64,000 bases of DNA from Spirosoma lacussanchae. Lineage in GTDB: Bacteria; Bacteroidota; Bacteroidia; Cytophagales; Spirosomataceae. The number at the start of each line of letters is the position of its first letter. Positions within the stretch are counted from its first letter, which is position 1. The notes under the pieces were generated by a model. It searched no databases and was not told the DNA's origin. It saw nothing but the letters and a program-made list of their open reading frames with translations. Shown piece after piece: positions 1 to 64,000 of this stretch. Where the stretch lies: the NCBI RefSeq assembly GCF_005870035.1, contig NZ_SWJG01000001.1:2405639-2469638 (forward strand). Reading direction: 5' to 3'. The position numbers and the translations under genes were made by a program.

Positions 1-241
1 TCGTATGCTGACGGAGGTGGGCCAGCGTCTCCAGCCCGCTCATCTGGGGCATGTTCAGGTCCAGCAGAATCAGGTCGGGCAAAGCAGGGGCTTCGGCCAG
101 CGCATCGAGGAGGGCCGTTCCACTGGTCAACGGTTTAAGCTGACATTCGGGACTGTACTGTGAAAAAACCTGCTGGATGATAAACAGATCGTCCTCATCA
201 TCGTCGACGATGAAAACGCATTCTTTAGTACGATGAGCCAT
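1..241 (-). CDS. Response regulator receiver protein (partial)
   Basis: The 5' 80 codons of a CheY-like receiver protein; the rest lies beyond the left edge. Translation starts at the ATG at 241-239 and reads MAHRTKECVFIVDDDEDD, giving the acidic Mg-binding cluster at the end of beta strand 1. It continues to LILLDLNMPQMSGLE, where the Asp of LLDLNMP is the expected phospho-acceptor. The early position of the acidic cluster and the DDEDD spacing resemble stand-alone Rcp1-type regulators that partner hybrid histidine kinases (family knowledge). No output domain can be seen because the gene is cut. Identity as a receiver domain is secure; the partner kinase is not in this window. Confidence 0.9.
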   Translation of the reverse strand, partial: MAHRTKECVFIVDDDEDDLFIIQQVFSQYSPECQLKPLTSGTALLDALAEAPALPDLILLDLNMPQMSGLETLAHLRQHT

Positions 242-887
242 GGTGGTAGGACTTGCCTTGCGGGCTTATAACTAGCATCAAGCCGCTCTGGTTCCTGGTT
301 TACTCATGGATTACGGATGCATATATACGCACAATCGCCTTGGTCGGGCTAATTACTAGTGTATTAGCCATTTATAGGGCCTGGCGAGCATTTTTATTTT
401 TTTACATATAGGTAAGTTTGCTTTACTCGGCGCAGGGATAGCCCAGTGAAACATCGGAATCAACGTACGAGCAGACTAATCCTTGTTTCCAGCTCAAACA
501 ACCTATCACTGACTCGCAGCGTGGTAACCAGTTCGTTGCTGGTCCTACCGGGCTGGTAGTTTTAGTCTATAATTCTCAACAGCACACCACCAGCCAACCT
601 GCCTACCCCTGCAGGCAGGTTATGCACACCGAGCCGACAAAAATCAAGGCCGCCAATTGGAATAAGCAACTGATTTTTACTGATTTATTCCCAGCTAGCC
701 GGGTCATAGAAAGGACTGTTCAGGGCTGTCAATTGAAGCAAGGCGGGGCGAGTATGCGGGTAATACATGGAGAATCTTGTTTCCGGTACATTTCTCTGTA
801 GTACATTCGTCGGTTTAAACAGAACGTAGTGAGCTTAGTTTATCTATTAATTTCGCACGAGCTTAGCATCAACGTAAATAGAGCAGA
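242..887. other. Intergenic region without a recognisable gene
   Basis: 646 bases between the divergent response regulator and carbonic anhydrase genes. I see no convincing reading frame or tRNA. It contains a small hairpin (GGCTAAT at 347-353 with ATTAGCC at 363-369) and a perfect 9-bp inverted repeat (AACCTGCCT at 596-604, AGGCAGGTT at 613-621). The latter includes the 12-mer CCTGCAGGCAGG, which recurs near 42407. Promoters for both flanking genes must lie here, but none matches the consensus well. Confidence 0.6.
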
Positions 888-1514
888 ATGGATATCGCAC
901 GCATTTTCGAAAACAACGAAACCTGGGTTCAGCAGAAGCTACATGTCGAACCAAATTACTTTAGTGAGCTCTCCAAAGGCCAAACACCCGATATTTTGTA
1001 CATCGGCTGCTCCGACAGCCGGGTATCGGCAGAAGAACTGATGGGCGTATCGCCCGGTGATGTGTTTGTCCTCAGAAACATTGCTAACATGGTTCCGAAT
1101 ACGGATTTGAGTGTCATGTCAGTTGTTAACTATGCCGTATTACATCTTAAGGTGAAACACATTGTCGTGTGTGGCCATTACTACTGCGGGGGGGTGCAGG
1201 CCGCCATGCAATCCGAAGACCTGGGCATACTGAATCCCTGGCTCAGAAATATACGGGATGTGTACAGAATGCACCGGGAGGAGCTGAATGCCATCCAGGA
1301 TGAGGAACAGCGCTACAAACGGTTGGTAGAGCTTAACGTAGAAGAGCAATGTATCAATGTGCTTAAAACGGCCGAAGTGCAGCAAGCCCGCCGGGATCGG
1401 GACATTACCATCCACGGCTGGGTGTTTGACGTTCACTCCGGCAAGTTGATTGATTTGAAGATCGACTTTATTAAAGTGCTCGAAAACATTAAAGAAATTT
1501 ATCGGCTGGATTAA
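888..1514 (+). CDS. can: Beta-class carbonic anhydrase
   Basis: 208 aa, a normal length for a compact beta carbonic anhydrase, a cytoplasmic zinc enzyme that interconverts CO2 and bicarbonate. The zinc site is complete: Cys41 in CSDSR (41-45) with the Asp43-Arg45 dyad, then His97 and Cys100 in GHYYCGG. The ATG at 888 precedes MDIARIFENN; an overlapping frame starting at 829 is a shadow. No Shine-Dalgarno is visible, as is common in Bacteroidota. It appears to be monocistronic, ending in a long hairpin at 1548-1605. Likely roles are bicarbonate supply for carboxylases and pH balance (inference). Product call is very secure; the symbol follows the E. coli naming for this class. Confidence 0.95.
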   Translation: MDIARIFENNETWVQQKLHVEPNYFSELSKGQTPDILYIGCSDSRVSAEELMGVSPGDVFVLRNIANMVPNTDLSVMSVVNYAVLHLKVKHIVVCGHYYCGGVQAAMQSEDLGILNPWLRNIRDVYRMHREELNAIQDEEQRYKRLVELNVEEQCINVLKTAEVQQARRDRDITIHGWVFDVHSGKLIDLKIDFIKVLENIKEIYRLD

Positions 1515-1547
1515 ATTGGCAGTTCAGAAAACAGCTATATAATTCAT

Positions 1548-1605
1548 TACCCAAACACGTTGCAGCCATGTGATTTGCTTCACATGGCTGCAACGTGTTT
1601 GGGTA
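1548..1605. terminator. Very long perfect hairpin behind carbonic anhydrase
   Basis: A 25-bp perfect stem (arms 1548-1572 and 1581-1605) with an 8-nt loop, 33 bases after the carbonic anhydrase stop. It is followed by TATTTATA rather than a clean T-run, so it may act as a terminator or as a 3' mRNA stabiliser. The stem is unusually long for an intrinsic terminator. Confidence 0.6.
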
Positions 1606-1867
1606 TATTTATAAGTACTGACTTAGCCCTGTACAAACGTCCGGCACGAATCCATACAAATACGGTTCAATCGGCCACTACCCAACTCCGCGGTAACGAA
1701 GGTAGGTATACGTCGGGAACGAAAGACGTGGCATAACCCAGCAACGGTCTGTTACGGGTCGCCCTACAGACTCAATAGTTCCCAATGACATCCAGATCGT
1801 TTGTTTGTACCTTGCTTACGAAAAGGCCAGTGCCGACTCTCTCACTGAAAAACGACTTTGTTTGTTT

Positions 1868-3067
1868 ATGATCCCTACCCCGGGCATTTCGACGAATGCG
1901 GTATCAAAAGCCCGCTTTGCTACTCAGCTGATCTTTTTCGTATGCGGCCTGGGTATGGCCAGCTGGGCCCCGATGGTGCCTTTCGCCAAAGACCGGCTCC
2001 GGTTAAATGATGCCAACTTAGGGTTGTTGTTATTGATGCTGGGGGCCGGGGCTATGCTCATGATGCCAACTTCAGGCTGGCTGGTGAGCCGTTTCGGGAG
2101 CCGGATTGTCATGGCCAGTGCCGCCCTGGTCATGGCCTTTACCCTGCCCCTGCTGTTGCTCCTCTCCTCGACCCTACCCATGGCCATAACTCTGTTCATA
2201 TTCGGCTCAGCCATCGGCGCGATCGACGTAGCCATGAACGCCCAGGGCGTGCACGTGCAAAACCTATATGGAAAACCGATTATGTCGTCTCTGCATGGCC
2301 TTTTTAGCGTGGGGGGGCTATTCGGTTCACTGGGCTTAGGCTTTCTGATCAGGCTGGGACTCAACCCCGTTTATGCCATCGGGAGTATCGCCGTGCTGAT
2401 CGTTGTCATTACCGGCACCCAGTACACGAGATTATTCCCTGCCGATGTTGAGCGACAGGCGATGGCTCAGTTTACAACCGGGCATGGTGAGCCGGCAGAA
2501 AACAGGCGGCCTCTTGCCTGGCTACAGGGCAGTGTGTTATTTCTGGGGTTTATGTGTTTCGCTGTTTTTTTGGCCGAAGGGGCCATCCTCGACTGGAGCG
2601 CTATCTTTTTACGGGACAATCAGGGTGTTAACGCTGAACTTGCCGGATCAGGGTATGCGGCTTTCTCGGTGGCCATGGCCACCATGCGGTTGGTTGGCGA
2701 CAGGCTCGTAACCCGGTTAAGTGGCAAAACGGTGGTAGTAGGCGGCAGTATACTGGGCGCAGTTGGCTTGACGGTCGCAGTTTTCAGTCCCTGGATATGG
2801 GGTACACTGATGGGTTTTGTCCTGCTTGGCCTGGGAGTCGCCAACGTGGTTCCGATATTTTTCAGCGCAGCGGGTCGATTGCCGGGTATTGCGCCCACGG
2901 TAAGTATACCAGTCATTACAACCATTGGCTATACCGGCTTATTGGCTGGCCCCGCTTTACTGGGCTTTATCGCCTATCATTTTTCGCTCCCGGCAGCGTT
3001 GTGCTTCGTCGCCCTGCTCCTGTTAGCCGTAGCGCTGGCCTATCAGATGAACGGGAAAACTAACTGA
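1868..3067 (+). CDS. MFS transporter, YbjJ-like
   Basis: A 399-aa polytopic protein with about 12 hydrophobic segments, typical of the major facilitator superfamily. The motif between helices 2 and 3 is present as GWLVSRFGSR, and the N-terminal part (GLGMASWAPMVPFAKDRL) resembles the YbjJ/FucP-like branch. The frame is open upstream to a TTG at 1805. I prefer the ATG at 1868 (MIPTPGIS) because a promoter-like TACCTTG sits at 1808-1814, over the longer form. It likely exports or imports a small solute by proton coupling; nothing nearby points to a substrate. It is flanked by hairpins and seems to be transcribed alone. Confidence 0.85.
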   Translation: MIPTPGISTNAVSKARFATQLIFFVCGLGMASWAPMVPFAKDRLRLNDANLGLLLLMLGAGAMLMMPTSGWLVSRFGSRIVMASAALVMAFTLPLLLLLSSTLPMAITLFIFGSAIGAIDVAMNAQGVHVQNLYGKPIMSSLHGLFSVGGLFGSLGLGFLIRLGLNPVYAIGSIAVLIVVITGTQYTRLFPADVERQAMAQFTTGHGEPAENRRPLAWLQGSVLFLGFMCFAVFLAEGAILDWSAIFLRDNQGVNAELAGSGYAAFSVAMATMRLVGDRLVTRLSGKTVVVGGSILGAVGLTVAVFSPWIWGTLMGFVLLGLGVANVVPIFFSAAGRLPGIAPTVSIPVITTIGYTGLLAGPALLGFIAYHFSLPAALCFVALLLLAVALAYQMNGKTN

Positions 3068-3092
3068 GTATTCCTTGCTCATGCATGTCAGT

Positions 3093-3263
3093 ACCAGGTA
3101 GTTAACTACCTGGTCGGCTCCCTGAAGGCCGCGCTAGGGGTCAGCCACAACAGCATTCCGTCTGAAGCAGTCTTGTGGCGGATTCGACCCCCGATCTGGG
3201 AGAAGTACAACAACAGAACACCCCTCGGCAACGAATCCAGAATAGGACGATGCCGAGGGGTGT
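3093..3263. other. Array of three consecutive hairpins
   Basis: Three inverted repeats follow the MFS gene with no reading frame. (1) ACCAGGTAG at 3093-3101 pairs with CTACCTGGT at 3106-3114 around TTAA. (2) GGGGTC 3137-3142 and CCACAA 3145-3150 pair with TTGTGG 3173-3178 and GACCCC 3186-3191. (3) ACACCCCTCGGCA at 3218-3230 pairs with TGCCGAGGGGTGT at 3251-3263. The first could serve as a terminator. Together they could be a structured RNA, a REP-like repeat or the scar of a former insertion; the sequence alone does not decide. Confidence 0.5.
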
Positions 3264-3757
3264 ATTGCCCTAAAATAGCTTGACAGATTTAGGAGCTGTT
3301 TTGAGTGACCAAGATAACGTCTTTGAGTGGTACTTTTTGCTTATAATCAGCTTTGCTCGTACCCCACCGCTTCGTCAATTGACCTTCCAACAGTTAAATA
3401 GACGTGGTTTATCATTACTAAATCAGAATAATGGAACGCTATAGCATGTCCATCATCCTAATCTAATAATGATAAACCACATCTTATAAATTACTACGCA
3501 AAGTAGCAGATGAGAATTTGTCTATTTCCTTATCAGAGAACGTAAAATCTTCCATCTCCAATAATTTAGAGGCAGATAAGTAACCTTTGCTTAAAGTTCT
3601 CGGAGCGTATTTGTAGAAAATAGACGCATTTTTTATCAATTTACCTCATTAAACAACTGCATATTGGTATCTGAACTATTTATTGATTGTTTCAGCAATG
3701 AGTAATAAAAGGATAAGTGCCAATACTAATGCTTAGAACTGTGCACTTGTTCCCCCA
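3264..3757. other. AT-rich non-coding stretch with an inverted repeat
   Basis: About 490 bases without a convincing gene, where composition drops from GC-rich to AT-rich near 3290. It contains a perfect 14-bp inverted repeat, GTGGTTTATCATTA at 3404-3417 and its complement at 3467-3480, with 49 bases between. The match continues imperfectly inward. It lies downstream of the DUF262 gene and could be its terminator or the edge of an acquired segment. Confidence 0.5.
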
Positions 3758-5695
3758 TTATTTTACAAACCTCAATCGAAGAATTTTAACTTTTTGATCG
3801 TAGTCACCAAGCTTAATGGCCCATCTCTTCTCCACAAACTCAAGTAGCTTTACTCCTCTCTTTAATATTTCCTGTGCGGTCCAGTCTGGACATTGAGAAA
3901 CTTCTATCTCTGAATATGAGCCGTATCTGTAACCCGCCAAACCATCCTTCCTGTCTACTTTTGTCTTGAAGCAAATATTTTGCAAACTAGAGTTTTTAGC
4001 TGTAGATAAGGGTAACAAGTTTCCTAAGCTATCAGCAAGAATTTGACGCTCTGATGCACTATAATGATTATTAATTACAGACCAGCAATCTGCACTAGCA
4101 TTTTGAGGATATATATGCTCTACGGTAATGTAGTCAGATGATTCTTTATTGAGCTCGTTCCAATCTATCTTGTTTCTTGCCGTTTTTGTCTGTCCTTTAA
4201 GACTAAGCTCATATTCGTATAATAAATATCTTATTGCTTCCCATTTATAGAATCCTCTTCTGAAACTATCAATTAACCTATCTTCTACTAGTCCATATTT
4301 ATTAATAACTTTGTTGCGCTCAATCAAGGTGTTTATATATGAACCAATTTTGTCCTTTTTTTTTGAGTGTTGCAATACCATATCATAAAATTCACTTTGA
4401 TTATTGAATCTGTGGAAGAATATGCTAACGAATAAAAGTCTTTCTAATAGACTTAGAAATATTACAGAACGCTCCTTTGGTGTTTCGCTACTATATACGT
4501 CAAGCAAAAGAGGTAATACTGAATTTATTCCTAATCTATGTATTCTAGTTAAATACAGTTTTTCTTCATCGTTAAACTTATTACTGGATGCAGGATTAAA
4601 TATATCATACCACACAAGTATAGAAGCTTGAAGATCACTTGCATACTCATAAATATTTTTTACTGAAAGTTTTTTACTTGCAGTCTTTGTATCTATATTC
4701 TTCGGCGTAAATTTATTTTCTAATAAAAAGTCAGGATAATCTTTTCTGAATCTTTCTATATATATACGATTTAATGCTCCTCTATTTTCTGCTTTAAAAA
4801 ATTCTGGCCCAAAATATCGAAGTGTATGGTTTAATAAAAATAGATCATCATCCAAAGGTTTCTCCTTGTTTTTCCCCAATACATGGTATAAGGCTTTCCA
4901 GCAATCATTAACAGTTCTTCTAAGCTTCTGTTGTTCATACTCTTTAACATCAAATTTGGTCGATAGATATATTAGTCTGTTTTTTAATAGCTCTAAATGA
5001 GACAGAGGTTTACCTCTATTATTCATCGTTTCAAAAGCTACAAAGACATCTATATCACTAGATATTGTATAGATATTGAAAAGAAATCTCTGTGTAATTT
5101 TTGTAAATATATTCTCAATATCAGCTTTATTAAGTTCCTGCAACCTTTCAATAAAGAAATTTTTAGCTCTATATAAATTTAAAGTATAAATTGTTTCTTC
5201 TTCTATGTAGCTATCGCTATTTTTTTCTCTGAAAATATTTTTCTTTAAAAAATTGCAACTTGGATTATCTTTTTCATAACCGAATATATATGATCTTGAT
5301 ATGCCATCATCTTTAGAATCGAATATAAATCGCTTTCTAATTTCTTGTATCGTGTTAAAATTTAGCTTAGAAGTCTCGCTAACAGATTCAGTTATGGCCT
5401 GCAATAATATCACAGTAGTAGTTAGTCGCTGCTGACCGTCAACAACAAAATATGGCTTAAAGCTCTTAGATTTAATTATCCATAAATCATCCTCCCAAGT
5501 TTCGTAAATATGGCTACTAACTTCTTCTAAAGTCAGAACGCCTACGTAGTGATTCTTTTCATTTTCTAATTGTAAAACATCTCCCCAATACTCTTTTAGT
5601 TGCTTTTCACCCCAAGCATATCCACGTTGATAATCAGGTATTCTGTAAAGTTTTTCTGTAAATAGTTTGGAGACGGATTGTAATTGTGTATCCAT
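3758..5695 (-). CDS. GmrSD-type DUF262/DUF1524 defence protein
   Basis: 645 aa. The N-terminal DUF262 domain shows IPDYQRGY (19-26) and the signature VDGQQRLTT (85-93). This ParB/sulfiredoxin-like fold is the NTP-using GmrS part in known members. The C-terminal DUF1524 domain has an HNH-like nuclease core: TVEHIYPQN (His527), SLGNLLPL (556-563) and the following Asn/Lys segment. Such single-chain GmrS-GmrD fusions include type IV restriction enzymes that cut modified phage DNA and other DNA-cleaving defence effectors (family knowledge). The gene is far more AT-rich than its neighbours and stands alone between a hairpin array and ssrA, which suggests horizontal gain. All key residues are intact, so it is probably active. 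The modification it senses cannot be read from the sequence. Confidence 0.88.
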   Translation of the reverse strand: MDTQLQSVSKLFTEKLYRIPDYQRGYAWGEKQLKEYWGDVLQLENEKNHYVGVLTLEEVSSHIYETWEDDLWIIKSKSFKPYFVVDGQQRLTTTVILLQAITESVSETSKLNFNTIQEIRKRFIFDSKDDGISRSYIFGYEKDNPSCNFLKKNIFREKNSDSYIEEETIYTLNLYRAKNFFIERLQELNKADIENIFTKITQRFLFNIYTISSDIDVFVAFETMNNRGKPLSHLELLKNRLIYLSTKFDVKEYEQQKLRRTVNDCWKALYHVLGKNKEKPLDDDLFLLNHTLRYFGPEFFKAENRGALNRIYIERFRKDYPDFLLENKFTPKNIDTKTASKKLSVKNIYEYASDLQASILVWYDIFNPASSNKFNDEEKLYLTRIHRLGINSVLPLLLDVYSSETPKERSVIFLSLLERLLFVSIFFHRFNNQSEFYDMVLQHSKKKDKIGSYINTLIERNKVINKYGLVEDRLIDSFRRGFYKWEAIRYLLYEYELSLKGQTKTARNKIDWNELNKESSDYITVEHIYPQNASADCWSVINNHYSASERQILADSLGNLLPLSTAKNSSLQNICFKTKVDRKDGLAGYRYGSYSEIEVSQCPDWTAQEILKRGVKLLEFVEKRWAIKLGDYDQKVKILRLRFVK

Positions 5696-5788
5696 AATAA
5701 GCTAAAATGTTTTTTACTGGGAATACTTCAATCGATTGACTTTTATCAACTAAGTTATGAAGTTGTAATACCTTGCATGCAACCCATT

Positions 5789-5823
5789 AAAAACCCCGAA
5801 ACTGATCCAATTTCGGGGTTTTT
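5789..5823. terminator. Intrinsic terminator behind ssrA
   Basis: A perfect 13-bp stem (AAAAACCCCGAAA at 5789-5801, TTTCGGGGTTTTT at 5811-5823) with a 9-nt loop. It has a T-run on either strand and lies 11 bases beyond the tmRNA 3' end. Confidence 0.85.
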
Positions 5824-5833
5824 GGGAATTTTG

Positions 5834-6204
5834 TGGAGACGGAGAGATTCGAACTCTCGTCCAGTCAAGGAACCCGTCGTGCCTTCTACATGCTTAGCCG
5901 CGATTGGGATTGTCGGGAATCGGGCAGGATCGCGTCAGGCCAACCTTCATCCGTAGGTGCTTGTGTCTTACTCAGCCGTTAACACCATAAACTGAGCCAG
6001 CGCTGCGAGTCGATGCCTCCTGATCCAGCCAGCAGCACGTAGACCGGGGAGACAATGGCTATTGCTTAATCCTCCGGATTAGGCAGCCATGGCGTAGTTA
6101 TATTCGCCAGTTATTGTTTTGACGATTTGTTTGGGCGGGAAATACCGTCAACTCCCGGCATGCTTACACGCGACCTCAGCAAGCTGTCAATTCCGGTCGT
6201 CCCC
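5834..6204 (-). ncRNA. ssrA: tmRNA (transfer-messenger RNA)
   Basis: Rescues stalled ribosomes with SmpB and tags the nascent peptide for proteolysis. On the minus strand the RNA starts with GGGGACG at 6204. It ends in the T-arm GAGAGTTCGAATCTCTC followed by CGTCTCC; the two ends pair as a 7-bp acceptor stem with one G-U. The discriminator A is at 5834 and the CCA is not encoded. The tag frame at 6108-6079 is GGC GAA TAT AAC TAC GCC ATG GCT GCC TAA, giving GEYNYAMAA. It is followed by pseudoknot-forming sequence. The length of about 371 nt is normal. A terminator follows directly. Its 3' end faces the AT-rich DUF262 block, a position often used by integrating elements. Confidence 0.95.
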
Positions 6205-6374
6205 AGTGTGAACACCCGGTAGGGCGCGTACTCAAACAACGCCTGCCGTACCCGGTTGGTTCACTGATTTACTCACAATTTTGTCGTCATATTGTGCCAG
6301 AACAGCAAACTTATTCGTTCTGAATTAGTTATGCCGCTACCCCGGTCCCTACCGGCCTACGCTCTTCATCACCA

Positions 6375-7016
6375 ATGACACTGACGCCGTTCGAAACCGA
6401 CCTCTACCAGCTGCTGACTCCTTTTTTTGACGGACACGGCTATTCGCTTATTCCCGAAAAGAAGCAGTACCGCCACCAGACTCCGCAGGGGTTTCTGAAT
6501 GTCATCCTGTCGCCCTCGTTCTACGACAGCGAGACGCTGCTCGAAGTTAATTTCGGCTGCCGCAACCAGCAGGTCGAGCAGATCGCCCAGCAGTTTCTTA
6601 ACAATCTGGTCGATTTCCGGTCCGATGCCAATACCCTCATCATCTCCATAGGCAAGTTCACCGAGCGGCTCTATTTCCGGTATAAAATCGGCTCCCCGGC
6701 CGACCTGGCCGCTGTGTGTGACGAAATCCGCGATTTTTTTGATACTCACGGCTTCGCGTTTCTGCAGGATGTCTGTAGCCTGCCCACCCTCGACCGGCTG
6801 TTCAACGAACAGGCAAATCAGCCTTGTCCCTACGTCTACAACCAGGCGCACCGCTGCTATAAAGGGCTGATCGTAGCCCGACTCAACCACAACCCCCATT
6901 TCGATGGGCTCATCGATGCGTATCGGCATATGCTGACCCGCCAGACCCAGAACCCCTACGAACAGATGAACTTCGAGCGGCTGATTGCTTACCTCAATCA
7001 CTACTCGGCCAACTGA
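6375..7016 (+). CDS. Hypothetical protein
   Basis: 213 aa, soluble, with no signal peptide or membrane segment. I do not recognise the family. The protein is rich in aromatic and acidic residues (for example LYFRYKIGSP and CDEIRDFFDTHGFAFL). It looks like a mixed alpha/beta fold, with a conserved-looking FGCRNQQVEQIAQ segment. The ATG at 6375 follows a 170-base spacer after ssrA, and codon usage matches the GC-rich neighbours, so it belongs to the core genome rather than the AT-rich block. The opposite-strand frame over the same bases is a shadow. Function unknown. Confidence 0.75.
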   Translation: MTLTPFETDLYQLLTPFFDGHGYSLIPEKKQYRHQTPQGFLNVILSPSFYDSETLLEVNFGCRNQQVEQIAQQFLNNLVDFRSDANTLIISIGKFTERLYFRYKIGSPADLAAVCDEIRDFFDTHGFAFLQDVCSLPTLDRLFNEQANQPCPYVYNQAHRCYKGLIVARLNHNPHFDGLIDAYRHMLTRQTQNPYEQMNFERLIAYLNHYSAN

Positions 7017-7045
7017 ACTACCGTCGGTCGCGGACCCGGCAGGCG

Positions 7046-8029
7046 CTACGGCCGTATAAACCGGGCTATACCGGTTGCCAGACCGGGGGTTAGCGGATAG
7101 TTCGGGTCCGTATAGGTTCGCAGGTGCTCGAGCCCGCTGGCGGGGGCGTCTTTCAGGACGTGGTTCATCTGGTCGAACAGCAGCAGCCGTGCGTCGGGGC
7201 GGGCGGCCTTCAGCGCTTCGGCTTCGCTGATGGCCACCTGCAAATCGTGCCGGCCGTTGATGATCAGGATAGCGCCGGGCACGTCTTTAAGGACCAGGGC
7301 GGGGTCGTACTGCATCCAGGATATCATGGCGGGCTGTAGTTTCGGGTGCAGCACCATCAGCGCGCTTGTTTCGGGTGCCGTAACCCGCTGGCCGGCCCGC
7401 AGGGAGTCGAGGTCGCGGTAGGCCAGTTCGCGGGCGGATTCAGGCAGTTGCTGCAACTGGGTTTTGAGCACCTCGGCAATGTTACGTCCTGCCCCGGCCA
7501 GGGAGATGAACCCGGCCGGTTTGGTTGCCCGGGCCGCCAGCATACCCACCAGCGAACCTTCCGAGTGCCCGGCTACGTAGACCCGGCTAAACCGTTTATC
7601 GGCCATCAGCTGCCGGATAAACCCCACCGCATCCTGCACATAGTAGTCGAAGCGGTGGTCTTCCGGCTTTATCAGCGCACTGGTAGCCAGGGTATTGGTC
7701 CCCGACCCGCGTTTGTCGTACCGAGCCACGGCAATTCCCTGCTTAACCAGGCTGTCGGCCAGCAGACGGTACGAAGCGGCTTTGAGCGTACCCAGGCTCG
7801 CAATCTGCCCCGGGCTGTTTCCGTCGCGGTCGGTGGGCCCCGAGCCAGCAATCAGTAGTACGACCGGAACCGGTTTACGAGAATCAGCGGGTAGGCTCAG
7901 GGTTCCCTCCAGGGTCAGGCTCAGGCCAGCCGGTACGGTTGTGGTATATCGGATGGGTTCGGTCGTTTGGGCCAATGCTGACCCGGCTGTAAGACCGATC
8001 AGGAGTACCAATTGAAGATGTATACGCAT
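7046..8029 (-). CDS. Secreted alpha/beta hydrolase
   Basis: 327 aa with a signal peptide (MRIHLQLVLLIGLTAGSALAQ), so it acts in the periplasm or outside. The serine-hydrolase triad is visible: Ser156 in GHSEGS (154-159), Asp262 in INGRHDLQV and His290 in QMNHVLKD. An oxyanion-type segment LIAGSGPTDRDGNSPG lies at about 59-74. It resembles the acyl-peptide hydrolase-like/esterase group annotated as alpha/beta hydrolases in Bacteroidota. The substrate is unknown; an ester or short peptide is likely. It is convergent with the preceding unknown gene and is probably transcribed alone. Confidence 0.88.
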   Translation of the reverse strand: MRIHLQLVLLIGLTAGSALAQTTEPIRYTTTVPAGLSLTLEGTLSLPADSRKPVPVVLLIAGSGPTDRDGNSPGQIASLGTLKAASYRLLADSLVKQGIAVARYDKRGSGTNTLATSALIKPEDHRFDYYVQDAVGFIRQLMADKRFSRVYVAGHSEGSLVGMLAARATKPAGFISLAGAGRNIAEVLKTQLQQLPESARELAYRDLDSLRAGQRVTAPETSALMVLHPKLQPAMISWMQYDPALVLKDVPGAILIINGRHDLQVAISEAEALKAARPDARLLLFDQMNHVLKDAPASGLEHLRTYTDPNYPLTPGLATGIARFIRP

Positions 8030-8095
8030 GAAGTGAAGGGTACTGTGACTACTATTAATCAGAATAGCGGACGAAGCGATTGCCCTCGAATATCC

Positions 8096-8590
8096 TCATT
8101 TTTTCTCGATAACGCTGACATTTCCGCTGCCTTCGAGGTAGCACAGCTTCACGGTGGTATAGTCCTCCACCCCTTTTTCGCGCAGAATCCCTTTCAGTTC
8201 ATCTTCGGTCAGCAGTTCCCGCTTCATAGTTTGGCGCTGCAGGACGCCGTCTTTGATCAGTAGAGCTGGCTCCGGGGAGGCCACCCGGTCAAAAAACACG
8301 GATCGATAGCCGAGCCAGTTGATCAGATAATCCCAGAAAACGAGTGTGCCAACCAGCACAACCCCTTCTGTGACGGATTCGTATGTTCCAGCCATGGCAT
8401 TCTGGGCCGCGTCGGAGACCAGCGTTACCAGGAGCAGATCACTGATATTGAGCTGCCCCGTCCCCCGCCGGAACGCACGGAAATAAGCCAGCACCACCAG
8501 GTAGGTCAGGGTACCCCGCACGAAAATTTCGGCTACAGAACTGCTGGGGATAAATACACTATCCCAGTCGATTTCCAATAATTTGTCCAT
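8096..8590 (-). CDS. DUF421 (YetF-type) membrane protein
   Basis: 164 aa. The N-terminal half has about three hydrophobic segments, including the typical YLVVLAYFRAFRRGTGQLNISDLL. The C-terminal half is the small soluble YetF domain (PALLIKDGVLQRQTMKRELLTEDELKGILREKG). The family is widespread but of uncertain function; roles in spore or stress resistance have been reported for Bacillus members. The start at 8590 is an ATG and gives the standard family N-terminus. It is divergent from cobT. Confidence 0.88.
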   Translation of the reverse strand: MDKLLEIDWDSVFIPSSSVAEIFVRGTLTYLVVLAYFRAFRRGTGQLNISDLLLVTLVSDAAQNAMAGTYESVTEGVVLVGTLVFWDYLINWLGYRSVFFDRVASPEPALLIKDGVLQRQTMKRELLTEDELKGILREKGVEDYTTVKLCYLEGSGNVSVIEKK

Positions 8591-8666
8591 TATATGGGCT
8601 GTTCAGTCTGTTTCTAACAACTCATTTAAGACCTTTGAGTTCGTAAAAGCTTTTGTGATTACACGT

Positions 8667-9677
8667 ATGCATGCCGAACGGATCAGACATTTAATCGACA
8701 CCAAAACCAAACCCCTCGGGGCATTAGGCCAGCTGGAAGACCTGGCGGTTCAGATTGCCCTCATTCAGCAAACCGAAACCCCGGCCCTGCTTCATCCGCA
8801 CGTGCTGGTCTTTGCCGCCGATCATGGCCTGGCAGCCGAAGGAGTCAGCGCCTATCCGTCCCACATCACCCACGGTATGGTCCACAACTTTATGGCGGGT
8901 GGAGCAGCCATCAACGTCTTTTGCCGACAGAATGGACTGAACCTGCTCGTGTGCGATGTCGGGGTGAACGGGAGCTTCGATACCCAGGCCGGTACGCCGG
9001 GTGCTTCGACCCTGGTGAAATACAAAATACGGGCTGGTTCCCGGAACATGAGCCTCGAACCAGCCATGACCCCGGATGAGTGCGAAGCGGCCCTGGATGC
9101 GGGAAAAACGATGGTTAACGGTGTTAGATACCGAAATTGTAATGTCGTAGGCTTCGGTGAGATGGGCATTGGCAATACGTCCTCGGCCGCCCTGCTTATG
9201 CATCGGTTTACGGGTCTCCCCCTGGTCGATTGCGTGGGTCGCGGTACGGGTCTCGACGATGCCGGGCTGGCCCACAAGCAGGCTGTGCTGCGGTCGGTAG
9301 CCGAACGCTACGCCGACCTGACCGATCCCCTGGCGATTCTGGCGGCTATGGGCGGTCTTGAAATCGCAGCCATGGTGGGCGGACTCTTGCAGGCGGCTGA
9401 GGAGCAGATGGTCATTCTCATCGATGGGTTCATCGCGACGGCGGCCCTGCTGGTAGCCCGGACCATCAACCCCGACCTGGACCGGTTCTGCATTTTCTGC
9501 CACGAGTCTGACGAGACCGGCCACCGCCTGATGCTCGACTATCTCAATGTACAGCCGCTACTGCGCCTGCGGATGCGGCTGGGTGAGGGAACGGGCTGTG
9601 CACTGGCGTATCCGCTCCTGCAGGCCGCGGTAGGTATGCTGAACGAAATGGCTAGTATGGATAGTTTACAGGCGTAG
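8667..9677 (+). CDS. cobT: Nicotinate-nucleotide--dimethylbenzimidazole phosphoribosyltransferase
   Basis: 336 aa. Makes alpha-ribazole phosphate, the lower-ligand precursor of cobalamin, from nicotinate mononucleotide and dimethylbenzimidazole. Visible motifs are TKPLGALGQLEDLAVQIA at the N-terminus, the FAADHGLAAEGVSAYP segment, GFGEMGIGNTSSAA, and LGEGTG near the end, whose Glu307 matches the catalytic base. The frame is open from a TTG at 8583 that overlaps the divergent gene; the ATG at 8667 gives the family's normal start. First gene of a cobT-cobS-cobC run. No cobalamin riboswitch is visible upstream. Confidence 0.95.
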   Translation: MHAERIRHLIDTKTKPLGALGQLEDLAVQIALIQQTETPALLHPHVLVFAADHGLAAEGVSAYPSHITHGMVHNFMAGGAAINVFCRQNGLNLLVCDVGVNGSFDTQAGTPGASTLVKYKIRAGSRNMSLEPAMTPDECEAALDAGKTMVNGVRYRNCNVVGFGEMGIGNTSSAALLMHRFTGLPLVDCVGRGTGLDDAGLAHKQAVLRSVAERYADLTDPLAILAAMGGLEIAAMVGGLLQAAEEQMVILIDGFIATAALLVARTINPDLDRFCIFCHESDETGHRLMLDYLNVQPLLRLRMRLGEGTGCALAYPLLQAAVGMLNEMASMDSLQA

Positions 9678-9698
9678 GTACTCGTTCTGCTTTCTTAT

Positions 9699-10481
9699 AT
9701 GCGTTTATTCTTTACGGCCCTGATGTTCTATACCCGCCTGCCGGTGCCGAAATCGATCGATCATTCGGCCGAAGCCTTGAACCGGGCGACGGTCTTTTTC
9801 CCGGTGATCGGCTGGATTGTCGGCGCCATTGGTGTGGGTGTCTACTGGCTCGCTACGGTCTTGTTCCCGCCCCAGTTTCTGCCTATCCTGTTCAGCATGG
9901 TGGCGACGGTATGGGTCACGGGTGCCTTCCACGAAGACGGGTTTGCCGATGTATGCGACGGTTTCGGCGGAGGCTGGACCAAGTCCCAGATCCTGACCAT
10001 CATGAAGGATAGTCGACTCGGTACCTACGGCACAATTGGGCTGGGTCTGCTGCTGGCCGTCAAATTCTTCGCCTTGCAGGCTATGCTGACCGTCGAAGCG
10101 TTCGGCTGGATACTGGCCCTCAAATACGTATCGGCCCACAGCCTGAGTCGACTGACGGCGGCTACGGTGATTCGGTCATTACCCTATGCCCGCGAGGACC
10201 TCGATGCCAAAGCCAAACCCATTGCGCAGGGAATAACCCGCCCGCAACTGGCCCTAGCCATCCTATTGGGCCTCGCACCCCTGCTGGCCCTGATCGTGCT
10301 GACCGGTCTCTGGATCTACAGCCTGTTTCTCATCCCGCTGCTGGTACTACGCTGGCGGCTGATTCATTTTTTCAACAAATGGCTGGGCGGCTACACCGGC
10401 GACTGCCTGGGCGCCACCCAGCAACTCGCCGAGGTCATCATCTACCTCTCTTTCGTCTCCCTGCTCTGGGTGTCGATATGA
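9699..10481 (+). CDS. cobS: Adenosylcobinamide-GDP ribazoletransferase
   Basis: 260 aa membrane enzyme that joins adenosylcobinamide-GDP to alpha-ribazole (phosphate) in the last assembly step of cobalamin. The signature HEDGFADVCDGFGGG lies at about 78-92, followed by DSRLGTYG; several hydrophobic helices follow, consistent with the inner-membrane location of the family. It starts 21 bases after cobT and its stop overlaps an ATG (10478) upstream of cobC, so the three genes form one transcription unit. Length is normal. Confidence 0.95.
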   Translation: MRLFFTALMFYTRLPVPKSIDHSAEALNRATVFFPVIGWIVGAIGVGVYWLATVLFPPQFLPILFSMVATVWVTGAFHEDGFADVCDGFGGGWTKSQILTIMKDSRLGTYGTIGLGLLLAVKFFALQAMLTVEAFGWILALKYVSAHSLSRLTAATVIRSLPYAREDLDAKAKPIAQGITRPQLALAILLGLAPLLALIVLTGLWIYSLFLIPLLVLRWRLIHFFNKWLGGYTGDCLGATQQLAEVIIYLSFVSLLWVSI

Positions 10482-10486
10482 ATGAT

Positions 10487-10514
10487 TCATCACTCATCAC
10501 TCATCACTCATCAC
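10487..10514 (+). repeat. Heptanucleotide tandem repeat TCATCAC x4
   Basis: Four exact copies of TCATCAC, then TCAT, fill the space between the cobS stop and the cobC start at 10520. An ATG at 10478 reads through the repeat in the cobC frame, so a change in copy number would move that ATG out of frame and alter the spacing before the ATG at 10520. Confidence 0.9.
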
Positions 10515-10519
10515 TCATT

Positions 10520-11161
10520 ATGGATGTTTATTTAATTCGTCATACGGAAGTTTCGGTGGGTCGTCGGGTAGCGTATGGGCAAACGGATGTAGATCTGGCC
10601 GACGTGTACGAGGAGCAGCGGGACAAGCTCCTGCTCCACCTGCCCGTCGACCCGATGGCCATTTTCTCGTCTCCGCTGAGTCGGTGCAAACGCCTGGCCA
10701 CAGATCTGGCTACGGCCCTGTCCGTCGGTAGCCGCATCGAAACGGCACCGGGGCAGACCAACGTGATTGACGCCCATCAGCCTGTTGTTCAGTACGATGA
10801 CCGACTGAAAGAGTTTCATTTTGGCGACTGGGAGATGAAACCCTGGGCCGATATCGACCGCGCGGAGCTGGACCCCTGGATGGCTGACTTTGTCAACGTC
10901 CGCACCCCCAACGGCGAAAACTTCAGCGACCTGTTCGGGCGGGTCAGTTCGTTCTGGCAGGAGCAGATCCTGCCCCTGGCCGATCAACCGACCAGCCAGT
11001 CGGTCTGCATTGTTTCGCACGGGGGCGTCATACGGGCTTTGCTGTGTCTATTTCTGGATTTATCTTTGCAAAATGCGTATCGGATAAACCTCGATTATGG
11101 GGCCGTTACGAAACTAACTTTAACCGGATCGTCTTATACGATTCAATACATCAATCGCTGA
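10520..11161 (+). CDS. cobC: Histidine phosphatase, probable alpha-ribazole phosphatase
   Basis: 213 aa from the ATG at 10520. The phosphohistidine motif LIRHTE places the nucleophile at His7. SSPLSRCKRLA and the second-histidine motif SHGGVIRALL complete the family pattern. Its position directly after cobT-cobS supports alpha-ribazole-5'-phosphate dephosphorylation. An in-frame ATG at 10478, overlapping the cobS stop, would add 14 residues encoded by the heptanucleotide repeat; the shorter start gives the normal family N-terminus. A promoter-like element near its 3' end (11038-11068) probably serves the next gene. Distinguishing it from a general phosphoglycerate-mutase-like enzyme rests on context. 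Confidence 0.88.
   Translation: MDVYLIRHTEVSVGRRVAYGQTDVDLADVYEEQRDKLLLHLPVDPMAIFSSPLSRCKRLATDLATALSVGSRIETAPGQTNVIDAHQPVVQYDDRLKEFHFGDWEMKPWADIDRAELDPWMADFVNVRTPNGENFSDLFGRVSSFWQEQILPLADQPTSQSVCIVSHGGVIRALLCLFLDLSLQNAYRINLDYGAVTKLTLTGSSYTIQYINR
11038..11068 (+). promoter_or_regulatory. Predicted promoter inside cobC
   Basis: TTTG at 11038-11041, exactly 19 bases, then TATCTTTG at 11061-11068. This is a full match to the Bacteroidetes -33/-7 consensus (TTTG-N19-TAnnTTTG). It would start a transcript near 11075, ahead of the small membrane protein at 11171. Confidence 0.5.
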
Positions 11162-11170
11162 CTCTTCTTC

Positions 11171-11713
11171 ATGAAGCCGCTTCACATTCGTTTAACGACC
11201 CTGACCACGATCGTTCTGGCTACGGCCCTGTTCCGGATCCTGCCCCACTGGCCTAACGTCACTCCGGTAGCGGCTGTTGCTTTATTCGGTGCAGCCGCGT
11301 TCGAACGCCGGTGGCTCGGCCTGGTGGCCCCGCTGGCGGCTATGCTGCTGAGCGATGCGCTGATCGGGTTTCACAGTGGCATGGCGGCCGTATATGTCAG
11401 CTTTGCCCTGACCTGGCTGATTGGCCTCTACGCCCTGCGCCAGCCCACGGCGGGTCGGATAGCAGCCGCTTCGGTTACGTCGTCGGTGCTGTTTTTTCTG
11501 ATTACGAATTTTGCCGTATGGTTCGGTAGCTCGTTCTACCCGCAAACGGCGGCTGGTCTGATGAGCTGCTATGCCGCCGGGCTTGCTTTTTACAACGGCA
11601 CCTCGTTCTTCCTGAACGGACTGGTCGGCGACCTGTTTTTCAGTGGCCTGCTGTTCGGCTGCTACTACCTGCTTCAACAGCGGTTTCCGGTGTTGCGCCC
11701 CGCTCATCGGTAA
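11171..11713 (+). CDS. DUF6580-type small membrane protein
   Basis: 180 aa with about five hydrophobic segments. The N-terminal pattern FRILPHWPNVTPVAAVALFGAAAF is characteristic of the DUF6580 'putative transport protein' family, whose shape resembles S-components of ECF vitamin transporters. It begins 9 bases after cobC, which suggests a link to cobalamin or precursor uptake (inference). It also has a good promoter of its own inside cobC. No ECF ATPase or T-component is nearby. It ends before a strong bidirectional terminator. Family call is fairly secure; transport of a corrinoid is speculation. Confidence 0.7.
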   Translation: MKPLHIRLTTLTTIVLATALFRILPHWPNVTPVAAVALFGAAAFERRWLGLVAPLAAMLLSDALIGFHSGMAAVYVSFALTWLIGLYALRQPTAGRIAAASVTSSVLFFLITNFAVWFGSSFYPQTAAGLMSCYAAGLAFYNGTSFFLNGLVGDLFFSGLLFGCYYLLQQRFPVLRPAHR

Positions 11714-11728
11714 TCGTCTTAGGCTCCC

Positions 11729-11768
11729 AAACGAAGCGGCCCCGTTGAGTAACGGGGCCGCTTCGTTT
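11729..11768. terminator. Bidirectional terminator
   Basis: An 18-bp perfect stem (11729-11746 with 11751-11768) around GAGT, with A/T flanks on both sides, between two convergent genes. Confidence 0.85.
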
Positions 11769-11784
11769 AGAAATAAAATATTTA

Positions 11785-12423
11785 CTATTTCCCCGGATTT
11801 AATTCGCGCTCTTCGTAGGCCAGGCCATACTGCTTGAGCACATCGTCCGGCACGCCGTTCCACTGGTTGGGGGTGTTGCCGACATAGCCCAGGTCCTTGA
11901 TCCCTATCTGGCTGGTAAAGAAACCGGAAGCCGTCAGGTTACGCATCAGCGTAAAGAACGAAGCCCCCTGCGTCATGTCGGGCTTCGCCAGCGCCGGATA
12001 AGCGATCTGCTCGACCATATCGATCTGCTGCGCTTTGGTACACTGGACAAATGGCTTACCGTACCGCTTGGTACAGGTGTTGTCGAGCCAGCGGATACCA
12101 CCCCGCATGGGGGTCTGGTTCCGGGGTTGATCTTTCATCATGAATTCGATGAAGGCCGGCACCCCCGCCTGCGACGCACTCCCCGACCGTTCATCGGCCG
12201 GTATGATAATATCCGACAAGACGGTTACCGTCTGAAGCTCGTGGGGCGTAAAAAACTTCTCCGCCATCAGCTTTGCATCCCGCTCGGCTTCGAACTTCTG
12301 CCGGCCACCCGGAATCTTCAGTGGCTTTACATCGGGGGGAGCCGGCACAGCAGCTTCGGTTGGACCAACCGCCAGCCCAAAGCCCGTCAGCGACAACGCT
12401 TTTAATGAATCTCTCCGTTTCAT
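11785..12423 (-). CDS. Gluconate 2-dehydrogenase subunit 3-like protein
   Basis: 212 aa. The N-terminus MKRRDSLKALSLTGFGLAVG is a Tat-like signal (twin Arg), so it is exported folded. The body fits the gluconate_2-dh3 family: FFTPHELQTVTVLSDIIIPADERSGSA, then FIEFMMKD and a C-terminal NQWNGVPDDVLKQYG. These small subunits accompany GMC-type FAD dehydrogenases and help their export or maturation (family knowledge). It lies 154 bases downstream of a GMC gene on the same strand, so the pair probably forms one complex. The spacer holds a two-part hairpin. Confidence 0.85.
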   Translation of the reverse strand: MKRRDSLKALSLTGFGLAVGPTEAAVPAPPDVKPLKIPGGRQKFEAERDAKLMAEKFFTPHELQTVTVLSDIIIPADERSGSASQAGVPAFIEFMMKDQPRNQTPMRGGIRWLDNTCTKRYGKPFVQCTKAQQIDMVEQIAYPALAKPDMTQGASFFTLMRNLTASGFFTSQIGIKDLGYVGNTPNQWNGVPDDVLKQYGLAYEERELNPGK

Positions 12424-12503
12424 AGCGGTCCTGTTAGTAGTTTACTGGTGTCTCGTTTGCCCTGACCCACATTCGTCACCATCCTAGGGTTTCGAACCTG
12501 TCG

Positions 12504-12548
12504 GGTAGCAGACAGCCTGAGAACGATACTCAGGTCTGGCCTGCTACC
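12504..12548 (-). other. Two-part hairpin between the GMC and subunit-3 genes
   Basis: GGTAGCAG (12504-12511) pairs with CTGCTACC (12541-12548), and CCTGAG (12516-12521) with CTCAGG (12529-12534). No T-run follows, so it may tune the ratio of the two subunits by RNA processing instead of ending transcription. Confidence 0.4.
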
Positions 12549-12577
12549 GGCAACGAAAACTCCGCAAACCGGTTCTG

Positions 12578-14323
12578 TTAAATATTTTTCTTTTTAACCT
12601 GATCGATCAAATACTCCGAGGTGCGCATCGAACTGGCCAGGATGGTCCAGGTTACGTTTTTATCCCCCTGCGACGGGAACGCGGCCGCATCGACCACGAA
12701 CAGGTTTTTCACGTCGTGCGCCTGCTGAAACTTGTTGAGGGCCGACGTTTTCGGGTCGTTCCCCATGCGGGATGTACCGACTTCGTGGATGATCTTGCCG
12801 GGTGCTTCCAGTCCGTAGCTGTTTTCGGCACCGGGTTTTTCGCCCAGAGCTATCCCCCCCATGGAATGAATAATTTCCTCGAAGGTATCCTGCATGTGTT
12901 TGGCCTGCTTCACTTCATAATCAGACCATTTGTAGTTAAACCGCAGTACAGGAATACCGTATTTATCTACCACGTTGGGGTCGATTTCGCAGTAATTACT
13001 TTCGAGCGGTACCGGCTCTCCCCGGCCGGCCATACCGACGTAGGCGCCGTAGAACCGGCGGTAGTCATCTTTCAGCCCGGCGCCGTACCCGCCCCCCGGT
13101 TTCTTGCTGCCATCGCGGGCGGCAATCATACCGTTCAGCGCTTCAACGCCCCAGCCAAATCCATAGGCAGGCATTCCCATGCCACCCCAGTATTCGATAT
13201 GGTACCCCCTTGGGAAGTCCAGCTTCTTGTTATCCAGCCACCAGGGCGTAAACACGTGCATCCCCCCTACGCCGTCTTCGTTGTAGCGTTTCCGATCCAT
13301 CAGGGCCGGTACGAATGCTGAACGGCTGGCCCCGGTAGAGTCGTTGATGTATTTACCAACCACACCACTGCTGTTGGCGAGTCCCGTCGGGAACCGGCTC
13401 GACTTGGAGTTCAGCAGCAACCGGGCCGTTTCGCCCGCACTGGCCGCCAGGACCACCGATTTGGCCTTGATGGTCACTTCCTGCAACGTCTGGGTGTCGA
13501 CGTAGCTCACGCCCGTACACAGGCCCGTGGCCGGGTCGGTGATCACTTCGCGGACCATGGCTCCATTGATCAGGGTAACATTACCGGTTTTCATGGCCGG
13601 TTTTACCAGCACCGATGATGACGAGAAGTCGGCATAGGCCTGACAACCACGACCGCATTGCGCACAGTAAAAGCAAGACCCCCGCTCATCGTTGATGGGC
13701 TTGGTCAGCATCGACAGCCGCGACGGGATTACCGGGATTCCGATACTACGGGCGCCTTTCCGGATCATCAGCTCGTGGAGCCGGGGTTTGGGGGCCGGCA
13801 GGAAAATACCATCGGGCTCGTTCGGAAAGTTCTCGACTGACCCGAACACGCCGATAAGCCGGTCTACCCGATCGTAAAACGGTTTCAGATCATCGTAGCC
13901 GATGGGCCAGTCCTGACCAACGCCAGTCATACTCCGACGCCGAAAATCATCAGGACCGAACCGGAGTGAAATACGTCCCCAGTGGTTAGTCCGCCCGCCA
14001 AGCATACGAGACCGAAACCAGTGAAACTCGGTGCCCTTGGCGGTGGTATACGGTTCGCCTTCAATATCCCAGCCGCCCCAGGCGGCATCGAAATCACCGA
14101 AGGCCCGCGTGGTACCGGCCCCCCGCCGGGGCGATTCCCATGGCCATTTCAGCTGGGTAATATACTTGGGGTCGGCAGGATCATAATAGCCACCGGCTTC
14201 GAGAAGCACGACTTTTGCCCCGGCTTTTGCCAGTGTATAAGCCGCCATACCCCCCCCAGCGCCGGAGCCAACAATGGCTACGTCAAACTGCGTGGGGGGT
14301 TTCTGAATCTGAAATGGGTCCAT
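12578..14323 (-). CDS. GMC-family FAD-dependent oxidoreductase
   Basis: 581 aa. The FAD-binding Rossmann motif is GSGAGG at 19-24, followed by VVLLEAGG. A cysteine cluster (Cys217, 220, 223, 227; CFYCAQCGRGC) sits in the middle, as in gluconate, fructose and glycoside dehydrogenases of this type. The C-terminal GMC domain carries His513 in HEVGTSRMG and Asn556 in KNVTWT as the likely catalytic pair. With its subunit-3 partner downstream it probably oxidises a sugar or glycoside in the periplasm, perhaps glucoside 3-dehydrogenase-like (inference). The frame is open to a TTG at 14389; the ATG at 14323 (MDPFQIQKPP) is preferred. It lacks an obvious signal and may be co-exported with the Tat partner. 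Confidence 0.9.
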   Translation of the reverse strand: MDPFQIQKPPTQFDVAIVGSGAGGGMAAYTLAKAGAKVVLLEAGGYYDPADPKYITQLKWPWESPRRGAGTTRAFGDFDAAWGGWDIEGEPYTTAKGTEFHWFRSRMLGGRTNHWGRISLRFGPDDFRRRSMTGVGQDWPIGYDDLKPFYDRVDRLIGVFGSVENFPNEPDGIFLPAPKPRLHELMIRKGARSIGIPVIPSRLSMLTKPINDERGSCFYCAQCGRGCQAYADFSSSSVLVKPAMKTGNVTLINGAMVREVITDPATGLCTGVSYVDTQTLQEVTIKAKSVVLAASAGETARLLLNSKSSRFPTGLANSSGVVGKYINDSTGASRSAFVPALMDRKRYNEDGVGGMHVFTPWWLDNKKLDFPRGYHIEYWGGMGMPAYGFGWGVEALNGMIAARDGSKKPGGGYGAGLKDDYRRFYGAYVGMAGRGEPVPLESNYCEIDPNVVDKYGIPVLRFNYKWSDYEVKQAKHMQDTFEEIIHSMGGIALGEKPGAENSYGLEAPGKIIHEVGTSRMGNDPKTSALNKFQQAHDVKNLFVVDAAAFPSQGDKNVTWTILASSMRTSEYLIDQVKKKNI

Positions 14324-14503
14324 ACAAGGGTTGTACGTTAATTCGGTTAAGTCCCGAAAGTAATTTTTACTTTTAAAGAAAGGAAACAATCAACCAGAAT
14401 TACCCAACATAAGTCCGTTTAATAGAGAAATGGGGAGCTGGTAAACGAGATGAATGCCTGCCGGTTCCATACTAGAAGGTTCACTCGTATACACAACAAC
14501 GCT

Positions 14504-15082
14504 ATGAAAAAGACGCTCGTAATGATGCTCGTTGCGGCAACCCTGGGGTTACAGGCCTGCAACGAAAACAAAAAAGACAGTACCGACAGTGTTGAAAACG
14601 CCCACGATGCCAACGACACTAAAGAACAGGCCGGCACTGGTCAGGCTGATGATGATAACGACTTTGCGGTGAAAGCCGCTAATGGGGGTATGCTCGAAAT
14701 GGAACTGGCCCGTATGGCCCGTGAGAAAGCCCAAAGCAACGACGTTAAGGAGTTTGCCGCCATGATGCTAAAAGACCACCAGATGGCTCACGATGAGCTA
14801 AAGACACTGGCCGGGCAGAAAAACATCACCCTGCCCGCCCGACTCGGCGATGACGAGCAGAAACACGTGGATGAGCTGGCTAAACTGACCGGCGCTGAAT
14901 TTGACAAAAAATACGTAGAGCTTATGGTCGATGACCACGAAGAAGACGTAAAACTGTTCAAAGAGGCTGCCGATGATGCTAAAGATGCCGACGTCAAAGC
15001 CTTTGCGGCCAAAACACTGCCTACGCTTCAGAAACACCTGGAGCGAATTACCACTATCGATAAGAACATGAAAAACGCCTAG
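14504..15082 (+). CDS. DUF4142 lipoprotein
   Basis: 192 aa. The signal MKKTLVMMLVAATLGLQAC ends in a lipobox (LQAC), so it is anchored to a membrane facing the periplasm. After an acidic linker comes the DUF4142 four-helix region: MLEMELARMAREKAQSNDVKEFA, MMLKDHQMAHDELK, DDHEEDVKLFKEAA and LPTLQKHLERI. The fold is ferritin-like. These proteins are often stress-induced, but their job is unclear. The ATG at 14504 was chosen because the longer frame from 14450 would hide the signal peptide. A terminator follows at 15103. Confidence 0.9.
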   Translation: MKKTLVMMLVAATLGLQACNENKKDSTDSVENAHDANDTKEQAGTGQADDDNDFAVKAANGGMLEMELARMAREKAQSNDVKEFAAMMLKDHQMAHDELKTLAGQKNITLPARLGDDEQKHVDELAKLTGAEFDKKYVELMVDDHEEDVKLFKEAADDAKDADVKAFAAKTLPTLQKHLERITTIDKNMKNA

Positions 15083-15102
15083 GCCGTGCGAAGCCTAGCG
15101 CC

Positions 15103-15136
15103 CCAAAGGCCGGACCACACGGGTTCCGGCCTTTGG
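15103..15136 (+). terminator. Terminator after the DUF4142 gene
   Basis: A 12-bp stem (CCAAAGGCCGGA 15103-15114, TCCGGCCTTTGG 15125-15136) with a 10-nt loop, followed by TGTTTTC. It sits between two convergent genes. Confidence 0.75.
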
Positions 15137-15164
15137 TGTTTTCAGGACAGGGTCCATGTTCTAT

Positions 15165-15614
15165 TTACACAGCAGGCTGGGCTAGCAGGGTCAGCGCGTG
15201 TGTACCGTCAACCAGCATCTGCATAGTCGTGGATTCATACACACTCAGATTCGCATTGCGAACCTTTAACATAATGGGTCGAATGGCGCAGGTTTCTTCA
15301 TCCTCACAGTCGTCGCAGCGGACGTAGAAATTCAATGACACACAAGGAGTGGGCGCAATAGGCCCGTCAATGATGCGCACGACTTGAGCCAGGGTAATCC
15401 GTTCGGGCTCGACCCGGAGCATGTATCCCCCTCCTTTTCCTTTCTGACTTTGCAGAATACCATGATTTCGCAACTCCAGGAGTATGGTCTCCAGAAATTT
15501 TTGCGGAATCGATTCCTTTTCCGCAATCGATGCAATCAGCACCGGTCCGTTGCCGTACGCAGCTGCCAGTGCTTTGAGGGCCTTGATGGCATATTTCGCT
15601 TTTTTCGAGATCAT
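15165..15614 (-). CDS. Rrf2-family transcriptional regulator with a cysteine cluster
   Basis: 149 aa. The N-terminal winged helix is typical (KAKYAIKALKALA, then IPQKFLETILLELRNHGILQSQKGKGGGYML). The sensor end has four cysteines, Cys91, 100, 103 and 109 (CVSLNFYVRCDDCEDEETC). This differs from the IscR three-Cys arrangement but could still bind an iron-sulfur cluster or sense thiols. Rrf2 members such as CymR and IscR control cysteine, sulfur or Fe-S metabolism. It is divergent from the TlpA/SusCD/monooxygenase run, which makes it the candidate local regulator (inference). A palindrome at 15642-15664 lies just upstream. Confidence 0.9.
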   Translation of the reverse strand: MISKKAKYAIKALKALAAAYGNGPVLIASIAEKESIPQKFLETILLELRNHGILQSQKGKGGGYMLRVEPERITLAQVVRIIDGPIAPTPCVSLNFYVRCDDCEDEETCAIRPIMLKVRNANLSVYESTTMQMLVDGTHALTLLAQPAV

Positions 15615-15641
15615 ACGTGCTTAGGTTAACGTTGCAAGCCT

Positions 15642-15664
15642 ATAGACTACCAGAACTAGTCTGT
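15642..15664. promoter_or_regulatory. Candidate operator palindrome upstream of the Rrf2 gene
   Basis: ATAGACTA-N7-TAGTCTGT: eight positions on each side with one mismatch, 28 bases before the Rrf2 start and in the region shared with the divergent operon. Size and symmetry suit a dimeric Rrf2 regulator; this is inference from position. Confidence 0.4.
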
Positions 15665-15892
15665 TTGTCCTATAAATTTTGTGCACTATTTTGAAAAATA
15701 AAAATTTTGACCGGTTTCTTTTCCTAAAAGCGAGCTTCCTCTACACTCGTTTCCGGCCCGTTCAGCTTACTCCCTGTGGCTGACCTACTTGGTACAACCT
15801 CTACTTTTTTTATGAGCAATCGTACTAGCCAATACACCTAAAACCCGATAGAGTATTACATAACCACTTGACAATCATTTTTTTAACTTTTT

Positions 15893-15924
15893 CTTGCAGA
15901 ACTAAACTTCACACCTCAATTTTG
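15893..15924 (+). promoter_or_regulatory. Possible promoter for the TlpA/SusCD run
   Basis: CTTG at 15893-15896, 20 bases, then CAATTTTG at 15917-15924, one mismatch from TAnnTTTG. A start near 15931 would give a leader of about 150 nt that includes the nested palindrome. Confidence 0.35.
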
Positions 15925-15980
15925 CTGTCAGTAGTTCGGTTCCGCCACTGCCCACTCCAGACAAGTCAGTCTACACACTG

Positions 15981-16041
15981 GCTTCTTTATTTTAAAGATC
16001 AATCTATTAAATATATAGATTAAGAATGAAAATAAAGAAGC
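15981..16041 (+). promoter_or_regulatory. 61-nt nested palindrome in the leader of the TlpA/SusCD run
   Basis: The outer arms GCTTCTTTATTTT (15981-15993) and AAAATAAAGAAGC (16029-16041) are perfectly complementary. The inner arms AATCTAT (16001-16007) and ATAGATT (16015-16021) are too. The two unpaired segments are 7 nt on each side and the loop is 7 nt, so the whole element is symmetric. It ends 40 bases before the ATG at 16082. It could be a repressor site or an RNA switch in the 5' leader. Confidence 0.6.
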
Positions 16042-16081
16042 GTCACTGATTATCAATCATTCACTTTATGCAACCAATTTT

Positions 16082-17335
16082 ATGAAAGCAACTTTAGGTG
16101 CATTGACCGGTACCCTGCTCTTGGGTACAGTTGCCTTAGCGCAAACGCCGGTTTCGTTGCCTGCCGGCCAGTACCGGGGCGAATTTCAAACCTCCTCGGG
16201 AGCCATACCGTTTAACTTCGAGGTGCAGGTCAGAGAAAATGCAGCGGTAACTGTCTACCTGCTGAACGCAAACGAGCGGGAAGAACTGACGGGCACTCAT
16301 GCCGAAGGCGATTCAATCATCATTCCCATTCCTCTCTACGATGCCAGCCTTCGTTTCAAACGCTCGGGTCAGCTGTTGACAGGTATCTACCGGGCTAGTC
16401 AGGGACGAGCCATCCCCGTAACGGCCGCGCACGGGCGTTCGGACCGATTCGATGAAGGGGCTGCCCCGACCATTAGCCTGACCGGAAAATGGGAAATTGG
16501 CATCCAGCGAAATCCAAACGACCCAAACGACGTCAATCAGACCGTGGGCGTTTTTACCCAAACCGGCAGCCGCGTAACCGGAACCATTCTGACAACGACT
16601 GGGGACTATCGGTATCTCGACGGACAGGTTACTGGCAATGAGTTCAGACTTTCGGCGTTCAGCGGATCATCGCCTTCGGTTTTTCAGGGCAACGTCCAGC
16701 CTGACGGCAGCCTGACCGGTGCGTTTCGCTACATCCGGGGCACCATCCCGGTAACGGGCAAAAAGAATGATGCGGCCAAACTACCTGATCTCTACAGCCT
16801 CACCCAGCTGAAACCAGGATATAACCAACTTGCTTTCACTTTCCCCGACCTGAACGGGAAACCGGTTTCGCTTACCGACGCAAAATACAAGGGCAAAGTT
16901 GTAGTGGTTACCATACTGGGCAGCTGGTGCCCCAACTGCATTGACGAAGCGGCTTTTCTGGCGCCCTGGTATAAAGCCAACCGGCAGCGGGGTGTCGAAA
17001 TTATCGGACTGGCCTTTGAACGGAAGAATGATCTCACGTTCGCCAGGACTGCCCTCTCCCGGCTCATCAACCGGTTTGATGTGCAATATGACATCCTGTT
17101 TGCGGGACTGGCCGACAAACAAGCGGCTTCCGACGCCCTCCCCGCTCTGAATAAAGTACTGGCCTTCCCGACAACGATTATACTGGATCGTCAGGGTAAG
17201 GTAGCGCAGATTCATACGGGGTACACGGGTCCGGCTACCGGTAGCTATTATGATGCCTACGTAGCTGAATTTAACCAGACGATCGACAAACTCTTGAAAA
17301 ACGAACCGGTCCCGGCGGCAACCGGCGGCCGCTAA
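16082..17335 (+). CDS. TlpA-like thioredoxin-domain protein, secreted
   Basis: 417 aa with a signal peptide (MKATLGALTGTLLLGTVALAQ). The first 240 residues are a beta-rich region of unknown type seen in Bacteroidota redoxins. The C-terminal part is a TlpA/ResA-like thioredoxin fold: FTFPDLNGKPVSL, then the active site WCPNC at 282-286, and a cis-Pro region AFPTTIILDRQGK. It should reduce or exchange disulfides in the periplasm. First gene of the run that continues into SusC, SusD, an ATP-grasp ligase and a monooxygenase. A hairpin lies between it and susC. Pairing with importers suggests reduction of a thiol- or disulfide-containing nutrient (inference). Confidence 0.88.
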   Translation: MKATLGALTGTLLLGTVALAQTPVSLPAGQYRGEFQTSSGAIPFNFEVQVRENAAVTVYLLNANEREELTGTHAEGDSIIIPIPLYDASLRFKRSGQLLTGIYRASQGRAIPVTAAHGRSDRFDEGAAPTISLTGKWEIGIQRNPNDPNDVNQTVGVFTQTGSRVTGTILTTTGDYRYLDGQVTGNEFRLSAFSGSSPSVFQGNVQPDGSLTGAFRYIRGTIPVTGKKNDAAKLPDLYSLTQLKPGYNQLAFTFPDLNGKPVSLTDAKYKGKVVVVTILGSWCPNCIDEAAFLAPWYKANRQRGVEIIGLAFERKNDLTFARTALSRLINRFDVQYDILFAGLADKQAASDALPALNKVLAFPTTIILDRQGKVAQIHTGYTGPATGSYYDAYVAEFNQTIDKLLKNEPVPAATGGR

Positions 17336-17340
17336 CTGAC

Positions 17341-17374
17341 GCTGACTGAATCGGCGGCAACCGATTCGATCAGC
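17341..17374 (+). other. Hairpin between the TlpA-like gene and susC
   Basis: GCTGA (17341-17345) and GAATCGG (17348-17354) pair with CCGATTC (17361-17367) and TCAGC (17370-17374), followed by TTATTA. It may partially terminate or stabilise the upstream message and so set different levels for the redoxin and the importer. Confidence 0.45.
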
Positions 17375-17424
17375 TTATTACCAGGCCCTGGCAGGCCAGT
17401 TTTCACGTAACCATAGTTTATACC

Positions 17425-20400
17425 ATGTTTAAATTTCTATCGGCGTGGGTAGTCGGCTGGCTACTCCTGACCAGTACTGTACTGGCCCAATCTGGCGGGT
17501 CCCCGCAAACCCGCCTATCTGGCACTGTTCAAACAGAAGACGGAGAACGCCTGCCCGGCGTGACCATTGCGGTTAAAGGCACCAATCAGGGTACGTCGAC
17601 GGATGCCGAGGGGCGCTTCTCACTGGCCCTTACCCAGGCAAACAGTCTCCTGATCGTCAGCGCCATTGGCTACGTCACCCAGGAAGTCAGAGCGACAGGT
17701 GAGGTCTTAACAATCCGGCTACAGAATGACATACGTCAATTGTCGGAGATCGTAGTGACGGGCTATGGCGAACAGAGCCGAAAGTCACTGACCAGTGCTA
17801 TCTCGACCGTAAAAGGTGATGATCTGAAAGACATTCCCGTTGCGAGCCCCGATCAGCTTCTGCAGGGCCGTGCCCCGGGGGTGCAGGTACAGGCCAACTC
17901 GGGCGTGCCGGGGGGTGGCATTTTTATCCGGGTACGGGGTACCAACTCGGTCAATGCCGGCAACGATCCGCTGTATGTGGTTGACGGGGTGTTCATCAAC
18001 AACACCAACCTGGTAGCCACTGGACTCGGCAACCAGGTCCCTTCTAATCCGCTGGCAGACCTGAATCCGGCCGATATCGGATCCATCGAGATTCTTAAAG
18101 ACGCTAATGCCACGTCCATTTACGGATCGCGTGGGGCCAACGGGGTTGTCCTGATCACCACCAAACGCGGCAAATCAGGTAAAACCCGGCTCACTTTCGA
18201 CACGTACCAGGGCTGGTCGAAAGCGCCGAAGCTCTTCGAAACAGTAACCGGTCAGCAACTGGCCGAACTGGAAAATGAACGCTTCATCAACGACGGCGGA
18301 AACCCGGCCAATGTCCCCTACCGCGCTGTAGCGGACGGCGGCCTGGGTCTACCGCAGCAACAGCCCACCTTTGACCGGATCAACGATCTGTTCCGGACGG
18401 CCCGCACGGCTAACTATGAACTGGCGGCCTCGGGCGGTACCGACAAAACGCAGTTTTATATTGGAGGAGGTTATTTCAGGCAGGAATCAATCGTTCGACC
18501 GACCAATTTTGAACGGTACAGCCTGCGCATCAACCTCGACAATCAGGTAAACGACCGGCTCAAGATCGGGACCAGCACAACCCTGGCCCGCACCATCCGG
18601 AATGTCAGCAGCAACGACAACAATCCGGCGGGGGTTATCAATTCAGCCCTGTTTCCCCGCTCCAACCTGCCCGTCTTTAACGCGGATGGCTCGTATGCCA
18701 AATACGGCAACTTTGATAACCACTTGGCTCTCATCAATAACCTGAACAACAACGCGGTAGGGTCGCGCATCATCAGCAATTTGTTCGGTGTCTACGACTT
18801 TTCTCCGCATCTGAGCCTGCGCAGCAGCTGGAGCATCGATTTCAACGACATGTACGAGAACAATTACAATAATACGCTGTTGCTGGCGGGGCAACCCCGC
18901 GGTACGGCTACGTCGTTTCTCTCGCGCGATGTCACCCTGTTGAATGAGCAAGTGCTGACTTACCGACAAACCTTTGCGGATCAGCATTCCGTACAGGTTC
19001 TGGTTGGCAACACCCTTCAGCAGAATACCTTTCAGCGCACCACCCTGAGCGGACAGCAGTTTCCGTCAAACGATCTGCAAACCATTGCGTCATCAGCCAC
19101 CCAAACCGGCTCATCGAGCCGCTCGAAAGCCGGGCTAGTTTCGTTCTTCGGCAAGGCCAACTACAACTTCCGGGATCGCTACTCACTCGATGCCAGCCTG
19201 CGGGCCGATGCATCGTCCCGGTTCGGAGTATCCCGGCGCTGGGGCTACTTTCCCTCCGTTGGCCTGGGCTGGCGGGTGTCGGAAGAAGATTTTCTGCGCA
19301 ATTTGAATGCCTTCGATGAACTAAAGCTCCGGGCCAGCTGGGGGCTGACCGGCAACCAGGCTGGTATTAGCGACTTCGCATCGCTGGGCCTGTGGCAGGG
19401 TGGAGCCAACTACCTCGATTTACCCGGTACGGCTCCCCTGCAACTGGCCAATCCGGACCTGAGCTGGGAAACGACCCGTCAGTGGAACATCGGGCTCGAT
19501 GCAGCCGTGCTGAAACGGCGGCTGGCTCTGGAAGTCAATTACTACGACAAATACACCTATGGGCTGCTGCTGAATGTTCCCGTACCCCGCAAGCTTGGCT
19601 ACTCCTCGGTGATTCAGAACTTCGGCGCCGTCAGTAACAAAGGCATTGAGTTTCAGGTAACCGCCAACTGGATTAACCGGCGAGACCTGAGCTGGAGTAG
19701 TTCGTTTAACCTGGCCCGGAACATCAACCGCATCGAAAAGCTAGCGGCTCCCATCACTACCGGCTCGCGGGATATTTTCCGGCTCGAAGAAGGCGCTTCC
19801 TTATACTCGTTCTGGCTATATCGGCAAACGAGGGTCAATCCTGAAACCGGTAATGCCGAGTACCAGGACGTCAACAACGACGGGGCCATCACCGTGGCTG
19901 ACCGGCAGCTGGTTGGCAATGCCTGGCCAAACTTTTTCGGCGGCTTCTCCAATACCCTTGCCTACAAAGGGTTCGACCTGGGCCTCAACCTATACGTTGA
20001 ACAGGGGGCCAAAATCATGAATATGAACCGGTTCTTTCTGGTCCACGGCGGCACGCAGCGAAACATTGGCTACTACCCGGATCAGCTCAACCGCTGGCAG
20101 CAGCGGGGCGACCAGACCTCTATTCCGAGGCTCACCACCGATCCCAACAACAACAATTACGGGGGCGTTGTGCAGAACCTGAGCGACCGCTACCTCGAAG
20201 ACGGCTCGTTCATCCGGCTACGTACACTGTCGCTGGGATATCGGCTACCGGCTCCGCTCTTGACCCGGCTCCGGCTGGCTTCCGTACGGGCTTATATACA
20301 GGCCACCAACCTCTTTACCATTACCCCCTACTCGGGCCTCGACCCTGAGGTAAACTCGCAAAGCAACGTAGCCAATACCAAAAACTTCGACTGGGCCACC

Positions 20401-20448
20401 GTACCCCAGCCCCGTACCATTCAGGCCGGGCTAACCATTGGTCTGTAG
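17425..20448 (+). CDS. SusC/RagA-family TonB-linked outer membrane protein
   Basis: 1007 aa. A signal peptide (about 1-21) is followed by a carboxypeptidase-regulatory-like beta domain (LSGTVQTEDGERLPGVTIAVKGT...STDAEGRFSL). Next come a plug domain (GYGEQSRKSLTSAIS, LLQGRAPGVQV, RGTNSVNAGNDPLYVVDGV) and a large beta barrel ending in an aromatic-rich C-terminus. It imports a ligand in partnership with SusD using TonB energy. No glycoside hydrolase or sugar gene is nearby, so the substrate is unlikely to be a glycan. The neighbours point to a peptide or organosulfur compound (inference). Length is typical and the frame is intact. Confidence 0.95.
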   Translation: MFKFLSAWVVGWLLLTSTVLAQSGGSPQTRLSGTVQTEDGERLPGVTIAVKGTNQGTSTDAEGRFSLALTQANSLLIVSAIGYVTQEVRATGEVLTIRLQNDIRQLSEIVVTGYGEQSRKSLTSAISTVKGDDLKDIPVASPDQLLQGRAPGVQVQANSGVPGGGIFIRVRGTNSVNAGNDPLYVVDGVFINNTNLVATGLGNQVPSNPLADLNPADIGSIEILKDANATSIYGSRGANGVVLITTKRGKSGKTRLTFDTYQGWSKAPKLFETVTGQQLAELENERFINDGGNPANVPYRAVADGGLGLPQQQPTFDRINDLFRTARTANYELAASGGTDKTQFYIGGGYFRQESIVRPTNFERYSLRINLDNQVNDRLKIGTSTTLARTIRNVSSNDNNPAGVINSALFPRSNLPVFNADGSYAKYGNFDNHLALINNLNNNAVGSRIISNLFGVYDFSPHLSLRSSWSIDFNDMYENNYNNTLLLAGQPRGTATSFLSRDVTLLNEQVLTYRQTFADQHSVQVLVGNTLQQNTFQRTTLSGQQFPSNDLQTIASSATQTGSSSRSKAGLVSFFGKANYNFRDRYSLDASLRADASSRFGVSRRWGYFPSVGLGWRVSEEDFLRNLNAFDELKLRASWGLTGNQAGISDFASLGLWQGGANYLDLPGTAPLQLANPDLSWETTRQWNIGLDAAVLKRRLALEVNYYDKYTYGLLLNVPVPRKLGYSSVIQNFGAVSNKGIEFQVTANWINRRDLSWSSSFNLARNINRIEKLAAPITTGSRDIFRLEEGASLYSFWLYRQTRVNPETGNAEYQDVNNDGAITVADRQLVGNAWPNFFGGFSNTLAYKGFDLGLNLYVEQGAKIMNMNRFFLVHGGTQRNIGYYPDQLNRWQQRGDQTSIPRLTTDPNNNNYGGVVQNLSDRYLEDGSFIRLRTLSLGYRLPAPLLTRLRLASVRAYIQATNLFTITPYSGLDPEVNSQSNVANTKNFDWATVPQPRTIQAGLTIGL

Positions 20449-20468
20449 CCACTTTCTCGAGCAATACC

Positions 20469-21797
20469 ATGAAGTACATTCACGCTTTTTTTATCCTGTT
20501 TCTGCTGGCTTCCTGCGATACGCTCGATGTTCAGCCTTTTCAGCAGCTTCCCGATAGCCGGGCTATCAACGATGCAGGCAGCGCACGGGCGGCTCTGCTC
20601 GGCACCTACAGTAGTGTCCAGAACTATTACCAGCTAAACTTTCCGGTGCTGGGCTATTTGCCCGGCGACAATGTTCGCTTCAACGGGACGCTGAACCAGT
20701 TTAACCAGATCGATCAGAACGCCCTGAGCGCCGACAATGTGATCATCACCGAAACCTGGACCCAGATTTATCAGGCGATCAATTCGGCTAACAACGTGAT
20801 TGCGGCTCTGCCCGGCCTGACCGATCCACTGCTGACAGCCACCGAAAAAAACCAGCTGCTGGGGGAGGCTTATTTTGTCCGGGCCCTGGGGTATTTCGAC
20901 CTTGGCCGTGGCTGGGGTGGCGTACCGCTCGTGTTGAAACCGACCCGCTCCGCAGCCGATGGACAGGGCATCAAACGCAGCACACTGGCACAAACCTATG
21001 ACCAGGTTCTTGCCGATTTGATCGAAGCCGAACGTTTACTGCCCGACGGCACAACGAGAAACCGGGCGGTGAAAAATACAGCCCGGGCGCTGCGGGCCCG
21101 GCTGCACCTGTACCGGGGGCAGTGGACCGAGGCTGAGAATTACGCGACCCAGGTACTGGCCAGCGCAGCCTATCGGCTGGTTACTCCCTACCGGGCCTTC
21201 TCGGCAGCCCCCTTCGGCAGTACAGAGTCAGTGCTGGAGCTCACCTACAGCATTGCCGACCAGAACAGCCAGTGGAACAACTGGTTCCCGAGTGCATTGG
21301 GCGGTCAGTATACCCTTCAGCCGACGCCTGAGTTTACGACACTGGTTAACCGCGCCGATGTTGGTGGAAACCGTAATTCCCTACTGGCTACCGTGCGGGT
21401 TGGAACAACAGATTTTGTGTATGGAAACCTGTATAACCGGGCTGCCCAGCGCGACGATCCGGCCTACATTATCCGAGTGGCTGAATTGTATCTGATCCGG
21501 GCCGAGGCCCGTGCCCGCCAGGACAAGCTCACCGATGGGCTAGCCGATCTGAACGCCATCCGAAGCCGGGCGGGCCTCTCGGCCGTAACCGTAACAAGCC
21601 AGTCGAACCTGCTCCTGGCCATCGAGAACGAACGGCGGATTGAGTTTGCCTTCGAAGCCCACCGCTGGTTCGACCTGGTCCGCACCGGGCGGGCGGGTGA
21701 GGTGCTCGGCCTGACGGATCAACGCAAATGGGTATTCCCCATTCCGTTCAACGACATTGCCGCCGACCCCGACCTGATACAGAACCCCGGCTATTAG
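20469..21797 (+). CDS. SusD/RagB-family nutrient-binding lipoprotein
   Basis: 442 aa. The lipoprotein signal MKYIHAFFILFLLASC carries a lipobox Cys at 16, so it is anchored on the outer membrane surface. SusD features include the TPR-like helices with GEAYFVRALGYFDLGRGWGGVPLV, and the C-terminal ELYLIRAEARAR...DLNAIRSRAGL and ENERRIEFAFEAHRWFDLVRTG. It starts 20 bases after susC and acts as the lid of the SusC barrel. Somewhat short for the family (usually 480-600), as in RagB-type peptide-associated members. Confidence 0.95.
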   Translation: MKYIHAFFILFLLASCDTLDVQPFQQLPDSRAINDAGSARAALLGTYSSVQNYYQLNFPVLGYLPGDNVRFNGTLNQFNQIDQNALSADNVIITETWTQIYQAINSANNVIAALPGLTDPLLTATEKNQLLGEAYFVRALGYFDLGRGWGGVPLVLKPTRSAADGQGIKRSTLAQTYDQVLADLIEAERLLPDGTTRNRAVKNTARALRARLHLYRGQWTEAENYATQVLASAAYRLVTPYRAFSAAPFGSTESVLELTYSIADQNSQWNNWFPSALGGQYTLQPTPEFTTLVNRADVGGNRNSLLATVRVGTTDFVYGNLYNRAAQRDDPAYIIRVAELYLIRAEARARQDKLTDGLADLNAIRSRAGLSAVTVTSQSNLLLAIENERRIEFAFEAHRWFDLVRTGRAGEVLGLTDQRKWVFPIPFNDIAADPDLIQNPGY

Positions 21798-21893
21798 CAG
21801 CCAGGGACAGAACGGACAAATACCCGGCGATAATCGCGGTTTAATGAATCAGAACCCCGATTTGGGTGTTGTCTCGCAAACGAAATACAGACT

Positions 21894-22898
21894 ATGAGTA
21901 ACCCGCAAAAACCCATTGGCATCTATTATGAACACCCCGACTGGTTCAAGCCGCTGTTTGCCGAGCTAGACCGCCGGGCCATTCCCTACGAACGCATCGA
22001 CGCGGCTCATCACCGCTACGATCCGTCCGAGTCGGAAAGCCCGTATGCACTGGTCGTGAACCGGATGAGTTCATCGGCTTACCTGCGCGGCAACGGACAG
22101 GGCATCTTCCATACGGCGGGCTATCTGACCCATCTGGAGCGTATCGGCGTTCGGGTGGTCAACGGTACGGTGGCCACCAGCATCGAAACGAACAAAGCCC
22201 GTCAGCTGGCGTTGCTGGCCTCGCTGGATCTCCGCTTCCCCAAAAGCTTCGTGGTCAACCATGTGTCGCAGATACCGAAAGCAGCCGCCCAGCTCCGGGT
22301 TCCGCTGGTCGTGAAGGTGAATATCGGCGGGGCCGGGGCGGGGATTGTCCGTTTCGATACGCCCGATGGGTTACAGGCTGCCATTGAGGCTGACCAGATT
22401 GACCTGGGAATCGACCAGACGGCCCTGGTGCAGGAATACATTCAGCCACGGGGTGGGCATATTGTACGCGTAGAGACGCTGAATGGTAAATTTCTGTACG
22501 CCATGAAGGTTTTCACCACGGGCGAGAGCTTCAACCTCTGTCCGGCCGAGATCTGCGCCATTCCCGAAGCGCCTTCGGCTGATTTTTGCCTGACCGAAGC
22601 GCCCAAAAAAGGAATTCAGGTAGAAGCCTACACGCCCCCGGCCGAGATCATCGCCCAGGTGGAGCAGATTGCCCGGGCGGCTCACATGGACGTGGGCGGG
22701 GTCGAATACCTGATCGACGACCAGACCGGAGAGGTGCTTTTCTACGACATTAACGCTCTCTCCAACTTCGTCGCCGATGCCGTGAACGTAGTGGGTTTCG
22801 ACCCCTACGCCCGCTTCGTCGATTACCTGGAAACGCAACTGGCGACTTTACCGACCGACGCACCGACAGTCCCGATTTTAGAGACAGCATCCGTTTAA
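21894..22898 (+). CDS. RimK-like ATP-grasp ligase
   Basis: 334 aa, cytoplasmic. ATP-grasp elements are visible: a substrate-binding N-terminal region, the Lys/Gly-rich loop VVKVNIGGAGAGIVRF, the ATP-binding VQEYIQPRGGHIVRVE, and the metal-binding end GEVLFYDINALSNFVAD. RimK-type enzymes form amide bonds between a carboxylate and an amine via acyl-phosphate. It lies between SusD (96-base gap) and an SfnG-like monooxygenase (10-base gap), so it is likely co-expressed with both. A role in conjugating or activating the imported compound is inference; no classic RimK target (ribosomal protein S6) or CofF context is present. Confidence 0.88.
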   Translation: MSNPQKPIGIYYEHPDWFKPLFAELDRRAIPYERIDAAHHRYDPSESESPYALVVNRMSSSAYLRGNGQGIFHTAGYLTHLERIGVRVVNGTVATSIETNKARQLALLASLDLRFPKSFVVNHVSQIPKAAAQLRVPLVVKVNIGGAGAGIVRFDTPDGLQAAIEADQIDLGIDQTALVQEYIQPRGGHIVRVETLNGKFLYAMKVFTTGESFNLCPAEICAIPEAPSADFCLTEAPKKGIQVEAYTPPAEIIAQVEQIARAAHMDVGGVEYLIDDQTGEVLFYDINALSNFVADAVNVVGFDPYARFVDYLETQLATLPTDAPTVPILETASV

Positions 22899-22908
22899 CC
22901 CCATTACT

Positions 22909-23940
22909 ATGAAATTTGGCTACTGGCTACCCGTTTTTGGCGGGTGGCTTCGCAACATCGACGACGAGCAGATGCGCCCCGACTGGACCTATGTCAAAAA
23001 CCTGGCCCAGCGGTCAGAAGACTGGGGCTACGACCTGACGCTGATTGCCGAACTGAACCTGAATGACATAAAAGGCGAAGAGGCCCCTTCGCTCGATGCC
23101 TGGTCGACGGCTGCTGCGCTGGCGGCCGTTACGAACCGCATCGAACTGATGGTCGCGGTTCGGCCAACTTTTCACCAGCCCGCCCTGCTGGCCAAACAAG
23201 CCGCCAATATCGACCACATCAGCGGAGGCCGGCTAACCCTCAACGTCGTATCCTCGTGGTGGCAGGACGAAGCGCGTAAATACGGGGTTCATTTTGAACA
23301 GCACGACGACCGCTATGCGCGCACTGCCGAATGGCTGCACGTGGTCGACAACCTCTGGAAACAGGATCATTTTTCGTTTACCGGCAATTACTACCGGGTA
23401 GAGGACTCGATCCTGCAACCCAAACCGATCTCCTCGCCCCGGCCGTTCATCTACGCTGGCGGTGAGTCCGAAGCGGCCAAAAACATGATTGCCAGCCTCT
23501 GCGACGGGTATGTGATGCACGGCGACGAGCCAGCCGCTATCGGCCGCCGGATCAACGACCTCCGCGAACGGCGCGCGCGGCTACGACCCGAGCTGCCGCC
23601 CATGAAGTTCGGCGTGGCGGGCTACTCGATTGTTCGTAATACCGAAGCCGAGGTGAAGCGCGAGATCGACCGCATCACCAATGTACAGCACTCATCGGCT
23701 GGCTACAAAAACTACCAGCAGTGGCTGGCCGGCACCCAGCTGGAAAAGCAGCCTTCGCTGGCCGACTATTCGGTATCGAATCGGGGCCTGCGGTCGGGCC
23801 TGACCGGCGTGCCAGACCAGGTTGCCGAGCAGGTAGCGGCCTTCGAAGCCGTTGGGGTCGACTTTCTGCTACTGCAGTGCAGTCCGCAACTAGAAGAGAT
23901 GGAACGGTTCTCCGAAGCCGTCATTCGCGTCATCGCCTGA
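22909..23940 (+). CDS. LLM-class flavin monooxygenase, SfnG-like
   Basis: 343 aa, a bacterial-luciferase-like TIM barrel using FMNH2 and O2. Segments such as LAAVTNRIELMVAVRP, LLAKQAANIDHISGGRLTLNVVSSWW, FSFTGNYYRVEDSILQPKPI and IYAGGESEAAKNM match dimethylsulfone monooxygenase SfnG more closely than SsuD (from memory of the families). It therefore probably cleaves a C-S bond of a sulfone or sulfonate. It begins 10 bases after the ATP-grasp gene. A flavin reductase is not in the window. It is followed by a hairpin at 23948. Confidence 0.9.
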   Translation: MKFGYWLPVFGGWLRNIDDEQMRPDWTYVKNLAQRSEDWGYDLTLIAELNLNDIKGEEAPSLDAWSTAAALAAVTNRIELMVAVRPTFHQPALLAKQAANIDHISGGRLTLNVVSSWWQDEARKYGVHFEQHDDRYARTAEWLHVVDNLWKQDHFSFTGNYYRVEDSILQPKPISSPRPFIYAGGESEAAKNMIASLCDGYVMHGDEPAAIGRRINDLRERRARLRPELPPMKFGVAGYSIVRNTEAEVKREIDRITNVQHSSAGYKNYQQWLAGTQLEKQPSLADYSVSNRGLRSGLTGVPDQVAEQVAAFEAVGVDFLLLQCSPQLEEMERFSEAVIRVIA

Positions 23941-23947
23941 TTTTTCC

Positions 23948-23978
23948 GGCCCGGCACCAGTTTGGCCGGTGCCGGGCC
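23948..23978 (+). terminator. GC-rich hairpin after the SfnG-like gene
   Basis: An 11-bp stem (GGCCCGGCACC 23948-23958, GGTGCCGGGCC 23968-23978) with a 9-nt loop. There is no T-run, so it may be a pause or processing site at the end of the core operon. Confidence 0.45.
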
Positions 23979-24007
23979 ACCCAACCTCACCTGATAAGCT
24001 ACCCACT

Positions 24008-26659
24008 ATGCGCAAACCGTACCTACTGGCCATGGCCTTACTGGGCTCACTGTCGGTCACCCAACCGACCATCGCCCAGAGCAGCTATTACTTCGCCGAT
24101 CACAAAGCCGCCTTCGACCCGGCCATTCCGACCCCCGAGCAGTTTCTGGGCTACCCTATCGGCTCCCATTTTACCCGCTACGACCGCATTGTCGATTACC
24201 TCAAGGAACTGGATCGACTCTCGGACAAAGTCAGCCTGCAGTCTATCGGCAAAACCTACGAAGAGCGGCCGCAGGTGATTGCCTTTTTCACCTCGGCCTC
24301 CAACCAGAAAAATCTGGAATCGATCCGGCAGCAGCACCTGCAACTGGCCGATCCCAAAGCCAGCACTCCCAGCTATGCCGCGCTGCCGGTTGTTGTTCAC
24401 CTGGCCTATACCGTACACGGCAACGAAAGCTCGAGCAGCGAAGCCGCTCTGCTGACGGCCTATTACCTGACGGCCTCGACTAGCCCCGACGTAGCCCGCT
24501 GGCTCAGCGAAGCCGTCGTTACCCTCGACCCTGCCGAAAACCCCGATGGCCGCGACCGGGCCACGCAATGGTTCAACCAGCACAAATCGTTTCCGCCGGT
24601 GACCGACCCCCTCGACCGCGAGCACAATGAAGGCTGGCCCAACGGTCGGTTCAACCATTACCTCAACGACCTCAACCGCGACTGGCTGCCGCTGGCCCAC
24701 ATAGAGAGCCGCAACCGGATGACGTTCCACCAGGACTGGCTCCCGAACGTGATGATCGATTTTCACGAAATGGGTACCAGCAGTACGTATTACTTCGAAC
24801 CTTCGAAACCCTTCAGTACGGAAAACGACTTGATCCCCCGGGCCACCTACGACGTGCTGAACGTGCGACTGGCCCGATATTTTGCGCGGGCTCTCGACGG
24901 CATCGGTTCACTCTACTGGACCAAAGAGCAGTTTGACAACCTGTCGCCCATTTATGGATCGACCTATCCCGATTTTACGGGGGGCGTGGGGGTTACCTTC
25001 GAAGTGGGCAGTTCGCGAGGGCTGGCGCAGGAAGGCAGCAACGGGGTCGTCACATTTCCGTTCACGATCCGCAATCACCTGCGTACGGGACTGGCTGCGG
25101 TACAGGGCGCCGTTGAGGAGAAAGAACTATATCTGCGGCATCAGCGCGACTTTTTTGCGTCTGCCCTGACCGATGCGCAGAAGTTCCCTACCAAATCCTA
25201 TGTTTTCGGGGCTGCCGCCGACCCGAACCTGACTAACCGCTTCGCCGATCTGCTTCTGCGGCATAACATCCGCTTTTACGACCTGAAACAGACAACAACG
25301 GCGGGCGGCAGAACCTTCGAGCCCGGCCGCGCCTATGTGGTGCCTACCGCTCAGCCGAACTACCGGCTGGTCCACTCCATTTTTGAGGAGGTAACGACAT
25401 TCCACGACAGTGTTTTTTACGACGTTACGGGCTGGTCACTGATTCATGGCTATGGACTCCCCTACGCCAAGCTCAAAGACGCGGCCCTGGCAACCGGCGA
25501 ACCGATCAAGACGCTCAAACCCGTGCAGGGGGGGCTGGCAGGCGGCCCGTCACCCTACGCGTATCTGCTGAACTGGTCAGACTACCATTCGTCGAAGGCG
25601 CTGACGGCGCTGCAACAGGCCGGTGTACTGACCAAAGTAGCGCTGAAGTCCTTCAGTATTAACCCACCGAGCCGTCCGGGCGGTTCGGGCGCTCAGTCGC
25701 TTCCCCGGGAGTCGATGCAGACCGATTTCCAGGCGGGCTCGATCGTCATTCCAGTAGCCGGTCAGAAGCTTACGGCCGACTCACTCGTCAGCCTGCTGAG
25801 CAGCGTTGGCCAGCGGACGGGCGTCACCTTTACCGGGGTTTCGACTGGTTTCAACGCCAAAGGTATTGACCTGGGCAGCAACAACATCCGGGCACTGCGC
25901 AAGCCGGAGGTAGCGCTGCTGGCCGGACCCGGCGTGAACCCGTCCGAAGCTGGCGAAGTCTGGTTTTTGCTCAGTGATCAGCTGAATCTGCCGGTCAGCA
26001 AGCTCGATCCCGGCAACCTGAACCGGGTCGACTGGAACCGGTACAACACGGTGGTGCTGGTAGGTGGTCAATACAACAGCCTCGACAAATCGCTGGTGAG
26101 CAAGCTGAAAAGCTGGGTAGAGAACGGCGGAACCCTGATCACGACCAAAACCGCTTCTGAGTGGGCGGTCAGGCAGGGGCTCACCCGCGAAAACCTGCTG
26201 GCATCGGCCCGGCCCGATACGACCCGTTCAACCGAACGAGCTGATTTTGGCCGCGTAGCCGAACGGGAAGGCACTAAAGCCGTTGCCGGATCTATCTACA
26301 CGGCCGACCTCGACATCACCCATCCTATTGGTTTCGGGCTGTCGGACCGGAAGATCTTTGTGTTCCGCAACGGGACCACCCTACTCAAATCAGGCAGCAG
26401 TCCGTACAACACCGTGGCTAAATACAGCCCGAATTCGCTCGTAAGTGGCTATGTCTCCAAAGACAACCTGAAAAAGATCAACAACTCGGCGGCCATCGTG
26501 GTGAGTCCGGAGGGACAGGGTCGGGTAGTACTTTTTGCCGATAACCCGGCGTTCCGCTCTTACTGGCACGGTACGTCGCGTTTGTTTCTGAACGCCGTAC
26601 TCTTTGGCCCACTGGTGAACACACCCGTTGGCCTGCCCATCAGCGAAGAAGAGAACTGA
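24008..26659 (+). CDS. Secreted M14-family zinc carboxypeptidase
   Basis: 883 aa with a signal peptide (MRKPYLLAMALLGSLSVTQPTIAQ). Zinc ligands are His137 and Glu140 in VHGNESS and His253 in DFHEMG; the catalytic base is Glu332 in VTFEVGSSRG. A class-I glutamine-amidotransferase-like region follows at the C-terminus (VVLVGGQYNSLDKSLVSKLKSWVENGGTLIT), as in many large Bacteroidota M14 proteins. It should trim C-terminal residues from peptides in the periplasm. The longer frame from 23969 is rejected because it masks the signal. Its place right after the monooxygenase suggests that the nutrient may arrive in peptide-linked form (inference). Confidence 0.9.
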   Translation: MRKPYLLAMALLGSLSVTQPTIAQSSYYFADHKAAFDPAIPTPEQFLGYPIGSHFTRYDRIVDYLKELDRLSDKVSLQSIGKTYEERPQVIAFFTSASNQKNLESIRQQHLQLADPKASTPSYAALPVVVHLAYTVHGNESSSSEAALLTAYYLTASTSPDVARWLSEAVVTLDPAENPDGRDRATQWFNQHKSFPPVTDPLDREHNEGWPNGRFNHYLNDLNRDWLPLAHIESRNRMTFHQDWLPNVMIDFHEMGTSSTYYFEPSKPFSTENDLIPRATYDVLNVRLARYFARALDGIGSLYWTKEQFDNLSPIYGSTYPDFTGGVGVTFEVGSSRGLAQEGSNGVVTFPFTIRNHLRTGLAAVQGAVEEKELYLRHQRDFFASALTDAQKFPTKSYVFGAAADPNLTNRFADLLLRHNIRFYDLKQTTTAGGRTFEPGRAYVVPTAQPNYRLVHSIFEEVTTFHDSVFYDVTGWSLIHGYGLPYAKLKDAALATGEPIKTLKPVQGGLAGGPSPYAYLLNWSDYHSSKALTALQQAGVLTKVALKSFSINPPSRPGGSGAQSLPRESMQTDFQAGSIVIPVAGQKLTADSLVSLLSSVGQRTGVTFTGVSTGFNAKGIDLGSNNIRALRKPEVALLAGPGVNPSEAGEVWFLLSDQLNLPVSKLDPGNLNRVDWNRYNTVVLVGGQYNSLDKSLVSKLKSWVENGGTLITTKTASEWAVRQGLTRENLLASARPDTTRSTERADFGRVAEREGTKAVAGSIYTADLDITHPIGFGLSDRKIFVFRNGTTLLKSGSSPYNTVAKYSPNSLVSGYVSKDNLKKINNSAAIVVSPEGQGRVVLFADNPAFRSYWHGTSRLFLNAVLFGPLVNTPVGLPISEEEN

Positions 26660-26711
26660 TTCATCCGCCGGGGGCGTACCATCCATATGTCCCCGGCCCT
26701 GCATCGATCCT

Positions 26712-26751
26712 ACTACCCTCTGCTGAACCTGGTCGTTCGGTAGAGGGTAGT
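26712..26751 (+). terminator. Hairpin after the M14 gene
   Basis: ACTACCCTCT (26712-26721) pairs with AGAGGGTAGT (26742-26751), with an inner GAAC/GTTC. It is followed within 13 bases by the -7-like box of the next gene. Confidence 0.5.
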
Positions 26752-26763
26752 CACTGATAGGAG

Positions 26764-26771
26764 TACCTTTG
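26764..26771 (+). promoter_or_regulatory. -7-like box upstream of the first APC permease
   Basis: TACCTTTG matches TAnnTTTG exactly, about 100 bases before the permease start; no clear TTTG lies 19 bases upstream. Confidence 0.35.
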
Positions 26772-26869
26772 TTTCGGGGTTTAATCAATCAGCCCGGATA
26801 GTCAGCTTCGCCAAACCTGGTACGAAGCCGACAACACCGCCCCGGCGGCTCATCAACATTCTTCAGTAT

Positions 26870-28312
26870 ATGCGTATAAAATCGCTTGCCCTGCTTCGGC
26901 AGGAAGCCGCCGAAAGCGGAGAGCAGACCCTCAAACGCTCGCTGGGCGCGTTCAATCTCGTTGCTATCGGCATCGGTGTCATCATCGGCGCCGGCCTGTT
27001 TTCTCTGACGGGTATCGCTGCGGCCAATCATGCCGGCCCGGCCGTTACCCTTTCCTTTGTTGTTGCCGCTGTAGGCTGTGCCTTCAGTGCGCTCTGTTAT
27101 GCCGAATTTGCGGCCATGGTACCCGTGGCCGGCAGTGCCTATACCTACGCCTACGCCACCCTGGGCGAGCTGTTTGCCTGGATTATCGGCTGGGATCTGG
27201 TTCTCGAATATTCGGTCGGAGCCGCTACGGTGGCCATTAGCTGGTCGCAGTACCTGAACCGGTTTCTCGGCACCTTCGGGTTACATCTGCCTCCTCAGCT
27301 GATGCTTTCGCCGTTCGAAACCGCTACCGGAGCCGATGGGTCGGTAGTATCGGGCCTGGTCAACCTGCCCGCCGTGCTGATCGTGGTGGTGATCACCAGC
27401 ATTATCGTGCGCGGCACCTCGGGGTCGGCCCTGTTCAACGCCATCGTGGTCGTACTGAAGGTGCTGGTGGTCCTGGTCTTCATTGCCATTGGCTGGAACT
27501 ACATCGACCCCGCCAACTATCAGCCCTACATACCCGCCAACACCGGAACGTTCGGCGAGTACGGCTGGAGTGGAGTACTACGCGGAGCGGGTGTCGTTTT
27601 CTTTGTCTTTATTGGCTTCGACATTGTAGCGACCATGGCGCAGGAAGCCCGTAACCCGCAGCGCGACATGCCCATCGGTATCATTGGTTCGCTGGTTGTC
27701 TGTACCATTCTGTTCGTGGTTTTTGGCTATGTCATGACGGGGATGGCCAACTATACCGAGTTTAAAGACAGCGCGGCCCCCGTGGCCATCGCCATCGACA
27801 AAACCCCTTACCCCTGGCTGGGCCAGCTGATTATCGGCGCTATTCTGATCGGATACACCTCGGTCATTCTGGTCGACCTGCTGGGGCAGTCGCGGGTGTT
27901 TTTCTCGATGAGCCGCGACGGCCTGCTGCCCAGCGCCTTTTCTCAGGTTCATCCCCGATTCCGTACGCCCTGGAAATCGAACGTGCTGCTCTGTGTATTC
28001 ATCGGCCTGTTTGCCGGCTTTGTGCCCATTCGGGTAGTGGGTGAAATGACCAGTATCGGTACCCTGCTGGCGTTTGTCATGGTATGCCTGGGCGTCCTGA
28101 TCCTGCGCAAAAAACAACCCGATGCACCCCGCGCCTTCCGCACGCCCTGGGTGCCGGTGGTACCCATACTCGGCATCATTACCTGCGCCGTCATGATGTT
28201 TTCGCTTCCCGGCGATACCTGGCTTCGGCTGATTATCTGGCTGGCCATCGGGCTGGTTATCTACTACACTTATGGCCGTAAACGCAGCAAACTGACGGCA
28301 ACAGCACCCTGA
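26870..28312 (+). CDS. APC-superfamily amino acid permease
   Basis: 480 aa with about 12 membrane segments. The hallmark GIGVIIGAGLFSLTG sits in the first helix, and the pattern up to LCYAEFAAMVPVAGSAYTYAYATLGELFAWIIGWDL is that of cationic-amino-acid/YfnA-like transporters. It moves an amino acid or small amine across the inner membrane. It follows the M14 peptidase and precedes the M28 peptidase, consistent with uptake of released amino acids or amino-sulfonates. The ATG at 26870 gives a normal soluble N-tail of about 30 residues. Confidence 0.92.
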   Translation: MRIKSLALLRQEAAESGEQTLKRSLGAFNLVAIGIGVIIGAGLFSLTGIAAANHAGPAVTLSFVVAAVGCAFSALCYAEFAAMVPVAGSAYTYAYATLGELFAWIIGWDLVLEYSVGAATVAISWSQYLNRFLGTFGLHLPPQLMLSPFETATGADGSVVSGLVNLPAVLIVVVITSIIVRGTSGSALFNAIVVVLKVLVVLVFIAIGWNYIDPANYQPYIPANTGTFGEYGWSGVLRGAGVVFFVFIGFDIVATMAQEARNPQRDMPIGIIGSLVVCTILFVVFGYVMTGMANYTEFKDSAAPVAIAIDKTPYPWLGQLIIGAILIGYTSVILVDLLGQSRVFFSMSRDGLLPSAFSQVHPRFRTPWKSNVLLCVFIGLFAGFVPIRVVGEMTSIGTLLAFVMVCLGVLILRKKQPDAPRAFRTPWVPVVPILGIITCAVMMFSLPGDTWLRLIIWLAIGLVIYYTYGRKRSKLTATAP

Positions 28313-28381
28313 TACGGGCTTTTTAGTATCTTTCGTGATCGGCGGCAGTCCGCCTGCCGCCACCCGACATCAACTCGCTTT

Positions 28382-30049
28382 ATGAAAGGACATCGCATTG
28401 CCCTTGCCCTCAGTGTCCAGCTGGGGCTTTTTCAGCTGGCTCCGGCCCAGACTACTCCGCTCACCATTCCTAATGAAGCCCAGCAGGCAGCCCGTCAGGT
28501 TCGACCTGAGGCCATCGAAGCGCACATGCGCTACCTGTCCGACGACAAACTGGCGGGTCGCCGACCAGGCACGCCCGGCTTCGAACTGGCGGCTCAGTAT
28601 GTCGAAAGCCAGTTTAAAACGCTGGGTTTTAAACCCGCCGGCCAGCGCGGCACGTTCCGACAGGCCGTTCCCCTCCGTAAAGCACAGGTTCGGGAAGAAG
28701 CCAGCACGATGGCCCTGATTCAGAACGGCCGCGACCAACAGCTTACCTACGGCAAAAACTTTATTCTAAGCCTCAACTTCGGGCAGGCCACCAGCGAGGT
28801 ATCCGCACCAGTCGTTTTTGTCGGCTTCGGAGTATCGGCTCCGGAGCTGGGTTATGACGATTACGCCGGTATCGACGTGCGGGGTAAGATCGTAGCCTGT
28901 TTCAACGGCGCCCCGGCCACCTTTCCATCTAACCAGCGGGCCTATACGGGTTCGGCCAAGCAGGAGATAGCTGCTGCCCGGGGCGCCGTTGGCCTGATAA
29001 CTTTTAGTTTGCCCACCGATGTGCGGGCGCGGATCGAGTCCAACGCGCCCCGCAACCGACAGGCTATCTACCGCTGGACCGACCCTAAGGGGCAGACCCA
29101 GCGCACTTTTCCGCAACTGCGGGTCATCGCGTCGTTGGGCGACTCAACGGCTCGTTCGCTGTTCGCCAATAGTACCAAAAGCTTCGAAGAAGCCCGGCTC
29201 GCGGCCAACAAAAGTCAGCCACAGGCTTTTCCGCTCAACCTATCCGTACGCGCCCGTACCCAGACGGACCTCAACGACGGCCTGATCGGCGAAAACATCG
29301 TAGGTATGCTCCCGGGCAGCGATCCGAAGCTCCGGAACGAGTATGTCGTTTACGTCTCCCACCTCGACCACCTGGGCGTGGGCCGGGTCGTGAAAGGCGA
29401 TTCGATCAATAACGGCGCACACGATAATGCATCGGGCGTTTCGATCAACCTGGAAGCAGCCCGGCTGTTTGCATCCCTGCCGAAAAAACCCCGCCGGTCA
29501 ATCGTGTTCGTGGCCGTAACCGGCGAAGAGATGGGCCTGCTCGGCTCCGACTATTTTGCCAGCAACCCCACCATCCCCAAAGCCAGTATTGTGGCGAATC
29601 TCTGCCTCGACATGCCGTTTTTCTTCCATCCGCTGCTCGACATCGTTCCTTATGGTTCTGAGCATTCGAGTATGAAAGGAGCCGTGGACGCAGCGGCCCA
29701 GTTTGTCGGGGTAAAAATCGCCAAAGACCCGATTCCCGAACAGGCAGTCTTCATGCGATCGGATCATTTCAGCTTTGTCCGACAGGGTATACCGGCCATC
29801 TACATCAAGAGCGGGTCCACCACCGGCGACGACCGCGACGGGACGAAGCTGAACCTCGACTGGCGCGCTACGGTCTACCACACCCCGCAGGATGACATGA
29901 ACCAGCCCTTCGACTGGAACGCGGCCGCCCGGCATGTTCAGCTCCAGTTCCTGATCGGCTACCTGACCGCCCAGTCCGACAGCCGGCCCGTCTGGAACGA
30001 AGGCGACTTTTTCGGCACCAAGTTTGGCACCAACGCGGCTGTCCGGTGA
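28382..30049 (+). CDS. Secreted M28-family aminopeptidase
   Basis: 555 aa with a signal peptide (MKGHRIALALSVQLGLFQLAPAQ). A protease-associated domain is inserted near residues 130-260. The binuclear zinc site is visible: His327 in SHLDHLG, Asp348 in AHDNASG, Glu382-Glu383 in TGEEMG, the Asp of CLDMPF and the His of SDHFSF. It removes N-terminal residues from peptides in the periplasm. Its stop overlaps the GTG start of the next permease (GTGA), so the two are translationally coupled. A small hairpin (28341-28361) lies in its leader. Confidence 0.92.
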   Translation: MKGHRIALALSVQLGLFQLAPAQTTPLTIPNEAQQAARQVRPEAIEAHMRYLSDDKLAGRRPGTPGFELAAQYVESQFKTLGFKPAGQRGTFRQAVPLRKAQVREEASTMALIQNGRDQQLTYGKNFILSLNFGQATSEVSAPVVFVGFGVSAPELGYDDYAGIDVRGKIVACFNGAPATFPSNQRAYTGSAKQEIAAARGAVGLITFSLPTDVRARIESNAPRNRQAIYRWTDPKGQTQRTFPQLRVIASLGDSTARSLFANSTKSFEEARLAANKSQPQAFPLNLSVRARTQTDLNDGLIGENIVGMLPGSDPKLRNEYVVYVSHLDHLGVGRVVKGDSINNGAHDNASGVSINLEAARLFASLPKKPRRSIVFVAVTGEEMGLLGSDYFASNPTIPKASIVANLCLDMPFFFHPLLDIVPYGSEHSSMKGAVDAAAQFVGVKIAKDPIPEQAVFMRSDHFSFVRQGIPAIYIKSGSTTGDDRDGTKLNLDWRATVYHTPQDDMNQPFDWNAAARHVQLQFLIGYLTAQSDSRPVWNEGDFFGTKFGTNAAVR

Positions 30050-31332
30050 GTCGTTCAGGAGCCAGCCAATCCGGCTTGCTGCGGGGCATCAGTCGGTTCG
30101 ACTTCATTGCGCTGATCATCAACATTACCATAGGCGCGGGGATTTTGGGCCTGCCAGCCCGGCTGTATGCCCTGGTGGGCACCTGGAGCCTGCTGGCCTA
30201 TGGCGTCAGTGCGGCCGTGGTTACTCTGATTATCCTTTGTTTTGCCGAGGTCAGTAGCCGATTCAGCGGTACGGGAGGGCCCTATCTGTACAGCCGGATT
30301 GCCTTCGGGCCCCTGGTCGGCTTCGAGGTGGGCTGGCTGTTCTGGCTGTCGCGGGTGGCCAGCTTCGCGTCGATCTGCAATCTGTTTGTGAGTTATGCTG
30401 CGCTGTTCCGTCCCGAGCTGGCCGAAGGCTGGGAGCGCACCGGGCTAATGACGGCCCTGGTTGCCGGGCTGGCAACGCTGAACTACATCGGCGTACAGCG
30501 ATCCGCCCGGGTCAACACCATCTTTACGGTCAGCAAGCTGGTCGTGATCGGTACCTTTGCAGTGGTTGGCTTGTTTTTCATCGATCCGGCGGCTTTCCGG
30601 TTTGCCGGTGTTCCTGACTATGCCCCTTTCTCGCAGGCGGTTCTGCTACTGATTTTCACCTTCTCCGGCTTCGATGTAGCGGCTATCCCGTCGGGCGAGG
30701 TTCAGCAGCCCCAGCGAACCGTTCCGGTGGCGCTGCTGGTGTCGATCGGTACCGTGGCGGTGTTGTTCATGGCCGTACAGGTTGTCTGCATCGGCACCTT
30801 GCCGAATCTGGCGCAGTCGGAGCGCCCCCTGTCCGACGCTGCGGGGCAGTTTGTGGGACCGGCCGGGGCGCTGTTCATCACCATAGTTGCCTTATTGACG
30901 GCGCTTGGCACACTCCACGCCCTCATGCTGACCGGGCCGAGGCTATTATTTGCGATGGCCGAGCAACAGCAGCTACCCGGCTGGCTCGCCCGCACCCACT
31001 CCCGCTTTCGAACCCCTTACGTGGCTATTCTCATCACAGCCATTAGTCAGCTTCTGCTGGCCGTTACCGGTACCTTTCTGTACGCGCTTACTCTCAGTAC
31101 ACTTATACGGCTTTCCTATTTTGCGCTGACCTGTGCGGCCCTCCCCGTTCTTCGTGGGCGTCAGGATGTGCCTTTGGCCCAGTTCCGGGTAGTGGGAGGC
31201 TGGTTGGTTTCGGGCGTGGCGGTCCTGTTGTGTGGCTGGCTGCTCAGTAACAGCTCGGGCCGGGAAGCCCGTGATGTAGCCATTGCCGGGGCGGTTGGCC
31301 TACTCATCTACTGGCGGATGCGATCGGCCTAA
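30046..31332 (+). CDS. APC-superfamily permease
   Basis: 428 aa with about 12 membrane segments. The first helix carries LIINITIGAGILGLPARL, and the profile resembles APC members of the YjeH/AdiC kind. The GTG start at 30046 overlaps the M28 stop by 4 bases, which gives tight coupling: the peptidase would release what this carrier takes up. No ATG gives a sensible N-terminus. It differs clearly from the permease at 26870, so the locus has two distinct amino-acid-type carriers. Confidence 0.9.
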   Translation: MSRSGASQSGLLRGISRFDFIALIINITIGAGILGLPARLYALVGTWSLLAYGVSAAVVTLIILCFAEVSSRFSGTGGPYLYSRIAFGPLVGFEVGWLFWLSRVASFASICNLFVSYAALFRPELAEGWERTGLMTALVAGLATLNYIGVQRSARVNTIFTVSKLVVIGTFAVVGLFFIDPAAFRFAGVPDYAPFSQAVLLLIFTFSGFDVAAIPSGEVQQPQRTVPVALLVSIGTVAVLFMAVQVVCIGTLPNLAQSERPLSDAAGQFVGPAGALFITIVALLTALGTLHALMLTGPRLLFAMAEQQQLPGWLARTHSRFRTPYVAILITAISQLLLAVTGTFLYALTLSTLIRLSYFALTCAALPVLRGRQDVPLAQFRVVGGWLVSGVAVLLCGWLLSNSSGREARDVAIAGAVGLLIYWRMRSA

Positions 31333-31348
31333 TATTTCTGTAAATCTT

Positions 31349-32503
31349 ATGCTTGACCAACCCATCGTTCCTATACCGATCCGTACGGCTGACCGCATCT
31401 GCGAAGTAGCCTGGTTCTCTGACCTATGCGGAGAAGATACTGAATTCCTGAGCGTTCGCGACCCGGCCCGGGCCACCTTCGCCCATTGTCGTGATATTGC
31501 GCTGGCGGCCGAACGCCTGGGCTTCAGCAATCTCCTGCTCCCGACTTCCTACATGCCTGGTCAGGAGGTTGTTCCCTTTGCCGCGGGGGTAGCACCTGAT
31601 CTGCAGCGGATCAACCTCCTGACGGCCATTCGATGCGGAGAGATGCACCCGCCCATGCTGGCTCGTACGCTCGCGTCGCTCGATCACATGCTGAACGGGC
31701 GACTCACGATTAACATCATAAACTCCGACCTGCCCGGTTATCAGGAAGATGCCGAACTGCGCTACCAGCGCTGCGCCGAGACCATACAAATCCTCCGGCA
31801 GGCCTGGACCGCCGACCGCATCGAGCACGACGGGCCCGTCTATGGTAAACTTTCCCTCTCTACCGATCCAATCAGGCCACACCAGCAGAATGGTGGCCCC
31901 CTGCTCTATTTCGGAGGCACCTCCGACGGCGCCCGGGAAGTCTGTGCCCAATACTGCGATGTGTTTCTGATGTGGCCCGAAAAAGAAGAAAGCCTGTATG
32001 CCAATATGCAGGACGTTTCGCAACGCGCGGCCCGCTACGGGCGGCAGGTCGATTTCGGGCTGAGGGTTCACGTTATTGTGCGGGAAACCGAAGCCGAAGC
32101 AAGGGCCTGGTCGCGGCATATTATGTCAAAGTTTGACCCGGTGCGGGGGGCTGCGATGAAGAACGCGTCCCAAAGTTCCTGGTCGCTGGGCGTACGTCGG
32201 CAGAATGAGCTACGTACCGAAGCCGATGCCGAGGGGTTTGTAGAACCCCTGTTGTGGACCGATATCGGTAAAGCCCGGTCGGGGGCGGGTGGAGCACTGG
32301 TCGGTAGTGCGGAGCAGATTATCGACAAACTGAACCGATACATGGACATGGGCATGCGGGCCTTCATCCTGTCTGGCTACCCCCTACTCGACGAGGCCGA
32401 CTATGTAGCCCGGCTCGTGCTTCCCTATCTGCCCAACGCAACCCTTTCGCGTTTGCAGGGACGCCTACCCGAACCCAGGGAAGCCCCTCCGGGAGGCCAG
32501 TAA
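31349..32503 (+). CDS. LLM-class flavin monooxygenase, SsuD-like
   Basis: 384 aa from the ATG at 31349, 17 bases after the permease. The family is FMNH2-dependent alkanesulfonate monooxygenase, which releases sulfite from sulfonates. Shared blocks with SsuD include LTAIRCGEMHPPMLARTLAS, LYFGGTSDGA, FGLRVHVIVRETEAEA (the Arg/His pair) and the mobile-loop Arg in KARSGAGGALVG. The active-site Cys segment of E. coli SsuD (PTGRSCED) is PTSYMPGQ here, so that Cys is absent, which suggests a different substrate. The longer frame from 31283 overlaps the permease and is not used. Confidence 0.9.
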   Translation: MLDQPIVPIPIRTADRICEVAWFSDLCGEDTEFLSVRDPARATFAHCRDIALAAERLGFSNLLLPTSYMPGQEVVPFAAGVAPDLQRINLLTAIRCGEMHPPMLARTLASLDHMLNGRLTINIINSDLPGYQEDAELRYQRCAETIQILRQAWTADRIEHDGPVYGKLSLSTDPIRPHQQNGGPLLYFGGTSDGAREVCAQYCDVFLMWPEKEESLYANMQDVSQRAARYGRQVDFGLRVHVIVRETEAEARAWSRHIMSKFDPVRGAAMKNASQSSWSLGVRRQNELRTEADAEGFVEPLLWTDIGKARSGAGGALVGSAEQIIDKLNRYMDMGMRAFILSGYPLLDEADYVARLVLPYLPNATLSRLQGRLPEPREAPPGGQ

Positions 32504-32521
32504 TTGTCTTCACGCCAATTA

Positions 32522-32553
32522 AAAAGCCCCCGCCAGTGCTGGCGGGGGCTTTT
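32522..32553. terminator. Bidirectional terminator
   Basis: AAAAGCCCCCGCCAG (32522-32536) and CTGGCGGGGGCTTTT (32539-32553) form a strong stem with T-runs on both strands. It separates the SsuD-like gene from convergent dnaK. Confidence 0.9.
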
Positions 32554-32581
32554 ACATCAGTCACCCGGATCGTTCCGGATT

Positions 32582-34510
32582 TTATTTCACTTCTTCATAT
32601 GGTACGTCCGAGACGTTGCCATCGGTTGGCTGACCCTGACCAGCACCGGGGTTGGCGTTTCCGCCGTCAAAACCGGCACCGTCTGTCGGGGCACCCTGCC
32701 CGTTAGTTGCGTTGTAAAGCTCCTGCGAAGCGGCAGCCCAGGCATTGTTCAGCGTTTCAAGGGCCGAATCGATGGCAGCTGCGTCGCGCGAACCATGTGC
32801 GGTACGCAGACCGGCCAGTGCGTCTTCAATGGCGGTTTTGTTGCCGGCCGAGAGCTTATCGCCGTAATCTTTGAGCTGCTTCTCGGTCTGGAAGATCATC
32901 GAGTCGGCCGCGTTGACTTTCTCGATCTTTTCCCGTTCGGCTTTGTCGGCCGCTTCGTTGGCTTTGGCTTCCTCGCGCATCCGGTTGATTTCTGCGTCGG
33001 TCAAACCGCTCGATGCTTCAATCCGGATTTTCTGTTCTTTACCAGTTCCTTTGTCTTTTGCCGTTACGTTCAGAATACCGTTGGCGTCAACATCGAAGGT
33101 CACTTCGATCTGGGGTACACCCCGGGGAGCGGGCGGAATGTCAGACAGGATAAAGCGACCCAACTGACGGTTCTGCTGCGCCATGGGGCGCTCGCCCTGC
33201 AGTACGTTGATTTCTACGCTGGGCTGGTTGTCCGACGCCGTCGAATACACCTCCGATTTCTTGGTCGGGATGGTCGTGTTGGCCTCGATCATTTTGGTAA
33301 ACACCCCCCCCATCGTTTCGATACCCAGCGAGAGCGGGATCACGTCGAGGAGCAGCACGTCTTTCACTTCACCCGTCAGTACGCCACCCTGTACAGCAGC
33401 CCCAATGGCTACGGCTTCGTCTGGGTTTACGGCTTTTGACGGTTTGCGGCCGAAGAGCTTTTCTACTTCGTCCTGCACCTTCGGGATTCGGGTCGATCCG
33501 CCGACCAGGATTACTTCGTCGATCTGGCCCGCCGACAAGCCAGCATTTTTCAGGGCTTTACGGCAAGGCTCCAGCGAGCGCTGAATCAGCGAATCGGCCA
33601 GCTGCTCGAATTTCGACCGGCTCAGCGTACGGACCAGGTGCTTGGGGATACCATTTACCGGCATGATATACGGCAGGTTGATCTCCGTCGACGTAGAGCT
33701 CGACAGCTCAATTTTCGCTTTTTCGGCGGCTTCTTTCAGGCGTTGCAGAGCCATAGGGTCCTGACGCAGATCGATGGCTTCGTCTTTCTTGAACTCGTCG
33801 GCGAGCCAGTCGATGATTACCTGGTCAAAGTCATCCCCCCCGAGGTGCGTATCCCCGTCGGTCGATTTTACTTCGAACACACCATCGCCCAGTTCCAGGA
33901 TCGAGATATCAAACGTACCACCACCCAGGTCGAAGACGGCGATCTTCTGATCTTTATCGGTCTTGTCGAGGCCGTAAGCCAGTGCGGCTGCGGTAGGCTC
34001 GTTGATGATGCGTTTTACGTCGAGACCGGCAATCTGACCCGCTTCTTTGGTGGCCTGCCGTTCGGCATCGTTGAAGTACGCTGGTACAGTGATGACGGCT
34101 TCGGTCACGGTCTGGCCCAGATAATCTTCGGCGGTCTGCTTCATTTTCTGAAGGATCAGAGCCGAGATTTCCTGGGGTGTATATTGACGGTCGCCAATCC
34201 GAACGCGGGGGGTCGAGTTGGGGCCGTTTTCTACGTCATACGCAACGTTTTTTATTTCGTTCGATACTTCGCCATAGCGTTTACCCATGAAACGCTTGAT
34301 GGATGAGATCGTATTTGTCGGGTTGGTGATGGCCTGGCGTTTGGCCGGAGCGCCGACCTTGCGTTCGCCGTTGCCGTTGTCCATAAACGCGACCACCGAG
34401 GGCGTAGTACGGGCTCCTTCGCTGTTCGGGATCACGACCGGCTCGTTGCCTTCCATCACGGCCACGCACGAGTTTGTGGTGCCTAAGTCAATACCAATAA
34501 TTTTTCCCAT
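32582..34510 (-). CDS. dnaK: Chaperone DnaK (Hsp70)
   Basis: 642 aa, full length. The ATPase domain starts [16 protein letters not shown]; the phosphate loop is [12 protein letters not shown], with [10 protein letters not shown] later. The substrate domain and a Gly/Gln-rich tail ending DVPYEEVK are present. It refolds proteins with DnaJ and GrpE, which are not in the window. The upstream region holds two palindromes (34611-34635 and 34685-34697) that may be heat-shock control sites; no CIRCE element is seen. It is probably monocistronic. Confidence 0.98.
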
Positions 34511-34610
34511 GATACCAATTCTATTTGGTTTAGTTTCTTTCTTGCTGCAATTGAATGCTGACAGACGAACTCATACTATCAATAGAAATGCCAGCCGGGA
34601 AATTTGTTTG

Positions 34611-34635
34611 ATTTGCTGTCAGATTGACAGCAAAT
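34611..34635. promoter_or_regulatory. Perfect 25-nt palindrome upstream of dnaK
   Basis: ATTTGCTGTCA (34611-34621), GAT, TGACAGCAAAT (34625-34635): an 11-3-11 perfect inverted repeat about 100 bases before the dnaK start. A second one (TTCCTG-T-CAGGAA, 34685-34697) and a lone TGACAG (34559-34564) share the CTGTCA/TGACAG core. It is a candidate operator for a heat-shock regulator and is clearly different from CIRCE. Confidence 0.55.
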
Positions 34636-34723
34636 GCCGAGATTGTGGGCCAGAATGGCGGGCCTGTGCCACGGGGTGCCTCATTTCCTGTCAGGAATAA
34701 TCGGCTGCCCCACGAAAACAACA

Positions 34724-34757
34724 AGGGCTCAGACCGAATGAATACGATCTGAGCCCT
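34724..34757 (-). terminator. Terminator after the DUF937 gene
   Basis: A 10-bp stem (AGGGCTCAGA 34724-34733, TCTGAGCCCT 34748-34757), followed on the minus strand by TTGTTGTTTTC. Confidence 0.7.
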
Positions 34758-34776
34758 CGCGATGGGTTCAGTGTTT

Positions 34777-35313
34777 TTATCGCCCGCCAAATAGGCCGCC
34801 CAGCATACCGCCAAGACCACCACCCTGCTGACCCGCAACGCGCAGCAGATCGTTCATATCCAGTTTGCCGTCGGCCATGGCAGAACCGGCCATGCCCATC
34901 CAGTCGACACCCTGCTTACCCGTGGCGGCACCCAGGATGCTATTGCCATCCACGCTACTGTCGTTGGGGTCGGCGGCTTTATTCATCAGTTTACCCAGCA
35001 CCATCGGCACAACGGCCGAAGCCACCGACATAGCCACCTGGGGCGAAATACCCAGCTTCTGCATCAGATTCTGTTCAACATGCTGCTGAACATCGCCCGT
35101 TACCGGATTCGCCTGCACATTACCGCCCCCATTCACAACCATCCCGAGTAAATTACCCAGACCACCACCCTGAGCCTGCTGGCCCAGACCGCTCAGGATA
35201 CTGCTGGCTACCGTCTGCATAACGGAATCATTCTGTTCGTTGGGGATAGCCGGGTTATTCACGACTGCCTGGCCAGATTGCTGCTGAACCAGATTCATAA
35301 GGGTTTCAAACAT
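34777..35313 (-). CDS. DUF937-family protein
   Basis: 178 aa, rich in Gly, Gln and Ala, no signal peptide. The N-terminal MFETLMNLVQQQSGQAVVNNPAIPNEQND and the hydrophobic, Gly-rich blocks (VASSILSGLGQQAQGGGLGNLLGM, SPQVAMSVASAVVPMVLGKLM) fit DUF937 (YidB-like region), ending in a glycine-rich LGGMLGGLFGGR tail. Function is unknown in the family. It lies upstream of dnaK on the same strand but is separated by a terminator. Confidence 0.8.
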   Translation of the reverse strand: MFETLMNLVQQQSGQAVVNNPAIPNEQNDSVMQTVASSILSGLGQQAQGGGLGNLLGMVVNGGGNVQANPVTGDVQQHVEQNLMQKLGISPQVAMSVASAVVPMVLGKLMNKAADPNDSSVDGNSILGAATGKQGVDWMGMAGSAMADGKLDMNDLLRVAGQQGGGLGGMLGGLFGGR

Positions 35314-35411
35314 GTCTGTAAAGTTTTTATTGGGTTGAACTCAAAAGGAGCCGAACAGTTTTTTATCGACCTGATCCGAAACACCGGCTACCTTACTTCG
35401 TCAACGTGTTA

Positions 35412-35419
35412 TACTTTTG
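35412..35419 (+). promoter_or_regulatory. -7-like box upstream of the NuiA-like gene
   Basis: TACTTTTG is an exact TAnnTTTG match. A start site near 35426 would exclude the GTG at 35406 and supports the ATG at 35454. Confidence 0.4.
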
Positions 35420-35453
35420 CCCGATGGTTCTGTTAAGTGCCAAAAGCCTATTT

Positions 35454-35894
35454 ATGACGAACAACACGCCCGAACGTAACGACGGATCAGCCGATAAAAC
35501 GACCGTCGAGCAGGCGCTACACCCGCTGGTTACCGACTTGTTTTACCCCAGCGAATCCGATGAGCCTATTGAGCCGGTTTCCTGCTACCTGAAGCAGGAA
35601 ACGCCGTTAACGGTCAGTCAAATCAAGGATTGGCAAATGCTGCCACCAGCCGTTTATGTTGAGGAGCGGCCGGCAACTGATTTCTGGGACCCCGTGGTGA
35701 CGGAGCAGGACTGGCATACAGACGACGAAAAAGCCCGAACGGCTCGCTTTCAGCAGCTTCGTCAGTTTCTGGAAGGTGAGCTAACGGTCTGTCAGGTTTT
35801 TTACGTAGGTGAGATGGAAATGGACGTTTTCTTCCTGGGCCGGGAGCCCTCTGGCCAGCGAACCGGCATCCACACGAAAGTCGTTCAAACCTAA
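35454..35894 (+). CDS. Nuclease A inhibitor (NuiA)-like protein
   Basis: 146 aa from the ATG at 35454. It matches the NuiA family pattern: a helix leading to LYPSESDEPIEPVS-like text (FYPSESDEPIEPVSCYLK), then ARFQQLRQFLEGELTVCQVFYVGEMEMDVFFLGR and the closing GIHTKVVQT. NuiA of Anabaena inhibits the sugar-nonspecific nuclease NucA by blocking its active-site metal; other homologues occur without that nuclease. No NucA-like gene is in the window. The frame opens at a GTG at 35406, but a promoter-like box overlaps that stretch. Confidence 0.8.
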   Translation: MTNNTPERNDGSADKTTVEQALHPLVTDLFYPSESDEPIEPVSCYLKQETPLTVSQIKDWQMLPPAVYVEERPATDFWDPVVTEQDWHTDDEKARTARFQQLRQFLEGELTVCQVFYVGEMEMDVFFLGREPSGQRTGIHTKVVQT

Positions 35895-35957
35895 ACTGTA
35901 TAGGCCATTTCAGCCTGAACCGACGATGAACGCACATTAAACGAAAGGGTATAAACG

Positions 35958-35988
35958 ACGAAACCCCGGCTCATCACCGGGGTTTCGT
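35958..35988. terminator. Bidirectional terminator
   Basis: ACGAAACCCCGG (35958-35969) pairs with CCGGGGTTTCGT (35977-35988), followed by TTTTCTT on the plus strand. It separates the NuiA-like gene from convergent rplT. Confidence 0.85.
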
Positions 35989-36003
35989 TTTCTTCAGGTC
36001 TGT

Positions 36004-36348
36004 TTACTTTACTTGCTCTACAACAGCTGCGAACGCTTCGGGGTGGTTCATAGCCAGATCGGCCAGTACCTTCCGGTTGAGTTCGATGCCTGATTTATTG
36101 AGGGCACCCATCAGCGCCGAGTACGACATCCCGTTGATGCGGGCGCCAGCGTTGATCCGCTGAATCCACAGGCTACGGAAATCGCGCTTCTTGGCACGAC
36201 GGTCGCGGTAGGCATACCCTAATCCTTTTTCGACGGCGTTTTTAGCTACCGTCCAAACATTTTTACGCCGACCAAAATAGCCTTTGGCCAGCTTCATTAC
36301 TTTTTTCCGACGCGCCCGTGAGGCAACGTGATTGACGGAACGTGGCAT
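36004..36348 (-). CDS. rplT: 50S ribosomal protein L20
   Basis: 114 aa, complete and basic. [35 protein letters not shown] is the classic N-terminus. It binds 23S rRNA early in 50S assembly and in many bacteria represses its own infC-rpmI-rplT operon by binding a leader or spacer in the mRNA. It is last in that order here, 117 bases after rpmI; the gap includes an 8-bp hairpin (36440-36457). Confidence 0.98.
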
Positions 36349-36465
36349 AATTTTTTTGTTTTTTGACGACCGGCGGAAGTAGTGTATCTATCAATACGCC
36401 TTCACTTTATAGGCCGGGCATCGGGTGAAACGTGAAACCAGGATGCACCTGCATCCTTTTTGTCC

Positions 36466-36660
36466 TTAGACGTTCAGCAGCGCTTTGATGCGACGCTCGT
36501 CGGCGGGAAACACCAGCGTATCATGGACCAGATTACGCTTTTGCTTGGTGGTCTTTTTCGTCAGAATGTGACTGTGGAAGGCGTGCTTCCGCTTGATTTT
36601 TCCGGTACCGGTCAGCTTGAACCGCTTCTTGGCACCTGAGTTGGTTTTTACTTTTGGCAT
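36466..36660 (-). CDS. rpmI: 50S ribosomal protein L35
   Basis: 64 aa, standard length. [33 protein letters not shown] is diagnostic. It lies between infC and rplT as usual. It has a -7-like box of its own (36705-36712) right after a terminator-like fold, so L35-L20 may be expressed partly apart from IF-3. Confidence 0.98.
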
Positions 36661-36704
36661 TGTCGTAAACCGCTTAGTAGAGAAAAAAATAAGTAAACAG
36701 GCCG

Positions 36705-36712
36705 CAAAGGTA
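36705..36712 (-). promoter_or_regulatory. -7-like box ahead of rpmI
   Basis: Minus-strand TACCTTTG, an exact TAnnTTTG match, placed 2 bases after the T-run that ends the infC-rpmI spacer fold. The start codon of rpmI is about 45 bases further on. Confidence 0.4.
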
Positions 36713-36713
36713 C

Positions 36714-36802
36714 AAAAAAAATTCAGTTTTCAGTCTATATCTTCCACTCGCAAAGCCGTATTGACAGCCTACCGGGTGGGGATCTGTTCTGAAAACTGAA
36801 TT
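36714..36802 (-). terminator. Terminator or attenuator between infC and rpmI
   Basis: Arms at 36720-36733 and 36789-36802 form a 14-bp perfect inverted repeat (AATTCAGTTTTCAG and its complement) around 55 bases. On the minus strand the second arm runs straight into eight T's (36721-36714). This is the site where L20 control acts in the E. coli operon, so it may be a regulated attenuator. Confidence 0.6.
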
Positions 36803-36805
36803 CGT

Positions 36806-37363
36806 TTATTTCTTCGGAACTACCGTTTTGGGAGCCAGGAACATGCTCATGCGCTTTCCTTCGAGCTTAGGCTCGGCTTCTACCTTACCGTATTCCTCCA
36901 GTCCTTTCGAGAATCGCTCCAGCAACTGAAAACCGCGGTCCTTAAATACAATGGCCCGGCCTACAAACTGCACATAGGCTTTCACCTTGGCGCCTTCTTT
37001 CAGGAAGTTGATGGCGTGTTTGAGTTTAAATTCAAAATCGTGGTCGTCTGTATTTGGGCCGAACCGTATTTCCTTGATCACGACCTTGGTAGCATTCGCC
37101 TTGATTTCCTTCTGTTTTTTCTTTTGCTCGTATTTAAACTTGGAGTAGTCGACAATACGGCAAACGGGCGGAACAGCGTTGGGCGACACCTCGACCAGAT
37201 CGAGATTCTGGGCTTTGGCCATCGCCTGCGCCTTATTAATATCGTAGATTCCCTGCTCTACATTTTCACCGACCACCCGCACTTCGCGGGCCAGTATGCG
37301 CTCATTGACTTTGTAGGGTTCTTCAACCACGCGACGGGGTGGTCTGCGTTGGGGTAATGCCAT
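36806..37363 (-). CDS. infC: Translation initiation factor IF-3
   Basis: 185 aa, complete. The N-domain reads [33 protein letters not shown], followed by [26 protein letters not shown], a lysine-rich linker, and the C-domain with [25 protein letters not shown]. It blocks premature 50S joining and checks the start codon. The start is an ATG, not the ATT or AUU-like codon used for feedback in enterics. It lies between thrS and rpmI with structured spacers on both sides. Confidence 0.97.
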
Positions 37364-37497
37364 ATATTGTGTTTAGTGTGACTTTGAAATCGCTTGGATA
37401 ACGTACGCGCTACCAAAAAGTTCGGGAAAGTATTGAAAATACGGGTGCTACGCAAGTTTACTTCGCTTACCGAAGCCGGGTAAATCGTTTTTATACT

Positions 37498-37552
37498 ACC
37501 GGGTATGGTGACTAACAGAAAGGTAACCATCCTGTCAGTCGTCATACCCGGT
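37498..37552 (-). other. Long imperfect hairpin between thrS and infC
   Basis: ACCGGGTATG (37498-37507) pairs with CATACCCGGT (37543-37552). Inside, GACT and ACAG-type arms also pair, giving one 55-nt fold with short bulges, 9 bases after the thrS stop. There is no clear T-run. It may set the thrS to infC expression ratio. Confidence 0.5.
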
Positions 37553-37560
37553 TTTCGCGT

Positions 37561-39504
37561 TTATACTTTCACTTCCTGCTGGAAGGTTTCTACAAACTCG
37601 GCTATGCTCATACTTCCCAGATCGCCCTGCCCTTTCCGCCGGACCGATACTTTTCCTTCAGCAGCTTCCTTCTCGCCTACAACGAGCATAAACGGTACCT
37701 TGTTCACTTCCGCATCGCGGATTTTACGGCCAATCTTTTCATCACGCAGATCCACGAAGCCCCGGATGTCGTGCTCCTGGAGGGTGAAATACAGGTCGTT
37801 GGCATAGTCTTCGTACTTCTCGGATATCGGCAGAATGGCGATTTGATCGGGAGAAAGCCAGAGCGGAAAGTTACCGCCTGTGTTCTCGATCAGGATAGCA
37901 ATGAACCGCTCCATCGATCCGAATGGCGCCCGGTGAATCATAACGGGCCGGTGTTTCTGGTTGTCGGCGCCGATGTATTCGAGCTCAAATCGATTCGGCA
38001 GGTTGTAATCGACCTGAATGGTACCCAGCTGCCACCGGCGGCCCAAAGCGTCACGAACCATAAAATCAAGTTTAGGGCCGTAGAAAGCCGCTTCACCCAA
38101 TTCGGTAACGGTCCGCAACCCTTTCTCGGCCGCAGCCTCGATGATTGCCGATTCGGCCCGCTCCCAGAGGTCATCCGAACCGATGTATTTAGCCTTGTTC
38201 TCCGGATCGCGCAACGAAACCTGGGCGCTGTAATCGGAGAAGCCAAGTGACTTGAACACGTACAGAACCAGGTCAATTACTTTCATGAACTCGTCCTTCA
38301 CCTGATCGGGGCGACAGAAAATATGCGCATCGTCCTGGGTGAAGCCCCGTACGCGGGTTAGCCCGTGCAATTCACCCGACTGTTCGTAGCGATAAACCGT
38401 ACCGAACTCGGCCAGCCGCAGGGGCAGGTCGCGGTAGGAGCGCGGACGGGTTTTATAGATCTCGCAGTGGTGCGGGCAGTTCATGGGCTTGAGCAGGAAC
38501 TCCTCATTCGGATCGGGCGTCTTGATGGGCTGAAACGAATCTTCGCCGTATTTATCCCAGTGGCCCGAGGTTACGTACAGTTGCTTGCTGCCGATATGGG
38601 GCGTAACCACCTGCTGGTAACCAGCGCGGATCTGGGCTTTGCGCAGGAAATTTTCGAGCCGTTCGCGCAGCATCGTACCCTTGGGCAGCCACAGGGGCAA
38701 TCCAGCTCCCACTCGCTCCGAAAACGCGAACAGGTCAAGCTCTTTCCCCAACTTACGGTGGTCCCGTTTTTTAGCTTCCTCCAGCAGATGCAGATACTCG
38801 TCGAGTTCTTTCTGTTTGGGATAGGTAACGGCGTAAATGCGGGTCAGCTGCTTATTTTTCTCGTTGCCGCGCCAGTAAGCGCCAGCCACATTCATCAGCT
38901 TGGCGGCCTTTATAAACCCGGTGTTCGGAATATGCGGCCCCCGGCACAGGTCCGTGAACTGACCTTGTGTATAGAATGTGATCGTACCGTCGTCGAGTCC
39001 TTCGAGCAAGTCGAGCTTGTAGGGATCTCCTTTTTCTTCAAAGTAGGCAATGGCATCGGCCTTGCTCATCGGCTTGCGGATGTAATCCTGCTTCTGCCGG
39101 GCCAGTTCCAGCATTTTGTCCTCAACTTTTTTAAAGTCCTCCTGCGAGAAGGGCTGTCCGTTGAGGTCAACGTCGTAATAGAAGCCGGTTTCTACCGCCG
39201 GGCCGATCCCGAATTTCACGCCGGGGTACAAACTTTCCAGGGCTTCGGCCAGCAGGTGCGCCGATGAGTGCCAGAAAGTGGCTTTTCCTTCGGCATCGTT
39301 CCAGGTCAGCAGCTGTACGCTGGCATCTTCGTTGATGGGCTGGGTAGCGTCCTGTACCTTGCCGTTTACTTTGGCAGCCAGCACATTGCGGGCCAGCCCT
39401 TCGCTGATCTGGGTGGCAATATCCAGCCCGGAAGAGCCTTTCGGGTATTGCCGTACGCTCCCATCGGGCAGCGTCACGCGGATTTGTTCGTCCTGCGCAA
39501 TCAT
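37561..39504 (-). CDS. thrS: Threonyl-tRNA synthetase
   Basis: 647 aa, full length: an N-terminal TGS domain ([21 protein letters not shown]), the editing domain with [12 protein letters not shown], the class II core with the zinc-site segment [23 protein letters not shown] and [16 protein letters not shown], and an anticodon-binding C-terminus. It charges tRNA-Thr. First gene of thrS-infC-rpmI-rplT. No T-box is seen upstream; a 7-bp hairpin (AGCCTAC 39537-39543 with GTAGGCT 39551-39557) lies in the leader. Confidence 0.98.
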
Positions 39505-39667
39505 TGGATTGAATTGGTTTATAGATGGTACCCGCAGCCTACCTACAACTGTAGGCTACTTACTTTATGCATGTAACATAGTCTAGTCCAGATTTGTCCG
39601 TCCCCCCGTTAACTGATTTGCTGATCACGATACAGTCAGCACAGCCCAGTGGCCCGAACAGTATTTA

Positions 39668-40969
39668 TTAATTCGGCCCAATGGGCTTGACGGCCCGCCG
39701 AAGCGAGTCGCTTTCGCTGACCGACACCCTGGCTTTCGGCTGAATCGTCGAGATTCGGACCCGGCTGGTATCCAGTTCCGTTCGCTTCTGTTCTACGTTT
39801 ACCGGCTCGGCTGGTGTATTCGGCAAAAATAGTGGGTTGTATGATCCGGCATACTGGCGTCGCTGCGATCGCCAAAGACCCGCTGCGGCCTGCCGGTCTG
39901 CCGGATTTTGCCGGGTCGCCTTGGTATAGGCCGCAACCGCCTGTTCATATTGCCCCATCTGCTCGTGACAGTACCCGATGTAGGTGTCGATGCGCGGAAA
40001 CTGCGGCCTCAGCTGCTGCACTTTCTGGTAGTTTGCCAGGGCCTCGTAATGATTCCGATACTTCTGATTGATGAGACCCACCTGAAAATAAGCCTGATAA
40101 TAGGCAGGCTGCAATTTAATGGTCTGCAAATAACAGGCCAGCGCGCTATCGGGCCGGTTGGCCGTGTGGTAGATAAGGCCCCGCCCGTACTGAAGGCGGG
40201 CGTTGTTGGGGAAGTACCGGATAGCCTGTCCGCTATAGGTCAGTGCAGCGTCCAGATTGCCGAGCGTCCGGTAAATGGACGCCAGCTGATTATAGGTTTC
40301 CAGGTACCGGGGTTTGAGACGCAGCGATTGCTGATACAACGCCAGCGCCTGCGCCGTGTCTCCCTGTTTGGCCGCCATTAGGCCGTTGAAGAAATACGCT
40401 TCGCCATCGTAGGGGGCCATCTGCAGGGCTTTGGCGATGTATAGCCGGGCTTTATCGTACTGACTTTGTTGCTGGAGCAGATCCCCCTGCAGTGTGTACA
40501 ACTCAGGTGTGTTGACCCCCAGAATTTCGGCCCGCTGCGCATCGTCCAACGCATTGGCCGGTTTTTGCAGTTCCCGCAGCACTTTAGCCCGGGTCAGGTA
40601 GTAGATGCCCGCGTTGTTGTTCCGCTCAATTGCTTCGTTAATATCGGCCAGCGCATCGTTCACCCGGCCGAGCGCCAGCAGGACCACCGCGCGCTTGGCG
40701 TAGGCGGAGGCTGGTGATGAGGCATTGATAGCCCGCGTCAGTGCCCGCAGTGCCCCCTCTACCCGGCTGCTATCGTCAGGCTTGGGAAAATCAGGAATGT
40801 GGGCCGTTTGCCGGTTGTCGCTGTCACAGCCGCCCAACAGGATGCCGACGAGCAGAACGGCCAGACTTGTACTGGTCCAGCCGTAACCCCGCAAACGACC
40901 TCCACCCAGCCGGTTTATCAGCCAGTTGATTCGTTGTTTTTGTGGGGGTATGATGCTTAGTTTTTTCAC
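39668..40969 (-). CDS. TPR-repeat lipoprotein
   Basis: 433 aa from a GTG start at 40969. After a basic N-tail, the segment LAVLLVGILLGGC ends in a lipobox, so it is probably a lipoprotein. About nine TPR units follow (for example AKAYL-type YYLTRAKVLRELQKPANALDDAQRAEIL and AYFQVGLINQKYRNHYEALANYQKV). TPR arrays serve protein-protein contact. Its start lies 9 bases after the methyltransferase stop, so the two are co-transcribed, although a -7-like box at 41009-41016 could add an internal start. Function unknown. Confidence 0.85.
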   Translation of the reverse strand: MKKLSIIPPQKQRINWLINRLGGGRLRGYGWTSTSLAVLLVGILLGGCDSDNRQTAHIPDFPKPDDSSRVEGALRALTRAINASSPASAYAKRAVVLLALGRVNDALADINEAIERNNNAGIYYLTRAKVLRELQKPANALDDAQRAEILGVNTPELYTLQGDLLQQQSQYDKARLYIAKALQMAPYDGEAYFFNGLMAAKQGDTAQALALYQQSLRLKPRYLETYNQLASIYRTLGNLDAALTYSGQAIRYFPNNARLQYGRGLIYHTANRPDSALACYLQTIKLQPAYYQAYFQVGLINQKYRNHYEALANYQKVQQLRPQFPRIDTYIGYCHEQMGQYEQAVAAYTKATRQNPADRQAAAGLWRSQRRQYAGSYNPLFLPNTPAEPVNVEQKRTELDTSRVRISTIQPKARVSVSESDSLRRAVKPIGPN

Positions 40970-40978
40970 CGGAATGGC

Positions 40979-41893
40979 TCAGTCAAGCCCGGCGGTAACG
41001 CCTGCCGACAAAGGTACGGACGCAAATCGGTAGAAAACGCCCAGTGGCAGCCGTTTTTGGTAGGCATCATCCATAAACAGCTCCCCCCATTCGGCATTCG
41101 GCACCTCCCCAAACGTCTGCCGCATCAGGTTGTCGAGAATCAGCGAGGAGAACCCCAGCGAGTACAGGTTAATGATGAAGAAAAAGTTATCCCGGTCGAG
41201 CAGGTCGGCACAGGCTTTAAGCAGGTCGTTCAGGTGTTCTTCCAATACCCATTTCTCCCCATCGGGTCCGCGCCCGTAGGCAGGCGGGTCCAGGATGATG
41301 CCGTTGTACCGATTGCCCCGGCGCCCTTCCCGCCGGACAAACTTCACCGCATCATCCACTACCCACCGGATATTGTCGAGTTCGCTATGGTCCATGTTCT
41401 CCCTCGCCCAGCTGATAATGGGCTTAACCGCATCCACGTGGGTCACGTCAGCGCCGGCCTGCCGGGCCGCCAGTGAGGCCCCGCCGGTGTACGCAAACAG
41501 ATTCAGCACCCTGGGCCGGTCTGTATCCATGTTTTGAATGGCCCGGTAGAGGTACGCCCAGTTATCGGCCTGTTCGGGAAAAATACCCACGTGTTTAAAT
41601 GTTGTCAGGGCCAGCTTAAACTTGAGGTTGAGGCCACTCTGCCGGAACGTTACGAACCAGGGGTCACGCATATCAGGCGTTGTTTGCCAGTCGCCCCGTT
41701 CGGGCGATTGCCGGTCACGCCGGAAAATAGCATGGGCACGCCGTTCCCACTCGTCGTCACTCAACGACTTATCCCAGATAGCCTGGGGTTCGGGCCGGGC
41801 CAGCACGAAATCCCCAAAGCGTTCCAGCTTATAAAAATCGCCGGAGTCGATCAGTTCATACGACGACCAGGGCGCAGGAGTAATGAGTTGCAT
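40979..41893 (-). CDS. Class I SAM-dependent methyltransferase, RlmI/RlmK-like
   Basis: 304 aa. The AdoMet-binding motif is VLNLFAYTGGASLAARQAGA, followed by VTHVDAVKPIISWARENM and the catalytic-region motif LDPPAYGRG. This set matches the RlmI/RlmK-type 23S rRNA methyltransferases, but without the N-terminal PUA domain of RlmI. The target base is not determined. It precedes the TPR lipoprotein gene by 9 bases. Confidence 0.85.
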   Translation of the reverse strand: MQLITPAPWSSYELIDSGDFYKLERFGDFVLARPEPQAIWDKSLSDDEWERRAHAIFRRDRQSPERGDWQTTPDMRDPWFVTFRQSGLNLKFKLALTTFKHVGIFPEQADNWAYLYRAIQNMDTDRPRVLNLFAYTGGASLAARQAGADVTHVDAVKPIISWARENMDHSELDNIRWVVDDAVKFVRREGRRGNRYNGIILDPPAYGRGPDGEKWVLEEHLNDLLKACADLLDRDNFFFIINLYSLGFSSLILDNLMRQTFGEVPNAEWGELFMDDAYQKRLPLGVFYRFASVPLSAGVTAGLD

Positions 41894-41933
41894 AGGAAAG
41901 AAGTGAACGGAAAACGATGAAGCCGACGCCCCA

Positions 41934-42371
41934 TTACTGGACCGGGCTCTGCTGGCCCAGGGCGAGAATCAGCTCGTATTCATCGAAACGAATAGGCATC
42001 ACCGACAGGCGGGCTTGCCTGATCAGTGCGATATTGGCCAGTAGGGGTTCCTGCCTGATCTGGGCCAGCGAGACGGGGCTTGTAAACGGCAGAACGGGCT
42101 CCAGCTCGACGACCACCCACCCAAACTTAGTCTGCGCCGGATCATCAGCAACCGTTGGGTCGGGATAGGCTTCGCGGACAACCGTCGCCAGACCAACTAC
42201 GGCGGGTTTGGTTACACTATGATAAAACAGGACAGGATCTCCTACCCGCATCGCCTTTAGGTTGTTACGAGCCTGGTAGTTACGGACACCATCCCAGATG
42301 GCACGTCCCTGTGCGATAAAATGGTGCCATCCGTACGCATCCGGTTCTGATTTTACGAGCCAGTAGTTCAA
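41934..42371 (-). CDS. EVE-domain protein
   Basis: 145 aa. MNYWLVKSEPDAYGW, WDGVRNYQARNNLKAM and VGDPVLFYHS are diagnostic of the EVE (PUA-like) fold that recognises modified bases in nucleic acids; related domains occur in modification-dependent restriction systems. The start is TTG at 42371; no in-frame ATG lies upstream and the start matches the family N-terminus exactly. It begins only 11 bases after the T-run of a terminator, so its expression depends on read-through or on a promoter inside that hairpin. Confidence 0.88.
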   Translation of the reverse strand: MNYWLVKSEPDAYGWHHFIAQGRAIWDGVRNYQARNNLKAMRVGDPVLFYHSVTKPAVVGLATVVREAYPDPTVADDPAQTKFGWVVVELEPVLPFTSPVSLAQIRQEPLLANIALIRQARLSVMPIRFDEYELILALGQQSPVQ

Positions 42372-42381
42372 GGCGCAATCA

Positions 42382-42436
42382 CAAAAAAGCCGGGTTGTCC
42401 GGCAATCCTGCAGGCAGGATCAGCTGACAACCCGGC
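42382..42436 (-). terminator. Terminator between the DinB and EVE genes
   Basis: GCCGGGTTGTC (42389-42399) pairs with GACAACCCGGC (42426-42436), with a smaller hairpin inside containing CCTGCAGGCAGG. On the minus strand it runs into a T-run (42388-42382). Confidence 0.85.
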
Positions 42437-42444
42437 GGTTGTTA

Positions 42445-43017
42445 TTAATAAAAATCGTCGTGCTCGGAGCTGCTGCCAAAGGGCGATCCGTATTGATCTT
42501 CGTCGTCTTCGTAGCGCGATCCGGCCCGGTTGAATGCCAGTGCTTTCTTGAGTATCATGATCTGTCCCGTATGATACAGGTCATGGTTGATTATACCGTG
42601 TAGCATGTCGTAATAAGTATAGTCACGCCCCGGTACAATGTCTTCCAGAAACTCGTCATCATCTCGTTTGTCGAGTTCGTTGATTAGCTCTTCCTGACTC
42701 AGGCTGAGTTCCATTTCGAGCGCTTCCCACTCAAAATCATCGATTTTATCGGGGAGGGCGCCAAAATTTTTCTCCGGTGTGGTTATATCAAACGTCGCAT
42801 CGCCCTGCATCTTCTTGACGCAGAAAATCCGCCAGCTTGTCATATGAAAAACCAGTTCGGCAATGGTATGGGTATTAGGGCTAATCCGTCGCCCGGCCAT
42901 ATCGGGGGTTACTTCCCGCAGGGCCTCCACCACCGACGGGCCATGCCAGGCCTCCTCACTCTCGTAGGTGGTGTTGAGTAAGTCGATAATGCGTATGAGT
43001 TCGTCGTTAGGAACCAT
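42445..43017 (-). CDS. DinB-family protein
   Basis: 190 aa, soluble, a four-helix DinB/YfiT-like fold: LLNTTYESEEAWHGPSVVEALREV, NTHTIAELVFHMTSWRIFCVKKM (His on helix 2), and DMLHGIINHDLYHTGQIMILKKAL (two His on helix 4). The three His residues fit the metal site of the family. Members act as metal-dependent thiol transferases or hydrolases; the substrate is unknown. A minus-strand TACCTTTG box (43187-43180) may be its promoter. Confidence 0.88.
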   Translation of the reverse strand: MVPNDELIRIIDLLNTTYESEEAWHGPSVVEALREVTPDMAGRRISPNTHTIAELVFHMTSWRIFCVKKMQGDATFDITTPEKNFGALPDKIDDFEWEALEMELSLSQEELINELDKRDDDEFLEDIVPGRDYTYYDMLHGIINHDLYHTGQIMILKKALAFNRAGSRYEDDEDQYGSPFGSSSEHDDFY

Positions 43018-43378
43018 CTTTTCTAGTTGTGTCGTAGTGCTTCAGAGTTGTAATGCCAACCGTAGGTATAACACGAAGTGCCTTACTCTGTTGGTTTACC
43101 TTTATAAATCAGTCAAATCAACCACAGTCGCCCATCGTCAGGTGCTCGCTGCAGACGGGCCGATCGGCAATTTGTCCCGCAAAGGTAAGTTAATATTGAC
43201 GGGTTCTGAAAAAATGCCGCCCTGAGACCGCTCTATTTGAGGGTTGCCGGTTCGTTGGTTTAGGCACCGGCAGCCCCCGATCGGCAATAATTGTGGTTGG
43301 GCATGATTTTAGCAACAGGTTCTTTCACCGGATGTGACCCTGGGAAGCTCCCCGCGACTCAACTGAACAGGCCTACCG
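43018..43378. other. Intergenic region between DinB and Wzi genes
   Basis: 361 bases with no gene. It contains the minus-strand -7-like box CAAAGGTA (43180-43187) and two direct copies of CCGATCGGCAAT (43160-43171 and 43277-43288), each with an internal CCGATCGG palindrome. Confidence 0.6.
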
Positions 43379-44872
43379 ATGATGACTTCGTTTCTACGCT
43401 TACTTGTCTGTTTTCTACTGGGGCTTGCTAACTGCTCAGGTCAGTTTACCAAGCCGCTCCGGTTAGATACCGAGGCCGGAAGCTATTTTTCAACCTCCGG
43501 ACTTACCCCCTTCTGGTTACGGGCCAACCAGTTCGGGATTGTTCCGCGCGAACATGCTATCATGACCGTCCGGCAAACGCTGCGGGTCGATTATGACCGG
43601 CCACCCGGCAATATGCTGGATAGCATCCGTTCGGTGAATAAACGGATTGACTGGGGCTGGGGCGTTCAGGCGGTCTTCAACGCTGGTTATGCTTACAAAC
43701 TGCTGATCCCCGAAGCGTATGTCAAGGTTAAACTAGGGGCGTTTGAAATCTGGAGCGGTCGTCGGCGAACAACGAGCGGACTGGCAGATTCGACTCTTTC
43801 CTCAGGCTCCTATGCGGTTTCGGGCAACGCGCTACCGATGTTGAATCTTCAGTTCGGCATTCCGGAGTTCACCCCCCGACGCGGGCTGATCAGCCTGAAA
43901 GGCTTTTATAACCACGGCTGGTTCGAGAACGATCGATTCGTCAAAAATGCCATGCTGCACCAGAAGGCGCTCTACCTGCGTTTGGGGAAACCCACCTGGC
44001 GACTTAAACTGTACGGCGGCTTCAACCACCAGGTCATGTGGGGCGGGAATACCGAACGACTGCCAGGCACTCTGGTTAAAAACCAGCAGTTACCCGCTAC
44101 CTTCAGTGACTACCTCGACGCCGTAATGGGAAGCACCCTGGGCGCCCGAACCAATGTAGACACCAATCGGGTAAGCCAGTTTGATCGCGAAAACCGGATT
44201 GGCAACCACCTTGGCACGGTAGATGTGGGGTTCGAGTACACCGCCCGCTCCTTTTCAGTCTTTGCGTATCGCCAGAGCATCTATGAAGACGGGTCTTTGT
44301 TTTACCTGATCAATATTCGCGATGGGTTACACGGCCTCCGCATCCGCAACCGACGGCCCCTGAATCCCGACGGCCTCCAGATTCAGGACGTCTTGCTCGA
44401 GTATTTGTATACACAAAATCAGGGGGGAGCGGTGTTCAGCAATAATCCATTCCAGCGCGGCCGGGACAACTACTTCAACCACTCTCAGTACCAGGACGGC
44501 TGGTCGCGTTACGGGCTGACCATCGGCACGCCCTTCATCACTCCCTCGGGAGATGGCCGCACCGGTCTGCCCCTGTACGGGTTCACCAACAACAATCGGG
44601 TATCCGTCATGCACATCGGTCTGTCGGGGCAGGTACTGGATTTCTTTCAGTTTCAGGTGAAGGCGTCTTACAGCGCGAATAAGGGCACTTATGAAAAACC
44701 CTTTGCTCAGACGTTGCGTCAGTTTTCGTCGGCGCTGACCGTGTCGGCCCCACTCTATATTCTCAACGGCGTGACCGCTTCGATGGCGGTAGCCCTTGAT
44801 GCAGGCGATCTCTACTACAATAGCCTCGGATTTTACGTTGGTATCCGGAAAGAATCTCAGTTCGGGCGCTGA
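43379..44872 (+). CDS. Capsule assembly Wzi-family outer membrane protein
   Basis: 497 aa with a signal peptide (about MMTSFLRLLVCFLLGLANCSGQ). LDTEAGSYFSTSGLTPFWLRANQFGIVP is typical of the Wzi-like family in Bacteroidota, followed by alternating beta strands and an aromatic terminus (SLGFYVGIRKESQFGR), consistent with an 18-strand barrel. E. coli Wzi anchors capsule polysaccharide to the cell surface. No other capsule gene is nearby. Two ATGs (43379 and 43382) are adjacent; the first is used. Confidence 0.88.
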   Translation: MMTSFLRLLVCFLLGLANCSGQFTKPLRLDTEAGSYFSTSGLTPFWLRANQFGIVPREHAIMTVRQTLRVDYDRPPGNMLDSIRSVNKRIDWGWGVQAVFNAGYAYKLLIPEAYVKVKLGAFEIWSGRRRTTSGLADSTLSSGSYAVSGNALPMLNLQFGIPEFTPRRGLISLKGFYNHGWFENDRFVKNAMLHQKALYLRLGKPTWRLKLYGGFNHQVMWGGNTERLPGTLVKNQQLPATFSDYLDAVMGSTLGARTNVDTNRVSQFDRENRIGNHLGTVDVGFEYTARSFSVFAYRQSIYEDGSLFYLINIRDGLHGLRIRNRRPLNPDGLQIQDVLLEYLYTQNQGGAVFSNNPFQRGRDNYFNHSQYQDGWSRYGLTIGTPFITPSGDGRTGLPLYGFTNNNRVSVMHIGLSGQVLDFFQFQVKASYSANKGTYEKPFAQTLRQFSSALTVSAPLYILNGVTASMAVALDAGDLYYNSLGFYVGIRKESQFGR

Positions 44873-45117
44873 CTTTCCTTTTTGTTTGTAAGCTATTTTA
44901 TAGACTAACCGAATAATAAATCTTTAGTCTAATCTATCCTTAGAGTATCTAAAGTTTTACTTAAAACGGCTACTTTTCTGTGCATAAGCGTACTGACAGT
45001 GAATGAAAGTGCTGTTAGGTATAGTAATTGTCTAAGGTCGATTCTGTATCTAATCAGCTCATATTGATCACTTAATGCGCCCACTGCTAACCTTATTCTC
45101 AATATACTTTATTTGTC

Positions 45118-45672
45118 ATGGCTAAACACCAACATCTAAAAGATGAAGAACTTATCCGTATGTATCTGCACACCCAGCAGAACAATTATTTCGAAACCCT
45201 ATACAATCGGTACGTCAGCAAAGTGTACCGCCGGTGTCTTTCGCTGATCAAAGACTCTACCAAGGCTGAAGATTTCACCCACGACATCTTCCTGCGGGTG
45301 TACGGAAACCTCGGCAATTTCCGCGAGCACTCTACCTTTTCAACCTGGCTGTATTCCATCTCCTACAACTATTGTATGGACCAGCTTCGGTACGCCCACC
45401 GTACGGTAACCGTTGCGCTGGACGATGACGACGAGCATCAACTGGCAGACAGTTCGGATCACGAACTGATTGAAACTCAATTTCAGCAGCTGGCTCAGGT
45501 GATGGGTACCATTTCGCCCCAGGAGACCCAGATGCTTCGGCTTAAGTACGAAGAAGGGCTGGATATCCGATCCATTGCAGACCAGCTGGCGCTGAAAGAC
45601 AGCGCGGTAAAAATGCGCCTGAAACGCACCCGCGACAAAATCCGGCGTCTGTATGACGCTCATTACCTGTAA
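45118..45672 (+). CDS. ECF-type RNA polymerase sigma factor
   Basis: 184 aa. Region 2 is FETLYNRYVSKVYRRCLSLI...AEDFTHDIFLRVYGNLGNF...TFSTWLYSISYNYCMDQLR; region 4 is ISPQETQMLRLKYEEGLDIRSIADQL...SAVKMRLKRTRDKIRRL. It lacks the region 3 and 1.1 of housekeeping sigmas. No anti-sigma gene is adjacent: the next gene is convergent. Upstream are 245 AT-rich bases with a small hairpin (44901-44931). Its regulon is unknown. Confidence 0.93.
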   Translation: MAKHQHLKDEELIRMYLHTQQNNYFETLYNRYVSKVYRRCLSLIKDSTKAEDFTHDIFLRVYGNLGNFREHSTFSTWLYSISYNYCMDQLRYAHRTVTVALDDDDEHQLADSSDHELIETQFQQLAQVMGTISPQETQMLRLKYEEGLDIRSIADQLALKDSAVKMRLKRTRDKIRRLYDAHYL

Positions 45673-45709
45673 ATTATTCCTGCAGAAGAATTCGGTTACC
45701 TGTTTAGCC

Positions 45710-45750
45710 AAACCTATCCGTATCCGCAGCCTCCGGGCACGGATAGGTTT
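45710..45750. terminator. Bidirectional terminator
   Basis: AAACCTATCCGT (45710-45721) pairs with ACGGATAGGTTT (45739-45750), between the sigma-factor gene and the convergent CAP gene. Confidence 0.75.
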
Positions 45751-45762
45751 CGTTGGCGGTTA

Positions 45763-46365
45763 CTACCTACGGGTACCGAAATCAGTTACCCAGTAGTGGC
45801 GGTAGGTGCTGGTCGCTGAATAGGCATACCCCACCCCTACCTGTTTGAAGTTGGCGCTCATGATATTGCGACAGTGGCCCGGCGACTTCAGCCAGCCATC
45901 AACTACCGCCCGGGTGGTGCTGTAACCAGCCGCAATATTTTCGCCGGCGGCCCGCCATATGTACCCCTCCCGGGTCATCCGATCCCAGGGTTGCGAGCCG
46001 TCACGTCCGGTATGGCTGAAATAGTTGTAGGTAGCCATATCCAGCGCATGCTTATCCGAAGCGGAATTTAGCTGGCTATCCAGCGTGAGAGCAGGCACGG
46101 CGGGGTACGTTGTGGTGCCGCACTGGCAGGGTTTGGAGCGAGCTACGTTAATGTAGGTCAGGACTTCCTGCTGCTGGGCAGAGCTGGCGGCTGCAGCACG
46201 TGCCCCGGCCAGATCTGGGGCAGGGCCGGTGGTTTGGCCCGTGTTTATTTCGGTATAGACTGAAGACGAAACAGGAGCCGGCACCTGCGCCGACTCCCGA
46301 TCGGACTGACACGCTGCTGTAGCCATAACCATGACTGCCGTAGCGAAGAGGTAGGAAAACTTCAT
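45763..46365 (-). CDS. CAP-domain (SCP/PR1-like) lipoprotein
   Basis: 200 aa. The signal MKFSYLFATAVMVMATAAC ends in a lipobox (TAAC). The CAP domain runs from about residue 65: VLTYINVARSKPCQC, SASDKHALDMATYNYFSHTGRDGSQPWDRM, GENIAAGYSTTRAVVDGWLKSPGHCRNIM and YWVTDFGTR. The His and Glu residues of the CAP cavity (SHTG, GENIA, PGHC) are present. Such bacterial proteins are secreted or surface-bound; their activity is debated. Confidence 0.92.
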   Translation of the reverse strand: MKFSYLFATAVMVMATAACQSDRESAQVPAPVSSSVYTEINTGQTTGPAPDLAGARAAAASSAQQQEVLTYINVARSKPCQCGTTTYPAVPALTLDSQLNSASDKHALDMATYNYFSHTGRDGSQPWDRMTREGYIWRAAGENIAAGYSTTRAVVDGWLKSPGHCRNIMSANFKQVGVGYAYSATSTYRHYWVTDFGTRR

Positions 46366-46513
46366 AAAATATATAGTTGGATTTATTGATTAAACGGTAG
46401 CTCTACCGCTCTGGTATGCTATCGAACCCAACTTTTTGCATTTATTTTCGAGCCATCCGTAACCTCTTGTTTACTTACCAGGCTATAGTATTCGTTGTCA
46501 AATCCATAGGATT

Positions 46514-47014
46514 TTACTCGGTCGGTGTGGGTCTCCATCGAAACGCTTGCTCATTCACGGCTCGCATCGTGCACAACACACCGTTCAGATGGTCATACTC
46601 ATGCTGAATTAACTCGGCCAGCGACCAGTCCGTTACCGTCCATACCTGCTCCTGCCAGTGCTCGTCCCGATAGGCAAGTGTCAGCGTTTTGTGACGCCTG
46701 ACCTTGACCAATAGATTCGGAAAGCTCATACAGTCATCCCAGAGTTCATCCAGCTCCGGGCTCACGTCTATCAACTCAGGGTTGATAATAATTAGAGGCC
46801 GGTCGATGTTCAGATAAAACAGCCGTTTCATAATGCCCAGCTGGGGCGCAGCAATACCCCGCCCAAACCGATAGCGGGCCCGAATTTCTTCCATCACAGC
46901 GTACAGGTCCGCCACCCATCCTGGCACCAGGGGTAGCTCTTCTTTCCTGACCGGGTCGCAGTTTTGATACAACCGTGGATCGCCGAGCAGGAGCAGATCA
47001 GAGAGCGTTTTCAT
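46514..47014 (-). CDS. def: Peptide deformylase-like protein with a variant second motif
   Basis: 166 aa. Motif 1 is GRGIAAPQ (51-58) and motif 3 is HEYDH (138-142), both complete. Motif 2, normally EGCLS, reads DDCMS (Cys95 kept). The metal ligands Cys95, His138, His142 and the catalytic Glu139 are intact, so it is probably active, but the changed residues next to Cys suggest a divergent paralogue. It would remove formyl groups from new proteins, or from another substrate. ATGs at 47071, 47038 and 47014 are in frame; 47014 gives the family N-terminus. It is not beside fmt. Confidence 0.8.
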   Translation of the reverse strand: MKTLSDLLLLGDPRLYQNCDPVRKEELPLVPGWVADLYAVMEEIRARYRFGRGIAAPQLGIMKRLFYLNIDRPLIIINPELIDVSPELDELWDDCMSFPNLLVKVRRHKTLTLAYRDEHWQEQVWTVTDWSLAELIQHEYDHLNGVLCTMRAVNEQAFRWRPTPTE

Positions 47015-47072
47015 TTTATAGACGGCAATTGTGTTCATTCTACCGGCAGACCAAGGCTGTGTTATATTCATG

Positions 47073-47291
47073 CAACGGCATAATTACCATTGCTTCTCAT
47101 AGACCTGGCTCAATGAAATAGTCCAACTTATTCCAACAATCAATGGTATCGGCATTGATGACGACAATCCCTGGCGATCCTAAATACTATAATAACAACG
47201 GCATAATGCCATCGCTACTCATGAATCTAGCTCAGTAGGATTGACCGGCCTATTCCAACAATGATCAGCGTCGGCCTTGATGCTGACGATC
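47073..47291. repeat. Two diverged direct repeats, period 123 bases
   Basis: Copy 1 (47073 to about 47169) and copy 2 (47196 to about 47291) align along their length. Both have CAACGGCATAAT, then CCAT-GCT-CTCAT, GCTCA, TTCCAACAAT, TCGGC-TTGATG and GACGA/GACAATC blocks in the same order. Copy 2 has the palindrome GGCATAATGCC. The pair fills the spacer between hisD and the deformylase gene. They may be a dispersed family or remnants of a duplicated coding end. Confidence 0.7.
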
Positions 47292-47294
47292 AAT

Positions 47295-48587
47295 TTACAG
47301 CACCGGACTTTCTTCGTTGATACTGGCTAAACGCAGGCTGACGGCGCGTTTGTGCGCGTCCAGCGATTCTGCTTCGGCCATAGCCTCAACGACTGGTCCT
47401 ACCTGCTGAAGCCCTTCCGGGGTGATGTGCTGAACCGTAATTTTTTTGACGAAGCTATCGAGCGATACGCCACTATAGGCCCGCGCGAACCCGTTGGTGG
47501 GCAAGGTATGATTCGTGCCTGACGCGTAGTCGCCAGCCGATTCAGGAGTGTAGTTGCCCAGAAAGATAGACCCCGCGTTGATAATCTGTTCGGCTACCTG
47601 CTCGGCATTGCTGACACTCAGAATGAGGTGCTCGGCCGCGTACTGATTCAGCAGCTCGATTGCATCGGCCTGCGTGTCGACCAGAATGGCCTTACTATTC
47701 TCGAGCGCCTGCGCGGCCAGGTCGCGCCGGGGAAGCTTATCGAGTTGCGTCCCTAACGTCAGATTCACGCTATTGATCAGCTTTTTACTGGTAGAAACCA
47801 GCAGCACCTGGCTATCAGCCCCATGCTCGGCCTGCGAGAGCAGATCGGCCGCCACAAACGACGGCACAGCAGTATCATCGGCGTAAACGGCTACCTCGCT
47901 GGGACCAGCGGGCATGTCGATAGCCATTCCTTCTTTGGCAACCAGCATCTTGGCCGCTGTCACGTATTGATTTCCGGGACCGAATATTTTGTATACCCGG
48001 GGAACGGTCTCGGTCCCATACGCCATAGCCGCTACGGCCTGCGCTCCGCCAATCCGGAAAACGCGCGTGACCCCAACCAGCCGGGCCGCATAATAGATAG
48101 CCGGGTGACTACCGGGCGTACAAAGCACGACCTCCCGGCAACCAGCCAGCTGAGCCGGCACGCCCAGCATCAGAACCGTACTGAACAAAGGAGCCGTGCC
48201 ACCCGGAATGTACAGGCCCACCTTTTCAATCCCCACGCTCCGGCGCCAGCACGTAACCCCCGGCATCGTTTCTATTTTTTCGACGGGTTGTTTCTGCGCT
48301 TCATGAAATAACCGAATATTCTGATACGCCTGCCGGATCGCGGCCTTTAACTCGGCAGACAACTGCTCTTCTGCGGCATCGAGCTCGGCCGCACTAACCT
48401 CCAGCTGATCAGGTTGTAGCGTTAGCCGATCAAATCGCTGAGCCAGTTCGATCAGGGCCGTATCCCCTCCGGCGCGTACCTGGGCCAGTATAGGGGTGAC
48501 GGCAGCTTCAATCTGCTGGGTCGATTGCACCGGTCGGGCCAGCAGCGCAGGCCATTCGCTCCGGTCAGGAAAAGGAATAATTGTCAT
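47295..48587 (-). CDS. hisD: Histidinol dehydrogenase
   Basis: 430 aa, complete. It catalyses the last two steps of histidine synthesis (histidinol to histidine, NAD). Typical segments are GVTCWRRSVGIEKVGLYIPGGTAPLFSTVLML, KIFGPGNQYVTAAKMLV, GPSEVAVYADD, DLLSQAEHGADSQV and SGTNHTLPTNGFARAYSGVS with the catalytic His. It follows hisG on the minus strand with a 66-base gap. No other his gene is in the window, so the hisGD pair may be the start of a longer operon broken here by the repeat region. Confidence 0.97.
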   Translation of the reverse strand: MTIIPFPDRSEWPALLARPVQSTQQIEAAVTPILAQVRAGGDTALIELAQRFDRLTLQPDQLEVSAAELDAAEEQLSAELKAAIRQAYQNIRLFHEAQKQPVEKIETMPGVTCWRRSVGIEKVGLYIPGGTAPLFSTVLMLGVPAQLAGCREVVLCTPGSHPAIYYAARLVGVTRVFRIGGAQAVAAMAYGTETVPRVYKIFGPGNQYVTAAKMLVAKEGMAIDMPAGPSEVAVYADDTAVPSFVAADLLSQAEHGADSQVLLVSTSKKLINSVNLTLGTQLDKLPRRDLAAQALENSKAILVDTQADAIELLNQYAAEHLILSVSNAEQVAEQIINAGSIFLGNYTPESAGDYASGTNHTLPTNGFARAYSGVSLDSFVKKITVQHITPEGLQQVGPVVEAMAEAESLDAHKRAVSLRLASINEESPVL

Positions 48588-48653
48588 GATGAATACGGCT
48601 GAAGAAATACGCTGGGCCGGCAGCCCGTCGCCACCGCCCGGATTGCAGCGCTG

Positions 48654-49514
48654 TTAATAAATCATTTTCTCGATGGGGATAACCAGAATCCCCTCCGCCC
48701 CAGCGGCCCGAATCGCTTCGATGTTTTCCCAAAATTCGTTTTCATTCAGGACCGAATGAACCGAGCTCCAACCCTCCGTAGCCAGGGGTGTCACGGTCGG
48801 ACTCTTCATGCCCGGCAGCAGCGCCGTTATCTGATCGAGGGCGTCGTTAGGCGCGTTCAGCACAATGTACTTGTTATTTTTGGCGGCCTGCACCGATTTA
48901 ATCCGAAACAGTAGTTTGTCGACCAGCGCCTGTTTGTCGGCGTCGAGGGCCGGGCGGGCAATCAGGATTGCTTCCGACCGGAAAATAGTTTCGACTTCTT
49001 TGAGGCCATTGCTCAATAACGTGCTGCCTGAGCTGACAATATCGCAGACGGCTTCGGCCAGTCCAATGCTGGGGGCAATCTCGACCGATCCGCTGATCTC
49101 GTGAATCTCGGCCTGGACTCCTTCGCCAGCCAGGTAAGTGCCTAACAGATTCGGGTACGACGTGGCAATGTTTTTACCCTGTAAATCCTGAGTACCGACC
49201 CAGTCGACACCGCGCGGAATGGCAATACTCAGCCGACATTTGGAAAAGCCCAGTTTGTGCACCGTCTGAACCGGGCGGCCCGTCTCGACCGCTACGTTCT
49301 CCCCAACGATACCGAGGTCAGCCACGCCATCTTCGACGTAGCCTGGAATATCGTCGTCCCGCAAAAACAGGAACTCAGCCGGAAAATTGGAGGATACCGA
49401 TTTGAGTTTACCGGTGCCATAGTCGAACCGGATACCGCACTCTTTGAAAAGCTGGTACGAATCTTCGCTCAGCCGACCGGATTTTTGAAGGGCAATGCGT
49501 AATAAAGAAGCCAT
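48654..49514 (-). CDS. hisG: ATP phosphoribosyltransferase, long form
   Basis: 286 aa from the ATG at 49514. First step of histidine synthesis (ATP + PRPP). LRIALQKSGRLSEDSYQLFKECGI is the N-terminus; VADLGIVGENV and EIAPSIGLAEAVCDIVSSGSTL carry the PRPP site; the C-terminal ACT-like regulatory domain (KYIVLNAPNDALDQITALLPG...) marks the long, histidine-inhibited form. A TTG 27 bases upstream is a poorer start. A minus-strand TACTTTTG box (49639-49632) may be its promoter. Confidence 0.97.
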   Translation of the reverse strand: MASLLRIALQKSGRLSEDSYQLFKECGIRFDYGTGKLKSVSSNFPAEFLFLRDDDIPGYVEDGVADLGIVGENVAVETGRPVQTVHKLGFSKCRLSIAIPRGVDWVGTQDLQGKNIATSYPNLLGTYLAGEGVQAEIHEISGSVEIAPSIGLAEAVCDIVSSGSTLLSNGLKEVETIFRSEAILIARPALDADKQALVDKLLFRIKSVQAAKNNKYIVLNAPNDALDQITALLPGMKSPTVTPLATEGWSSVHSVLNENEFWENIEAIRAAGAEGILVIPIEKMIY

Positions 49515-49878
49515 GAATGGATTTGACGAATGACGAATCACAACAGGCAGGAAAGGCCGGGAGTTATTCGCTGATGAGTAGGCAGGCCGCAGACATTGAT
49601 GCGTTGCAGAACTACCTGGTTAAATGAACGGCAAAAGTACAGGAAAACGACGTATCGGCAGATCGATTCAGTCGTAGAATATGGACCAATCAGCCGCGAT
49701 GATGGCGACGATGTCGAAAATAGGGAACGGCGGCCCGGGAGGAGATCATGGGCGCAAAAGTAATAGCCAACTCTGTCTGGAACAAGCCTCCGGCCAGTTT
49801 CGCCATCGGTAAGCGGGTCGGCGTATCCAAAAACAGGCAGGGGCTCGAAGCAGGCACCAAAAGCCGTATCTTTGTCGT
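49515..49878. other. Divergent promoter region between hisG and queE
   Basis: 364 bases without a credible gene. A 123-codon minus-strand frame here has low-quality composition and no family features. It contains two minus-strand TACTTTTG boxes (49639-49632 and 49762-49755) and a plus-strand TATCTTTG (49867-49874). No his leader peptide or T-box is seen. Confidence 0.55.
49867..49874 (+). promoter_or_regulatory. -7-like box at queE
   Basis: TATCTTTG matches TAnnTTTG exactly but ends only 5 bases before the first ATG of queE. If real, the transcript is nearly leaderless or translation begins at the second ATG (49939). Confidence 0.3.
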
Positions 49879-50523
49879 ATGCTTTTGGAACAGAAACAAC
49901 AACCTTCATCAGACTTAATTACGTCATCATTACCCGTAATGGAAGCGTTTTATACGCTCCAGGGCGAGGGAGCGCATACCGGGCGGGCTGCCTATTTTAT
50001 CAGGCTGGGTGGCTGCGACGTGGGCTGCCACTGGTGCGACGTAAAAGAATCGTGGGATGTCAACGCCCATCCGCAGCGTACCATCGATGCTATTGTAGCG
50101 GGTGCCCTGGCCTATCCGGGCCGAATGGCGGTCATTACGGGTGGTGAACCGCTTATGCACAACCTGACCCCGCTCACCCGCGCGTTACAGACCGCCGGCT
50201 TCCGAACCAACATCGAAACATCCGGCGTTTGTGAGGCCGTTAGCGGTTCGTGGGACTGGATCTGCTTTTCGCCCAAGAAGTTTAAAAAGCCCAACCCAGC
50301 CATTTTTAAACGGGCCGATGAGTTGAAAGTCATTGTCTACAATCAGTCTGATTTCGCCTTTGCCGAGTCGTTTGTCCCCTCGCTTCGCCCCGATTGTAAA
50401 CTCTTTTTACAAACCGAGTGGAGTCGTTCCAATGAAATGCTACCTCGCATCGTTGAGTACGTTAAAGACCATCCGCAATGGCAGCTTTCTTTACAAACAC
50501 ACAAGTATCTGGATATCCCCTAA
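49879..50523 (+). CDS. queE: 7-carboxy-7-deazaguanine synthase (radical SAM)
   Basis: 214 aa. Converts 6-carboxytetrahydropterin to CDG in the queuosine pathway. EAFYTLQGEGAHTGRAAYFIRLGGC leads to the radical-SAM cysteines Cys46, 50 and 53 (CX3CX2C, CDVGCHWC). VITGGEPLM and the later INLNIETSG-like NIETSGVC are also typical. The first ATG (49879) is used; a second at 49939 (MEAFYTLQ) is possible. The stop overlaps the start of the next gene by 46 bases. Confidence 0.95.
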   Translation: MLLEQKQQPSSDLITSSLPVMEAFYTLQGEGAHTGRAAYFIRLGGCDVGCHWCDVKESWDVNAHPQRTIDAIVAGALAYPGRMAVITGGEPLMHNLTPLTRALQTAGFRTNIETSGVCEAVSGSWDWICFSPKKFKKPNPAIFKRADELKVIVYNQSDFAFAESFVPSLRPDCKLFLQTEWSRSNEMLPRIVEYVKDHPQWQLSLQTHKYLDIP

Positions 50524-52460
50524 CGGGTAAACGGAATGGAGAGTACGGGAGGCTGCTCGCACTCATCGGCCTGATTACCTCCCTGCTCCTGCTGACCAGC
50601 CCTAGTTTCGGGCAGATGACCAAAGCCCGACAGCTCTACGATCAGTCGATTAAGCTTTTTGGCGAACGGCGTGCTACAGAAGCGATCCCGTTCATGGAAC
50701 AGGCCATCAAAGAGAATCCTAATTTTACCGATGCCTATATTAAACTGGGGCAGCTCTATGAATTCACCAAACGGTACGAACCGGCCATAGCGGCCTATCG
50801 TAACGCGCTTCGGCTGCAACCCGACAGTCCGGCCTCGGGAGCAGCCTATCAAGCGCTCAGCAACACACTCCTTCGACTGGGGCGCTACGCCGAAGCACTG
50901 CCCTATCTCGAAAAATACCAGACCTTATTTGCTCCCCAGTCGGTACAGGCCAAACGGATCGAACGACAGATCGAAACTGCCCGGTTTGGACAAAACGCTC
51001 TGCAACACCCGCAGACGGTCGACCCCAAACCCTTGTCAACGGTCCTGCAGACGACCCCTTCGCAGTATTTTCCGGTCCTTACGGCCGACGAGCAGACGCT
51101 GGTGTTTACAGCCCTCAAACCCGAAGGAGACGAAGACCTGATGGTAGCCACCTTCAACGGCGAAACCTGGACCCCGCCCGTCTCGCTGTCGCCCGGTATC
51201 AATACCCCCGAAAACGAAGGTACCGCCAGTTTATCGGCCGACGGGCGACTGATTGTTTTTACGGCCTGCCAGGGGCGAAAAGGGTTTGGCAGCTGTGATC
51301 TGTACGTTAGCCAGAAAACCGGCGATACCTGGTCGACCCCTGACAACCTGGGCCCAACGATCAACACCCGTTTCTACGAATCGCAGCCTGCCCTGTCGGC
51401 CGACGGACGGCGTCTGTATTTTGTATCGGACCGGCCGGGTGGCAAAGGTCGTCGGGATATCTGGCGAGCCGATCGGGATTCGCTGGGCAACTGGGCCGAC
51501 CCGGTCAACCTCGGCGACCCCATCAATACGCCCCAGAACGAAGCCTCACCCTTTATTCACCCCAATGGTCAGAGCCTGTTTTTTGCTTCCGACGGGCACA
51601 TTGGCCTGGGTGGCTATGATCTGTTTGTGAGTGACAATAACCAATCGGGCTGGTCAGCCCCGGCAAACCTGGGGTACCCTATCAACACCTCCGAAGACCA
51701 GGCCTCTTTATTTGTGTCAGCTACCGGCAAACGAGCTTATTACTCCTACGAAGAGCAGAAAGATGGCGTATCCCAGAAGTCCCGGCTGTATGCGTTCGAC
51801 CTGCCCGAGTCGCTGCGGGAACGGGTCAGGCCGGTCAGTATTTTGAAAGGGGTTATTGCCGATGCCAGAACGAAGAAACCCCTGGCGGCCACCATCGAAC
51901 TGATCGACCTCAAAACCAACCAGGTTATCACCCAGGTACAGGCCGATGCCCAAACAGGACAGTACACGACGGTGCTGCCAAGCGGTGGCGAATATGCACT
52001 TTATGTGAGTACCCCCGGCTATCTGTTCAAGAGCCTCTCCTTCGACTTTACCCAGAAAAAAAGCGAGCGGGGCGATGGCCTGACCCTGGCCGTTCCACTT
52101 GAGCCGGCGGTAGCGGGAGCCACTGCTAAAGAAATACTGAACAACCTGTTCTTCGAGTCGGGTCGGTATGACTTGGCCGATAAATCGCGCACCGAACTGA
52201 ACCGGCTGTCGGCATTTCTTAAAATGAACCCGGCCCTCCGTATTGAAATATCGGGCCATACCGACGATACCGGCGAGGCAGCCGCCAACCAGACCCTGTC
52301 ACAAAAACGGGCTCAAACGGTTGCGACGTACCTAACTCAGGCGGGCATCGATCCGGGGCGCATCCGGGCCGTAGGGTACGGAAAAACACGCCCGGTGGCG
52401 CCCAACACGAACGACGAAAACCGGCGACTCAACAGACGAATCGAATGGCGGGTGCTGTGA
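50478..52460 (+). CDS. TPR/beta-propeller/OmpA outer membrane protein, PorE-like
   Basis: 660 aa. A long N-region leads to a signal-like LALIGLITSLLLLTSPSFG (about 27-45). Then come TPR repeats (about 50-150), five or so PD40 propeller blades (ADEQTLVFTALKPEGDEDLMVA, SADGRLIVFTACQGR, SADGRRLYFVSDRPGGKGRRDIWRA, HPNGQSLFFASDGHIGLGGYDLFVS), a carboxypeptidase-regulatory-like domain (about 455-540) and an OmpA peptidoglycan-binding domain (ISGHTDDTGEAAANQTLSQKRAQTV) at the end. This domain order is that of PorE, which anchors the type IX secretion system in Porphyromonas (family knowledge). The start overlaps queE. Identity as PorE itself is inference. Confidence 0.85.
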   Translation: MAAFFTNTQVSGYPLTGKRNGEYGRLLALIGLITSLLLLTSPSFGQMTKARQLYDQSIKLFGERRATEAIPFMEQAIKENPNFTDAYIKLGQLYEFTKRYEPAIAAYRNALRLQPDSPASGAAYQALSNTLLRLGRYAEALPYLEKYQTLFAPQSVQAKRIERQIETARFGQNALQHPQTVDPKPLSTVLQTTPSQYFPVLTADEQTLVFTALKPEGDEDLMVATFNGETWTPPVSLSPGINTPENEGTASLSADGRLIVFTACQGRKGFGSCDLYVSQKTGDTWSTPDNLGPTINTRFYESQPALSADGRRLYFVSDRPGGKGRRDIWRADRDSLGNWADPVNLGDPINTPQNEASPFIHPNGQSLFFASDGHIGLGGYDLFVSDNNQSGWSAPANLGYPINTSEDQASLFVSATGKRAYYSYEEQKDGVSQKSRLYAFDLPESLRERVRPVSILKGVIADARTKKPLAATIELIDLKTNQVITQVQADAQTGQYTTVLPSGGEYALYVSTPGYLFKSLSFDFTQKKSERGDGLTLAVPLEPAVAGATAKEILNNLFFESGRYDLADKSRTELNRLSAFLKMNPALRIEISGHTDDTGEAAANQTLSQKRAQTVATYLTQAGIDPGRIRAVGYGKTRPVAPNTNDENRRLNRRIEWRVL

Positions 52461-52524
52461 TCTATTCTGGCCCTGACGACCGGTGCGGTAAATCTATAGT
52501 CATGGCGGACCGGACGCCCCTCAC

Positions 52525-52555
52525 TTTGCATTCTACGGGATTTTTTTCAATTTTG
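52525..52555 (+). promoter_or_regulatory. Predicted promoter of trxB
   Basis: TTTG at 52525-52528, 19 bases, then CAATTTTG at 52548-52555 (one mismatch to TAnnTTTG). The spacing is exact. It supports the start at 52633 over 52570. Confidence 0.5.
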
Positions 52556-52632
52556 CGTATGTTGTCCTCTTGACACTCGTTTTTTATCGAACGGTCACTA
52601 TAGCTATCCGACAACGAATTGCCCCATTTGCA

Positions 52633-53604
52633 ATGACTCCCGAACACGTTAAGTGCCTGATTATAGGCTCCGGCCCTGCCGGTTACACAGCCGCCATTTA
52701 CGCAGCCCGCGCCAACATGAAGCCCGTCCTTTACCAGGGTGGGCAACCTGGTGGGCAGCTGACCATTACGACAGAAGTCGACAATTTCCCTGGTTATCCG
52801 GATGGTGTGGACGGCCCGCAGATGATGCAGGACCTTGAAAAGCAGGCACGCCGGTTTGGTACCGATATCCGGTACGGTATGGTCACCGCCGTGGATTTTT
52901 CGGAAACACCCGGTCACGGCCGGCCCCACCGCATTACGGTCGACGATAAGCTTGAACTAACGGCCGATTCGGTCATCATTTCAACCGGCGCATCGGCCAA
53001 GTGGCTGGGGCTGCCCTCCGAAATGCGGCTCAACGGTCGGGGCGTATCCGCCTGTGCGGTCTGCGACGGCTTTTTCTTCCGGGGACAGGATGTGGCGATT
53101 GTGGGGGCCGGCGATACAGCGGCCGAAGAAGCCAGCTATCTGGCTAACCTTTGCCGCAAAGTGTACATGCTCGTCCGCCGGGGCGACATGCGGGCTTCCA
53201 AGTTCATGCAGCAGCGGGTAAAAACAGCGCCCAACATTGAGATTCTGTTCCATACCGAAACCGAAGAAATCCTGGGCGACGATGAAGTATCGGGCGTACG
53301 GGTAAAAAATACGGTATCGGGCGAAGAACGCGTTTTAGATGTGACTGGCTTTTTTGTAGCCATCGGTCACAAACCCAACACGGATATATTCCGGGAGTAT
53401 CTGGATCTGGATGAGAATGGATACATTCTGACCGAGAAAGGGAGTACCCGTACCAACATACCCGGCGTTTTTGCGTGTGGTGACGCTCAGGACAACATCT
53501 ATCGGCAGGCCGTTACCGCTGCCGGAACAGGCTGTATGGCCGCACTGGATGCCGAACGTTATCTTGTCACGCTGGAAATGCAGGACCAGGAACTTGTTCA
53601 TTAA
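52633..53604 (+). CDS. trxB: Thioredoxin reductase
   Basis: 323 aa. FAD-binding GSGPAG (12-17), the redox pair Cys141-Cys144 in CAVCD, the NADPH motif GAGDTAAEEA, and the closing GVFACGDAQDNIYRQAVTAAGTGCMAALDAE. It reduces thioredoxin with NADPH. The ATG at 52633 (MTPEHVKCLIIGSG) gives the normal N-terminus; the longer frame from 52570 overlaps the predicted promoter. It ends before a 16-bp hairpin terminator. Confidence 0.97.
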   Translation: MTPEHVKCLIIGSGPAGYTAAIYAARANMKPVLYQGGQPGGQLTITTEVDNFPGYPDGVDGPQMMQDLEKQARRFGTDIRYGMVTAVDFSETPGHGRPHRITVDDKLELTADSVIISTGASAKWLGLPSEMRLNGRGVSACAVCDGFFFRGQDVAIVGAGDTAAEEASYLANLCRKVYMLVRRGDMRASKFMQQRVKTAPNIEILFHTETEEILGDDEVSGVRVKNTVSGEERVLDVTGFFVAIGHKPNTDIFREYLDLDENGYILTEKGSTRTNIPGVFACGDAQDNIYRQAVTAAGTGCMAALDAERYLVTLEMQDQELVH

Positions 53605-53662
53605 CTTAAAAAGAGGCAGGGTATCGAATTGACAGGTATATAATCCCATGCTGTTCATGGCT

Positions 53663-53698
53663 CCTCTACCAGGCAGAGAACGCTCTGCCTGGTAGAGG
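53663..53698 (+). terminator. Terminator after trxB
   Basis: A 16-bp perfect stem (53663-53678 with 53683-53698) around the tetraloop AACG, followed by ATTCTGTATT. Confidence 0.7.
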
Positions 53699-53743
53699 AT
53701 TCTGTATTAACCAGTTTATTCGACACCCTACCCCTTCCGAACG

Positions 53744-54814
53744 ATGAGAAAAACCGCTACACAGTGGCTTTTGGCTATTGGATGCCTATGCCTGACCGTA
53801 ACGGCGTCCGCCCAGGAACGCGGTCGATTCAAGAATAACTTGAAGATCACGCCAAAAAATCAACCCTCCCCCAATGCGCCGGTCGTTGAGCAGCCTCGAA
53901 AAGCGGACGACCCCTATGACCAGGAAACCACTCAACTGCGTTTCAACAACCAGTTTGAGCCTAAAAAAGCCTTAAACCCAGCCGTCAGCGAAGACACGAG
54001 CCAGATCGATCAGGGAGAAACCAGCGTTGTTGAAGTCATCGACTCGGTGCTGGTAGGTAATGAATGGGTTAAGATTGCCGACTATTACGCGGTATGGGAT
54101 TCGCGCACGATCGACCCCTACAACATAAACCCGCTGGAGTTCGACGAAGCCATCGACATCAAACTCTATGACCCCCCCGCCAACCGCTTCTGGTCGCCCC
54201 CGCTGAATGAAGGCAAACTGACGTCTAATTTTGGCTACCGCTGGGGACGCTGGCATACCGGAGCCGACCTCGATCTGGAAACCGGCGACCCGGTCTACTC
54301 GGCTTTTGACGGTATTGTACGGGTCGTTGGGTGGGATGGTAACGGCTATGGACGTTATGTACTCGTTCGGCACTACAACGGGCTCGAAACGCTGTATGGT
54401 CACATGTCCAAGCAGACTGTCGAGACGGGTCAGCTCGTAAAAGCAGGAGATCAGCTGGGACTGGGCGGTAATACCGGCCGCAGCTACGGAGCCCACCTGC
54501 ACTTCGAGACGCGTTATGAAGGAAATCCCTTCAGCCCGCTCAATATCTACTCATTTCCCGAAAACGCGATCAACTCCGATCATTTCCTACTCACCCGAAA
54601 CGTCTGGGATTATCTGCGGGGAGGTCGTTCGTCATCGGCTGAGCCTAGCTTCAAACCCCGTATCAAACGAACCGTGCTTCACCGCGTCCGGTCGGGTGAA
54701 ACCCTCAGCTCGATTGCCAGTCGATACGGGATGTCGGTGTCGGCTCTGACACGTAAGAATCACATATCGTCGCGGTCGCGGTTGCGGCCCGGTCAAAAGC
54801 TGCGGGTACACTAA
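53744..54814 (+). CDS. M23 metallopeptidase with LysM domain
   Basis: 356 aa with a signal peptide (about 1-23, ending TASAQ). A low-complexity linker is followed by an M23/LytM domain: LTSNFGYRWGRWHTGADLDLETG, YVLVRHYNGLETLYGHMS and GAHLHFETR supply the zinc His/Asp ligands. A single LysM (HRVRSGETLSSIASRYGMSVSALTRKNHISSRSRLRPGQKL) closes the protein. It probably cuts peptidoglycan cross-bridges or activates an amidase during division. Separate transcription unit from trxB. Confidence 0.93.
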   Translation: MRKTATQWLLAIGCLCLTVTASAQERGRFKNNLKITPKNQPSPNAPVVEQPRKADDPYDQETTQLRFNNQFEPKKALNPAVSEDTSQIDQGETSVVEVIDSVLVGNEWVKIADYYAVWDSRTIDPYNINPLEFDEAIDIKLYDPPANRFWSPPLNEGKLTSNFGYRWGRWHTGADLDLETGDPVYSAFDGIVRVVGWDGNGYGRYVLVRHYNGLETLYGHMSKQTVETGQLVKAGDQLGLGGNTGRSYGAHLHFETRYEGNPFSPLNIYSFPENAINSDHFLLTRNVWDYLRGGRSSSAEPSFKPRIKRTVLHRVRSGETLSSIASRYGMSVSALTRKNHISSRSRLRPGQKLRVH

Positions 54815-54825
54815 CGAACCTGATA

Positions 54826-56109
54826 TTACCGAATGGGGGGCGGCACATATAAGCCCTCCCGGTGGGCAGCTGTCCAGCGCTGCTCGTAGTAGTGGCGCAT
54901 AAAGGGCGTTGGCGCGTCTACTCGACGATAGCGTTCCCAGTTTATCAGCTGCTCGTTCATGTAAGCCTGATGCTTTTCAAGCCTGGGCAGCGACCGCCAG
55001 TAACCGATTACGTTTATGGCCAGGCCAATGACTACGTAGGCAGACAACGTCCAGCGGGTTCGGGTCATGCTGGTCAGCCCCATCAGATACACGCAGATCA
55101 GCAAGAGCAACGGGTATATTTTGTAACGGGTTACGAAGAGAGCAGCCTCCAGCTGACGGCTCACGGCAATGGCGGCCATGGTCATCAGTAGAAAACCACC
55201 TAAAGCTACAACAAACAGCGCCCCCCGATCTGCCGACGGTACGGACTGGGTCCATACCCGTTGTACTATACGCACAGCTGGAATACCAAAGGCAAGCAAT
55301 AGCAACAACCCGGTTGCCATCGTAATTTCCTGGTAACGCTGCGACTCTACGAGTGCTCCCAACAGGCCTAACAACGTCTCAGCCTTTTCGAAAAGGGTTG
55401 ATGACCGTTCAGCCCCGATACCCGACTGTATGGCGGAATCGAACCCCCACCAGTATAACCCGATAGCCAGGCTGCCTATGATCAGCCAGCCCGTTACCAG
55501 CCAGTACTGACGCCGGAGTAGCCAGATAAAGGCAACCGCCGGAATGAGCAGCATACCATTCGCCCCCGTCAACATGCTTAACAGAGTTAAACCAAGTACC
55601 AGGGCCAAACGGGTGAAGGATAGAGGTCCGGCTGCCAGATATAGCGTGATAACCGCCAGCGCCAGCACACCCAGATTCTGCAGCGAAGCCATGCCCCAAT
55701 ACACCAACTCGGTATGCAACGGCTGAAATAGCAACAGAGCAATGGGTACTACATAAGCTGCCGAGATCTTTCTTCCGGCCAGGACCTGATAGAAGACAGC
55801 CAGCGGCACGAGCAGAAATGCGTTCCCCAACCAGACCCACCACCGAAAATCGATAACACCGCTGTTTAAGGCTGTCATTGCTATCGTTGCTAAACGGGGC
55901 ATCAGCAACCGGTGTTCATTGTGAAAGGAAAACAGGATGGAAAGCGTTGCCGACACACTACCTTGATTGGATAGATCATATAAGCTGGCCAGCAGGCTAA
56001 GATCATCGGCGTAGGGTATGTTCTGGCTGAAAATGCCAACAACAGTATAGTAAAACAGTATGATTGATAGTATAATAATACCAACCCAAATACCTTTTTT
56101 TTCTACCAT
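54826..56109 (-). CDS. Polytopic membrane protein, GT-C-like
   Basis: 427 aa with roughly ten hydrophobic segments. An acidic motif after the first helix (NIPYADDLSLL) and a following NEHRLLMPR recall the loop of GT-C-type lipid-linked glycosyltransferases, but the evidence is thin. No named family recognised. It overlaps nothing and is convergent with the M23 gene. Composition is like that of its neighbours. Confidence 0.7.
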   Translation of the reverse strand: MVEKKGIWVGIIILSIILFYYTVVGIFSQNIPYADDLSLLASLYDLSNQGSVSATLSILFSFHNEHRLLMPRLATIAMTALNSGVIDFRWWVWLGNAFLLVPLAVFYQVLAGRKISAAYVVPIALLLFQPLHTELVYWGMASLQNLGVLALAVITLYLAAGPLSFTRLALVLGLTLLSMLTGANGMLLIPAVAFIWLLRRQYWLVTGWLIIGSLAIGLYWWGFDSAIQSGIGAERSSTLFEKAETLLGLLGALVESQRYQEITMATGLLLLLAFGIPAVRIVQRVWTQSVPSADRGALFVVALGGFLLMTMAAIAVSRQLEAALFVTRYKIYPLLLLICVYLMGLTSMTRTRWTLSAYVVIGLAINVIGYWRSLPRLEKHQAYMNEQLINWERYRRVDAPTPFMRHYYEQRWTAAHREGLYVPPPIR

Positions 56110-56254
56110 TAGCGCTAAGAGAGGAAGTCAGTTAACTCCATTAGCCTACAACCGCACTGGAGTTATTAACAAAAATAGACTCGACCCTTCTTTACCTATG
56201 TATTTTATATATTATTTATATTTTTACTTCTTTTTTTTCTACTCTGACCTACGA

Positions 56255-56992
56255 CTATCTGTTTATTGTTTCGCCGGATCTGATCGCTACAGCCGAACCA
56301 TCGGCCAGGAATATAGACCGCGGAGGCTCCTCAAAAAATGGGGTGAACCGTTTGCCGTATAGCGTAGCCACGTCACAATGAATTGAATAATCCGTTACCG
56401 GAACGATCGACCAGGCGGGGTGAACGACCTCGTACTCGGAGGTTCGTCCGGCTTTCGTACCGGAAGACGAGCGGTTGGTATACCCCCAGTAGTGTTCGGT
56501 GATAAACGCTTCTTCGCTGTCGGGTACCAGCGCGTGCCCCGTCTGATCGGCCCGTACCTGAATGTGGTTCCAGGCTCCATTGACCTTCCAATCATACCGA
56601 ATATACTGTTGGTCCGTATCGGTTCGCCACTCATGCTTCATCGGATAGGTAGCATACGGCTCGCCGTATAAAGTGTTGGCCATCAATGAGATAGCCAGCT
56701 TCGGGACAATTTCCTTGACAAACACCACCCCCCTCTGCCAGCCGGTCTGGTGTTTGCGACGGACGTAAAAGCGCAGATTGAACTCTTCGAATTCCTGATG
56801 AAACGGCACAGCTACGGCCCCGAACAGCCTGACCCGTTGAAAATAGAAACCCACCAGACTCCCGTAGCAGATGCCATTGTAAGCGTCCAGTTCGGTACCG
56901 TACGGAACCAGCGGTTTCAGCACCTCAGGATCGATGGCGTAGTTTGCAAATATCAGGTTCCGCCATTCGGCAGTCAGGAAGGTAAAAGCCAC
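56255..56992 (-). CDS. DUF2071 (YqjF-like) protein
   Basis: 245 aa, soluble. MAFTFLTAEWRNLIFANYAIDPEVLKPLVPYGTELDAYNG, then GSLVGFYFQRVRLFG and FEEFNLRFYVRR, match the YqjF/DUF2071 family. The start is GTG at 56992, giving the standard N-terminus. Function unknown; an acetoacetate-decarboxylase-like fold has been noted for the family. It is separated from the membrane protein by 145 AT-rich bases. Confidence 0.85.
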   Translation of the reverse strand: MAFTFLTAEWRNLIFANYAIDPEVLKPLVPYGTELDAYNGICYGSLVGFYFQRVRLFGAVAVPFHQEFEEFNLRFYVRRKHQTGWQRGVVFVKEIVPKLAISLMANTLYGEPYATYPMKHEWRTDTDQQYIRYDWKVNGAWNHIQVRADQTGHALVPDSEEAFITEHYWGYTNRSSSGTKAGRTSEYEVVHPAWSIVPVTDYSIHCDVATLYGKRFTPFFEEPPRSIFLADGSAVAIRSGETINR

Positions 56993-57050
56993 GGTAATTA
57001 TCGCTCTAGTTTATCCCACAACGGCTTGTGCGCCCAATGGTTTGTAAAAG

Positions 57051-57085
57051 AAAACGCGGGCATGACTGAATCATTCCCGCGTTTT
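57051..57085 (-). terminator. Terminator of the amidohydrolase pair
   Basis: AAAACGCGGG (57051-57060) pairs with CCCGCGTTTT (57076-57085). On the minus strand it is followed by CTTTTAC, closing the amidohydrolase pair. Confidence 0.7.
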
Positions 57086-57105
57086 GCCTGGACTCGTCGA
57101 GCAGC

Positions 57106-58407
57106 TTATTTCTGCTGGTATTTTTCTTTGTAGGTATTGTAGAGCCGCTTGTGCCGATCGTCCAGGTTTACTTTTTTACCCTGGATGAATACGTGCTCCA
57201 CTACGTTGGTCCGCATATCGAGCGCATCGCCGGCCGACACGAACAGGGTAGCCTGTTTGCCCCGTTCCAGTGTTCCAACCAGGTTATCGATACCCATGAT
57301 CCTGGCGGTATTGGAGGTGATCATTTTTAGGGCTTCTTCGCGATCGGTGACTCCAAATCCAACCGCCGTACCGGCCAGGAACGGCAGATTCCGGGTACGC
57401 CACCAGGCATCGGCATAACTCAGGCTTACCAGTACCCCGGCTTTTTGCAGGATGGCCGGCATACGATACGGCAGGTCAACATCTTCATCGTCGCGGTTGG
57501 GCAGGCGGTGAAGCGCGCTGAGGATAATCGGAATGTTCTGTTCCTTAAGGAATCCGGCAACCCGGTGGGCTTCTTCGCCCCCAACAATAACCACTTTGGG
57601 CACACCCGCCGAGCGGGCAAACTGAACCGCTTCGATGATATCTTTACCGTAATCGGCCCGGATGTAGAGGTTCTGACGCCCCGAGAACAAGCCCCGCATA
57701 GCTTCCAGCTTAAGGTTCATGGGAGTTGAACTGGGCAGAGCGGCATAGGCTTTTGCATCGGCGAAGGTAGCCTTCAATGAGCTGATCACTTCCTCGCGCC
57801 GTTCGTTTTTCTTGACAACGGTTGTAAAATCGGCCAGATCGAACGAGCGCGCAAAGTAGCCGGGCCAGTTGAGCCACAGGCCATCATCCTTTTTCAGCAC
57901 CGCATCTTCCCAGTTCCAGCCGTCGGCCATCATCACACTGGAGCTACCCGATACGGTACCACCCTGTGGCATGGCCTGGGTGAGCAGAACGCCATTATTC
58001 CGGATGGTTGGAATGATTTCTGAATCGGTATTATAGGCAATCAACGCCCGAATGTTGGGGTTCAATATGCCTATTTCCTGCTTATCGACGGTGGCGCGCA
58101 CGGCTCCGATTTCCTGCAAACCCACCGTCGATGCGGGAGATATAAAGCCAGGATACACGTGTTTACCAGCCACGTTAATCACCTCCATCTCGTTGGTGTT
58201 GAGCCGGATTGTGGTGGCGTCGGCTACGGTGGTGATGATACCCTTGTCGAACACCACCACCCCGTTCTGGATGACCTGTCCGTTCCCGATATGGACGGTG
58301 GCGTTCAGAAGCGCTACGGGCCGGGTCTGCGGTTTAGCCGGTGCCGGGTTCTGCGCCATGCCCGTAAGCGACGCCAGCGAAAGTATAGTTGTCAGTAGTC
58401 GTTTCAT
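57106..58407 (-). CDS. Secreted amidohydrolase-family protein lacking HxH
   Basis: 433 aa with a signal peptide (MKRLLTTILSLASLTGMAQ). It has the N-terminal beta sandwich (VALLNATVHIGNGQVIQNGVVVFDKG) and a TIM-barrel amidohydrolase body ending in NLVGTLERGKQATLFV. Where active members have a metal-binding HxH after PGFID, this protein reads YPGFISPASTVGLQEI, so the first metal ligands are lost. It may be a non-catalytic partner or use another mechanism. It lies 29 bases downstream of the larger amidohydrolase gene and is presumably co-expressed with it. Confidence 0.85.
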   Translation of the reverse strand: MKRLLTTILSLASLTGMAQNPAPAKPQTRPVALLNATVHIGNGQVIQNGVVVFDKGIITTVADATTIRLNTNEMEVINVAGKHVYPGFISPASTVGLQEIGAVRATVDKQEIGILNPNIRALIAYNTDSEIIPTIRNNGVLLTQAMPQGGTVSGSSSVMMADGWNWEDAVLKKDDGLWLNWPGYFARSFDLADFTTVVKKNERREEVISSLKATFADAKAYAALPSSTPMNLKLEAMRGLFSGRQNLYIRADYGKDIIEAVQFARSAGVPKVVIVGGEEAHRVAGFLKEQNIPIILSALHRLPNRDDEDVDLPYRMPAILQKAGVLVSLSYADAWWRTRNLPFLAGTAVGFGVTDREEALKMITSNTARIMGIDNLVGTLERGKQATLFVSAGDALDMRTNVVEHVFIQGKKVNLDDRHKRLYNTYKEKYQQK

Positions 58408-58436
58408 TGGTTTGTTCGGTATACCGTTACTGGTCT

Positions 58437-61400
58437 TTATTTGCCGTCTTCTTCGCCTTCAGCCATCACCCCTTCCACATCTTCGCAATGCCACATCCGT
58501 GAGCGACGGGGTGTCGGACGGGTCGTTGACGAGCCGCTGGATTTGGCGGTCAGCATCTTCTGGATGATTCGGGCGCGTTCGGCCTGCATGGCATCCCGTC
58601 TGGCGTCTTCGGTCTGCAGATCAAAATAGATCGCGCCGTCGATGATCGTTTTTTCGGGACGGGCATAGATCGCCAGCGGGTTTGTATTCCAGAGAACCAG
58701 ATCCGCATCCTTACCAGCCCGGATGCTACCCATCCGATTGTCGAGGTGTAGCAGTTTGGCCGGGTTGAGCGTTACCATCTTCCAGGCGTCTTCTTCCGTC
58801 ATACCGCCATACTCGACCGTTTTGGCAGCCTCCTGGTTCAGCCGACGGGCCATTTCGGCATCATCGGAGTTGATCGATACCGTTACCCCCTGCCGGTGCA
58901 TAAGCGCGGCATTGTAGGGAATCGCATCTTTCACTTCCATCTTGTAGGCCCACCAGTCGGCAAACGACGATCCGCCAACGCCGTGCTGCGCCATCTTGTC
59001 GGCCAGCTTATACCCTTCCAGTATGTGGGTGAAGGTATTTACTTTGAAGCCCAGCGAATCGGCTACTTTCAGCAGCATGTTGATTTCCGACTGAACGTAG
59101 GAGTGGCAGGTGATGAACCGCTTTTTGGCCAGAATCTCCGACAAAGCGTCCAGCTCGATATCCCGGCGGGGTGCCAGCGCCGTTGCTTTTTCCTTCGTGC
59201 TGAGCCGGTTATAGGTATCCCAACTTTTAGCATATTCTTTTGCCCGCATAAAATGGTCCATGTATACCTGCTCAACCCCCATCCGGCTCTGCGGGAACCG
59301 AATGCCACTACCATCACTCCGGTTCGATTGTTTTACGTTCTCCCCCAGGGCGAACTTAATGAACCCATCGGCCCCTTTTATCAGCAACCCCTCCGGCGAC
59401 TCACCCCATTTCAGCTTGATCAGCGCCGACTGGCCACCGATGGCGTTTGCCGACCCGTGCAGAAGCTGGGAGGTCGTAACCCCACCCGCCAGCTGGCGGT
59501 ATATGTCGACATCTTCCGAGTTGACTACGTCAGCCATGCGCACTTCGGCCGTACTGGACTGAGAGCCTTCGTTCACGGACAACAACGCAATGTGTGAGTG
59601 CTCATCAATGATCCCGTTGGTCAGGTGCTTACCAGTTCCGTCAATCACGGTGGCGTTGGCCGGGGCCGTCAGCCCTTTACCGACCTGGGCAATTTTTCCA
59701 TTCTGAACCAGTACATCGGTGGCTTGAACGATCCCTTCTTTCTCATTGGTCCATACCGTAGCGTTCCGGATCAGCATGGTTTGCGGCTGCGGCTTGCTGA
59801 GGTTACCCATGCCCGCAAACGGATAAAGAAGCGTGGCACCGGCGGTGCTGGTGGCAGAGCGGCCCGCGGTGGCGGTGGCGCTGGTAGCAGTACTCGACGT
59901 AGGCGTATCGACAGCCCGGGCGGCCGACCAGCTGATGGCTTTACCATCGGGGGTTTCGCCATCGCCCGCCAGGTTAGACGGGCTGGTGCGGTAACCCGTC
60001 AGGCGGGTGGTGCCGGGTTTCTTTTTGTCGAGCTGGATCTGCATCGTAATCAGATCACCGCTTACCGACACTTTTGGGGTAATCTTGGTGGTATCAACCT
60101 GAATCTGGTACTCGGGCTTTTCGGCCGACTTGCCCGTAATGTTCAGCTGAACGGGCGGCTGATTACCGATAACCAGGCGCCATTTGCCGCGCAGGTCGGT
60201 ACCATCTTTCGGGTTTACGATGTACTGTTTCCCCTGAATCCAGTTTTCATAAATTACATTGTCGGCGCTGAACAGATTCCCCGAGGTAATGATGAAATTG
60301 GCTACGTTCCCTTTTTTGAGTGTGCCCACCTGATTGTCGGCACGGATGAGCCGGGCGGGTACCGTAGTCAGTGCTTCCAGCGCCCGCTGTTCGGGAAGTC
60401 CGTTCTCAATGGCTTTGCGCAGGTTGGCCCAGAACTCCGACTTGTTACGCAGCCCCGCCGTTGTCAGCGCAAACGGAATATTGGCAGTGGCCAGTCGACC
60501 GGCGTTCATCGGTGCCATTTCCCAGTGTTTCATCTCGGCCAGAGACACATTGTCGGCATCCCAGGGGTCCTCGACATCGTAGGGCTGCGGAAAATTGAGG
60601 GGAACAATCAGCGACGCGCCCGTAGCCTTTATCTCATCGATCCGCTGGTATTCGTCGCCAGAGGTCCGGATGATGTACTGCATACCAAACTCATCACCGA
60701 TTTTATCCGCCCGCAGCACGCCCAGCTTGTCGTTGGCCTCGAAGATGGCGGGCAGACTCTGGATCCGGTTCAGCGCGTCGAGCGATAGGTTGGCCTGCTC
60801 TTTGTTTCCGGCGCGTTTGTACCAGTCGGCGTCGTAGAAAGCCTGCCGAAGTACCGCCACCGAACCCATCATTGAGTTGGGTGAGGTTTGGGTGGAGCTT
60901 CCCTTGCTGAACGAGTAGTGAGCCGTGGCATTTGGTTTCAGGACCAGTGCATTTTCACGCTCGTCCGCCAGTGTTACCAGTGCGCCGGTGCCGCGGGCTA
61001 TACCATCGTGGGCGTGGGCCAGTACCGAACCGAATCCCATTTTACGAAGTTCGTCTGCTTTTTTAGCATCCGCCTTGAAAAGCAGACTGGCATCATTTTC
61101 GGGCTGGATAGCCTGGTTCCAGTAGTAGGCCCCTTTTTTATTCGACTCGAGTTGAGGCAGCGAATTGAACGACCGGCGCTCGGTTTTCACCTCCGGCATT
61201 CCGTAGTCCGAATCGATATCGATCAGAGCCGGGTAAATTCGTTTCCCTTTCAGATCAGCGACCACCGTGCCGGCGGGCAGGCTCACGTTGGCACCCACCG
61301 CTTCGATACGACCGTTTCGGATCAGCAGCGTAGCATTGGTTAATGTCGTTTGCGGATCAACCACAATAGTAGCGTTGGTAAACGCGTACAGGCCGGGTCG

Positions 61401-61496
61401 TTCGTCGTACACGCCATTGCGCGGAAAGGTTGTCTGGGCAGTGGCCGACTGAATCAGACCCAGCGCCAGCAACCCCATCAGCAGAGGTTTTGTCAT
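58437..61496 (-). CDS. Two-unit secreted amidohydrolase
   Basis: 1019 aa with a signal peptide (MTKPLLMGLLALGLIQSATAQ). It contains two amidohydrolase units in tandem. The first (about 25-430) has YPALIDIDSDYGMPEV in place of the metal HxH. After a linker with a run of Ser/Ala/Thr (about 515-550), the second unit carries IIDEHSHIALL (His633, His635), CHSY, FTHILEGYK and NSDDAE, so its metal site is complete. Catalysis is therefore expected only in the C-terminal unit. Such imidazolonepropionase-like secreted enzymes probably act on cyclic amides or peptides; the substrate is unknown. Confidence 0.88.
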   Translation of the reverse strand: MTKPLLMGLLALGLIQSATAQTTFPRNGVYDERPGLYAFTNATIVVDPQTTLTNATLLIRNGRIEAVGANVSLPAGTVVADLKGKRIYPALIDIDSDYGMPEVKTERRSFNSLPQLESNKKGAYYWNQAIQPENDASLLFKADAKKADELRKMGFGSVLAHAHDGIARGTGALVTLADERENALVLKPNATAHYSFSKGSSTQTSPNSMMGSVAVLRQAFYDADWYKRAGNKEQANLSLDALNRIQSLPAIFEANDKLGVLRADKIGDEFGMQYIIRTSGDEYQRIDEIKATGASLIVPLNFPQPYDVEDPWDADNVSLAEMKHWEMAPMNAGRLATANIPFALTTAGLRNKSEFWANLRKAIENGLPEQRALEALTTVPARLIRADNQVGTLKKGNVANFIITSGNLFSADNVIYENWIQGKQYIVNPKDGTDLRGKWRLVIGNQPPVQLNITGKSAEKPEYQIQVDTTKITPKVSVSGDLITMQIQLDKKKPGTTRLTGYRTSPSNLAGDGETPDGKAISWSAARAVDTPTSSTATSATATAGRSATSTAGATLLYPFAGMGNLSKPQPQTMLIRNATVWTNEKEGIVQATDVLVQNGKIAQVGKGLTAPANATVIDGTGKHLTNGIIDEHSHIALLSVNEGSQSSTAEVRMADVVNSEDVDIYRQLAGGVTTSQLLHGSANAIGGQSALIKLKWGESPEGLLIKGADGFIKFALGENVKQSNRSDGSGIRFPQSRMGVEQVYMDHFMRAKEYAKSWDTYNRLSTKEKATALAPRRDIELDALSEILAKKRFITCHSYVQSEINMLLKVADSLGFKVNTFTHILEGYKLADKMAQHGVGGSSFADWWAYKMEVKDAIPYNAALMHRQGVTVSINSDDAEMARRLNQEAAKTVEYGGMTEEDAWKMVTLNPAKLLHLDNRMGSIRAGKDADLVLWNTNPLAIYARPEKTIIDGAIYFDLQTEDARRDAMQAERARIIQKMLTAKSSGSSTTRPTPRRSRMWHCEDVEGVMAEGEEDGK

Positions 61497-61664
61497 GAAG
61501 TTAGAGGTTGTATAAATTGGTCATTAACCGTTAAATGTACGTAAATAGTGTCACTGTCTAACGATATGCCATATAACATTCTGCGTTAACCCTTGAATGC
61601 CAATGTATCTACCCTGAAAGATTATCCGTTTCTTTACAGCCTCATCACCGTAACGTCTTTCACC

Positions 61665-62402
61665 ATGCGATTTAGCTGCCTCCCCCTCCTGCTGCTGCTC
61701 TCGCTATCTGGTTTTGCCCAGACAAGCCCGGACAACCCAATGCAGCAAACCACCCGCGACCGAATCAATTTCAGTGGCCTCAAAATACCCGCGAATGGCG
61801 TTTTGTTTGGCGTCGACGGACCGCCGGGTCAGATTGTCGGCGACGCTTACCTGGACACCACGTTTCAGGCCGGTACCATCCGGTTTTATGGCCGCATCGG
61901 TCAGAGTGATACGCTAGCTGGTGTGCCGGTCCGGCTCGACCTAATGGCCAACGAAGTAGAGATACAAGCCAGCCCAACCGACATACGCGTTGCTAAGGGC
62001 TTGAGCGTAAAGCGATTTGCCATGAACAGCAAGCTGGGTGGAGTCAGCCATTTCGTTAATGTGCTCGAGTACCGGGGGGACGCAGACGCGATCAACGGCT
62101 TTTTCGAACAGCTGGTATCCGGCCGGGTCGAGCTCTTACTCCACCCGTTTATTTCCGTAAAAAAAAGCACCTACAACCCGGCCCTCAATACCGGCAGTAA
62201 AGATGATCAATTGCTTAAAAAAGCCGACTGGTATATTGGACAACAAGGGAAGGCCGTCAAGTTTTCGCCCGGCAAAAAAGCGGTTCTTGAGCTGATGGCT
62301 GATCGGAAAGAGCAGGTTGAAGCGTATCTGCAGGCCGAAAAGCCAGATCTGAAATCGCGGGCAGGGCTCGTGGCGCTCTTCACGTTCTATAATCGGTTGT
62401 GA
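61665..62402 (+). CDS. Secreted protein of unknown function
   Basis: 245 aa from the ATG at 61665, with a clear signal peptide (MRFSCLPLLLLLSLSGFAQ). The mature part is beta-rich near the start (GDAYLDTTFQAGTIRFYGR, VPVRLDLMANEVEIQ) and more lysine-rich at the end, where KADWYIGQQGKAVKFSPGKKAVLELMADRKEQVEAYLQ appears. I do not recognise a family. The frame is open from 61593, but that start would bury the signal. It is transcribed away from the amidohydrolase operon. Confidence 0.75.
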   Translation: MRFSCLPLLLLLSLSGFAQTSPDNPMQQTTRDRINFSGLKIPANGVLFGVDGPPGQIVGDAYLDTTFQAGTIRFYGRIGQSDTLAGVPVRLDLMANEVEIQASPTDIRVAKGLSVKRFAMNSKLGGVSHFVNVLEYRGDADAINGFFEQLVSGRVELLLHPFISVKKSTYNPALNTGSKDDQLLKKADWYIGQQGKAVKFSPGKKAVLELMADRKEQVEAYLQAEKPDLKSRAGLVALFTFYNRL

Positions 62403-62416
62403 CCGGCTCGCAGGCG

Positions 62417-62457
62417 AAACAAAAAAGCCCAAACTGACGTCTGGGCTTTTTTTGTTT
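62417..62457. terminator. Bidirectional terminator
   Basis: AAACAAAAAAGCCCA (62417-62431) pairs with TGGGCTTTTTTTGTTT (62442-62457), giving T-runs on both strands between two convergent genes. Confidence 0.88.
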
Positions 62458-62460
62458 CGC

Positions 62461-63966
62461 TTACTCGGCTGCTGGTGCGGGAGACTGACGTTGCTCCTGA
62501 CCATTTTCGCGTTTTTCACCCCGCGGGCCCCGCCGGCGCTTTTTGCGTCGCTTAGGCTTATCGGAGGGTTGTCCGTTGGCATTGGCCAACGGTAGCGCCG
62601 GTTCTACCGAATCGGCAGTAACGGCAACACCCTCGCCGGTCGGCTGCGGCACCGGTTTATCCCGCCGGTCGCGCCGACCTTTTCCTGAGCGGTCCGGGCG
62701 GGCTTCACCCGTTCCGGTACCGGATGAACGCTGGTCATTAGGTCGGCGCCCGTCGCGTCCGCCCCGGTTGTCGCCACGGCCTCCGTCTTTGCGACGGCCA
62801 AACCGCTTAGGGTCGAACACCGGTGACTTACCCATGCCGAGTTCTTCGGTTATGGATCGTTTGTCGATCTCGCGCTCGATGAGCTTTTCGATGTTTACGA
62901 TACGATTCTGCTCCTGATCGCTGATGAATGTAATGGCCGTACCGGTTGTAGCGGCCCGCGCCGTCCGGCCAATGCGGTGCACATAGTCTTCGGCGTCGCG
63001 GGGCGTATCGTAGTTGACTACGTGGGTCAGGTTATCGATGTCGATACCACGTGAAAGTACGTCAGTGGCTACCAGAATCGGGAATGCTTTATTCTTGAAG
63101 TCACGCAACACCACCTCCCGGTCGTCCTGTTCGAGATCAGAGCTGATGCCCCGGGCTTCGTAGCCCAGTTTGCTGAGCGCCCGAACAATACCGTTCACTT
63201 CCGATTTTTTGGACGTGAACAGCACCATGCTCTGAACGGGCTTCTCACTGTTCTTGATCAGGTGAGCCAGCAACGGCAGTTTCTGATTGTCATAAGCGAG
63301 GTAAAACTGCTGATCGATGCCAGCCGCTGGTTTTGAAACGGCCAGTCTGATTTCCTCCGGCTCGGTTAGGATCCGTTTGGCAAACTCCCTGATTTTGTTG
63401 GGCATTGTTGCCGAGAACAGCAGTGTCTGTCGCTTGGCCGGAATCTTATCGACGATATTCAGGATGTCATCGGAGAAGCCCATGTCGAGCATTTTGTCGG
63501 CTTCGTCGAGAACCAGGTAATCGATCTTGTCGAATTTGACATAGCCCAGCTGCATGTGCGCGATGAGTCGGCCGGGGGTGGCGATGATGATATCGGCGCC
63601 GGTTTCGAGCGCCTTGCGCTGCTTGTCCCAGTCGTCTCCTTTGCCCCCGCCGTAGATAGCGATGCTGTTGGCCTGTACGAAATAGCCGAATCCTTCTACC
63701 TGTTCGTCGATTTGCTTGGCCAGTTCACGGGTGGGTACCAGAATAAGCGTACTGGTATGGTCGTGGTCGGCATGCGAGATTTTGTCGAGCAGTGGAATGA
63801 GGTAAGCGGCCGTTTTACCGGTACCGGTCTGGGCACTGGCGATCAGGTCGCGCCCGTCGAGAATTTTAGGGATGGCCATTTCCTGAATAGGTGTGGCCTT
63901 CAGGTAGTTCATGGCGTCCACGCCAGCCAGCAGGTCGTCGTGGAGATTGAATTCGGAAAATGTCAA
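62461..63966 (-). CDS. DEAD-box RNA helicase, RhlE-like
   Basis: 501 aa. All helicase motifs are present: Q motif (ATPIQEMAIP), AQTGTGKT at 45-52, PTRELA, TPGR, DEAD, SAT and HRIGRTAR. A basic Arg/Gly-rich tail of about 115 residues follows, ending with QRQSPAPAAE, typical of RNA-binding extensions in cold-shock and ribosome-assembly helicases. The start used is TTG at 63966 (MTFSEFNLHDDLL matches family N-termini). The frame stays open to the window edge, so a start beyond 64000 is possible. Confidence 0.93.
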   Translation of the reverse strand: MTFSEFNLHDDLLAGVDAMNYLKATPIQEMAIPKILDGRDLIASAQTGTGKTAAYLIPLLDKISHADHDHTSTLILVPTRELAKQIDEQVEGFGYFVQANSIAIYGGGKGDDWDKQRKALETGADIIIATPGRLIAHMQLGYVKFDKIDYLVLDEADKMLDMGFSDDILNIVDKIPAKRQTLLFSATMPNKIREFAKRILTEPEEIRLAVSKPAAGIDQQFYLAYDNQKLPLLAHLIKNSEKPVQSMVLFTSKKSEVNGIVRALSKLGYEARGISSDLEQDDREVVLRDFKNKAFPILVATDVLSRGIDIDNLTHVVNYDTPRDAEDYVHRIGRTARAATTGTAITFISDQEQNRIVNIEKLIEREIDKRSITEELGMGKSPVFDPKRFGRRKDGGRGDNRGGRDGRRPNDQRSSGTGTGEARPDRSGKGRRDRRDKPVPQPTGEGVAVTADSVEPALPLANANGQPSDKPKRRKKRRRGPRGEKRENGQEQRQSPAPAAE

Positions 63967-64000
63967 GGTGACAGCTTGTAAAAGTGATAAAACGCTGACC

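Follow-up and report, generated by a model that had tools for sequence, protein, structure and literature searches.

Organization of the locus

The window, the whole 64,000-nucleotide stretch of Spirosoma lacussanchae DNA that was analyzed, contains a run of ten forward-strand genes between 16082 and 32503 and, divergent from them on the reverse strand, a gene for an Rrf2 regulator (Table 1). Profile searches found all eleven genes at the positions, and in the families, given by an earlier sequence-only reading. The intergenic gaps along the ten-gene run are 89, 20, 96, 10, 28-70, 210, 69, -4 and 16 bp, and ATG 31349 is the most likely start of LLM2. Terminator-like stems such as that listed in Table 1 arise by chance too (29, against a shuffle mean of 18.4).

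Table 1. Genes and sequence features of the locus, in window coordinates
Feature	Position	Strand	Basis or remark
Rrf2-family regulator, CymR-like	15165..15614	-	family profiles, alignment
Palindromic putative operator AATCTATTAAATATATAGATT	16001..16021		60 bp 5' of the TlpA-like gene
TlpA/ResA-like exported thioredoxin, N-terminal extension	16082..17335	+	profiles
SusC/RagA TonB-linked outer-membrane transporter	17425..20448	+	profiles, PDB relatives
SusD/RagB lipoprotein	20469..21797	+	profiles, PDB relatives
RimK/LysX/ArgX-fold ATP-grasp ligase (ATPg), pair gene 1	21894..22898	+	profiles, structure comparison
LLM1, SfnG-like FMNH2 monooxygenase, pair gene 2	22909..23940	+	profiles, residue alignment
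M14 zinc carboxypeptidase, probably exported	24011..26659	+	Pfam; longest ORF from GTG 23969
APC amino-acid permease 1 (APC1)	26870..28312	+	NCBIfam
M28 aminopeptidase, probably exported	28382..30049	+	Pfam
APC amino-acid permease 2 (APC2)	30046..31332	+	profiles
LLM2, MsuD-like alkanesulfonate/methanesulfonate monooxygenase	31349..32503	+	profile, residues, PDB match
Terminator-like stem	32565..32578	+	precedes dnaK, which is on the opposite strand

The Rrf2 protein scored 104.4 bits against the Rrf2 superfamily profile (cut-off 73.3) and 80.4 bits against the CymR profile NF047409 (cut-off 195), which places it in the superfamily and outside CymR proper. Its residues C91, C100, C103 and C109 are kept in four aligned homologues.

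No glycoside hydrolase family of Pfam was detected in ten run proteins, confirming the absence of such enzymes that had been noted before; with no carbohydrate enzyme found (ten proteins by Pfam and the eleventh, APC1, by NCBIfam), the run does not classify as a polysaccharide utilisation locus. The M14 protein has no sequence-related solved structure in the PDB at E 0.001, and the M20 match of the M28 protein was below threshold. Solved relatives were also tried as a guide to the substrate of SusC/SusD and this was dropped, since the best SusC chain, ahead of RagA, is an undescribed 'SusC homolog' and the solved relatives are therefore uninformative on substrate.

Conservation of the ATP-grasp-LLM1 pair

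Besides the window's genome, the full eleven-gene run was found only in Spirosoma sordidisoli among the loci met (L017 and L106 are one genome; identity 95-100%), and the idea of the full gene set as a conserved unit was abandoned. What is conserved together beyond chance is ATP-grasp and LLM1. ATPg lies upstream of LLM1 on the same strand in 76 of 80 LLM1 loci, within 400 bp in 73, and the pair loci span Bacteroidota, Planctomycetota, Acidobacteriota and Armatimonadota. The distance correlation between ATPg and LLM1 was r = 0.70, a value reached by none of 999 permutations. ATPg is itself uncommon, being present in 10 of 150 genomes of the window's family and 6 of 247 of its phylum (its own genome included in both counts) and in 8 of 201 genomes of the family of G396. 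The ATP-grasp, which had earlier been given no role, is probably central to the system.

SusC (16 loci), M14 (16), SusD (15) and APC1 (8) recur as partners among the 80 LLM1 loci. Genes metI and metQ were found in one of the 80, L058, where the order is ATPg-LLM1-metN-metI-metQ-Rrf2 and all three met genes score above cut-off. These neighbours lend indirect support to the proposal that the sulfur compound is joined to a peptide or amino acid. The pair frequently occurs without neighbouring transporters or peptidases, indicating that peptide import is unnecessary for its basic role. A link to sulfur comes from arylsulfatase genes, one lying upstream of ATPg in L088 and another close to the pair in L033. 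S. oryzicola carries ATPg-APC1-APC2-LLM2, with LLM1 absent within the 25-kb stretch read.

Properties of ATPg, LLM1 and LLM2

Structural alignment of ATPg gave Z 28.3 with ArgX (rmsd 2.2 Å, 275 residues) and Z 27.4 with LysX (rmsd 2.6 Å, 274 residues). Its 35.6 bits against the LysX profile TIGR02144 fall below the cut-off of 275.6, and the RimK cut-off was not reached either. Three cysteines, C216, C221 and C232, are invariant (motif CPAxxC...C).

It appears very improbable that the pair is biosynthetic, making a small sulfur-sparing or protective metabolite in sulfur starvation while its neighbours are passengers of the regulon. RimK-fold ligases make peptides and tags, the pair is often found alone and spread across phyla, and ATPg has the three invariant cysteines, all of which would suit such a product; however, the transporters and arylsulfatases that recur beside the pair fit uptake and breakdown better, and the characterized relatives of LLM1 (SfnG, SsuD and MsuD) are catabolic.

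SfnG was the top-scoring NCBIfam family for LLM1, but the 239.5 bits obtained against TIGR04021 are far under the cut-off of 382.95 and SfnG function was dropped. The sulfonate-binding residues of MsuD are W195, R225, R296 and A/S299 (PMC8234197). At these sites LLM1 has H, A, N and L, none of the four being kept, and a sulfonate substrate was likewise dropped; the assignment of LLM1 as a sulfone or sulfonate enzyme, made from the sequence alone, was not supported. LLM2, on the other hand, keeps all four (W, R, R, A), as expected of an MsuD-like enzyme. Its best solved relative is a methanesulfonate sulfonatase (best chain 7olf, E 6.4e-129), and its score against the SsuD equivalog TIGR03565 (231.5 bits, cut-off 518.2) leaves it outside SsuD. 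LLM2 was found in just three of 80 pair loci (L017, L018 and L032).

These matches bear on a reading that we consider unlikely, in which oxidized methionine is salvaged from damaged protein, LLM1 freeing methanesulfinate from (ligated) methionine sulfone in the manner of SfnG and LLM2 converting methanesulfonate to sulfite. In the literature, the route from DMSO2 to sulfite begins with SfnG and ends with MsuD, in line with the SfnG ranking of LLM1 and the sulfonatase relative of LLM2, and a methionine-like cargo would suit the peptidases, the amino-acid permeases and metNIQ. The reading is weakened by the lack of an identifiable MsuC-like methanesulfinate oxidase in the run, by the rarity of LLM2 beside the pair and its occurrence in S. 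oryzicola with no LLM1 nearby, and by the literature matches listed for methionine sulfone, among which nothing comparable appeared.

The promoter palindrome and sulfur genes

The palindrome at 16001-16021, absent from the sequence-only reading, is the strongest clue at the locus. AATCTAT-N7-ATAGATT has no second exact match in the genome, and the palindrome is shared with the promoters of sulfate-assimilation and sulfite-reductase genes of related genomes. That this putative operator is shared was shown by sequence statistics in two directions.

In the forward direction, a matrix was built from 15 sites at pair, SusC or TlpA promoters, gathered by means of the window palindrome with cys information excluded; it was substituted for a 29-site matrix that was circular because its sites had been chosen in part by a cys-derived matrix. 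With the 15-site matrix, 9 of 17 genomes had a site scoring at least 13 at tauE, the first gene of the cys operon (seven about 10 bp upstream and two within the start of an over-long ORF), and four of the 17 had a site 10-17 bp 5' of sulfite reductase. Across the 17 loci it found 42 sites scoring at least 9, against 10-26 in 20 column-permuted controls. One training site, that of L107, heads a run opening with two unassigned genes ahead of SusC.

In the reverse direction, with a matrix of six cys sites that had themselves been located using the window palindrome, 33 ATPg operons scored higher than 202 starts of other operons in these loci (p = 4e-7), although only 5 of the 33 were above the 95th percentile of the other starts, even in this supporting group. 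The 33 are from Bacteroidota minus Hymenobacter and Solirubrum, with the near-copy L017 excluded and operons of the partner families kept among the 202. An earlier split of 34 ATPg operons against 179 others (p = 4e-8, six of the 34 exceeding the 95th percentile) was drawn after the missing motif of Hymenobacter had been noticed and omitted the partner-family operons from the comparison set. In the first matrix test, which took in all 58 ATPg operons of Bacteroidota, p was 8e-4 and 13 of these operons exceeded the 95th percentile of 405 others. ATPg promoters of Hymenobacter and Solirubrum (p = 0.94) and those outside Bacteroidota (p = 0.25) lack the operator, and in neither L140 nor L144, the sole Hymenobacter genome tested, did the cys genes show one. 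When half-sites were permuted over 57 upstream regions of all phyla, the motif ranked first of 140 at three mismatches (only 8 regions had a site, the runner-up reaching 7) and was tied at two.

Searching 60 Chitinophagaceae-type genomes from the family of G397 yielded 65 rows for the exact consensus, spread over 22 genomes, and 3 for the control. Among 25 such loci read, five were at cysD, cysH (two), tauE or sulfite reductase and eight at SusC-like genes. A relative of the Rrf2 protein was present in 21 of the 22 genomes with operator sites and in 21 of the 38 without (p = 7e-4). The window's genome has 20 other sites at up to two mismatches (control pattern, 8); of nine that were read, a single one, that of the cys operon, lies at a recognisable sulfur operon. 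The operator also occurs at genes without an obvious sulfur role (PhyH, DUF2490, fatty acid hydroxylase and glutamate dehydrogenase). It predicts further sulfur genes across Bacteroidota, several with functions that are not known. Judged from these comparisons, a predicted regulon link between the operon and sulfate assimilation is well supported. Sulfur scavenging, as proposed in the sequence-only reading, is supported by the palindrome common to cys and sulfite-reductase promoters and by the MsuD sulfonate site of LLM2.

The SusC-SusD-M14 unit can carry an operator copy of its own, separate from ATPg-LLM1. Such an arrangement would agree with plain peptide nutrition under sulfur shortage, in which SusCD and the peptidases draw on ordinary protein for cysteine and methionine, while the ATP-grasp and the two monooxygenases serve independently as sulfonate or sulfone tools of the same regulon. 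We regard this as improbable, since the ATP-grasp is coupled to LLM1 (76 of 80 loci) and not to the peptidases (M14 in 16), and is therefore no independent tool.

Proposed organosulfur salvage route

The interpretation that we prefer, with middling confidence, sees the run as an operon for organosulfur scavenging within a sulfur regulon, combining peptide uptake, ATP-grasp ligation, C-S cleavage by LLM1 and sulfite release by LLM2. From its family, residues and neighbourhood we infer that the divergent Rrf2 protein probably binds 16001-16021, which would place the run under common control with sulfate assimilation and sulfite reductase, all regulon members most likely being induced under sulfur shortage. 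The same kinds of evidence suggest the substrate and chemistry. Sulfur-containing peptides would enter through SusC/SusD and be trimmed by the exported M14 and M28 enzymes, and the amino acid would be imported by the APC permeases (by metNIQ in one relative). In the cytosol, the ATP-grasp would form an ATP-driven amide on an S-substituted or S-oxidized amino acid, much as LysX and ArgX block an amino group. LLM1 may then use FMNH2 and O2 to break the C-S bond of this ligated compound, and sulfonate or sulfinate products would pass to the MsuD-like LLM2, giving sulfite for sulfite reductase. Neither a counterpart of the deacylase nor a flavin reductase was identified within the run.

More tentatively, the pair itself could be an undescribed two-enzyme system of organosulfur salvage, in which the priming of a sulfur amino acid for flavin-dependent C-S cleavage falls to an amide-ligating ATP-grasp in place of an acetyltransferase; such a system would extend over at least four phyla and, in part of Bacteroidota, belong to an Rrf2 sulfur regulon whose operator is WGTCTAYNNANNTNRTAGACW or a close variant of it. 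Among the literature matches listed (titles and starts of abstracts, with subscription papers outside the scope), no description of the pair or of its operator was found. If the proposal is true, ATP-grasp ligation joins the known ways of blocking an amino group before C-S breakage, and the conserved ligase-monooxygenase pair with its sulfur-regulon operator offers a concrete enzyme system for assay. Organic forms make up a large share of soil sulfur and, to our knowledge, few routes to organic sulfur are known in Bacteroidota, Planctomycetota and Acidobacteriota.

Comparison with known systems

The nearest functional parallel is the acetylate-oxygenate-deacetylate salvage of cysteine in Bacillus (B. 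subtilis scm/yxe, CmoO/CmoJ). In both, an amine-blocking enzyme is followed by an FMN-dependent C-S-cleaving monooxygenase that serves sulfur supply, an order proposed here from the genes. In B. subtilis, S-modified cysteines are salvaged with an amino-acid ABC importer under CymR control, and an acetyltransferase blocks and a deacetylase follows, whereas here the ATP-grasp would take over the blocking and uptake includes SusCD and peptidases. No acetyltransferase and no dedicated M20-type deacetylase are present among the eleven genes, which sets the run apart from salvage of the B. subtilis type. YxeK and CmoJ are near the NtaA/DmoA family; LLM1, unlike them, scores higher with SfnG and SsuD than with NtaA/DmoA. 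In the literature consulted (PMC8234197, PMC13352529, PMC10863075 and PMC12757645), B. subtilis ScmK is inactive on the unacetylated substrate.

The dimethylsulfone route of Pseudomonas (sfnG-msuC-msuD) likewise joins SfnG-like and MsuD-like enzymes for sulfur assimilation. It differs in that neither MsuC nor SfnR nor a flavin reductase could be identified among the genes of the run, which has the ATP-grasp and peptidases in addition, and in that LLM1 is under the SfnG cut-off. The LysX, ArgX and RimK ligases share the fold of ATPg across nearly the whole chain (Z 24.7-28.3) and amide ligation would be expected from this structural match, but identity is 16-23% in the structural alignments, the cysteine motif is an addition of ATPg, and a LysW carrier gene was not identified among the genes of the run. 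SusCD loci and RagAB-type peptide importers also combine a SusC/SusD pair with hydrolases, and RagA is among the PDB relatives of SusC; in contrast to polysaccharide loci, the run has peptidases instead of glycoside hydrolases and an operator common to sulfur genes.

Gene content of the run and predicted protein location

Gene calls and family searches returned all eleven genes listed in the sequence-only reading, with the coordinates and families it had given: a divergent Rrf2 gene, then genes for a TlpA-like protein, SusC, SusD, an ATP-grasp ligase (ATPg), an SfnG-like monooxygenase (LLM1), an M14 peptidase, an amino-acid permease (APC1), an M28 peptidase, a second permease (APC2) and an MsuD-like monooxygenase (LLM2). 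The run is bounded by the Rrf2 gene at its start and, at its end, by a terminator-like stem ahead of dnaK, which lies on the opposite strand. The assembly is of 6.33 Mb, and Spirosoma sordidisoli is its nearest named relative among the genomes met. By eye from the translations, the TlpA-like protein carries WCPNC and a signal-peptide-like N-terminus, the M14 and M28 peptidases have signal-peptide-like N-terminal stretches, and the SusD N-terminus is lipobox-like; neither feature was seen by eye in translated ATP-grasp, LLM1 or LLM2. Since such stretches are present in the former and absent from the latter, SusCD and the peptidases should be located in the envelope and the ATP-grasp, LLM1 and LLM2 in the cytosol. 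The window also carries a tmRNA gene.

Coordinates of features in the window and in compared loci (L-numbers)
Feature	Sequence	Position	Strand	Remark
tmRNA gene	window	5833-6204	-	tag GEYNYAMAA
Operator of the run	window	16001-16021		AATCTATTAAATATATAGATT
ATP-grasp gene	window	21894-22898		RimK/LysX/ArgX fold
Operator-like palindrome	L128, window's own genome	12318-12338		at most 2 mismatches; ~10 bp before tauE-metZ-oxidoreductase-cysH-cysD-cysN
Second LLM2-like gene	L004, window's genome	~1384-2553		67% identity to LLM2
Three-gene unit	L033	3250-5095		near operator
Glutamate dehydrogenase-like gene	L033	5450-6778
DUF1684-like gene	L033	11067-12005		similar by eye

Conservation of the ATP-grasp and LLM1 pair

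From 570 confirmed LLM1 loci the best 80 were kept, which skews the set toward close relatives; by record title they comprised 59 Bacteroidota, 12 Planctomycetota (some of them isolates), 7 Acidobacteriota and 1 Armatimonadota (MAGs only) and 1 unclassified record. The ATP-grasp was detected by tblastn in 76 of these best 80 loci, in every case upstream of LLM1 on the same strand and in 73 at most 400 bp away. The loci without it by tblastn (L046, L081, L087 and L091) are all Planctomycetota, the sequence of L087 beginning just 850 bp before LLM1. Protein distances of the two enzymes were correlated over 63 loci (r = 0.70, a value reached in 0 of 999 permutations); across the same 63 loci, 135 of the 342 LLM1 positions were invariant. 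The pair was found in a distant Bacteroidota genome (L104) at 32%/49% identity. Counting the window's own genome, the ATP-grasp turned up in 10 of 150 genomes from its family and in 6 of 247 from its phylum; in the family of genome G396, 8 of 201 had it, 3 of the 8 being already known carriers.

Two Deinococcus plasmids (L116 and L117) encode LLM1 relatives of 54% identity behind an ATP-grasp only remotely related to that of the window (one matched by blastp at E 0.011, the other by hhalign at probability 89.7 and E 1.8e-6). Since a second ATP-grasp type adjoins the same monooxygenase, this arrangement suggests that ligation chemistry is important to LLM1. In D. deserti the two genes come after genes annotated as D-cysteine desulfhydrase and amino acid racemase; about 3 kb farther on lies a gene for cysteine synthase.

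Among the best 80 of 570 loci, the SusC, M14, SusD and APC1 clusters numbered 16, 16, 15 and 8, a few members being fragments. SusC-SusD-M14 is the usual accompanying unit, frequently divergent from ATPg-LLM1. Locus L058 is a single operon, ATPg-LLM1-metN-metI-metQ-Rrf2, in which metN, metI and metQ each exceed the curated cut-off; neither metI nor metQ was found in the remaining 79 loci. An arylsulfatase gene lies immediately upstream of ATPg in L088 and comes after Rrf2 in L033. Relatives of the window's M28, APC2 and LLM2 occur in S. validum, APC2-LLM2 are again together in H. rigui, and an S. oryzicola plasmid has the order ATPg-APC1-APC2-LLM2, LLM1 being absent from the stretch read. The novelty claimed for the full locus narrows: the complete set is rarely assembled, and for the enzyme pair at its centre, which is more widespread, no description was found among the open-access records searched, mostly by title and abstract. 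The second LLM2-like gene of the window's genome sits behind a gene that looks by eye like a glycoside hydrolase.

An operator shared with sulfate-assimilation genes

The run's palindrome is the sole exact AATCTAT-N7-ATAGATT match in its genome; 21 sites have at most 2 mismatches, versus 8 with the reversed pattern. Nine of the 20 other sites (L119-L127) were read, and a sulfur operon was recognisable by eye at the tauE/cys site only. CysD was present in 16 of 18 other ATP-grasp-carrying genomes, and all 16 regions were read. In 6 of 17 cys loci (L128, L130, L131, L132, L133 and L135) the window palindrome by itself located a site with at most 3 mismatches immediately before tauE.

An earlier 29-site matrix was circular because its sites had been picked partly with a cys-derived matrix. 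A 15-site matrix was made from pair, SusC and TlpA promoters, with sites located by the window palindrome alone. In 7 of 17 cys loci it scored at least 13 some 10 bp ahead of tauE; two others (L134 and L136) had such a site inside an over-long tauE ORF call, among its first 40 codons. Four loci (L133, L134, L136 and L137) have a site scoring 11.2-15.1 that precedes sulfite reductase by 10-17 bp, the gene being Pfam-tested in three of them and assigned in L136 from its length and position. In L139, L141, L142 and L143, sites scoring 11.6-14.9 stand 62-193 bp ahead of the gene that occupies the sulfite reductase position (Pfam-tested in L141). Sites also lie 94 bp before cysH in L138 and 24 bp before an APS kinase gene in L145. 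No site was found with this matrix at the cys genes of L140, or anywhere in L144 (Hymenobacter). Over the 17 loci, 42 sites scored at least 9, against 10-26 in twenty column-permuted controls. The sulfur reading of the run thus gained good regulatory support, the operator being common to the run and cys promoters.

In the reverse direction, a 6-site cys-promoter matrix was applied to regions upstream of ATPg operons and of other operons starting within those loci. In Bacteroidota other than Hymenobacter/Solirubrum, excluding the near-copy L017, 33 ATPg operons outscored 202 others (p = 3.9e-7), with only 5 of the 33 exceeding the 95th percentile; an earlier version, with 34 operons and a restricted set of 179, gave p = 3.6e-8 and 6 of 34. 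No such excess was seen in Hymenobacter/Solirubrum (24 versus 192, p = 0.94) or in non-Bacteroidota (14 versus 137, p = 0.25); the groups were split post hoc, after the pattern was noticed. On these scores the operator is a trait of part of the Bacteroidota, and elsewhere the pair must have other control.

A search of 13 pair-bearing genomes for GTCTAYNNANNTNRTAGAC returned 27 rows from 7 of them, versus 2 control rows. The loci read included ATPg, SusC, M14/TlpA, an APC1 relative, an FGE-sulfatase, a molybdopterin oxidoreductase with cytochrome c, a pyridine nucleotide-disulfide reductase and some genes without evident sulfur role. For WGTCTAYNNANNTNRTAGACW, 60 genomes sampled evenly across the family of the pair-carrying genome G397 yielded 65 rows, spread over 22 genomes, versus 3 control rows, palindromic sites being counted on both strands. 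Of 25 such loci read, 5 had cysD, cysH (two, one as second gene), tauE or sulfite reductase, 8 had a gene resembling the SusC of the window at 22-47% identity, and the remainder had PhyH, DUF2490, fatty acid hydroxylase or unassigned genes.

Of the 22 genomes with sites, 21 had an Rrf2 relative (E 1e-10), compared with 21 of the 38 lacking them (one-sided Fisher p = 7e-4, uncorrected for genome size and completeness). In G656 the Rrf2 gene is less than 2 kb from the cysD operator, and four cysteines are invariant across four aligned Rrf2 proteins. We infer that Rrf2 binds the palindrome.

PhyH-family dioxygenase genes lie repeatedly 3' of the operator (L182, L194 and L153) and are possible new organosulfur dioxygenases. 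A three-gene unit near the operator in three genomes (L150, L151 and L033) encodes proteins of 144-158 aa and 177-193 aa, without a Pfam match where tested, and one SDR-like by eye. A DUF1684 protein gene adjoins the operator in L158 (Pfam), and a gene similar to it by eye does so in L033.

Predicted enzyme functions

The best solved match of LLM2 was methanesulfonate sulfonatase 7olf (E 6.4e-129), and at MsuD positions W195, R225, R296 and 299 it has W, R, R and A. According to PMC8234197, alanine variants of MsuD at W195, R225 and R296 gave no measurable sulfite. At the four positions the window's LLM1 carries H, A, N and L, and it scores 143 bits under the SfnG cut-off; on these grounds a simple sulfonate would be ruled out as its substrate.

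The ATP-grasp model (mean pLDDT 85.9) aligned best with ArgX (Z 28.3), followed by LysX (27.4) and RimK (26.0). ArgX and LysX join the amino group of an amino acid to a carrier glutamate. Residues C216, C221 and C232 (CPAxxC...C), in or near the low-confidence stretch 211-240, are invariant in 33 sequences down to 31% identity.

Proposed pathway

The best-supported reading is sulfur-regulated import followed by amide ligation, C-S cleavage by LLM1 and sulfite release by LLM2. Under sulfur shortage the operon would be derepressed; SusCD and the exported peptidases would deliver small peptides or amino acids, imported via APC (or metNIQ). The ATP-grasp would then amide-ligate an S-modified amino acid, and LLM1 would break the C-S bond of the ligated product. 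LLM2 would convert sulfonate products to sulfite, and the path would be completed by sulfite reductase and the cys operon, both of which share the operator. Gene content, conservation of the pair, the common operator, the active-site residues and the fold prediction are shown by the analysis; the substrate, the ligation partner, the sequence of steps, the direction of regulation and the role of Rrf2 as binder are inferred. The peptide link of the sequence-only reading found moderate support.

B. subtilis is known to block the amino group ahead of flavin-dependent C-S cleavage; its monooxygenase ScmK is inactive on unacetylated substrate. A glutamate dehydrogenase-like gene has an operator region in common with SusC, or lies upstream of the pair (L163 and L047, one genome; L033), and could be a glutamate source for ligation.
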